Of a DNA stretch of 40,359 bases, positions 1 through 40,359 are shown in pieces (within the stretch, counting starts at the first letter, position 1; each line of letters begins with the position of its first letter). The notes beneath the pieces were generated by a model. The model ran no database searches. It saw only the letters and a list, made by a program, of their open reading frames with translations, and was not told the DNA's origin. Source of the DNA: Deinococcales bacterium (lineage in GTDB: Bacteria > Deinococcota > Deinococci > Deinococcales > JAAFIG01); NCBI GenBank assembly GCA_013298185.1, contig JAAFJQ010000007.1, positions 1 through 40,359 on the forward strand, written 5' to 3'. Position numbers and translations under genes: made by a program.

Positions 1-349
1 GTTGGATTAATCGGTTTAGGGCATTATTGGTGAGATGGTCGAAGAAAACAGCGAACTTTGTTGCTGAGCTGCATTTTGCTTGCTCGTGGATTGCATTTAG
101 AGCTTCAAGGCTTTCAGGCTAGGCTCTAAGTCTGCTAATTTTCCTGGAGATACACAACGTAGAGACTTGGTTAATGCTGCACTTGCAGCGAAACCACCTG
201 CAAAACCAAGTATTCTCGCTGGAAGAATATTTAAGGATACTGAAAGGAATCGTTTACGATGCGAGGGCATCGATTTAATTGATGCTTTTGGAGTGGTTCT
301 AAATCCAACCTTGACTGACCCCAGATACCCATGCTGAAGGAATGCAACT

Positions 350-1063
350 ATGAGTAAAGGTCCTGTCGCTGCATATTTTCTTGTTCCAAAGGAGAGTTTT
401 GAGGCTTTTATAGCAAAAGTTGAATCCCTAGAGCGAGATTTTAGAGATTGGAACTCTGGTTTTGATTGTGACCCTAAAACAAGTATTGCTGATATTGTCA
501 AGATGAATTATAGTCAGAACTACTCAAAGATTCCGCAGATTCTTAGATTCCTTTTTGACTTTAATTCTCAAGAGGTTGTTTGTGTCACATCTAAAAACCT
601 CATCGAGCAGTTTCTAACCTCTCAAACTAAAGGTCACATCTCATTACTTTTCTTTTATGCCTCAATCAACTACGAGTCAGAAATTTTCTCTGATCACCCT
701 TTTTTTGACACCTATCTTAGACTTATTCGAGAGCTAAAGCCACTTTACTCTGAGATTATGGATGTTATCAAGTTTTCTGTTGAGAAAATTGAACCTACAA
801 AAGAATTTAGCGATTTTAATTGGGAACTATTTTATAAAACAACTGTGCCGTGGAAAAGTGCTGCAATCAGTTCTTTTATTAGTTTTTCCTTAATTCCCAA
901 AGTAAAAATGGATCAGCATAAATTGTACTTTACAGATTGGATAGAAGTAGGAGATTTGGGAAGATTTTTTACCATTCAAAAAAGTATTCGACATCCTCAT
1001 CACATCCACAAATCTGTAAATCAATACATAGATTCAATTGTGGAACTTCTAAAACTCATCTGA
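350..1063 (+). CDS. hypothetical protein, AT-rich, no recognised domain
   Basis: 237 aa ORF with RBS-like AAGGA upstream; low GC; no CTCGAG motif. Confidence 0.6.
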   Translation: MSKGPVAAYFLVPKESFEAFIAKVESLERDFRDWNSGFDCDPKTSIADIVKMNYSQNYSKIPQILRFLFDFNSQEVVCVTSKNLIEQFLTSQTKGHISLLFFYASINYESEIFSDHPFFDTYLRLIRELKPLYSEIMDVIKFSVEKIEPTKEFSDFNWELFYKTTVPWKSAAISSFISFSLIPKVKMDQHKLYFTDWIEVGDLGRFFTIQKSIRHPHHIHKSVNQYIDSIVELLKLI

Positions 1064-1092
1064 AATCGAGTTAAACATCTTTGGGAGCTTTC

Positions 1093-1320
1093 ATGAATCT
1101 GCGTCAAAAAGTCACACCCATGACCTGCCTCGTTTTCCTGATTTGGACACTGTTACGGATTGCTGTGGTGGTTCTTGGTATTTTTCTTGGTCAATTGACA
1201 CAGCAAATTTGGGTTTCGGCGGTTACAGTGGTACTTGGCTTTGTGCTTGTTCAACTTCTGGTTCGCCGTATGGATACTTGGCAATTGCAAAACCGCTCAC
1301 CAAACTCGAGGAAACCATGA
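1093..1320 (+). CDS. small membrane protein (two predicted TM segments)
   Basis: ORF with hydrophobic stretches LVFLIWTLLRIAVVVLGIFLG and VSAVTVVLGFVLVQLLV; ATG at 1093 preceded by GGGAG. Confidence 0.5.
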   Translation: MNLRQKVTPMTCLVFLIWTLLRIAVVVLGIFLGQLTQQIWVSAVTVVLGFVLVQLLVRRMDTWQLQNRSPNSRKP

Positions 1321-2219
1321 AAAAACTACTCTTCATCCTTTTTGCCCTCAATTGCTTGTTGCCTCCGGCTCAGGCACAAATTGCTTTTACCCCTGCTGAA
1401 TTCATTCAAAAAATTGGGGCGAAAAAAGTTGGGTCAGACTGGAAAGTCGGACAAGCCATCATTCGCTTTGAAACCTTGGCTGGTTATGCCTATAAAATCG
1501 AGTACATTGGTTCACCCACCGATACACGTTTTGCTGCCAAAGCCTTTTTCTTAATGATGAACAACATCAGCAGTGTTGATGTTCTCGAGAAAGAAATGAA
1601 AACCGATTGGATTAAAAAGAAGGACTTGGGTACGTTCTTTAGCCCAGGCAGCAGTTACGATGCCGAAGTGGATTGGTCGTCTTCGCGTTTGCGTTTTAAG
1701 GTCATGGCTCGAGAGATCACCAACTTGGGTCAGGATCGGCTGATTTTTGGTTCGTCCGGTGTTCTGATGCGGGTTTTTAGTAGTTTTCAATGCCCGGGGT
1801 GCAAGGCTTTTCTGACCAAAGTGCTGCCTTATTTGACCCAGAACTATATCAACACTGGGAAGTTGCGTTACTCGTATCGGCATTATTTTGCTTCCTCCAT
1901 TCATTCCCAAGCTCTGCCTGCGGCTATTGCGGCTGAATGCTCAGCACGTCAAAACAAATTCTGGGAATATCATTTGCTACTTGCTCAGAGTCTCGAGATT
2001 ATGGTTCATGCCAAAGCCTTAAAGTTCAATTCATCGTTTCAAAAGTGCCTGTCCGACCCGACCATCAAACAAATTGTGATGTCAGATTTTCAAATCGCAT
2101 CAGCTTTGGGGTTGCCCGGTACGCCAACGGTTTTGATTGGTCCTTTTGTGGTGAAAAGTAAGTATGACATCAGGGTGGTCGAAGCCTTTATTAAAATGGC
2201 TCAAGTTCTGCGTAAGTAG
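1317..2219 (+). CDS. DsbA-family thioredoxin-fold secreted oxidoreductase
   Basis: Signal peptide MKKLLFILFALNCLLPPAQA; FSSFQCPGCKAFL CxxC motif; GTPTVLIG cis-Pro loop. Confidence 0.8.
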   Translation: MKKLLFILFALNCLLPPAQAQIAFTPAEFIQKIGAKKVGSDWKVGQAIIRFETLAGYAYKIEYIGSPTDTRFAAKAFFLMMNNISSVDVLEKEMKTDWIKKKDLGTFFSPGSSYDAEVDWSSSRLRFKVMAREITNLGQDRLIFGSSGVLMRVFSSFQCPGCKAFLTKVLPYLTQNYINTGKLRYSYRHYFASSIHSQALPAAIAAECSARQNKFWEYHLLLAQSLEIMVHAKALKFNSSFQKCLSDPTIKQIVMSDFQIASALGLPGTPTVLIGPFVVKSKYDIRVVEAFIKMAQVLRK

Positions 2220-2234
2220 TTGTAAACTTTTTCT

Positions 2235-3686
2235 ATGCGCCGATTGATTCCCACACCCTTGTTTGCTGTCATCTTGGTTGTGGCATTGGTTGGCTTGTCT
2301 GGCTTTGCGTTTTATCTCGTACCTTCGCAAGCTCTCACCGCCCCTCGAGTCATCATTCCCCAAGAATTACCCGCTTTTTACACAGGTGGTCTTGCCCAAG
2401 GCACAGGCGGTCAACTCGAGCAGAACTGGGATGCGTATGATCCCAAGAATTTATTTACACCTTCCCAAGCTCGAAACACCCAAAATGCCTTAATGCACCA
2501 AAGTGCTTATCCCACCCCTGAGGCTTGCGGTTCATGTCATCTCAGCATTCATCAAAACTGGCAACAATCCATTCATGCCTTCAGTGCCACAGATCGGTTG
2601 TACCTCAAAGTCAAAGATTTATTTGTCTTTGAAAAAGGTGAACCCGCTGTTCGTCTTTGTGCTGGTTGCCATGCCCCTGTTGCCCTGATGACTGGCGAAG
2701 TTGGTTTGTATAACAAAGAATCTGCCTCAAGCAAGGCTGGGGTCTCATGTGGTTTTTGTCATTCCCTCGAGACTGTCCAAGATGGCAATGGAGCATATGT
2801 CAGTAAACCTTCTCGAGTTCGTTTCTATTGGGGCGGTGATTACCTCAAAGACCCAAGTCAAGGTTTAAGCCTTGGTGATTCAGTCTCGAGATTTCTGGTC
2901 AGCACCAAACCCCAAGCCCATGCTGAAGACATGCGTCCACCTGCTTTGTTATCGGGTCAAGTCTGCCAAAGTTGCCATGAATTCCAGATCAATGGCATCA
3001 AAGTGCAAAGTACCTGGTCTGAATGGCAAGCCTCGAGTTACCCAAGCCAAGGCAAAACCTGCACCAGTTGTCACTTTCGCTCTGGAATCAATGATACGTC
3101 CCTCGAGCCTGCCGAAAGTGTGCCTGGTCGGATGCGCGAACATCTCTTGGGACATCACTTGCCCGGTGGTTCGACCCTGATTGCGCCTCGAGCTGTTCAG
3201 AATGTGGATTACTTGCGCGATGCCCTTGGACTACAGGTGCAACTCGAGACCAATAAAGTCTTGGTTAAAGTCTCGAACCTCAAGGCTGGGCATTCAATTC
3301 CAACTGGCGTCTCGGATTTACGGCAGTTATGGCTCGAGGTCAAAGCCTTCTCGAGTTCTGGAACGATGGTATTCCAAAGTGGCACGACTGATTTAGCTGG
3401 TGAAATCCGAAAAGACAGTGTTATTTTCCATCAAGTTCTGGCGGATGAACGTGGTTTTGAACTGAAACGCCATGATATTTGGAGTGCCACGAAAATTCTT
3501 GAGGACACCCGAATTCCTGCAAATGGCTCGAGAGAGGCTGAGTTTATTGTGCCGAGCGGTACGTCTCGAGTGACAGTGCGTTTACTTTGGCGTGATGTGC
3601 CAGCCAGTTTTGCCCAGATTGTGCTTTCGAGTAGTGGCTCGAGTATCCCTGTACATGTGCTGCATCAATGGACAAGTCAGCGATAA
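2235..3686 (+). CDS. multiheme (5 CxxCH) cytochrome c family protein
   Basis: N-terminal TM anchor; CGSCH, CAGCH, CGFCH, CQSCH, CTSCH. Confidence 0.85.
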   Translation: MRRLIPTPLFAVILVVALVGLSGFAFYLVPSQALTAPRVIIPQELPAFYTGGLAQGTGGQLEQNWDAYDPKNLFTPSQARNTQNALMHQSAYPTPEACGSCHLSIHQNWQQSIHAFSATDRLYLKVKDLFVFEKGEPAVRLCAGCHAPVALMTGEVGLYNKESASSKAGVSCGFCHSLETVQDGNGAYVSKPSRVRFYWGGDYLKDPSQGLSLGDSVSRFLVSTKPQAHAEDMRPPALLSGQVCQSCHEFQINGIKVQSTWSEWQASSYPSQGKTCTSCHFRSGINDTSLEPAESVPGRMREHLLGHHLPGGSTLIAPRAVQNVDYLRDALGLQVQLETNKVLVKVSNLKAGHSIPTGVSDLRQLWLEVKAFSSSGTMVFQSGTTDLAGEIRKDSVIFHQVLADERGFELKRHDIWSATKILEDTRIPANGSREAEFIVPSGTSRVTVRLLWRDVPASFAQIVLSSSGSSIPVHVLHQWTSQR

Positions 3687-3820
3687 GTAAAGCCTATGAC
3701 ATGGTACTTTGCTTTGAATGCCGGTGTTTTCCGGCGGATTTATCATTTTTGCTTCCATATCACTACGCCCGTGGTCAAATCCCACGCACAAAATCACATC
3801 TTTAAGTTACGATAGAAGCT

Positions 3821-4294
3821 ATGGAAGAAATGAATCAACGTCTGCTGCAAGAACGCGCCAAGCGTCTGGCAAAAGAAAGCGTTCAGGACAATGAAATCCC
3901 ACTCGAAATGGTGCTTTTACATGTGGGCGGCGAACAATACGCGCTCGAGTTGGTTCGCTTAAAAGCAGTCTTGCCAGCTGAAATTACGCCGTTGCCACTT
4001 GCGCCGCGCACTGTGGCAGGAGTGATGAATGTGCGTGGTGAAATTGTCAGTGTTCTGGATTTAGCCGCACTTTTGAAATTTGAGCGCGATGAAAAAGCTG
4101 TCTCGAGCGTGGTTTTAACCGAAACCAAATTTGGTTCAATCGGTTTGCGAATTGAAAATGTTCCAGAGTTGTACCAAGCCTTTATGAGCCAGCTTTCGCC
4201 AGCTTTATCGGGGCGGGATTCGGTGCGTGGTATCTTTCAAGGTAAAGTGGCTTGGCTGGATGTTGACGCGCTTTGTGACGGTCTGGACTTATGA
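3821..4294 (+). CDS. cheW: chemotaxis protein CheW
   Basis: CheW fold: [47 protein letters not shown]. Confidence 0.9.
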
Positions 4295-6468
4295 ATTTTG
4301 AAAAGCTACAACAATGGTACTCGAACCTGAACTTACTGCCCAAGTTACTGATTCAAAGTGTTTTGATTATTGTTCCAGTCATGATTTTTTCTGGTTTTGT
4401 GATTGCCAATTCAATTGAACAAGTGATCCAACGCACAGCAGGAAATCAGGTGCAGCAGCTGGCATTTAATGCCTCTGATAAACTCGATCGTAATCTGTTT
4501 GAACGTTACGGCGATGTGCAAGCCTTTGCCAAGTCTCCAGCTGCGATTAGCATGAATCCAGCTCAAATCGAGCGCTGGATGGAAATCATGTTGGCAACCT
4601 ACCGCCCAATTTATCGTCTGATGCTGGTTGCCGATACCAAAGGAAAAGTCATTGCCGCCTATGGTGTGGACAACGATGACATGAATGCCAGTTCAACCTG
4701 GAATAGCAAAGACACCTCGAGCCTTAAAGGGTTTGATGTCAGTGGCGAATCTTGGTTTCAAGAAAGCATCAGTGGCAAAGTCCTCGATGGTCAAGCGGTG
4801 GTGCGAAATGTTGCGCCCAATCCAATCATGGAGCGCTTGTATGGTCAGAATAAATCAGTCGCTATGACTTTTTCATCACCAGTTCGTAACAGTGCAGGGA
4901 AAATCATTGGTGTTTGGCATAATTTCTTTAATTGGCAAGTAGCAAAAAATGTGATTCAAGAAGTCCAAGACCGAGCCGCCAAAGATGGTTACTCGAGTAC
5001 CCGTTTTTTGCTTGTTGCCGATGATGGTTTATTGCTTTACACGCCAACTGGTAAAGACATTTTTACACGCAACATCAAAACCGAAGGGTTTGTGACTTAT
5101 ATTGCTTCGCGTAGCAACCCAGAAGGATATGCCCGTGCCAGAGATTTCTCCAATCCAGCCCTGACTTTGGATTCACCAGGTTTGGTTGGTTTTTATGTTT
5201 CACAAGGGTACTCGAGTTACGCTGGCTTAAAATGGTTGGTGCTTGCCAGTCGGTCATTAGCCGAAGTCCAAGCCGATGGAACAGTCCTAAATCAGATTTT
5301 ATTGTTTTTACGCCTTGGGGCTTTTGCGGTGGTGGTGCTGGTTCTTTTCTTAGCCGCTCGTTATATTGCCAGACAAGTCAAAGTCCTGACCAACGCCGCC
5401 GCAGCCTTAGCTGTGGGCGAACTCGATCAACAACTTGGGCAGTCTGGGCGCGATGAAATTGGGCAATTGGCAGGGTCGTTTGGGCAGATGGTTGAATACC
5501 AACGCCAAATGGCTGGGGTCGCCAACGCCATTTCACGCGGCGATCTGAGTCAGAAGCTCGAGCCAAAATCTGAACGCGATGAATTGGGTCTGGCTTTTGC
5601 GCTGATGACCAAAAACCTGCGCGAATTACTTGGCGCAGTCGGGCAGGGTAGCTCTGCCGTGGCGGCTGCCTCGAGTCAAATTCTGGCGACCTCTTCGCAA
5701 CAAGTCAAAGGCGTGCATTTGCAAAGCGCGGCTGTGGCGCAGACCGTTTCAGCCGTCGAAGAAGTCAAAAGCAGTTCTGACCAAGCGGTTGAAATTGCCA
5801 TGACCGTGGCTGAATCTGCCTCGAGTGCTTCTTTGGTGGCAACCCAAGGGGTTGAAGCGGCGAATCAAGCCAACGATGGCATGGGTGTGATTCGCGGGTC
5901 GGTGCAAAACATCGCTGAGAATATTCTAGCCCTGTCTGAACGAACCCAAGCCATTGGCGACATCATTGCGACAGTCAATGACATTGCCGACCAAAGCAAT
6001 TTGTTAGCACTGAATGCTGCCATTGAGGCTTCCCGAGCCGGTGAGCAAGGCAAGGGCTTTGCGGTGGTGGCTCAGGAAATTAGGTTGCTTTCCGAGCAGA
6101 GTAAAGATGCCACAGCGCAAGTCAAATCCATTCTGGGCGAAATTCAACGCGCCACCAACAGCGCCGTCATGACCACCGAACAAGGCATCAAAGTCGCTGA
6201 TGCAGGGGTGGAAAGCATTGCTCGAGTCTTAAAGACCATCGAAGATCTGCAAACCACGATTCAATACGCTGCACACAATGCCCAACTGATTTCAGCTTCG
6301 GTCAGACAACACAGTGCTGGGATGGAACAAATCACAGGTGCAATGCAAAGCATTGGCAGTGCCACCAAAGATAACCTGACCAGCACCGAAGACATTCGTC
6401 AAGCCACCCAAGAGCTTTCGCAACTCTCGAGCCGATTACGCGGTATGGTAGAGCAGTACCAAACCTAG
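4291..6468 (+). CDS. methyl-accepting chemotaxis protein (sensor domain, TM, HAMP, MA signalling domain)
   Basis: Hairpin signature [47 protein letters not shown]; start overlaps cheW stop (ATGA). Confidence 0.95.
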
Positions 6469-6529
6469 TACAGTTATTCAGTACCAAACCTAGTACAGTT
6501 AGTTATCCAGTACCAAACCTAAGGAAACC
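6454..6529 (+). repeat. three direct copies of CAGTACCAAACCTA(GTACAGTT) spanning the mcp stop codon
   Basis: Copies start at 6454, 6479 and 6508. Confidence 0.9.
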
Positions 6530-9205
6530 ATGACCGAAGAACTTGCCCATATCCTAGGACGTGAATTCGCGGTAGCCCTCGAAGCCCTCGAGTCTGCCTC
6601 GGATACTGGCGCGGCACGGTTGCTGCTGCATCGGGCATTGATTGCAGCTCATGCTGCTACCCACGAACTCGAGCCGTTTTTTAAGAGCTTAGTAGCTGGA
6701 GCATTACCAAGTCCCAACAGCGCCTTGGAAAGCCTGTGGCTCGAGGCTTGGACACCATTTTATTGGCAGGAATTGGCGCAACAAGATGCCCAAAAGCAAC
6801 TCGAGGCGATTCAGAACACCTCCGACGCTGGTTTAGCGAACTTATTTTTGCACCGCGCTCGGGTGTCGCTGCACAGTGCTGGGTATAATACAGCCCACGA
6901 ACTGACAGGGGTTTTAGTGGCGTTGGCAGCTGGTCAAACCCCAAGTACCAATTCCGAAATAAGCCAAGCATGGATTCAAGCATGGCAACGCTTTGGTCAA
7001 AGCGGTGTGGGCAGCCAACTGCTGGGTGTTTTTAACCAAGAACTCGAGCAGCGCCTGACGGCTTTAAGAACCGCCAAAGACCCGCAAACCATGAAACTCG
7101 AGCTGCATCGGTTGCGGGTTGCATCTCGAGCTGTACAAGACCACCTCGAGCCAGAATTATTGCGGCTTGAACGTGGCGAAACCAGTACCGTAACCGATCC
7201 GCGTCTGAAAGCCGCCTTACCTGCGGCTCGTGGTGGTTTGCCCGAAGCACCTCGGGTTGTGTCGCAGCCAGTCATGCAGCCTGTGTCGCAGCCAGTTATG
7301 CAGCCTGTGTCGCAGCCAGTTATGCAGCCAGTAATACCAGCCTCTGTCAGTGCCAGTATTCGCCCTGACAGCAGTCGGGTGGACAATGCCCAGAGTATGC
7401 TTGGGCAGAGCATCATGCCACCCATGAACCGCTCCACCGATGGCGCAGATGGCAACCGCGCTGTCAGCCAAGAAAGTGTGCGTGTTTCAGTCGCTCGGCT
7501 CGATTCTTTGCTGGCACAAGCCGGTGAACTGACCGTCGGAAGAATCCGAATCGAAGAACGCCTGCGCGACCTGCGTGACCTCTTGGCGCGGCGCAACCTC
7601 GAGCGGCGCAACTCGAGGCATTCACGCACCTTGCGGCGGCGTTTGCAGAACTTGGCAGAAGAAAACCGTGATGTCGCAGCGGTGCTTGGCTTACTTGAAA
7701 CAGGCGAAGAAAACACCCGACGAGCGCTTGATAAACTCGAGGATGTCCTGAACCGCTTAGCGGGCGATTTGGCACAACTGCGAACCGTCAATACCACCAT
7801 CGAAGACGAAGTCCTGAGTGTGCGCCTTCTGCCAGCTGCGATGCTATTCCCACCGCTCGAGCGTTTGGTGCGCGATTTGGGTCAGCAACTCGGCAAACAA
7901 GTGCGCTTGATTACCCTTGGCGGCGGCGTCGGCATAGACCGTAAAATCCTCGAGGGACTGCGCGACCCACTGATGCACATGATTCGCAATGGTGTGGATC
8001 ATGGGTTGGAAATCCCCAGTGTGCGCCAAGCCGCAGGTAAACCCAGCGAAGGCACAATTATTTTATCGGTCGCCTCGAGCGGCGGCATGGTTTCACTGCA
8101 ACTCTCCGATGACGGGGCTGGCATGGATGCAACTCGAATCCTCAAGAAAGCCGAAGAAAAAGGCATCATTCAAAGTGCTGTCAGCTTTGACCCTAAACTG
8201 GCACTGGATTTGATTTTTGAACCCGGTTTTAGCACTGCCGCTGTTGTCACCGATGTTTCAGGGCGCGGAGTTGGCATGGACGTGGTACGCCAGAATATCC
8301 GCGCTCTAAGCGGTTTGGTCAGCGTCCAAAGCCAATTAGGAGCAGGCAGCCAATTCACCATGCGCGTCCCAGCGCAACTTGCCACGGTGCGGGTTTTGTT
8401 GGTGCGGGTTGGCAATGATACGTTTGCTGTGCCAACCGCCAGTGTTGAACGCACCGGACGGGTTAAAGTCGAAGGGATTCATCAACTCGAGGGACGCAGT
8501 GTGATCATCCTCGAGGGTCGCCCAGTGCCACTGGTCGAACTCGGCGGGGTATTAGATGTACCCTTTATGGCAGGTGAATCATGGCAACCATACTTTGTGT
8601 TGCGCCGCGACGATGACCGCTTGGCTTGCACCGTGGACGCGATGCTTGGCGAACAAGAAGTGGTGGTCAAAAAACTATCCTACCCACTCGAGAAATTCGC
8701 CCCACTCGAGGGAGCAGCTGTCTTGGGTAGTGGTCAGCTTGTTTCCATTTTATCCAGTACCCACCTCATCGAACGAGGTTTGCGCCGCGAAATCCGTGTT
8801 CGCCCCAACCTCAAAATCGCCCCAACTGTGGCAGCTCGAGTCCCCCGCATCATGGTCGTGGACGACAGCATCACCAGTCGCACGTTGGAGCGCAGCATCC
8901 TAGAAGCGGCTGGTTTTGACACCATCACGGCTGTTCATGGCGCTCAAGCCCTCGAGTTCCTGCGGCGCGGCGAACATGTGGACTTGGTCGTATCCGACGT
9001 TGAAATGCCCGAATTGGACGGTTTTGGTTTAACTGGTGAAATCCGCCGCGACCCTCGCCTTGCCCAAATCCCCGTGATTTTGATTACCAGCTTAAACGCC
9101 CCTGAACACAAAGAACGCGGCGCTATGGCAGGCGCAGATGCCTATATTGTCAAAGGAGAATTCGACCAAGGGCTGCTGCTCGAGACGATTAACAGGTTGT
9201 TATGA
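6530..9205 (+). CDS. cheA: CheA histidine kinase with C-terminal receiver domain and triplicated N-terminal helical repeats
   Basis: DPLMHMIRNGVDHGLE (HATPase N box), GRGVGMDVV, CheW domain, REC domain MVVDDSITSRTLE...DLVVSDVEMPELDGFGL. Confidence 0.92.
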   Translation: MTEELAHILGREFAVALEALESASDTGAARLLLHRALIAAHAATHELEPFFKSLVAGALPSPNSALESLWLEAWTPFYWQELAQQDAQKQLEAIQNTSDAGLANLFLHRARVSLHSAGYNTAHELTGVLVALAAGQTPSTNSEISQAWIQAWQRFGQSGVGSQLLGVFNQELEQRLTALRTAKDPQTMKLELHRLRVASRAVQDHLEPELLRLERGETSTVTDPRLKAALPAARGGLPEAPRVVSQPVMQPVSQPVMQPVSQPVMQPVIPASVSASIRPDSSRVDNAQSMLGQSIMPPMNRSTDGADGNRAVSQESVRVSVARLDSLLAQAGELTVGRIRIEERLRDLRDLLARRNLERRNSRHSRTLRRRLQNLAEENRDVAAVLGLLETGEENTRRALDKLEDVLNRLAGDLAQLRTVNTTIEDEVLSVRLLPAAMLFPPLERLVRDLGQQLGKQVRLITLGGGVGIDRKILEGLRDPLMHMIRNGVDHGLEIPSVRQAAGKPSEGTIILSVASSGGMVSLQLSDDGAGMDATRILKKAEEKGIIQSAVSFDPKLALDLIFEPGFSTAAVVTDVSGRGVGMDVVRQNIRALSGLVSVQSQLGAGSQFTMRVPAQLATVRVLLVRVGNDTFAVPTASVERTGRVKVEGIHQLEGRSVIILEGRPVPLVELGGVLDVPFMAGESWQPYFVLRRDDDRLACTVDAMLGEQEVVVKKLSYPLEKFAPLEGAAVLGSGQLVSILSSTHLIERGLRREIRVRPNLKIAPTVAARVPRIMVVDDSITSRTLERSILEAAGFDTITAVHGAQALEFLRRGEHVDLVVSDVEMPELDGFGLTGEIRRDPRLAQIPVILITSLNAPEHKERGAMAGADAYIVKGEFDQGLLLETINRLL
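7263..7332 (+). repeat. 24-bp coding minisatellite (QPVMQPVS) in cheA linker
   Basis: CAGCCAGTYATGCAGCCTGTGTCG repeated about 2.7 times. Confidence 0.9.
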
Positions 9206-9339
9206 GCTATAAAGCTAAAGAAGAAAGGTTAAAGGTTAAAGGTAAACCCTTCAAAACAGTTTTTCCTTTGGCTTTCTTCTTTGACCTTTTCTCTTTTCTC
9301 TTTTTCTCCCTCTCCAAAAAAGGTACACTCTGACGCTCT

Positions 9340-10485
9340 ATGCAGCCTTCTAGCCCCCTTAAAAGAATCCGTGTGCTTGTGGTGGATGACTCCAGCGTAC
9401 AACGTCGGATGTTGGTCAGTCTACTCGAGCTGGACGGTGGCTTTGAAGTGATTGGTACTGCCAGCAATGGAGCAGAAGCTGTGCCAATGGCGCTGCGATT
9501 ACAACCCGATGTGATCACCATGGATTTGCGAATGCCAATCATGGATGGTTTAGCGGCTTCCGAAGCCATCATCGAACAAGCCCCAATTCCGATTCTGATG
9601 GTCACATCCAGTGTCTCCAAAGACGACCAGCGTTTGGTCGCCAAAGCCATTGCGGCTGGGGTCTTAGCGATCATTGCTAAGCCCAACATTCACACTGATA
9701 CCCATGAATTTCTGCGAATGGTGCGTGGTATTTCAAAAGTGAAAGTGATTCGCCGCAAACCACAGCAAAAACCCGCACCCAATGCCTTATCACGCACGAT
9801 CATTGCTGAGCCAGTGGCGTTGCCATTTGAACGTCGCTCGAGCAGTGTCACTGCGGCTCGGCTCAGCCCAGCCATTTTGCCACCCAGCATCAGCAAAGTT
9901 GAAATCATCGGCATTGCCTCGAGTACTGGCGGACCTCAAGCCCTAGAACCAATCCTGACCCGAATGCCCGCTGATTTTCCCGTGCCAATTATTGTTGTGC
10001 AGCACATTGTACCGGGATTTGCAGCCAGTCTGGTTGAATGGTTGCGTCCACTTTGCGCCCTGAACATTGACCTCGCTGAAATTGGACAACCAGTACGCCC
10101 GGGCATTTGGATTGCAGGCAGCGGTTCGCATTTGGTGGTACGCGAAGGTTTATTTCACTCGAGTATGGAAATGCCAGTTTCAGGGCAACGACCCAGTGGC
10201 ACAGTATTGTTTCGCAGCCTTGTACGCGAATACCGCAGCAACGCTGTTGGCGTGATTCTATCCGGTATGGGCGATGACGGCGCAGCCGGTCTGGAAATGA
10301 TGCACAAAGCAGGCGCAGCGATTCTGGCTCAAGACGAAGCAACCAGCGTGATTCACAGCATGCCCTCGAGTGCCATCCGCAAAGGCATTGTTCACCATGT
10401 CATGCCCCCAAGTGAAATTGCCAATACCCTGATTGATTTTGCCCGTCGGGCGCGACCAGATTGGCAACCGCCTGCGGGGCTTTGA
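9340..10485 (+). CDS. cheB: protein-glutamate methylesterase CheB
   Basis: REC domain RVLVVDDSSVQRRML and CheB catalytic region IGIASSTGGPQAL...VVQHIVPGF...GMGDDGAAGL. Confidence 0.93.
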   Translation: MQPSSPLKRIRVLVVDDSSVQRRMLVSLLELDGGFEVIGTASNGAEAVPMALRLQPDVITMDLRMPIMDGLAASEAIIEQAPIPILMVTSSVSKDDQRLVAKAIAAGVLAIIAKPNIHTDTHEFLRMVRGISKVKVIRRKPQQKPAPNALSRTIIAEPVALPFERRSSSVTAARLSPAILPPSISKVEIIGIASSTGGPQALEPILTRMPADFPVPIIVVQHIVPGFAASLVEWLRPLCALNIDLAEIGQPVRPGIWIAGSGSHLVVREGLFHSSMEMPVSGQRPSGTVLFRSLVREYRSNAVGVILSGMGDDGAAGLEMMHKAGAAILAQDEATSVIHSMPSSAIRKGIVHHVMPPSEIANTLIDFARRARPDWQPPAGL

Positions 10486-10552
10486 GGTTTAGAGCTGTGA
10501 GCTATGATGAAAAACCTTCAAAGCTCACAGCTCACAGCTCATAGCTCATAGC

Positions 10553-11083
10553 TCATAGCCTTTTCCACTCTCGAGCCAACAAGCCATACAGCAGATCATC
10601 CACCCACGCACCCTTGAACCAGAAATTTTCTTTTAGATGACCTTCTTTTCTAAAGCCAAGTTTCTCGAGAAGGCGAATCGAGGCGGTGTTGCGCGGATCG
10701 GTGGTGGCATGGATTCGGTGCAAGCCAAGCGTGCCAAAAGCGTACTCGAGCAAAGCGCCTAGGCTTTCGGTGGCATAACCTTGGTTTTGAAAGGCAGGGT
10801 TAAAACTATAACCAATTTCAGCTTGTTGCCCTTTGAGCTTAAAAGCAAGGTCACCAATCAGTTTCTCCTCGAGTGTGACAGCGATTTGATACCACTGAAA
10901 GTCGGTGGGCTTACCCAAAGTCTGCATGGTCTGAATCAGGTGTTGTGCATTCTCGAGTGAATAACTTTCCCAAGTTTGCAGCGCAGCCACTTCGGGTAAA
11001 TTGCGGTACGCCGCAAAAGCAGGCGCATCTTCTGGTTCAAAGGCTCGCAGGGTCAGGCGCGGAGTTTTGATGGCTTGAAACAT
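10553..11083 (-). CDS. GNAT N-acetyltransferase (RimJ/RimL type)
   Basis: TPRLTLRAFEPEDAPAF...IGYSFNPAFQNQGYATESLGALLEYAFGTLGLHRIHATTDPRNTASIRLLEKLGFRKEG. Confidence 0.9.
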   Translation of the reverse strand: MFQAIKTPRLTLRAFEPEDAPAFAAYRNLPEVAALQTWESYSLENAQHLIQTMQTLGKPTDFQWYQIAVTLEEKLIGDLAFKLKGQQAEIGYSFNPAFQNQGYATESLGALLEYAFGTLGLHRIHATTDPRNTASIRLLEKLGFRKEGHLKENFWFKGAWVDDLLYGLLAREWKRL

Positions 11084-11834
11084 AGGAAACCTCTTGTCGA
11101 ATGCGTTCAGCGATGGCTTGGCTGACGCTAAAACGCTGCTCGAGCCACGCTAGAATTGCCAAAGCAGATTCAGGGGTGCGCTCATAACCAAGCATAAACT
11201 TGGGCATCTCGAGCGCCAGTTTTGGGTAACGCTGCTCGAGGCGGCGCTCACGGCTGAAAGGATCAGCAAGGTTGTTTTGGGCTGTCTCGAGGTGCCGATT
11301 TAAGTCAATCACCCGATCCAGTGCGTATTGCTGCACAAATCTTGCGGCAATCAGCTTCTCACCGCGCCGGAAGCGTTTTAAGCCAATCAGCAAATTGGTC
11401 AGGGCTTCGCCAAGGTGATGCTCAGGAGAACTCGAATGCGTTTGAACCGGTTTATTTGAGGTGGCAATCGAATCTTCTATACCATCAGCTTTCCAAATCA
11501 GTCTGCCGGCTGTGAAAGTGGCTTCTTGCAGTTCGCTTAGTTCAAAGACTGCGAATTCACAAAAAACATCATCTTCGTACAGCACCTTAAAACCATCAAC
11601 TGTGTTTTGAAACGCGTACACCACAGGTGCAATGTTCGACAACCAACTTAAATCCTCGAGAAAATGTTTTTTTGTACCATCTTTGACAATTGCAAAGAAA
11701 TCCAAATCAGAAAACTGATCTAAGCGCTCGAGTTCAGCCCCAACCGAACCCAAACCAATCAGCGCCAAGGCTTGTCCAGATTGCTCGAGTGAGCGCCCAA
11801 TTTCTTCTAAGCGTTGTAAAAGCAACTCGGTCAT
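11037..11834 (-). CDS. nucleotidyltransferase-domain protein
   Basis: ALIGLGSVGAELERLDQFSDLDFFAIV (GS-x9-DxD-like motif); overlaps the next gene by 47 nt. Confidence 0.65.
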   Translation of the reverse strand: MTELLLQRLEEIGRSLEQSGQALALIGLGSVGAELERLDQFSDLDFFAIVKDGTKKHFLEDLSWLSNIAPVVYAFQNTVDGFKVLYEDDVFCEFAVFELSELQEATFTAGRLIWKADGIEDSIATSNKPVQTHSSSPEHHLGEALTNLLIGLKRFRRGEKLIAARFVQQYALDRVIDLNRHLETAQNNLADPFSRERRLEQRYPKLALEMPKFMLGYERTPESALAILAWLEQRFSVSQAIAERIRQEVSYVSSHQNSAPDPASL

Positions 11835-14173
11835 GAGCCTAAGTATGTCGTCTCGAGCGGCGATTCGACAAGGCGATTACGCCCCAAAGTCACATGGTAT
11901 GCCTTGGCTTCGGGTCTGGAAGCCACCGCGCCAATGTACTCGGCATTGACAAAATGCAGTGCTGCGCCATCATCGGCAGCAAAACCAGGGGCGATTTTCT
12001 GGGCGCGTAAAGCCTTTTCTAAGATCACTTTACGGAATTTTTCACTGTCATAATGTGGTGTGAACGAACCGGGCAACCAACCCAAACCATTCATGATTCC
12101 CAGTGAACGCCCAACTGAATCGGTGGTGAACTGCTCAAACCAACAAATCGCCCCAGCTGAAATTCCCGTAAAGACCGTTCCAGCCTCGTAGGCTTTTTGA
12201 AACACAGGCTCGAGTTGCCAAGCTGACCACAACGCCAAAGCATTTTTGGTACTACCACCCGAGAAGTACAGCACATCAGCACTTAAAATCATGTCCTCGA
12301 GTTCATCCGACCAATCCTCGGGATGAAACAACGGCAAATGGGTTGGCTCGCAGTTCAGAGGCTTAAAAGCATCGTAGAAACGAGCCGTATATCCACGGTC
12401 ATCGCCACAAGCCGTGGACACAAAACACACCCGTGGCACAGCCACTTCTCGAGCTGTGCGTGCCACCTCGAGGATGTACTGGTCAAGCAACTTATTGTCT
12501 GGTTCTTGAGAGAACCCACCGCCGCCCAGCGCAATGATATGGCGTTTGGTGACACTTGAAGCAGTGACCACATCCCATGTCGGGGCTTTGAACACAGGTT
12601 TTTGAGGTTCTAAAATCGGTGCAGCAGGTTTGTCGAGTTCAGCAACCTCTGGTTTGTCGAGTTCAGCAACCTCTGGTTTGTCGAGTTCAGCAACCTCAAG
12701 ATCAGGTGTTTCCTCGAGCAATTCAGTCACCAACAAATCATCTACCGAACCTGTTTTTGTTTCCACTGGTGTGGTTTGTATGGCATCTGCTTCTGGCATG
12801 AGAACAACTTCGGCAATTGGAATTTCAGAAGTGGCTTTTTCTGGTGGTAATTCGGGAGCAGCAACTTCTTCGGATGGTTTGGGCTGAACAACTTCTTCGG
12901 TTGATTTGGATGGATTTTGAAGTCCCACAACTTTAGGCGTGAGACTCGCCAAAGCAGCAATGGTCATGGGTGCAATGATGTCTGGCTCAGGAATAATTGG
13001 CGCTGCAACTTGTTCCTCGAGAATTGGTTCAACTTTTTCTTGGATTGGCTCAACAACTTGCTCCTCGAGAATCGGCTCAACAACTTGCTCCTCGAGAATC
13101 GGCCCAATGACTTTTTCCTCGAGAATCGGCTCAATGACTTTTTCCTCAAGAACTGGCTTGACTTCTTCTTGAATTGGTTCAATGACTTTCTCCTCGAGAA
13201 TCGGCTCAATGACTTTTTCCTCAAGAACAGGCCCTACAATTTTCTCCTCGAGAACTGGCTCTACAACTTCTGGAACTGATACAACTTTTGGCTCGAGAGC
13301 TGGTGCAATGATTCCCATAGCTCTTTGCTGCTCACGATCAATTTCAATTGTTTTGCCGATTTCATGCCAGTTGTTTTTTACGACTGGCTCTGGCTGGAGG
13401 TTGGCTTGGACTTCCTCTTCGGGTGGCACTTCATCAAAAGCAACATCAATCAACATCGAATCTGGAATATCTTCTTCGCTTGCTTCGGGACGTGCGATGA
13501 TGTCTTTGAGGGTCAAATCTGGCAGTGATTCGGCGGTTTCTGGATCAGGCTCGAGGGGTTGGTTAGCGGCTTCGGGTTTCGTAGCTTCGGGGCTGGGTGT
13601 TGGCGCAGAATCGGTTGGGGTTAAAGTATGGCTTTCACTTGGACGTCCCAATAACTTTGCCAAGACCGAATCGGCAGGTGCAGCAACAATGCCTGATAAA
13701 TTGGTGGATGGATTGGTTTCAGATGTTTCTTCGGGGTCTGGTGGGAGTTGTAGCGCCTCGAGCGTGGCTCGGCGCACGGCTTTTGTACCACCTGCCATTT
13801 GGTTAATTAAACCCATGGCAACACCATCGCCAGCGTGAATCATGCCGAGCAGCACATGCCCAGTGGTGATAAACGAAGATTGATAACGCCCCGCTTCAAC
13901 CCCAGCTAAGTCCATCACCCGTCGTGCTAAAGCAGTGATGGCAGGTGGCGGTGCTTCTCGAGAACGCTCAAACTGCCCAATCAACTCCACCACCCGATGT
14001 CGTGCTGCCTCGAGACTCAAACCCGAAGTGTTTAAGACTTGCGCGGCTGTGCCACCTTCGCGCAGCAAACCCAAAAGTAAATGCTCGGATTCAATCACAG
14101 CGTGACCAAGACGGTCAGCTTCTTCCCGTGCATAGTGGAACACCAAACGCGCTCGAGCATCTAATCGGTTCAT
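11831..14173 (-). CDS. fusion protein: Clp N-terminal repeat domain, Glu/Pro/Val-rich repeat linker, peptidase E (S51)/cyanophycinase-like C-terminus
   Basis: N-term HYAREEADRLGHAVIESEHLLLGLLREGG..; C-term HIIALGGGGFSQ..YFSGGSTKNAL..FTGISAGAICWFEQF; same uninterrupted ORF. Confidence 0.85.
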   Translation of the reverse strand: MNRLDARARLVFHYAREEADRLGHAVIESEHLLLGLLREGGTAAQVLNTSGLSLEAARHRVVELIGQFERSREAPPPAITALARRVMDLAGVEAGRYQSSFITTGHVLLGMIHAGDGVAMGLINQMAGGTKAVRRATLEALQLPPDPEETSETNPSTNLSGIVAAPADSVLAKLLGRPSESHTLTPTDSAPTPSPEATKPEAANQPLEPDPETAESLPDLTLKDIIARPEASEEDIPDSMLIDVAFDEVPPEEEVQANLQPEPVVKNNWHEIGKTIEIDREQQRAMGIIAPALEPKVVSVPEVVEPVLEEKIVGPVLEEKVIEPILEEKVIEPIQEEVKPVLEEKVIEPILEEKVIGPILEEQVVEPILEEQVVEPIQEKVEPILEEQVAAPIIPEPDIIAPMTIAALASLTPKVVGLQNPSKSTEEVVQPKPSEEVAAPELPPEKATSEIPIAEVVLMPEADAIQTTPVETKTGSVDDLLVTELLEETPDLEVAELDKPEVAELDKPEVAELDKPAAPILEPQKPVFKAPTWDVVTASSVTKRHIIALGGGGFSQEPDNKLLDQYILEVARTAREVAVPRVCFVSTACGDDRGYTARFYDAFKPLNCEPTHLPLFHPEDWSDELEDMILSADVLYFSGGSTKNALALWSAWQLEPVFQKAYEAGTVFTGISAGAICWFEQFTTDSVGRSLGIMNGLGWLPGSFTPHYDSEKFRKVILEKALRAQKIAPGFAADDGAALHFVNAEYIGAVASRPEAKAYHVTLGRNRLVESPLETTYLGS
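12617..12692 (+). repeat. 24-bp coding minisatellite (VAELDKPE) in the Clp_N/peptidase E gene
   Basis: GTTTGTCGAGTTCAGCAACCTCTG repeated 3 times. Confidence 0.9.
13010..13290 (+). repeat. degenerate coding repeat (EPILEEKVI units), most units containing CTCGAG
   Basis: Repeated CTCCTCGAGAATCGGCTCAAYRACTT-like units. Confidence 0.85.
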
Positions 14174-14325
14174 TGTTTTTATTTTACGGCATTTAGCAAA
14201 GAAAAAACGCAGATTCGTATTTTGTCTGACTTGGAACGTGTCAGCCGTAGTACGCTCTTCTCATTGGATTTTATGTACAATTCCTAAGCGTTGACGTGAA
14301 AACGTCCTAAACTGGAGGAAACCTT

Positions 14326-14691
14326 ATGGGCAAGTATGTGAATTTAACCGATGCAACTTTTGATGGTCAAATAGCCGAGGGCTTAACCCTTGTGGATTTT
14401 TGGGCAGAATGGTGCGGACCGTGCCGTGCGGTTGCGCCAACCATTGAAAAACTCGCCGAGGAATACGCTGGGCAAGTTAAAGTCGCCAAACTCGATGTGG
14501 ATGCCAACCAACAAACCGCTATGAAGTTCCGTGTCATGAGCATTCCAACTGTGATTTTATTTAAGAACGGTCAACCGGTCGAACTGATGGTTGGCGCTGA
14601 CATGAGCGGCAACAAGTACCGCGCAATGATTGCCAAGCACCACACCGCCACCAGCCCAAGCAGCGAAAAAGTCTTACAACCAACTGCTTAA
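14326..14691 (+). CDS. trxA: thioredoxin
   Basis: [41 protein letters not shown]. Confidence 0.95.
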
Positions 14692-14699
14692 GCACCTTA

Positions 14700-14738
14700 A
14701 AAACAACTCCCTCGAGTCTCGAGGGAGTTGTTTTATTT
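14700..14738 (+). terminator. intrinsic terminator after trxA whose stem contains CTCGAG twice
   Basis: AAAACAACTCCCTCGA-GTC-TCGAGGGAGTTGTTTT followed by a T-rich tract. Confidence 0.85.
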
Positions 14739-14774
14739 ATTTTCCAAGCTCCACACAGCTTTTAGGCTAGAAGC

Positions 14775-15944
14775 TCATGAACCTCGAGCTGCTGCGATTG
14801 CCCTCTGGATTTGCCCAATGTGCTGACGTGGATGGGCGGTGTAAAACTCGGCGTTCAGCAGAAGGCGAATCGCACCTGTTTTGCGTTTGAAGAATTCAGG
14901 CGGGAACTCTTGGATTTGCGTTTTTGTTTCCGCATTGGTTTGCTTGAACGCCTCAAGCAGAGCTTGGGTTGTGCCGTAACGTTTAAGTGTACTTTCAACT
15001 CGAGCCGCGAAGTTGCTGGTGAAACTTTCCAATTCAACCCCAATGACAAGTCCAGCAATAAAGGCTTGGTATTCGATTTCGCTTAAAATCAGGTGCGCCA
15101 GTACATGATTGGCACTCCATGCTTTTGGACTGGGGCGCCGGTTGGCATGTTCGGCACTGACCCCAGCAAACACCGCCTCGAGTTCCTGCTCTATGGTAGC
15201 GCGGTCTTGGGTGACTTGGCTGGCAAGCTCTGCCAAACTGCTTGGATAAGCTGGTAAATTTCTTGATTTCAGGGTTGCTCTGACGGTATGCAGGGTTTGT
15301 TGGCGGTAAAACCGCAGCGGTATTTCATCGCCTGCTTTGCGCCCACCCAAAACCGCTTGAATCGCAGCGAAATCGGTCATTTTGATGCTGCTCATGGACT
15401 CGAGAACATCGCCTGCTTGTAAACCTGCGCTTTCGGCGCTTAAACCTGCCAGCACACCATTGATGGCAATGCCATAATCTATTGGGACACCGTACTGCGT
15501 TTGGTTTTCGGCACTCACCAGCCCTGCAATGCTGACCCCAAGCATTGGGCGCTCTAAGGTATCAAGGTGGAAACCTGTGGTTTGGGTTGACTCGAGAACC
15601 GCCAAACCGCGCCCCAATAAAGCCTCGAGTTGGCTCGAGATACCTTTTTCAAATTCAAAGCGAATGGTGCAAAGATCATTGTTCTGCTCGAGGTAAATCT
15701 GAACTTCTTGGCTTTCTTGTCCCTTCTCTTGCCAGCGCAGGTTGAGGTGATTGGGCGCAACCTCGAGAAATTCGCCCATCAGGTAATGCGTAGGCGTTTG
15801 CCAATACAGGTAGATTCTACCACCGATTCGAGCTTCGATTTGGGCATCGGAGCAGAGCCATTCACAGATCAGGGTGGAGTTGGTCAGGGCTGCGTAGATG
15901 TTTTCCATGGGCGCAGCCATTTGCGTTGTGATTTGCTTGGTCAT
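14775..15944 (-). CDS. SRPBCC (AHSA1-like) + PDZ + DinB-like domain fusion
   Basis: MTKQITTQMAAPMENIYAALTNSTLICEWLCSDAQIEARIGGRIYLYW; YGIAINGVLAGLSAESAGLQAGDVLESM; AEHANRRPSPKAWSANHVLAHLILSEIEY...HPRQHIGQIQRA. Confidence 0.75.
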   Translation of the reverse strand: MTKQITTQMAAPMENIYAALTNSTLICEWLCSDAQIEARIGGRIYLYWQTPTHYLMGEFLEVAPNHLNLRWQEKGQESQEVQIYLEQNNDLCTIRFEFEKGISSQLEALLGRGLAVLESTQTTGFHLDTLERPMLGVSIAGLVSAENQTQYGVPIDYGIAINGVLAGLSAESAGLQAGDVLESMSSIKMTDFAAIQAVLGGRKAGDEIPLRFYRQQTLHTVRATLKSRNLPAYPSSLAELASQVTQDRATIEQELEAVFAGVSAEHANRRPSPKAWSANHVLAHLILSEIEYQAFIAGLVIGVELESFTSNFAARVESTLKRYGTTQALLEAFKQTNAETKTQIQEFPPEFFKRKTGAIRLLLNAEFYTAHPRQHIGQIQRAIAAARGS

Positions 15945-16135
15945 TGCTCACACGCTGCCAATTGTTTTGCTTGAGGTGCTGGTTTAGGTGCAAAGAGTTG
16001 CGTTAAGCGCCATGTGGGTTTGGGTGTTTTTTGAAGCTGCTCGAGTTGCAGGTTCTCGAGTTGTGCTTGGTGGCGCAGGTTCTCGAGTTGTTGATTGACT
16101 TGGCGGATATACAATTGATGATCTACAAAATTCAT
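15941..16135 (-). CDS. small coiled-coil-like hypothetical protein
   Basis: SD GGAGG before ATG 16135; stop overlaps the start of the SRPBCC gene; preceded by a consensus promoter. Confidence 0.6.
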   Translation of the reverse strand: MNFVDHQLYIRQVNQQLENLRHQAQLENLQLEQLQKTPKPTWRLTQLFAPKPAPQAKQLAACEQ

Positions 16136-16155
16136 AGGCAACCTCCGATGAATCA

Positions 16156-16184
16156 AATATATAGGAGATTGACTATATTGTCAA
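16156..16184 (-). promoter_or_regulatory. sigma70-type promoter TTGACA-N17-TATATT with embedded ATAG-N8-CTAT operator
   Basis: Minus strand TTGACA ATATAGTCAATCTCCTA TATATT. Confidence 0.75.
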
Positions 16185-16193
16185 GTGCCGATG

Positions 16194-17249
16194 TTATTTC
16201 TTGACCGCCACAAATGCCTTTACTTCTTCAAACACAGCTTGAATCGCTGCTTGATCCACTTGGTACAAAGACTTATTGCCTTTTTTCTCTAAGGTCACAA
16301 ACCCAGCCTCGCGCAATAATTTAATATGCCCAGAAACGGTTGGCTGAGAAACCCCAAGCTGATTGGCAAAATCTGAAACACTCATCTCAAAATTGTCATA
16401 ACGCGCCAACAGCGTTAGCAACATCAAACGAGTCGGATCAGCCAAGGCTTTCACACGACCAGCAGCCACACCAACCTCGAGGGCTAATTGCTGATGCACA
16501 TTCTCGGTTTGAATGCCATACCCAATAAACTGTTGCCCTGCGATTTCCAAACAAATCCCGCCCGAGGTCGCAAAAAATAAAGGAATCACCACCACTGAAC
16601 CGCGCTCAAACGCCTTGCGGATGGTCTGAGCTGAAGCCTCAAACTGCACAAAATGATGCGCTGGTAAAGCAGCCAAAACATCATGGTTGTCCTTAAATTT
16701 CTCCAAAAAGGCTTGACTGGCTGCCCCAGCCAAACTCGCGCCTTCGCCATCCCATTTTGGCTCGAGCCAAGCCCATAATTCCTTCAAGAGCCGCACAAAA
16801 TTTTGATTCTTGCGTTTATTTTTTAAGAGCTGTAAACGCTCGAGCATCGTGTGGTACATCTTTTTTACTTTTTCAGGATCAAGATTTTGAGGCTGCCACT
16901 GCTGCATTTGCGCCTCGAGTTGAACAATAAAGTCTGGAATACACTTGGATACATCAGCAAACAAACGCTGCACCGAAGTATCTCGAGCATAACCATACGC
17001 ACAAACCAAATAGAACAAATCAAAATCCATGTCGCCGCGCTGATCTGGTTGCCAGAATTCACGCAGTTCAGTCAACCATTTGGGTTGCTCAAGGTAGAGC
17101 TGCTTTTGCCACGGCAACTCGTTTTTATTTGCTGGACGCAGCAAAGCAAAATAAGCGTATGCCAATTCAACGGTTGGGCTTGGTAACGCCAAAACTGCCG
17201 CACTCGCATCGGTTTGAGGGGATTGAAAGGTCAATAAATCAGAATCCAT
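16194..17249 (-). CDS. ArsR-family transcriptional regulator with extended N-terminal domain
   Basis: C-term wHTH VKALADPTRLMLLTLLARYDNFEMSVSDFANQLGVSQPTVSGHIKLLREAGFVTLEKKGNKSLYQ. Confidence 0.85.
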   Translation of the reverse strand: MDSDLLTFQSPQTDASAAVLALPSPTVELAYAYFALLRPANKNELPWQKQLYLEQPKWLTELREFWQPDQRGDMDFDLFYLVCAYGYARDTSVQRLFADVSKCIPDFIVQLEAQMQQWQPQNLDPEKVKKMYHTMLERLQLLKNKRKNQNFVRLLKELWAWLEPKWDGEGASLAGAASQAFLEKFKDNHDVLAALPAHHFVQFEASAQTIRKAFERGSVVVIPLFFATSGGICLEIAGQQFIGYGIQTENVHQQLALEVGVAAGRVKALADPTRLMLLTLLARYDNFEMSVSDFANQLGVSQPTVSGHIKLLREAGFVTLEKKGNKSLYQVDQAAIQAVFEEVKAFVAVKK

Positions 17250-17263
17250 AGGTATTGACCTAT
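17248..17263. promoter_or_regulatory. candidate ArsR autoregulatory operator ATAGGTATTGACCTAT
   Basis: Inverted repeat overlapping the arsR-like start codon; same ATAG-N8-CTAT form as at 16161-16176. Confidence 0.6.
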
Positions 17264-17321
17264 CATAGCAGAAATCAAGCTCAGATACTTGGGTTAAAAT
17301 CAAAGAGTTGCAATAGTGATA

Positions 17322-17352
17322 CATAATCCTTACAATAAATGTAAGGATTATG
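17322..17352. promoter_or_regulatory. perfect 13-bp inverted repeat overlapping the abiEi start codon
   Basis: CATAATCCTTACA-ATAAA-TGTAAGGATTATG. Confidence 0.85.
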
Positions 17353-17952
17353 CACAATCGTCTCGAGCGCCAACAAGAACTTTTTGAACTTGCCGATTCA
17401 CAACGCGGGTATTTTAGTGCTGCTCAAGCCAGCAAAATAGGCTTTCTGGATCGGGTGCAGCATTATCATAAAACCGTTGGCAATTGGCTCGAGGTGATGC
17501 GTGGCATCTACCGACTAGCCCGTTATCCAAGCGAACCAACTGATTACTATGCCGCCCTGAGCCTTTGGAGTCATAACCGTGCTGGGCTTGCCCAAGCGGT
17601 CATAGGTTTTGAATCAGCGTTGCTGCTACATCATTTAAGCGATGTCTTGCCAAGCCAAACACATCTGATTGTGCCAAAAGGCTTTCGTAAAAAACCACCT
17701 GTCAATGTCAAACTGCACACTGCCACATTAGAAAAGCTCGAGATTCAAACCCAGCAAGGGGTACAAATCACCACCTCCTTACGAACCCTACTTGATGTTG
17801 CTGGTAGCACCCTAAGTCCAGAACACCTCGAGCAAGCCGTGCAGCAAGCCTTATCTCGAGGGATGGTAACTCAAGACAAACTCAAAACAGCCATACAATC
17901 ATTGCCAGAAAAAAGTCAGCAGCGCTTAAAAAAAGCGTTAGGGACGAAATGA
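17350..17952 (+). CDS. abiEi: AbiEi-family antitoxin (type IV toxin-antitoxin)
   Basis: N-terminal wHTH GYFSAAQASKIGFLDRVQHYHKTVGNWLEVMRGIYRLARYP; C-terminal TSLRTLLDVAGSTLSPEHLEQAVQQALSRG. Confidence 0.85.
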   Translation: MHNRLERQQELFELADSQRGYFSAAQASKIGFLDRVQHYHKTVGNWLEVMRGIYRLARYPSEPTDYYAALSLWSHNRAGLAQAVIGFESALLLHHLSDVLPSQTHLIVPKGFRKKPPVNVKLHTATLEKLEIQTQQGVQITTSLRTLLDVAGSTLSPEHLEQAVQQALSRGMVTQDKLKTAIQSLPEKSQQRLKKALGTK

Positions 17953-18754
17953 AATACAAAACAGCTACCGCTTTTCGGCGTGCCTTAACTGACCTTGCAC
18001 TCAAAAATGGATACGAGCATCAGCGCTGGTTTCGGATGGTCGCCTTTGAACGGTTTTTGGCAAGGATTTTCACGATTCCACACCCGCATTGGGTCTTAAA
18101 AGGTGGTTATGCGCTCGAGTTACGACTGCAAAGCAAAGCCCGAAGCACCAAAGACCTTGATCTGAGCGTGCCACCACCAGCTTTAAAAGACTTGCTCGAG
18201 CAATTGCAAAACGCGGCTGCACTTGACTTAAACGATTACTTTGAGTTTCGCGTCACCAACACCTCAGATTTACAAGGCGCTCCTGAAGGCGGTTTGCGAT
18301 TTAACATCGAAGTTGTGTTGGACGGAAAAATCTTCTCGGTATTTCATGTTGACATCGGACAAGGCGACACACACAGCACACCACTCGAGTATCTACCAAG
18401 CAAGGTTGATTTTGGTTTTGCGGATTTGGAGAATCCAGTTTTTCCAAGTTACCCATGCGTGACCACTTTGCTGAGAAACTACACGCTTACACCAGACCTC
18501 GAGAACAAAAAACCCGAGTCAAGGATTTACTGGATTTAGCGCTTTTGATGGACATGGGTTTAACAAATGATGAAGCCCTCAAGCAACGAATTCAAGTGGT
18601 TTTTGCAGCATATGAAACGCACAGTCTGCCCAATCCATTACCTGAACCGCCTAAAGATTGGCTCGAGCCTTTTGCAACATTGGCGATTGAACTCGGTTTA
18701 GACCCACCTGATGCGCTGATTTGGCTGGGACGGATTCAAGTTTTTATTGCTTAA
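17949..18754 (+). pseudogene. abiEii: AbiEii-family nucleotidyltransferase toxin, split by a frameshift near 18453
   Basis: ORF 17949-18539 (HPHWVLKGGYALELRLQSKARSTKDLDLSV) continues in another frame as 18455-18754 (RDHFAEKLHAYTRPREQKTRVKDLLDLALLM). Confidence 0.8.
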
Positions 18755-21005
18755 GCCAACTCAAAGTCGGTGCAAGTGCAAATAATTCTTCTTGAATCCC
18801 ACTCGAGAAAATTTGGGCAAATTGCGCTGGTGTACAAGCCCGCTCGAGTTTTTTAGCGTAAACCCGCTCGAGCAAATCCAAGTAATGCTGCACATGGTAA
18901 TCGGTTGCCATCTCGAGGGGATGACTGCTTTCATCGGCTGCCAAAATCCCGTAACCATGTTGCCGTTTGTATAAACGAATCCGCTGTCCTTTGTGCCAAT
19001 CGCGCTCAGCCTCGAGCATGGCTTCGTAAGCTGCCTCACGCATTTTTGAGCGACTGATTTGGTACTCTTGCATGGTTTTTCGTAAGCGCACTCGGGTCGC
19101 CAGTTCTTTTGCCGCGTACCCTCGAGCCAGAATTTTTGCTCGAGTCTCGAGGTAAATTTCTTTGATGCGTTCAGGATTGTTCTCGAGGGCGGCTTTGACA
19201 ATGCTTTCAGTAAAAACTTGCATAGCAGGTTCAAAGCGACTGCTGCGAAAATTCACGCCGCGCAACAAAACACTTCCATCGCGCCGTAGCAAAGCATAGT
19301 TTTTGATGTCATGCGAAAGCATCGCGGGGTACAGGTCATCGAACTCGAGGGTAATGCCTTCTGGTAGTGAATCAGAAATCTGTTTGATCAGTTCTCGAGC
19401 CGCCGATTCGGATAGGGGAGAGGCAAAGAAAACCCCGTCGGTGTCGGCTTCTAAAAGTTGTACTTTGGCTTGGCGAAGCTGTGAAATCACATGCTCGAGA
19501 ATTTCACGCCCTGTTTGCGTGATTTTGTCAGCCGCATGACGGTCAGCGAACAATGCCATTTGCCCAGCCCCCAAATACCCATAAGCGCTATTCAAAACCA
19601 ATTTCAGCGCGGCTTGCATGGCATCATGCACTGTGCTTTGCATCGCATCATGCACTGTGCTTTGCATGGCATCATGCACTGTGCTTTGCATCGCATCGTG
19701 GTGTGTGTTCTTCTCGAGCTTCGCAAGGCGCTTATGCTCGAGCCGCCGCGAGAGCATTTGTTTGACCAAGCTCAGCAGCACGCCCAACTCGTCGCAACTG
19801 GGGCTGATTTCAAAGGCTCGCATCACGCTTGGGTACAGCGAAGCAATATCGGCTTTGACCACATTCTTGGCTAACCCCGCATGAAATAAAAACACTGCGC
19901 CGCCTTCGTGTGGCTTTTCCAAATAAGCACAATCCGAACTTGGCAAGGCTCGGCTGGCATGGTGGTAAGCCCGCACCAACATCGGCTCGAGAATCCCCGT
20001 GGCTGTCCCAGCGCTCGAGATTCGCTCAAAGCGCCTCGGAGCAAGTTTAGAGAGGGCAAAACTGGCGGGCATCAGTTTTTGGCTAAGCCTGCCCACTTCA
20101 CGCACATCCTCGAGTGCGTAAGCCCGTACCAATTCAGGCTGAGTCGCGTACAAACTGGCAATGTTCGCCCCCTCGAGATAAACCCGATCTGGAGCGGATA
20201 ACCCATAATGTTTAGCCACATCTTTAAGGCGATGACTTGGCAATTCTCGAGTCACAAAATCATGCCGCCAAACTGCATCCAGCGTATCAATGATTTCTCG
20301 TCCAGCCACGCTGAAACGCTCACCTTCGCGGCGCAACACAGCTTGGGTGCGTCCCAAAGTCAGCGGAATCTGGTGTAGCGCAGCTCGAGCTTGCAAAAAT
20401 GGCAAGTCAAACCCATTGATGTTATGGTTTTCGATCACATCAGGGTCACAACTTTGTACCACCTCGAGCAGTTGCCGAATCAGGGTTGGTTCATCCCCTT
20501 CAAGCAGGATTTCAAAACCACTCGAGTCTCGCACAGCAATTAAGAAAATCTGTCCATCTTCGGGTTTTAATGCTGTTGTCTCGAGGTCAAATTGAAGGCG
20601 GTGAAGTTCGCTAAACTCGAGGTTCTTAAAAAACGTTTTGCCTGTTGCCATCAGGTACTGTTCACTGAGTCCTACCGCGTAAAAATCTGGATTTTCTCGA
20701 GATAAATTCAGCACCCGCCGCAAATGCAACCAGTTGGCGGCTGAAACTAAGAACGGATACGACCCTGAACCCGGTAGCTCCTGAATGCTTAAACCTTTGG
20801 CTAACCAGTCGGATTGGATTTTTTTGGCGTAGACCCAAGGCGTGAAAGCATCCTGCTCGAGAATAAGTTGCCCATCCACCCGTCGCCAGACACGCACATG
20901 ACCGTTGGGCGCAGCATCTATAGACACAATCCCCGAGGTTAAATCCCACCCCTCGAGCCAATGTTGTGTGTTGTGCGAAATCTGAAGGTTCATTTCTGTT
21001 TTCAC
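18744..21005 (-). CDS. polB: family B DNA polymerase
   Basis: FDLETT (ExoI), NHNINGFDLPFL (ExoII), VKADIASLYPSVM, LVLNSAYGYLG, EADTDGVFF. Confidence 0.92.
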   Translation of the reverse strand: MKTEMNLQISHNTQHWLEGWDLTSGIVSIDAAPNGHVRVWRRVDGQLILEQDAFTPWVYAKKIQSDWLAKGLSIQELPGSGSYPFLVSAANWLHLRRVLNLSRENPDFYAVGLSEQYLMATGKTFFKNLEFSELHRLQFDLETTALKPEDGQIFLIAVRDSSGFEILLEGDEPTLIRQLLEVVQSCDPDVIENHNINGFDLPFLQARAALHQIPLTLGRTQAVLRREGERFSVAGREIIDTLDAVWRHDFVTRELPSHRLKDVAKHYGLSAPDRVYLEGANIASLYATQPELVRAYALEDVREVGRLSQKLMPASFALSKLAPRRFERISSAGTATGILEPMLVRAYHHASRALPSSDCAYLEKPHEGGAVFLFHAGLAKNVVKADIASLYPSVMRAFEISPSCDELGVLLSLVKQMLSRRLEHKRLAKLEKNTHHDAMQSTVHDAMQSTVHDAMQSTVHDAMQAALKLVLNSAYGYLGAGQMALFADRHAADKITQTGREILEHVISQLRQAKVQLLEADTDGVFFASPLSESAARELIKQISDSLPEGITLEFDDLYPAMLSHDIKNYALLRRDGSVLLRGVNFRSSRFEPAMQVFTESIVKAALENNPERIKEIYLETRAKILARGYAAKELATRVRLRKTMQEYQISRSKMREAAYEAMLEAERDWHKGQRIRLYKRQHGYGILAADESSHPLEMATDYHVQHYLDLLERVYAKKLERACTPAQFAQIFSSGIQEELFALAPTLSWLKQ
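19617..19700 (+). repeat. 24-bp coding minisatellite (HDAMQSTV) in polB
   Basis: GCATCATGCACTGTGCTTTGCATS repeated more than 3 times. Confidence 0.95.
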
Positions 21006-21041
21006 ACAATACAGGATTTTTGCCTTTGATAAACTACACCC

Positions 21042-21563
21042 ATGTCAGAAAAAATTCGCCCACAATACGAAGCCCTCGGGGTGGATGCCTACTACCAAAC
21101 CTTTGGCGCAAGTTATCGCAACCCGCACGAAAAACAGATCCATGCGTTACTCGAGCAAATCCGACCCGAACTCGACCTCAGTGCTGTGCTGGATTTGGCT
21201 TGTGGTAGCGGCGAAGTGACCTTGAAACTCCTCGAGTTTGGCGCAAAAGTCGAAGGCATAGACCCATACACGTCCCAAGCCTACTTAGAGCGCACCAAGC
21301 AAACCGCCCAAGCCATCAGCTTTGAAGACATCGCAGACGGCGCACTCGAGGGTCGGACATACAGCTTAATTGTGTGCAGTTTTGCTATGCACCTTGTTCC
21401 CATCTCGAGACTCGCGCTTCTGTGCTACGCCCTAACGCAAATCAGCTCGAGCTTACTGATTTTAACCCCACACAAACGCCCGATTCTCAAACCAGAATGG
21501 GGCTGGAGACTCGAGCAAGAACTGTTCTTCGAGCGAGTCAGAGCGAGGCTGTACCAAACCTAA
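21042..21563 (+). CDS. class I SAM-dependent methyltransferase
   Basis: AVLDLACGSGEVTLKLLEFGAKVEGIDPY. Confidence 0.85.
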   Translation: MSEKIRPQYEALGVDAYYQTFGASYRNPHEKQIHALLEQIRPELDLSAVLDLACGSGEVTLKLLEFGAKVEGIDPYTSQAYLERTKQTAQAISFEDIADGALEGRTYSLIVCSFAMHLVPISRLALLCYALTQISSSLLILTPHKRPILKPEWGWRLEQELFFERVRARLYQT

Positions 21564-21946
21564 ACCGTACCAACTCGAGCCAAGTACCCTAGTGCAGCCG
21601 CAAAGCACCAGCCGTTTGCCATGATCATGCCAGTCACGACTTTAGGCGGGTCACGCAGGACTTTCCACCAAAAACCACCTTCGATTAAGCCCCTCGAGTA
21701 AATAATCCCACCGCCGATGTAAAGCATGGTGTACTCAATTACAAAGCGCATCCCCAAGCTACCGCCACTCGAGAGAAAACCAGCTGTCAGCGCGGCAATG
21801 TAAACCACATGGACGATATTCAGGGCAAGATAAAAAACGGATGGTAAAGCCGTTTTCTTTTGAAAAAAATAAAAGGCCGCCCAAAGCCCAAGCACTGCAA
21901 AACCACCCAAAATTATCCAAGAAAGACCAAAGAATAAAGCTGCCAT
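21560..21946 (-). CDS. small integral membrane protein
   Basis: Several hydrophobic segments across 128 aa. Confidence 0.6.
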   Translation of the reverse strand: MAALFFGLSWIILGGFAVLGLWAAFYFFQKKTALPSVFYLALNIVHVVYIAALTAGFLSSGGSLGMRFVIEYTMLYIGGGIIYSRGLIEGGFWWKVLRDPPKVVTGMIMANGWCFAAALGYLARVGTV

Positions 21947-21984
21947 GTGGCTATTATGCCTAAAGGCTTAGGGGACGAATGGCA

Positions 21985-22050
21985 GGACTGTGGTTTTATG
22001 GCTCGAGTATCCCTGTGCAAGTGCTGCACGAATGGTCTGGGAAGCTATAG
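21985..22050 (+). pseudogene. remnant of a paralogous multiheme cytochrome C-terminus
   Basis: GGCTCGAGTATCCCTGTGCAAGTGCTGCACGAATGG is close to 3636-3672 of the cytochrome gene; translates GSSIPVQVLHEWSGKL* vs GSSIPVHVLHQWTSQR*. Confidence 0.65.
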
Positions 22051-22165
22051 TGCAGGCTGCAAAATGTTTGTTGGAGTCACCAAGGCGTATGTAGGGCAAA
22101 TTCAATTTCAATTTCGGGTAAGCTGGTAGCCAAATCGGGCTGAACGTCCTTTTATCGGGGTTTTT

Positions 22166-23605
22166 ATGAATTTAGAATCAACACAAATAGCGTCAACACA
22201 AACCAAGGTATTGGATTCCTCACAAACCAAGAAAGTTGGTTTTGTCAGCCTCGGTTGCCCAAAGGCATTGGTGGACTCAGAGCGCATCCTGACTCAAATC
22301 CGCGCCGAGGGCTACGCGGTATCTGCCACCTACGAAGATGCCGATGTGGTGGTGGTCAACACTTGTGGTTTTATCACCCCAGCCATTGAAGAATCCTTAA
22401 GCGCCATCGGCGAAGCCCTCGAGCAAACAGGTAAGGTGATTGTCACAGGTTGCCTTGGTGAGCGTCCAGAAACCATTCAAGCCCGTCATCCTAATGTTTT
22501 ATCAGTCACGGGTGCAGGTGACGTGGCTGGAGTCATGTCAGCCCTGCACAAAGAAATCCCACCTGACGAAAATCCGTTCACTCAGCTTTTACCAACGGGT
22601 GTGAAACTCACGCCCAAGCATTATGCCTATGTGAAAATCGCTGAGGGCTGCAACCACACTTGTAGTTTCTGCATTATTCCTAAACTGCGGGGTTTGCAAG
22701 TCTCGAGGGACGCAGCCGAAGTGCTGTACGAAGCCTACCGTCTTGTCTCGAGCGGCACCAAAGAACTCTTGATTATTTCTCAGGACTCGAGTGCTTATGG
22801 GGTGGATATTCGTCATCGTGAATCCGAGTACCAAGGGCAGCGAATTGTGGCGCATTTGGTGGATTTATGCACGCAACTTGGTGAGCTTGGCGCGTGGGTG
22901 CGGCTGCATTATGTGTACCCATATCCGCACATTGAAAACATCGTGAAACTCATGGCACAAGGTAAAATCCTGCCGTACTTGGATGTGCCACTGCAACACG
23001 CCAGTCCAAAAATCCTCAAAGCCATGCGCCGCCCGGGTGCCGGTAAGCAACTGGAAACCATCTTACGTTGGCGTGAAATCTGCCCGGAGATTGTCCTTCG
23101 CAGCACTTTCATTGTTGGTTTCCCCGGGGAAACCGAAGAGGATTTTGAACTGCTGCTCGAGTTCATCCGCCAAGCCAGACTTGACCGTGTTGGTTGCTTT
23201 ACCTACTCCGAAGTGGACGGGGCTGATGCCAATAAGCTTGGCGATCACGTTCCTGAAAACATTAAACTCGAGCGCCAAGCCAAACTGATGGCAGTCCAGC
23301 AAGCCATTTCCCTAGAAAAAAACCAAGCCAAAATCGGCAAAACCCTCGAGTGCATCATAGACGAATACAACGACGACGAAGACGACGAAATTCTTGGCAG
23401 CAAACTGATTGGTCGCAGCCAAGGCGACGCGCCCGGAATTGACGGCACAGTGATGATTGCCGCAGGTGCATTGGCGGGGCAAATTAAAATTGGTGATTTG
23501 GTAAAAGTTATTATTGAAGATGCCGATGAATACGATTTATTTGGCGAGGCGGTCAGTCTTGTAGATTGGCAACCCAATGTGATTCGTATGCCGAGCCTTG
23601 CTTAG
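22166..23605 (+). CDS. rimO: ribosomal protein S12 methylthiotransferase RimO
   Basis: [23 protein letters not shown]; radical SAM motif [19 protein letters not shown]-like C-terminus. Confidence 0.95.
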
Positions 23606-23607
23606 AA

Positions 23608-24010
23608 CTCGAGGTACGTGCAGACCCTACGGCTCGAGGTACGCGAAACCCTACAGCTCTCGAAGTATGTGCAGACCCATAGACATCAACTTAAGGAACG
23701 AATCAAATCGAAAAAACGCAATGCCTCACGTACTCCCCCTCGCTTCGCTCGACCCCTCGAGTGAGGGGTTCTGGTGCTATGAATTTGGCTTCTCGAGATA
23801 TAACTAAAAGGAAAAGATAGCGCGAACCCCTCTCCCTGCGCGAAGCGCTGTTTTTTGGGAGAGGGTGACGAAGTCGGGTGAGGGGCTGACTGATTGCAAT
23901 TCTGCGTGGACTGAAGAGCTTTTGTTCTTAAATTGATGCTTATGGACTCGAGGTACGCGAAACCCTACGGCTCTCGAGGTACGTGCAGACCCTACGGCTC
24001 TCGAGGTACG
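23608..24010 (+). repeat. six copies of a ~26-bp repeat CTCGAGGTACGYGMARACCCTACGGCT in two clusters
   Basis: Copies start at 23608, 23633, 23659 (degenerate) and 23947, 23973, 24000 (partial). Confidence 0.85.
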
Positions 24011-24055
24011 TTTGTAGGCTTGACTCGAGACTCGGCTCATGCAAAAATCCCTGTG

Positions 24056-24168
24056 CTTCATCCAGAGCAACGCGAGCGCACTGGCGCAGTGACCGTTGCA
24101 GCAACCACTCTTAAACTCAAGGGAAGGTGCTTATGCCAGCCGCTGAATAAGCGGAACGATGAGGAAGG
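24056..24168 (+). ncRNA. SAM-I riboswitch upstream of metK
   Basis: CTTCATCCAGAG...GCAACC...AAGGTGCTTATGCCAGCC...GATGAGGAAG with P1 closing stem. Confidence 0.85.
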
Positions 24169-24193
24169 GTTTTCCCTTCCTAGAAAGGGGAAA
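24162..24193 (+). promoter_or_regulatory. candidate riboswitch expression platform (alternative hairpins)
   Basis: AGGAAGGG-TTTT-CCCTTCCT versus TTTCCC...GGGGAAA. Confidence 0.5.
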
Positions 24194-24271
24194 TTTGAAC
24201 AATCTTTTGGTTTATTGTCGCTGCGTCTTTTCTCGAGACGTGGTTATTTTTTGTTCTCGCAAGGAGGGTAT

Positions 24272-25435
24272 ATGTTGCACCGTTTAGTCAGTTCCGAATC
24301 TGTCACCGAAGGACATCCCGATAAGTTAGCTGATCGTATTTCCGATTCGATTCTCGATGCTTTCCTCAGCCAAGACCCGAAATCTCGGGTGGCTTGCGAA
24401 ACCCTTGTCACCAAGGGCTTGGTGCTGGTGGCTGGTGAAATCACCTCGAGCGCCGAGTTTGTGGATGTGCAAAGCACGGTGCGCCGAGCCATTACCGAAG
24501 TTGGTTACACTCGAGCTGAACTTGGTTTTGATGCCGAGCATGTAGCGGTGCTGAACACCATCACTGGACAAAGCCCAGAAATTGCTGGTGGCGTCAATGT
24601 CTCAACTGAATGGCGAAGCGGCGACCGTGACCCACGCAATGAACGCGGCGCAGGCGATCAGGGTTTGATGTTTGGTTATGCCACCGATGAAACCCCTGAA
24701 TTGATGCCGACTCCAATTTGGTTAGCGCACCGAATCTCGAGGAAACTGGCTGAGGTTCGTAAAAACGGCAGTTTGGCGTATTTGCGCCCCGATGGAAAAT
24801 CCCAAGTGACCTTGGTTTATGACGGCACAAAACCAATTGCCCTCGAGACAGCTGTGATCAGCACGCAACACGCCCCAGATGTTAGCCAAGAACAAATTCG
24901 TGCCGATATGATTGAGCATGTGATTCAACCAATCATTCCAGATTGGCTTGACTCGAGCCAAGTCAGTTACCTGATTAACCCATCAGGCAGCTTTGTATTT
25001 GGTGGTCCTGGCGCGGATACTGGTTTGACTGGACGCAAAATTATTGTGGATACGTATGGCGGAGCAATCCCACATGGCGGCGGGGCGTTCAGCGGCAAAG
25101 ACCCAACCAAAGTGGATCGCAGCGCTGCGTATTATGCTCGGTACATGGCAAAGAACTTGGTGGCGGCTGGACTGGCATCTCGAGTCATGGTCGAAGTGGC
25201 ATACGCGATTGGCAAAGCCCACCCTGTTTCGTTGCGGGTTGAGAGTTTCGGCACAGGTAAAATCAGTGACCAAGCCTTGAGCGCCTTGGCTCGAGAACAC
25301 TTTGACCCTCGTCCATTGGCGATCATTGAAGAATTGAGTTTAGAGAATCCAATTTATGTGCCAACCTCGAGTTATGGGCATTTTGGGCAAGCGCATTTGC
25401 CTTGGGAGCAGACGGATAGGGCGGAGAAGCTGTGA
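24272..25435 (+). CDS. metK: S-adenosylmethionine synthetase
   Basis: [45 protein letters not shown] before ATG 24272. Confidence 0.97.
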
Positions 25436-25509
25436 GCTGTGAGCTGTGAGCTTTGAGCTATGAGGTCAAAAGGTTAAAAGGTTAAAAGGTCAAAGTGAGG
25501 TTGGACTGC

Positions 25510-26349
25510 ATGGATTTACGCGAACGGTTAGGGCAGATTTTTACACTGACGGCTGAACTTGACCCGCCACGGGGGTCAGATGCCACGAAGTTGCTCGAGG
25601 AAGCCAAAAAAGCACAGGTTTTGGTGGATGCGGTCAATATTTCAGATAGTCCACAAGCCAATTTACGGATGAATCCTTTGGTGGCAGCGCATTTGGTGCA
25701 GAGTCAACTTGGACTTGAGGTAATTGCTCATTTTACTTGTCGTGACCGCAATGTGCTGGGTTTGCAATCCGAGCTTTTGGGGGCAGCCGCGCTGGGGGTT
25801 CGCAATGTGCTGTGTTTGCGTGGCGACCCACCCGAGAAGGGCGACCATCCGAATGCCAAAGGCGTGTTTGAAGTGGATGCGGTTGGGCTGACCCGAATTG
25901 TGCAGGGCTTAAACGCAGGCAAATCCCATGCTGGGCGTGAACTCGAGCCGAGTGATTTTATGATTGCAGTGGCAGCCAATCCCAGTGCGCCAGACTTGAA
26001 GCTCGAGCGGCAACGTTTTGCCGAGAAAATCGCCGCAGGAGCGCATGTTGCCCAGACCCAACCTGTCTTTGACCTCGAGACGGTACGGCGTTTTGAGGAA
26101 ATGGTGCAACCGAGTATTCCCGTGTTGTACGGTGTTTTACCCGTCCTCAGCCTCGAGATGGCAGAACGGGTTTCCAAATGGACAAGCATCCCACAAGCCC
26201 TGCTCAGCGCCCTCGAGACGGGTGGACGAGCTGCGGGTATCGCTTGGGCGCGAAAAGTCGTGGCTGATTTGCGCCAAGCGGGAGTGGCAGGAGCGCATAT
26301 CTACCCGCTTGGGCGCAGCAAAGTGCTGAGTGAAGTCTTATCTGACTGA
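25510..26349 (+). CDS. metF: methylenetetrahydrofolate reductase
   Basis: TAELDPPRGSDATKLLEEA...VIAHFTCRDRN...LCLRGDPPEKG...QPVFDLETVRRF. Confidence 0.85.
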   Translation: MDLRERLGQIFTLTAELDPPRGSDATKLLEEAKKAQVLVDAVNISDSPQANLRMNPLVAAHLVQSQLGLEVIAHFTCRDRNVLGLQSELLGAAALGVRNVLCLRGDPPEKGDHPNAKGVFEVDAVGLTRIVQGLNAGKSHAGRELEPSDFMIAVAANPSAPDLKLERQRFAEKIAAGAHVAQTQPVFDLETVRRFEEMVQPSIPVLYGVLPVLSLEMAERVSKWTSIPQALLSALETGGRAAGIAWARKVVADLRQAGVAGAHIYPLGRSKVLSEVLSD

Positions 26350-27423
26350 TTATTTGGCAGCTACGGCTTGCTGCAAACGGCGGGTGCGAACAGCCGCCGC
26401 TAAATTCTCGAGAACCGCCACGGTGTCATCCCAAGCAATACAAGCATCGGTGATGGACACGCCATACTCGAGCGGCTGACCAACAATCAGGTCTTGTCTA
26501 CCCGCTTTGAGGTGGCTTTCAAGCATCAAACCAACAATCCGCGTGTCACCAGCCGCAATTTGCTCGGCGATATTGGCAGCCACTGGGATTTGATTCTCGT
26601 GTTTTTTGCTCGAGTTGCCATGCGAGCAGTCAATCATCAACCGAGCCGCCAAACCAGCTTTGGCGATTTCAGCACTGGCAGCCTGGACGTTATCAGCGTC
26701 GTAATTTGGGGTTTTGCCGCCGCGCAAAATCACATGGCAATCCTCGTTACCGCCGGTAGAAACAATCGCGCTATGACCGCCTTTGGTGACACTTAAGAAA
26801 TAATGCGGCTGGCTCGAGGCTTTGATGGCATCCACCGCGATTTTGATGTTGCCATCCGTGCCGTTCTTAAAACCAACAGGGCAGCTTAGACCACTGGCTA
26901 ATTCGCGGTGAATCTGGCTTTCAGTGGTACGCGCTCCAATTGCCCCCCAAGCAATCAAATCCGCGATGTACTGCGGCGAAATTGTATCCAAGTACTCGGT
27001 GGCAGCTGGAATGCCAAGTTCGTTGATTTCGAGCAGCAATTCCCGAGCCACACGCAAACCCTTATTGATTTCAAAGCTACCATCCAGATGCGGATCGTTG
27101 ATCAAGCCCTTCCAGCCAACCGTGGTGCGTGGTTTTTCAAAATACACGCGCATCACAATCTCGAGATCAGACTGCAAACGGTTTTTGACCTCGAGCAGCT
27201 TGGCAGCGTACTCGAGCGCAGCTTTTTTGTCATGAATTGAGCAAGGTCCAACCACAACCATGACACGGTCATCCATACCATGCAGAATGCGGTGCAGGTT
27301 GGAACGCGAGTTAAACACGGTGCTGGCAGCCGATTCGCTGACAGGAAATTCACGCATGATATGCGTTGGCGGAGAAAGTTCATGGATGGCTTTGATACGA
27401 ACATCATCGGTATTGTGTGGCAT
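26350..27423 (-). CDS. aroG: 3-deoxy-7-phosphoheptulonate (DAHP) synthase, AroG/AroF type
   Basis: MVVVGPCSIHDKKAALEYAAKL...YFEKPRTTVGWKGLINDPHLDGSF...GARTTESQIHRELASGLSCPVGFKNGTDG; SD AAGGAGA before ATG 27423. Confidence 0.95.
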   Translation of the reverse strand: MPHNTDDVRIKAIHELSPPTHIMREFPVSESAASTVFNSRSNLHRILHGMDDRVMVVVGPCSIHDKKAALEYAAKLLEVKNRLQSDLEIVMRVYFEKPRTTVGWKGLINDPHLDGSFEINKGLRVARELLLEINELGIPAATEYLDTISPQYIADLIAWGAIGARTTESQIHRELASGLSCPVGFKNGTDGNIKIAVDAIKASSQPHYFLSVTKGGHSAIVSTGGNEDCHVILRGGKTPNYDADNVQAASAEIAKAGLAARLMIDCSHGNSSKKHENQIPVAANIAEQIAAGDTRIVGLMLESHLKAGRQDLIVGQPLEYGVSITDACIAWDDTVAVLENLAAAVRTRRLQQAVAAK

Positions 27424-27440
27424 AGCTCTCCTTAGATAGT

Positions 27441-27470
27441 AAAAAAACCCGCCGAGGTTTCGGCGGGTTT
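27441..27470 (-). terminator. intrinsic terminator (attenuator) just upstream of aroG
   Basis: Minus strand AAACCCGCCGA-AACC-TCGGCGGGTTT followed by further T (T7 run). Confidence 0.9.
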
Positions 27471-27488
27471 CTAGGGTGCAAAACAAAT

Positions 27489-27554
27489 TTACGTTCCCTC
27501 AGCCGCCGACTCTGGGGTAAAAAAATACGCATAAAACGGCGAACGTGAACGCAT
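27489..27554 (-). CDS. aromatic-rich leader peptide MRSRSPFYAYFFTPESAAEGT
   Basis: 21-codon ORF directly after a promoter and before the attenuator; Phe/Tyr cluster FYAYFF. Confidence 0.75.
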   Translation of the reverse strand: MRSRSPFYAYFFTPESAAEGT

Positions 27555-27560
27555 GGGTAA

Positions 27561-27590
27561 TTTATACCGCTTGGTGTACCAAAAATGCAA
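27561..27590 (-). promoter_or_regulatory. putative promoter of the aroG leader (TTGCAT-N18-TATAAA)
   Basis: -10 TATAAA lies 6 nt before the leader ATG. Confidence 0.6.
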
Positions 27591-27639
27591 GGGGGTGGGG
27601 CATGATTACATCACAGGTGAAATCGGAAATTTATATCTT

Positions 27640-27673
27640 TCCGTAGGGGCGCAGCGCGCTGCGCCCCTACGGA
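27640..27673. repeat. 34-bp perfect palindrome TCCGTAGGGGCGCAGCGCGCTGCGCCCCTACGGA
   Basis: Exact self-complementarity; shares ends with the element at 38396-38490. Confidence 0.95.
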
Positions 27674-27678
27674 TGATT

Positions 27679-28095
27679 TTAGGTGCGTCCGATTTTTTCA
27701 CTCGGTTTCTCGAGGACAGTACCAGCGGCGTTCATTTCGCTGCGTCCACTGAAAACCGCGCCAGCTTCGATGTCCAGCGCTGTGGCTTTGACATCACCGA
27801 CCAGTTTGCCGCTTTTGGTGATGGTGATTTTGCCTTTGGCAATCACATTGGCTTTGACGCTGCCATGCAGAATCAGATTATCGCATTCGATGTTTTCGCC
27901 TTCGATGGCTGCCCCAGCCGAGATTTCAAGGTTGCCTTTGATGTTGACATTGCCATTGATGTTGCCATCGCAACGCATTGCGCCACTCGAGCTGACATCC
28001 CCTTTGATGCTGGTGCCTTTTTCGATGTAGGTGTAACCTGCACCTTGAGCGTTCGGGGCTTGGTTTTTTTGTTGTTGGTTGCCGCGTCCAATCAT
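27679..28095 (-). CDS. bactofilin
   Basis: TYIEKGTSIKGDVSSSGAMRCDGNINGNVNIKGNLEISAGAAIEGENIECDNLILHGSVKANVIAKGKITI. Confidence 0.9.
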   Translation of the reverse strand: MIGRGNQQQKNQAPNAQGAGYTYIEKGTSIKGDVSSSGAMRCDGNINGNVNIKGNLEISAGAAIEGENIECDNLILHGSVKANVIAKGKITITKSGKLVGDVKATALDIEAGAVFSGRSEMNAAGTVLEKPSEKIGRT

Positions 28096-28132
28096 GATTG
28101 TCTCCAAGAAACGCATCAGGGAAAAATTCCCA

Positions 28133-29110
28133 TCAGCGTGGTAACTCAAGGCTATCAAATTTAGGACGCTCGAGGAACAAGTAGCGCCCGGGGTTGATTG
28201 GGGTGTTCCCAATCCGAACTTCGTAATGCAAATGCGGTCCTGTGCTGTTACCTGTGCTGCCCACAAAACCAATCAAGTCATTGCTCGAGACTCGCCTGCC
28301 CACATTGACATTGAGTTTAGAAAGATGCCCGTACAAGGTTTTATAACCGTACCCGTGGTTAATTACAATATGCAGCCCATAACCAATGTTCGTCCAACCA
28401 GCCACTTCAACCACACCAGGTGCAGTCACCCGCACTGGCGCTCCCATGTTGGTGGCAATGTCCCAGCCTGTGTGTTTCTCTAAACGCCCTGTGCGTGGTC
28501 CGATCCTCGAGCCGAACTTTGAAGTGATTCGCCCAGCCGTGGGAAAACCTGCTGGAATCGCAGCTTCACGGCGCATGGTGCTGTCTAACGGCGCTAAAGT
28601 TCTACTAAAACGGCTGTCGGATTGCTCGAGCAGGTTATCCAGTGCGCTCAGCATTTCAAATGGGTCTTTGATGCTTTGGTTGTTCGCCCCACCACCAGGT
28701 TTAACACTGGCACGTTCGACCTTGGAAACCCCAGCTCGAGATTCAACTGCGCCAAGGCGGTTCTCCAAATCCATTAAGCGCTGCCCAAAGGCTTGGGTTT
28801 TATTGGTTAAAGACAACACCTTGCCTTGCTCCAAACCAAGACGACGCTCGAGGTCGGCTTTATCGAGTTGCAACTTGGTTTTCTCGGCAAATAAACTGAC
28901 ATTGGTTTGCAAACTAGCCGCCAACAGCAACGGAGCGCCAACCGCGCCAATGCCAATGCACAAGCCCAGCACCGCCACCACAATCAGCCAAGTCCAACGA
29001 AACCGCAACCGGTGTGACTCGCCGCTATCGGGAATCACCAGAACGGTCATCCCACTTTTGGTGGGTTTACGTTTAATCAGACTGACTTCGGGTTTATTCC
29101 AGAACTTCAT
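28133..29110 (-). CDS. M23-family metallopeptidase (membrane-anchored, coiled coil)
   Basis: RITSKFGSRIGPRTGRLEKHTGWDIATNMGAPVRVTAPGVV...INHGYGYKTLYGHLSKL...GSTGNSTGPHLHYEVR. Confidence 0.93.
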   Translation of the reverse strand: MKFWNKPEVSLIKRKPTKSGMTVLVIPDSGESHRLRFRWTWLIVVAVLGLCIGIGAVGAPLLLAASLQTNVSLFAEKTKLQLDKADLERRLGLEQGKVLSLTNKTQAFGQRLMDLENRLGAVESRAGVSKVERASVKPGGGANNQSIKDPFEMLSALDNLLEQSDSRFSRTLAPLDSTMRREAAIPAGFPTAGRITSKFGSRIGPRTGRLEKHTGWDIATNMGAPVRVTAPGVVEVAGWTNIGYGLHIVINHGYGYKTLYGHLSKLNVNVGRRVSSNDLIGFVGSTGNSTGPHLHYEVRIGNTPINPGRYLFLERPKFDSLELPR

Positions 29111-29230
29111 GACTCGAGGATTGTAGCCTAAAAACGGGGGTGGCATTGGTCTTTGGACACAAGAAGGGCAGAGGAAAGGTGAAAGGTGAAAGAGGAAAGC
29201 TGTAAGGCACAGGGTTTTTGTTCTCGAGGT

Positions 29231-29482
29231 TCAAATTGAAATGAACTCCAGCCATTTGGCGGGAATCTGATGGCTCGAGACAAGCAAATGATCTTGGTGT
29301 TGCTTTGCTTCGCCAGTTTGCAGGAGTTTATTCAGTTCGCGCTCAACGGTTTGTTGGACACGGCGCAGCATCATCTCCTCAGGGTTTTCAATGCCACGAG
29401 CGGCTAAGAAATCGCGGTGAAAATCAGGTAACTGCTCGAGTGGAATGTTTGCCTCGAGACTGCGCCAATTGATCCAAGTCAT
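29231..29482 (-). CDS. hypothetical protein
   Basis: 83 aa ORF with plausible composition. Confidence 0.45.
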   Translation of the reverse strand: MTWINWRSLEANIPLEQLPDFHRDFLAARGIENPEEMMLRRVQQTVERELNKLLQTGEAKQHQDHLLVSSHQIPAKWLEFISI

Positions 29483-29526
29483 GCACCAATTCTACGACTT
29501 AAGGCAAAAACAGGTATACTGCACAG

Positions 29527-30378
29527 GTGTCAGATAGCAAAGATCGTCCAGTGTACGTGATCAGCGTCGCCGCCGAGCTTGTGGAAATGCACCCACAAAC
29601 ACTGCGTTTGTATGAACGCAAAGGCTTGATTCGCCCAGGACGCTCGAGCGGTAAAACACGACTGTACTCCGAGCGCGACATTGAATACTTGCGTGAAATT
29701 CGGCGATTAACCCAAGAATTAGGCGTGAATTTAGCTGGGGTCGAAGAAATCATGAAATTGCGCTTTGAACTCGACGAAGTGCAAATTAAACTCGAGGGTG
29801 AAATTTTTAGGCTCGAGGGAGCAATTCGAGCTGAGTTCGCTGCTCAGAACGCCAGCCTTGAATCCAACGACCCCAAAGACAAAGGTGTTTTTGTGATCAG
29901 CGTAGCTGCCGAATTGGTGGACATGCACCCGCAGACGCTCAGGCTCTATGAGCGTAAAAACCTGATTCGTCCAAAACGCTCGAGTGGCAAAACCCGTCTG
30001 TACTCCGAACGTGACATTCTGCACCTCAAAGACATCAAACGCTTAACCCAAGAACTTGGTGTGAATTTAGCTGGGGTCGAAGAAGTCATGAAGTTACGCT
30101 TTGAACTCGATGACGCCCAAGACCGTCTCGAGCATGAAGCCACCCGATTGCAAAACGAGATTGCTGACCGCATTGAACTGATGAAAGGGCATTCGCTGCC
30201 AAGTTCTAAACCAAAAGCCAAAAGTAAAGCTCAGCCTAAAAGCAAAATTGAGCCTAAAGTAGAAGCTCAGCCTAAAGCCAGCACTGCTAAACCAAAAGCT
30301 CAGCCAAAAAGCAAAGTACAACCAAAAATCAGTGCCGCCAAACCAAAAGCTCGAGTCAAATCAGGGCGTGTGCCTTAA
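29527..30378 (+). CDS. tandem-duplicated HspR/MerR-family regulator with Lys/Pro-rich tail
   Basis: Two copies of (V/F)VISVAAELV(E/D)[12 protein letters not shown](G/N)LIRP(G/K)[17 protein letters not shown] start. Confidence 0.85.
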
Positions 30379-30385
30379 AACATTG

Positions 30386-30621
30386 GTGTGCTTGTCGTTC
30401 AGCCTAGCGGTGACATCACGGGTGAAATCAAACCACAATACCGTTCTCTAGGGTTTTATCGAAATCTTGCGCCTTGAAGGCTATGCTTTGATAAAAAGAA
30501 CTTTATGGCTTGAGCTTTGAATCCTAAACCTTGAGCTTTCAGCTTTGGTTTGTAGATTCAAAGTCCGACATATCCCTGTCGGTTGGGGATTTCTTTGGAT
30601 GCCTTCAAACGACAAGCACAC
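30386..30621. mobile_element. candidate MITE-like noncoding element with 14-bp terminal inverted repeats
   Basis: GTGTGCTTGTCGTT ... AACGACAAGCACAC flanked by TTG on both sides. Confidence 0.4.
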
Positions 30622-30625
30622 TTGC

Positions 30626-31255
30626 TTAGTATTCTATGCTAAGCGTGGTCAGTGCGTTGGAGGTACTCAGCACATGATCCACCTCGGCGAGGAACTGCTC
30701 CACCTCGAGGGCTAACGTATCAATCTGCTGCTGAGCGCCGAGTGGGTCTACCAGCGCTGCGCCGTTGCGTTCCATAAATGCCTTGTACAAATTCTCGTAC
30801 TCCGAGCCTCGAGCATTGTCCTTGCCAAGCAGCGCTTGGGCTTGCTGATCCAAGCGATCCTGAGCGCTGGCATTCGCCGAAGCCACTTGCTTCAAGCCAA
30901 AAACCAAGTCCTTACGCAACTTCTCGAGCAGGACTTTTTGAGTGACACAAGTGTTCTTGTTCTCAATCGCTTCGGCTACGGTGAATTTCTTGCCCGCAAT
31001 TTCGACGAAGGCTTGGGCGTTGCTGCTGACAATGGCGCGTTTGATGGCTTCACGCCGACGCATCAAATCCTTGACTGCTTGAAAATTACCCTTGGCTCGA
31101 GCATTGAATTCCTCGGTGCTTTTATGCTCAGCAACAGCTTGCCCGCCAATTGAAACGGAAACAAACGTGGTCTCGAGAATCAGTTTCTCAATGCGGCTTT
31201 GCAGCAACTTGAGTTCGGTCAGCCCCTTGGTGACAGTCATGGTTTCAGTGTTCAT
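30626..31255 (-). CDS. hypothetical protein
   Basis: 209 aa ORF; -10 TATACT 7 nt before ATG. Confidence 0.6.
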   Translation of the reverse strand: MNTETMTVTKGLTELKLLQSRIEKLILETTFVSVSIGGQAVAEHKSTEEFNARAKGNFQAVKDLMRRREAIKRAIVSSNAQAFVEIAGKKFTVAEAIENKNTCVTQKVLLEKLRKDLVFGLKQVASANASAQDRLDQQAQALLGKDNARGSEYENLYKAFMERNGAALVDPLGAQQQIDTLALEVEQFLAEVDHVLSTSNALTTLSIEY

Positions 31256-31434
31256 AGACTCGAGTATAGCCTTGGAATAAGAAAAAAGAATAACCGTCTT
31301 GGCTTAAGTGCTTTGGCTTGCTGGTCAAAGGCTTTGAAGGATACAGACATTTTAGCGTTGTCAGTGCCATAATGTTGCCCGAGAAGTATTCGCCATTGGC
31401 ACAGGCTTGAGCAAGTTTATCAAGGGGTGAAATA

Positions 31435-31647
31435 ATGCAAACTGTAACTTTAGATAACGCGCTTGATATGGTCGAAGCCCTGCCACTCGAGCAACAAGAG
31501 ACTTTGTTTGATATTTGGCAAAAGCGCAAGATACAAGCACGACGCGAAGAAATAACTCGAAACATAGAAGAAGCCCGTGCCATGTCGGCTCGAGGAGAAC
31601 TCAAAAGCATGACCCTCGAGGAAGCCCTCAAGGACTTGAACGAATGA
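31435..31647 (+). CDS. antitoxin of a RelE/ParE-type toxin-antitoxin pair
   Basis: 70 aa; stop overlaps the toxin start (ATGA). Confidence 0.7.
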   Translation: MQTVTLDNALDMVEALPLEQQETLFDIWQKRKIQARREEITRNIEEARAMSARGELKSMTLEEALKDLNE

Positions 31648-31922
31648 GAAAGCTGCAAATTGCCTCGAGCTTTAAGCGGGCGTTTAAGCGCTATGTTGGT
31701 CAACACCCTGAACACAAACAAATCATTGAAGCAACTATTTCATTACTTTTGCAAGACCCGTATTTCCCGAGCCTTTCGACCCATAAGCTACATGGAAAAA
31801 TGGCTGGTTCACTGGCTTGCAGCGCAGGCTATGATTTAAGAATTATTTTTGAATTTGTGAAAAACAAACCTGAAGACGATATTTTGCTGATTGACCTAGG
31901 CACACACGACGAAGTTTATTGA
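31644..31922 (+). CDS. RelE/ParE superfamily toxin
   Basis: MRKLQIASSFKRAFKRYVGQHPEHKQIIEATISLLLQDPYFPSLSTHKLHGKMAGSLACSAGYDLRIIFEF. Confidence 0.8.
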   Translation: MRKLQIASSFKRAFKRYVGQHPEHKQIIEATISLLLQDPYFPSLSTHKLHGKMAGSLACSAGYDLRIIFEFVKNKPEDDILLIDLGTHDEVY

Positions 31923-31949
31923 TGAGGTAAATAAGGAGTACAATGGTTT

Positions 31950-32165
31950 ATGGTTGCCCCTAGCAAATTAAATGAAGCACTGCAAATGGTTGAAGCCTTA
32001 CCAGCCGAGGATTTTGGTGTGCTGATGGAAATTCTCAAAACCCGAGAAATTGAACAATGGCGCGAAGAAGTACGATTGGCTGGAATCAAAGCGCAAGCAG
32101 CTTACGCTCGAGGTGAATTAAAGCCTAGAACCATTGCACAAATTATGAAAGAAGCAAAAGAATAA
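31950..32165 (+). CDS. second antitoxin-like protein, paralogous to 31435-31647
   Basis: LNEALQMVEALPAEDFGVLMEI...AYARGELKPRTIAQIMKEAKE vs LDNALDMVEALPLEQQETLFDI...AMSARGELKSMTLEEALKDLNE. Confidence 0.7.
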   Translation: MVAPSKLNEALQMVEALPAEDFGVLMEILKTREIEQWREEVRLAGIKAQAAYARGELKPRTIAQIMKEAKE

Positions 32166-32171
32166 GAGAGA

Positions 32172-32582
32172 ATGAACATGAGTATATCCTTTGTCGGTAA
32201 AAATTCACTCATTGGTTCTTTTGGTGCAGTATTAACTATTTTGTTTGGGTATTTATTTAATAGCTGGATTAATATTCCTGTGCTTCCTATAAAAATCGGA
32301 AATCTTGGTTTTTTAATTCTCTCTATTTTTGTTTGGCTTTTTTTCCGTTTAGCAAGATTAGTTAAAGAAAGTACATTTTATGCTTTTATGAACGGAAGTT
32401 TTATGGCAATATGTATGTTCTTCGTGAATGACACTGCCAAGTATCTTGAATCCATACTTTCTGAATATGGATTTTCGGCTCTTGGATTTGTTGTGATCTT
32501 TATGGTTTGTGCCGTTTTACTTTCAATGAGTCTAAATTTTGTCGGCAAAAAAATCTGGAAACGTACACTTATCCACGATTAG
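32172..32582 (+). CDS. small integral membrane protein (about 4 TM)
   Basis: Hydrophobic, AT-rich, starts 6 nt after the orphan antitoxin. Confidence 0.6.
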
Positions 32583-32607
32583 TCGCATTTCATACAAGGA
32601 GCAAATC

Positions 32608-33846
32608 ATGTTAAGCACAACCAGCCGCTCAACCCGTTATTCCAAATACGAATCCACGCTCGATGACATTGACACGGGTAGCCTCATGGACATGATTCGT
32701 GACAGCATCATTGGCAGTGCCTTCAATAATCCGTATGATCCAGACCCCAATTCTGGCTCGAGCATGGATGAATTGCGCGAAGCGATTCTCCAAGCCCTAA
32801 TGGAACGCGACCTGATCCCCGAGGACATGCTGCGCGAAGCCCAAAGCAGCAAGGATTTTTCGCAAACCCGCCTGAACCAAGAAATCAATAAAATGATTCA
32901 ACGCCTCCAAGACGAAGGCATGATTCGGGTGGACGATCCTAGCCGTGAAAGCGCTGTGCCAAAAGGCGATGGCGGCGTGGGAAATAGCGGCGATGCGCGG
33001 TTTGAACTGACTCAAAAAAGCATTGATTTCATGGGTTATAAAACCCTGCGCGATATTCTTGGTGGGCTTGGAAAATCCAGTGCTGGACGGCACGACACCC
33101 GCGAATACTCAAGTGGCGTGGAAATGACTGGCGACCTGAAGGATTACGAATTTGGTGATACCTTGAATTTGGATGTCACCAGCACCATGAAAAATCTGGT
33201 TTCTAAGGGTCTCGAGAACATCACCGAATCTGACTTGGTGATTCGCCAATCCGAGTATCAATCGAGTGCCGCGACTGTGGTGATGCTTGACTGTTCGCAC
33301 AGCATGATTTTGTATGGCGAAGACAGGTTCACCCCTGCCAAGCAAGTGGCGCTGGCTTTAGCCCATATGATTCGGCATCAGTATGCTGGCGATACGATTA
33401 AATTTGTTTTATTCCACGACAGCGCCGAACAAGTGCCGCTCGAGAAATTGGCTCAGGTGCAGGTTGGTCCGTACCACACCAACACCGCAGGCGGTCTGCG
33501 TCTGGCGCAGCAACTCTTGAAGCGCGAGAACAAAGACATGAAACAAATCGTGATGATTACCGATGGTAAACCCTCAGCGCTGACCCTGCCCGATGGACGG
33601 ATTTATAAGAATGCTTGGGGTTTAGACCCATTTGTGCTGTCTGAAACCCTGCGCGAAGTGGCGCAGTGCCGCAGGCAAGGGATTCAGATCAACACCTTTA
33701 TGCTTGCGAGGGATCCGGATCTGATTGCGTTTGTTAAAAAAGTTTCTGAAATGACCAATGGCAAAGCCTATTTCACCACACCGCACAACATTGGGCAGTA
33801 TGTGCTGATGGACTTTGTGAATAAGCGCGTCAAGACAGTCAACTGA
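32608..33846 (+). CDS. VWA-domain protein
   Basis: MIDAS-like [41 protein letters not shown] before ATG 32608. Confidence 0.85.
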
Positions 33847-34085
33847 GTGACCAAGTTTAAGCTGGACTTGCTGATTGCGACAAAACAAACTCGAGAACAC
33901 CAAAGAGTTCAGGTGAATCATCCACCGTGTAGCTCTGCGTTATCTAAACTAAATTGCAATTCAGCCCGAAACATCGCCGATGGCTCGAGTGGTGCGGTGT
34001 GCAGATTTGTTTCAAAGTAACGAATCTGAAACTGTTGCTGCACTGCGCCAATGTTACGAAAATCGCTAAATGCCATGAGTACAGT

Positions 34086-35087
34086 TTAAGCATTTTGCAT
34101 GAGTTGAGGCTGCACACTTGGTATTCCTGCCACAAACAGCGCCACGCGCAATTCATAAATCATTCGCTCGAGAACTTCAATCACCGCTTCAGGGCTTTTG
34201 GTGGCTGGCTCGAGCAGCGGCATGGCGGTGGCACAAACCGTTGCGCCTTTGGTTAAGGCTTTGGCAATATCCAAGCCACTGCGGATGCCGCCAGATGCCA
34301 TCAAGGGCATGGTAGGCAGGGACGCATGACACTGCTCGAGGGCGGTCAGGGTGGGAATACCAATTTCGCATAGGTCTGGGTACAACAGCTTTCCATGATG
34401 AGCGAAATCCTCGACTTTTGCCCAACTTGTGCCGCCGGCTCCTGCCACATCGAGGGCTGCAAAACCGACATTCTGAACAGCCTTGGCAACACTGCCCGAT
34501 AAGCCATGCCCAACTTCTTTGAGCATCACGGGGTACTGGACTTTTGGAACAATCTGCTTGAGGATCGGAATCAAACCCATAAAATCAGTATCACCACCAA
34601 TTTGCAGGGCTTCTTGTAATGGATTGGTATGAAAAGCAATGGCATCTGCGCCAATCAGTTCAATGGCTTTTTTGGCTTGGTTGTGATCGTAGCCTTTTTT
34701 GAATTGTGCCACGCCAAGGTTGCCAATGAGAAGCACATCGGGGGCATATTGCCGCACTGAAAAACTTGCTCGAGCGCTTTCATGTTCGAGCATCACGCGC
34801 TGGCTACCAAGCATCAAACCCAAGCCCAGTGCCTGAGCAGCTATTGCCAAATTCTTGTTGATTGTACCAGCCAAATCTGCGCCGCCTGTCATTGCGCCAA
34901 TCAAAAGCGGCGCTTTTAAGGTTTTGCCCAAAAATCTTGTCTCGAGTTGAACATCCTCGAGCCTTAATTCTGGCAAGGCACGGTATGCCCAAGGCAGGCT
35001 TTCAAAGCCCGTGGTTTTGGTGGAGAACTGCACAGGGTACTCGAGACAAACGTTGATGTGTTTTAATTTTCTTGCAGAAAGGCTCAC
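34086..35087 (-). CDS. fni: type 2 isopentenyl-diphosphate delta-isomerase
   Basis: APLLIGAMTGGADLAGTINKNLAIAAQALGLGLMLGSQRVML; VMLKEVGHGLS; DVAGAGGTSWAKVE; MASGGIRSGLDIAKAL. Confidence 0.93.
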   Translation of the reverse strand: MSLSARKLKHINVCLEYPVQFSTKTTGFESLPWAYRALPELRLEDVQLETRFLGKTLKAPLLIGAMTGGADLAGTINKNLAIAAQALGLGLMLGSQRVMLEHESARASFSVRQYAPDVLLIGNLGVAQFKKGYDHNQAKKAIELIGADAIAFHTNPLQEALQIGGDTDFMGLIPILKQIVPKVQYPVMLKEVGHGLSGSVAKAVQNVGFAALDVAGAGGTSWAKVEDFAHHGKLLYPDLCEIGIPTLTALEQCHASLPTMPLMASGGIRSGLDIAKALTKGATVCATAMPLLEPATKSPEAVIEVLERMIYELRVALFVAGIPSVQPQLMQNA

Positions 35088-35096
35088 AGGCTTAGT

Positions 35097-36350
35097 CTAA
35101 TGGTTTTCTTTCGGGTCATGCTGTGCGATCAATTGGGCGATCACATTTCTGTCAAGTTCACCCGAGCGGTTAATCTCGAGAACCGCATCTGAAACTTTAG
35201 TGTCAGATAAGGCTTCGATGAAAAGCGGCACGAGGGCAGGGTCAAAGTGTGTACCCGCGTCTTTTTTGAGGACTTCAAAAGTCTGCTCCCATGTTTTTGC
35301 AGTGTTATAGGGACGGGCTGTGGACATGGCATCAAAGGCATCGGAAATACCAACCATTCGTGCCAAAATCGGAATTTCTTCGCCGGCTAAGCCATCAGGA
35401 TAGCCTTTGCCATCCCAGCGTTCATGGTGCGAACGAATGGCGGATAAAATCCCTTCAAAACCCTTGGTGTTCTCGCGCAGCAATCGCTCACCAATCACAG
35501 CATGTTGCTTAATGACCCCAAACTCTTCTTCGGTCAGCTTACCTGTTTTATGCAAATACACATCGCGGATACCAATTTTACCGATGTCATGGACAAAACC
35601 AGCGAACAGCGCCCGCTCGAGGTCAGCTGCTGCCCAACCAAGTTTCTCAGCCAGTTTTTTGGTGTATAAACCCACCCGATCTGAGTGACCAGCGGTGTAT
35701 TCATCGCGGGATTCAAGTGTGGAAAGCATGATTTTAACAAGAGAAACATAATTTTCGTGTTCTTGCACAATGCTTCGGGCGAGTGTGACCGCCACGCCAG
35801 CTTGCGCTGCGAAACCACTTAAGATGCTGGCGTCTGACTCGGTGAACGCCCGTTGGGTGAATTGTGTATCCACGTACAAAACCCCAATGACTGTGTCTCT
35901 GGCACGAAGCGGTACAGCCAGCACACTGCGAATATCCAAAGCCAAAATGCTTTCAGAAGCCCCATACCCAGTGTCTTCTTGAACATTGGTGGTGATGATG
36001 CTTTCTTTGGTGGTCACAACCCGTTCTAAAAGGGTTCTCGAGACTTGCACTTCTTCGTGCGAATCCTTGGAACAACTGTCCACCACCCGCACCGAGCCGC
36101 CCTCAACCAAAGCCAGCGCTCCACGGTCGGCTTGCATCAGGCGCACTGCTTCCTCGAGCATGTCTTGGAACAGCGTAATCACATCAAAGCTGTCACGCAC
36201 GCTGCTGAGTTTCATGCCAAGGCTCTGAAAAGCGGTCAGCGCACTGCGTTCTGCCTCGAGTTCTCGGGTGATGGTTTTCACCCGACCACCAACTTGCGGC
36301 GGCAGCAGCGAAGCGATTTGCGTTAATTGCTCGAGAGGGCTGGCAGGCAC
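35097..36350 (-). CDS. GAF + HD-GYP domain protein (putative c-di-GMP phosphodiesterase)
   Basis: GAF region; HSDRVGLYTKKLAEKLG...FVHDIGKIGIRD...RSHHERWDGKGYPDGLAGEEIPILARMVGISDAFDAM. Confidence 0.92.
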   Translation of the reverse strand: MPASPLEQLTQIASLLPPQVGGRVKTITRELEAERSALTAFQSLGMKLSSVRDSFDVITLFQDMLEEAVRLMQADRGALALVEGGSVRVVDSCSKDSHEEVQVSRTLLERVVTTKESIITTNVQEDTGYGASESILALDIRSVLAVPLRARDTVIGVLYVDTQFTQRAFTESDASILSGFAAQAGVAVTLARSIVQEHENYVSLVKIMLSTLESRDEYTAGHSDRVGLYTKKLAEKLGWAAADLERALFAGFVHDIGKIGIRDVYLHKTGKLTEEEFGVIKQHAVIGERLLRENTKGFEGILSAIRSHHERWDGKGYPDGLAGEEIPILARMVGISDAFDAMSTARPYNTAKTWEQTFEVLKKDAGTHFDPALVPLFIEALSDTKVSDAVLEINRSGELDRNVIAQLIAQHDPKENH

Positions 36351-36409
36351 AAACCCAGTTTACCTGAGATTTGACTTGACATGCTCAGATTGGCTCACAA
36401 TCCCATGGC

Positions 36410-36937
36410 TCAGCTCGAGAATAAGTTTTGTTGTACCTCGGTTTGACCAAGTAAAAGCGGGGTTTTCTGTCTCGGTTTGGCTTGGCGTTTAGGTACAGGT
36501 AACACAATCGGTGGAGGCATGATTTTTGGCTCAGGTGGCGCAGCAACCTCGAGAACCAGTTTTTTAGTTGCTCGTTTTGCTTTGATTTCCGGCTCGAGCA
36601 TAACTTCTGGTGCTTTGATTTTAGCAACTCGAGCAGCTTTGATTTTGACTTCTGGCTCGAGAACCACAACTTCTGGGACTGAAATAACCTCAGGTTCTAT
36701 TTCCAAAGCCGCCTCGAGCAATGCCTTGGCTTTGGCACGTCGTGCTTCGGGTGGCAGATGCCCAGCTCGCCAACCACGGTTGCAGGTATGACACCAATAG
36801 GCTTGGTCGCCATCGCGGGTGTCTTTGAGCATCAGTGCGCCCTCGCAAACAGGGCAAGAAAGGATTTGACCGTAACTGCTGATTCGCTCGAGCGAGTGCT
36901 GTTTGAAACTGATTGGTTTACTGGTAAGGCGACCCAT
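36410..36937 (-). CDS. zinc-ribbon protein with repetitive Pro/Glu/Lys tail
   Basis: CPVCEGALMLKDTRDGDQAYWCHTCNRGW. Confidence 0.65.
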   Translation of the reverse strand: MGRLTSKPISFKQHSLERISSYGQILSCPVCEGALMLKDTRDGDQAYWCHTCNRGWRAGHLPPEARRAKAKALLEAALEIEPEVISVPEVVVLEPEVKIKAARVAKIKAPEVMLEPEIKAKRATKKLVLEVAAPPEPKIMPPPIVLPVPKRQAKPRQKTPLLLGQTEVQQNLFSS

Positions 36938-37079
36938 AGTGGTATGATTATAACATATTTTGGTATATGGATTTCAACATGCGCGTAGTAGCATTTAGCT
37001 ACTGCCTTCTAGTTATTAGCTTTTTGTCTGTGCTGGATGGATTTCTCGAGTCATGGTTTGTTTCCTCGAGAAGCCAAAA

Positions 37080-39791
37080 TCAAACACCATCTTTGGCAAG
37101 ATCATTGAATCTAACGTGCTGTGAGTGAAATTGCAACTCGACAGTACCAACCGGACCATTGCGTTGCTTACCAATGATGATTTCAGCAATCCCTTGTTTT
37201 TCCGAATCCTTGTGGTAATACTCATCGCGGTAAATAAAAGAAACAAGGTCTGCGTCCTGCTCAATTGCACCTGAGTTATGCGAGACAATGCCATCGGCAA
37301 GCCAAGAAGCCACACCCGGAACGGTCAAATCAAAGACTTCGGCTTGACCATCTGGAATAATCTCGAGAATGTCATCCCAAAGGAGATGTGGCTCGAGTGC
37401 AAAATCAGACACATGATTTTCGGGTGCAAAGTCTGGTAAGTCTCGAGGTTCGGGCAAGTAACGCGCCATTGCCACACGATTACCTTGTTTCAAATCCCCA
37501 AGTTCTGTCCAGCCACCCGCCGCAAAAATCCGATGTTGCGCTGTGCAACGAAGCTCACGCCCACTCGAGAGACGCAATTTGAAAACGGGTTTGACCCCAA
37601 CCGACCAAACCAAATCTGATTGTGCTTTGACCAATTTTCCATCTGGTGCAACAGCAATCACTTCAGGGGTGCGCCCGACCAAATCCCGAATCGGCATTCG
37701 CAGACCGTTTGACAGACAAACCAGTGTTTCACCCGTCACACATTCACGTAAATCCGACAGCATCGGACGATGGTTTGGACGAGACTCCACCTGCCTCGAG
37801 AGTTGACTCAGCACCACCACAGGAATGTTCAATTCCCTTGCCAAGGATTTTAAGCCCCTCGAGATGGTTGAAATTTCTTGTTGCCGATTCTCGCCGCCGC
37901 CTTTGCTCGAGCCACTGCCAGACATGAGCTGCATGTAATCAATCACAATCAAATGCAAATCTTTTTCCGCCATCAAACGCCGAGATTTCGAGCGCAACTC
38001 CGTCACGGTTAAATCCGAAGCATCATCAATAAACATCGGCGCTTCGGAGAGCTTACCAGCCGCATTGACCAAGCGCTCAAAGTCTTTTTCGTTGAGCGCA
38101 CCTTGCCGCACACGGTTCATATCCACTCGAGCCTCGGCGCACATCATACGAAGCACAAGTTGCGAAGCGGGCATCTCGAGACTAAAGACAGCCACGGCTT
38201 TATTCTGCCGCACCGCAATGTTCTGCGCGATGGACAAGGCAAATGCCGTATTGTGAACACAAACATCTTGGGCAATAAAATTAGAACCATCAGGTACAGT
38301 TAAATCATAAACTTGCTGCGGCTCGAGCGCCTTGATTTGAACAATCTCATCCCAATACAAATCTGGACTCGAGCTGAAATCCGTTCTTGGTTTTTCGTAG
38401 GGGAGGGGCTTGTCCCCTCCCTGACCAGCCAAAGCCAAAGCTAAATCGGCATTGGCTGATTCAGGGCGAACACGAGGGTCGCCCCTACGGTTGATTGGTG
38501 TGGTTCGTGGATGAGGTTTTTTGATGAAATGGTTTGAGGCGAATTCCACCGATTCTGGCTCATTAATAAAAACCCGCCAAACGAAGTTATTTTGTTGTTG
38601 TAATCCAGCAATCACTCCAAATCTGGTGAGGGCGTGCTGCACGTCTCGAGCGGTTTGTTTTTGGGTGAAAGAAAAAGAAAATGAATGCGGTAAGTGATAA
38701 AAAACCTCAAAAATCGCACTTAAGAAAACACTCAAGCGTTCGCGGTCAAATCGCCAGACTTCTTTGGGAAACGGACTGTGGTCAGCCAAAACTCGAGCTG
38801 CCAACTCGAGAACTTCTGATTTTGATGTACTCGAGTCATCCCCAAAAGCCGCGACCACTCGAGGGACAGCGATTTTGCTTCCAACACTTAAATCATGCAG
38901 CGGAGTCCAGCCACTCACCGTTAAGAATGGATGATGCCCTGTGACTTCGACTTCACGCCCTAGTTTGGAGATAACCTTAAAAACTGGTTTGATACCACTG
39001 TCAATCCAAGCTGAAATTCTGGTCGGACGCACCTGCCCTTCGTCTGAGACACCAAAAACACAGGAGCGCTTCTCGAGAATGAACTGCTCGAGGCGCAGAC
39101 GTTCGCCTGTGTGCGGGTCGTCTATAAGCGTGTGAGCCGTTAAGCACTTACCCATGCTTGGACGCGCGGCAATCACATTGAGCGACCCCGGTTGCAAACC
39201 TGTGGTCATTTCGTCCAAATCACGGAAACCCGTCGGAACACCCGTGGTAAAGCCCGGATTGCTGGTGATTTTCGAGATGTACTCAAAGGTCTCATTAACC
39301 AGTGTGTTCATGTCCTGAAAAACCTGTTGGCTTTTTTTCTGAGCCACTTCAAACACCAGTTTCTCAGCCCTGTCCATCAACTCATCGGCAGGAGCAGCTT
39401 CGTCATAGGCAAGTTGCATGATTTTGCTCGAGGCGCTAATCAAGCCGCGCAAATTGGCTTTTTCAATCACAATATCGGCGTAGAACTTGGCGTAAACACT
39501 GGTTGGCACACCATCGGACAAACCCACCAAGTACGCCACCCCGCCGACTTCCTCGAGTTGGTCTTTGGTGCGAAGTTCTTCGATCAGCGTTACACTATCG
39601 GCAGGATTGCCTTTGGAAATCAGGTTCTCCATGGCAGCAAAAATTTTTCGATTGGCTTCTTTATAAAAATGCTCAGGGCGAAGCGTACCTTCTAAGCTGT
39701 GATACGCCTCGTTATCGAGCAATACACTACCCAAAACGCTGGCTTCAGCGTCGAGGTTGTGCGGGGGAATGCGTCCGTGAAGTTCTTCCAT
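37080..39791 (-). CDS. dnaB: replicative DNA helicase DnaB containing two inteins
   Basis: Exteins DAEASVLGSVLLDNEAY, NVIAARPSMGK^TAFALSIAQN, LSQLSRQVESR, SDLRE^SGAIEQDADLVSFIYRDEYY. Confidence 0.95.
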   Translation of the reverse strand: MEELHGRIPPHNLDAEASVLGSVLLDNEAYHSLEGTLRPEHFYKEANRKIFAAMENLISKGNPADSVTLIEELRTKDQLEEVGGVAYLVGLSDGVPTSVYAKFYADIVIEKANLRGLISASSKIMQLAYDEAAPADELMDRAEKLVFEVAQKKSQQVFQDMNTLVNETFEYISKITSNPGFTTGVPTGFRDLDEMTTGLQPGSLNVIAARPSMGKCLTAHTLIDDPHTGERLRLEQFILEKRSCVFGVSDEGQVRPTRISAWIDSGIKPVFKVISKLGREVEVTGHHPFLTVSGWTPLHDLSVGSKIAVPRVVAAFGDDSSTSKSEVLELAARVLADHSPFPKEVWRFDRERLSVFLSAIFEVFYHLPHSFSFSFTQKQTARDVQHALTRFGVIAGLQQQNNFVWRVFINEPESVEFASNHFIKKPHPRTTPINRRGDPRVRPESANADLALALAGQGGDKPLPYEKPRTDFSSSPDLYWDEIVQIKALEPQQVYDLTVPDGSNFIAQDVCVHNTAFALSIAQNIAVRQNKAVAVFSLEMPASQLVLRMMCAEARVDMNRVRQGALNEKDFERLVNAAGKLSEAPMFIDDASDLTVTELRSKSRRLMAEKDLHLIVIDYMQLMSGSGSSKGGGENRQQEISTISRGLKSLARELNIPVVVLSQLSRQVESRPNHRPMLSDLRECVTGETLVCLSNGLRMPIRDLVGRTPEVIAVAPDGKLVKAQSDLVWSVGVKPVFKLRLSSGRELRCTAQHRIFAAGGWTELGDLKQGNRVAMARYLPEPRDLPDFAPENHVSDFALEPHLLWDDILEIIPDGQAEVFDLTVPGVASWLADGIVSHNSGAIEQDADLVSFIYRDEYYHKDSEKQGIAEIIIGKQRNGPVGTVELQFHSQHVRFNDLAKDGV
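37275..37742 (-). other. intein 2 (mini-intein, 156 aa), at SDLRE^S
   Basis: Starts CVTGETLVCLSNG, ends WLADGIVSHN, +1 residue Ser. Confidence 0.93.
38250..39146 (-). other. intein 1 (299 aa), in the Walker A P-loop at PSMGK^T, with degenerate endonuclease region
   Basis: Starts CLTAHTLIDD, ends FIAQDVCVHN, +1 residue Thr; ARVLADH and FLSAIFEVFYH resemble eroded LAGLIDADG motifs. Confidence 0.92.
38396..38490. repeat. palindromic repeat element (CGTAGGGG...CCCCTACGG) inserted inside intein 1
   Basis: CGTAGGGGAGGGG...GGGTCGCCCCTACGG; encodes INRRGDPRVRPESANADLALALAGQGGDKPLPY. Confidence 0.8.
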
Positions 39792-39887
39792 AAGGGGATG
39801 AGGGTTAAAAGGCTAAAAGGTCAAAAGGTTAAAAGTGGTTTGGCTCGAGATACTTTTTACCTTTTTTACTTTTTACCTTTTTCACTT

Positions 39888-40340
39888 CTACCTCGGTCTT
39901 GCCATGACAACAACCCATGCACCGTTAAATTGGGCTGCTCCGACTTCGGTGTAGTTGGGATTGGTGATTGCCCAGCAGTGGATTCTCGAGTTTTTCCACC
40001 AATTCACGGCTCTGGATGCGCCGCCATTACCAAGGAAAATAATTTCGGACATTCTCGAGTACCGATAACCCGCTCGAGCGACTCGGGTGCGCGGTCCAAC
40101 ACCTTTGTAGTAATGTGAGACAAAGCGTTTTGAACCCATGTTCAGGGCGTGAACTCGAGCCGCTTTGGAAAGCGTGTTGTTCCAGCGCATGGCGCTTAGT
40201 TTCACGCCGCCAGAACCGTTGCAGCGAGCGCCTGAAGTACGAAAAGCATTGATGATGCTGACCACCCGAGATTCATTGGTGCTTCTGGCATCTGCAAAGC
40301 TCGAGATCACAAGGATGAGTATAAGAACAAAAAATCGCAT
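39888..40340 (-). CDS. secreted CAP/SCP-domain protein
   Basis: Signal peptide; INAFRTSGARCNG...LSKAARVHALNM...SHYYKGVGPRTRVARAGYRYSRMSEIIFLGNG...HCWAITNPNYTEVGAA. Confidence 0.85.
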   Translation of the reverse strand: MRFFVLILILVISSFADARSTNESRVVSIINAFRTSGARCNGSGGVKLSAMRWNNTLSKAARVHALNMGSKRFVSHYYKGVGPRTRVARAGYRYSRMSEIIFLGNGGASRAVNWWKNSRIHCWAITNPNYTEVGAAQFNGAWVVVMARPR

Positions 40341-40359
40341 GACCCGAGATGATAACCTA

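Follow-up and report, generated by a model that had tools for sequence, protein, structure and literature searches.

The DNA analysed here, a stretch of 40,359 bp referred to as the window, raises the question why a single palindrome, CTCGAG, occurs in it so often and what could keep it there. The first-pass annotation had put the number of sites at about 270, with about 10 expected. The exact count is 270 (about 1 per 150 bp), and the expectation lies between 4 and 16: dinucleotide shuffles gave 6.8, an order-2 Markov model gave 16 and models with the sites masked gave 3–4, the unmasked order-2 fit underestimating the excess. CTCGAG is the commonest of all 6-mers in the window and its sole strongly enriched palindrome. 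The comparison with other 6-mer palindromes that the annotation had proposed places AGCGCT next, with only 23 copies. The sites and the features used below are as follows.

1305..40310, no strand assigned: 270 dispersed copies of CTCGAG (count)
350..1063, plus strand: open reading frame with 34% GC and zero CTCGAG, probably a recent acquisition; negative control
6530..9205, plus strand: cheA, 21 CTCGAG by site count (7.9 per kb), a typical gene
14700..14734, plus strand: intrinsic terminator of trxA, its stem built around two CTCGAG (14711 and 14718)
18744..20999, minus strand: gene of a family-B DNA polymerase, 27 CTCGAG by site count (12 per kb), one of the densest genes of the window
32172..32582, plus strand: open reading frame with 32% GC and zero CTCGAG, probably a recent acquisition; negative control

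The first site is found at position 1305, and the low-GC opening 1.3 kb contains none. Genes with a GC content far under the median have few or zero sites, which is what is to be expected for recently arrived DNA.

The excess extends over the whole source genome (G000, 4.41 Mb). With 26,619 copies, equivalent to 6,038 per Mb or about 1 per 166 bp, CTCGAG is far over the Markov expectation, as the annotation had anticipated for a genome-wide signal, and in the source lineage the excess is about 50–100-fold. The letter-reversed hexamer GAGCTC occurs only four times in the entire genome; it is unfit as a neutral control because G000 avoids most 6-mer palindromes. Of the 64 possible palindromes of this length 21 are missing from the window, and GGCC is nearly absent (3 copies versus about 164 expected in the window, 17 versus 1,833 expected in 430 kb of G000). 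This scarcity is a restriction-avoidance pattern, and CTCGAG contrasts with such a background still more. Apart from CTCGAG, clear enrichment among the palindromes is seen for AGCGCT alone, about 2.5-fold in the 430 kb.

The sites of the window fall into the three reading frames as 145, 39 and 52, with 34 more outside genes or at gene edges, and the density is 6.8 per kb in coding and 6.1 per kb in non-coding DNA. CTC-GAG encodes 145 of the 194 Leu-Glu pairs, in agreement with the 17 of 24 that had been noted for cheA. The 430 kb of G000 contain 2,632 sites (5.8 per kb in non-coding DNA, 6.1 per kb overall); there, about 70% of the Leu-Glu pairs are CTC-GAG, versus 2% predicted from neighbouring codon usage. 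In G000 the Leu-Glu frame gives an odds ratio of 114 and the two remaining frames give 48 and 50; the intergenic ratio of observed to expected sites (O/E) is 55. Taking G000, G001 and G003 together, the odds are 54–116 for Leu-Glu and 42–68 for the other frames, with an intergenic O/E of 51–83; the GC-richer G002 shows lower and more scattered odds (12–58). Amino acid contexts able to hold the hexamer are occupied in 2,393 of 4,117 cases (58%) in G000. As the density is equal across frames and between genes, the effect is one on DNA level: the bias acts on the DNA word with log odds of about 4, similar in all frames and in intergenic DNA. The view that selection or bias on the DNA, rather than codon or protein effects, is at work is thereby confirmed.

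The source genome belongs to a family (f1) with three further species, G001–G003, one of the same genus and two of the same family, all of them draft assemblies 91–95% complete. The lineage is related to Meiothermus and Thermus, and the family is placed in the same order as Meiothermus. Accordingly, RimO of the window has its nearest named match in Meiothermus granaticius (63% identity), a species that NCBI taxonomy lists under Deinococcota, Thermaceae. Genome G015 shares 79% DNA identity with this species across 1.1 kb; the labels of the remaining groups, such as Meiothermus-like, denote presumed kinship. In a survey of 111 genomes of the phylum, with O/E computed from fetched stretches, the f1 genomes showed an O/E of 28–112, and the three beside G000 have 27–28 thousand CTCGAG each. 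In the sampled DNA of G000–G003 the density is nearly constant at 6–7 per kb, despite a GC content ranging from 44 to 61%. Two genomes of the group f2, G012 and G016, reached about 67–75. Values of about 8–16 were found for Meiothermus-like genomes and G008, the Meiothermus-like relatives (g13) having about 1,400–3,100 sites per Mb, and of 2–8 for many other genomes of the phylum. In G004 (f2; L088), a sister of CTCGAG-rich genomes, the hexamer is avoided (O/E 0.1), and no XhoI-family endonuclease was detectable. The proposed genome-wide signal was found throughout G000 and is shared by relatives.

A viral contig of 110 kb (IMGVR_UViG_3300018422_000001, L328) has 57 CTCGAG and zero GAGCTC in the 9.7 kb examined; it may be a phage whose host is rich in CTCGAG. 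Among the matches listed in a triple-site scan for viral carriers, most were GC-rich phages with similar GAGCTC counts, and the scan was uninformative.

We considered whether individual sites are conserved. Between genera, a conserved Leu-Glu pair that is CTC-GAG in one genome is mostly CTC-GAG in the other, whereas control codon pairs are identical in just 14–25% of cases; CTCGAG is retained far above neighbouring synonymous codons, which is the pattern that the annotation had suggested looking for. The number of conserved Leu-Glu pairs occupied in both genomes was nevertheless as expected by chance: 36 versus 35.3 for G000 and G003, and 56 versus 54.8 for G001 and G003. Within the genus there is slight memory (72 versus 62.3). 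Occupancy is thus statistically independent between genera, and it is the genome-wide level that is maintained, not single positions. It is an equilibrium in which sites are continually re-formed and individual positions are unimportant.

The hexamer also leaves a trace in the proteins. Leu-Glu is the most over-represented dipeptide in all four f1 genomes (2.1–2.4-fold, z 15–47), and the reversed dipeptide Glu-Leu stays at 0.94–1.0. Leu-Glu reaches 1.5–1.64-fold in the Meiothermus-like relatives with intermediate CTCGAG levels, 1.40 in the slightly enriched G047 and only 0.98–1.14-fold in the CTCGAG-poor G004, G041, G007 and G005. Since the dipeptide tracks the CTCGAG level, the bias appears able to replace amino acids, and the signal appears to have altered protein composition. 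The surplus over random amounts to about 1,100 Leu-Glu pairs per 430 kb of G000; extrapolated to the whole genome, this would come to roughly 11,000 pairs.

As to spacing, the number of sites per kb follows a Poisson distribution (variance/mean 1.02), and past about 70 bp nothing points to selection for an even spacing. At short range the sites exclude each other, as analysed with 9,235 sites in 1.5 Mb: in coding DNA, pairs occur at 0.30–0.39 of the baseline at distances of 6–14 bp, at 0.53–0.60 at 15–20 bp and at about 0.9 at 21–26 bp, with a weaker deficit out to about 70 bp. With the amino acids held fixed, compatible positions 7–20 bp apart gave a Mantel–Haenszel odds ratio of 0.50 (z –5.5). 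Ordinary inverted repeats of 4 GC with matched composition showed 0.85–1.1 at equal distances in coding DNA, so that avoidance of hairpins is rejected as the cause of the exclusion. Exclusion of sites without exclusion of inverted repeats suggests a footprint of about 20 bp. No short-range exclusion was found in intergenic DNA, which is due at least in part to terminator-like stems formed by pairs of CTCGAG. The intergenic loci of G000–G003 contain many such stems made from two CTCGAG, as at trxA, where the sites that the annotation had placed in the terminator stem were located.

The accumulation of CTCGAG is firm; as to its mechanism, we infer that it is a HIP-like palindrome kept up by weak selection across the genome, which favours its occupancy by a candidate DNA-binding factor, a reading that we prefer tentatively and rate slightly below an even chance. 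A fixation bias on the DNA word would keep CTCGAG at about 6,000 copies per Mb; the data show that it restores sites where the protein permits, re-codes Leu-Glu pairs and goes along with extra Leu-Glu pairs in proteins, independently of particular positions. A sequence-specific DNA-binding factor, different from a dedicated CTCGAG DNA methyltransferase, may sit on the hexamer and cover about 20 bp. Every occupied site might bring a small fitness gain, be it through segregation, repair or the architecture of the chromosome, whereas another site within one footprint would contribute little. That the putative factor serves the nucleoid, segregation or repair is guesswork based on the density of sites. 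The nucleoid protein among the options of the annotation comes out as the best fit, since the mutual exclusion of close sites suits a protein that binds DNA, in the nucleoid or elsewhere; the analysis identified no such protein. Three observations speak against the selection model: the transition neighbours of CTCGAG are 1.3–3-fold enriched, which simple reversible selection does not predict, the counts per kb are Poisson, and the exclusion is absent from intergenic DNA. A more far-reaching version, that the chromosome is saturated with the palindrome of a putative chromatin-like architectural or repair protein at 1 per about 166 bp, as a methylation-independent HIP with a measurable footprint and thousands of added Leu-Glu, is possible, with the balance leaning against it.

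Several alternatives have to be weighed. First, an orphan methyltransferase could methylate CTCGAG, and methyl-directed mismatch repair or a methylation-dependent function could make and keep the sites. This has the nearest known precedent: every HIP-bearing cyanobacterial genome has a methyltransferase able to modify that HIP (Elhai 2015, PMC4390886). Furthermore, Nocardia possesses an orphan CTCGAG methyltransferase with replication-linked clusters of the motif near dnaA (PMC4752239). The CTCGAG-rich genomes were searched for PF07669, PF01555, PF00145, PF02086 and PF02384 and the candidates compared (METHYLTRANSFERASES). Within these five Pfam families no methyltransferase was common to G000–G003 and G012; the repertoires are patchy, and as the drafts are 91–95% complete a common gene could be missed. 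The nearest case was a C5 enzyme present in G000, G001 and G012. The plasmid M.PaeR7I-type methyltransferase beside its own endonuclease served as reference for CTCGAG specificity, together with the methyltransferases adjoining XhoI-family endonucleases in G009 and three species of the group f4. By homology, no M.PaeR7I-type enzyme was found in G000, G001 or G003; in G002 there is just a relative with 26% identity. Two Meiothermus-like genomes, G015 and G025 (L166, L167), have M.PaeR7I-type methyltransferases with 63–64% identity that are apparently orphan, no endonuclease being detected; G077 has a more distant one, likewise without a detected endonuclease. Such enzymes would favour a methyltransferase, but Meiothermus-like genomes without them are equally dense in CTCGAG. 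The orphan CTCGAG methyltransferase of the annotation was accordingly seen in some Meiothermus-like relatives and not as an enzyme common to the rich genomes. Within the limits of draft genomes the methyltransferase model fails its defining test here, and we consider it unlikely.

A further methyltransferase resembling M.Eco57I (alignment A1; Meiothermus-like genomes and the group f3) was rejected, as it is missing from f1 and its presence does not track CTCGAG density. In G005 and G047 (L135, L136), two genera, an M.Eco57I-like methyltransferase lies between genes that apparently encode the primase DnaG and a subunit of a V-type ATPase; no endonuclease was noticed, and the enzyme is a candidate conserved orphan methyltransferase.

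The endonuclease counterpart is rare. XhoI-family endonucleases (PF04555) occur in 4 of the 111 genomes, namely G009 and three species of one f4 genus, and neither G015 nor G025 is among them. The three f4 species have about 700–970 CTCGAG per Mb versus about 1,650–1,970 in sister species. Sites being fewer where the enzyme occurs, cleavage appears to counter-select, and the sites respond to selection.

Second, biased mutation or very-short-patch repair could turn near-matches into CTCGAG or shield existing sites, the cell gaining nothing. The like strength in all contexts, the position-independent equilibrium and the Poisson counts per kb are what a neutral bias gives. Repair of this kind should draw on the one-off words, but the 18 words pooled were observed 2,508 times versus 2,009 expected. 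Most transversion neighbours were slightly below expectation, and CTTGAG/CTCAAG, the deaminated neighbour and Vsr-like substrate, was enriched 1.28-fold in G000 and 1.99-fold in G001 instead of depleted. With 5264 sites on both strands CTCGAG outnumbers the entire pool of one-off words. Because these words are not jointly depleted, repair of the Vsr type, the other option raised by the annotation, is disfavoured; moreover, the exclusion over about 20 bp and the doubling of Leu-Glu are not readily explained by a purely mutational bias. We regard this explanation as quite unlikely.

Third, a putative uptake machinery preferring CTCGAG could have spread it through transformation. Natural transformation is known in the Thermaceae, the spread is independent of position, and the low-GC, probably foreign genes are poor in sites. 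The uptake sequences of Neisseria (DUS) and the Pasteurellaceae (USS) are likewise short motifs dispersed in thousands of copies without positional conservation. Their density is about 1 per kb, several times less than that of CTCGAG, and they are longer and read by uptake machinery, whereas CTCGAG, a palindrome of just 6 bp, recurs every 166 bp and is not known to have a reader. In addition, selection for uptake should saturate at the scale of fragments, yet the counts per kb are Poisson. An uptake drive is therefore improbable; both it and repair bias are possible models by which the exclusion is not readily explained.

Finally, CTCGAG serves in cloning as the XhoI site and Leu-Glu is common in helices, but an ordinary cause, be it codon or dipeptide bias or an assembly or adaptor artefact, has next to no chance of being correct and is rejected, as nothing else was found in its favour, three frames and intergenic DNA are equally dense, Leu-Glu follows CTCGAG among relatives while Glu-Leu does not, no adaptor was seen in the flanks of the sites, and the hexamer is found in several independent assemblies of 44–61% GC.

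With selection for occupancy as the preferred reading, CTCGAG can be set beside the known systems. HIP1 (GCGATCGC) and the alternate HIPs of cyanobacteria (PMC4390886) are likewise dispersed, hugely over-represented, genome-wide, lineage-specific and lost in some relatives. The over-representation in f1 (O/E 28–112, with about 2.5 for the next palindrome AGCGCT) is that of a HIP. In contrast, sequence and phylum are different, the density of 6,038 per Mb exceeds the 300–2,700 per Mb typical of HIP1, and the GC content of 67% lies below the 75–100% of the palindromes that replace HIP1 (Elhai 2015). HIP1 proper is not what is found here, its core CGATCG being avoided in G000 (8 versus 47 expected in 430 kb). 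CTCGAG further differs from HIP1 by its measurable dipeptide effect and short-range exclusion of sites, and from the HIP class in that no cognate methyltransferase was found in the richest genomes; for this last reason we do not count it among the HIPs despite its HIP-like behaviour. The same hexamer is clustered at the origin in Nocardia (PMC4752239) and is uniform genome-wide here, without that methyltransferase. PaeR7I and XhoI have the identical recognition sequence, and the XhoI-family endonuclease is missing from f1 and f2 in the 111-genome search. A search of the openly accessible literature, REBASE not being covered, brought up no earlier description of CTCGAG as a HIP in Deinococcota.

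To our knowledge, HIP1 has been unexplained since 1995, and CTCGAG offers an independent and stronger HIP-like case in another phylum. Its graded relatives (rich, intermediate, absent and avoided), the cultivable Meiothermus included, make selection versus repair bias and the need for methylation directly testable. If true, the upkeep of a dispersed palindrome in genomes that lack a cognate methyltransferase would contradict the leading published model. CTCGAG moreover shows with unusual clarity how a non-coding DNA signal can alter amino acid usage proteome-wide, with relevance for models of codon and protein evolution and, within this group, for finding genes and for synthetic design.

Some further features of the window were noted. 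The dnaB open reading frame (37080–39791, minus strand) has two apparent inteins, judged from its sequence. At about 38390–38421, apparently in or near the first of them, lies an element with many matches in G001, some of them with identities as high as 100%; it is a dispersed repeat that stays in frame and resembles the Rickettsia palindromic elements. A REP-like palindromic repeat of 30 bp at about 27639–27672 recurs on several G002 contigs, where both orientations occur. The MerR-family protein encoded at 29527–30378 (plus strand) has the MerR DNA-binding domain duplicated within one chain.
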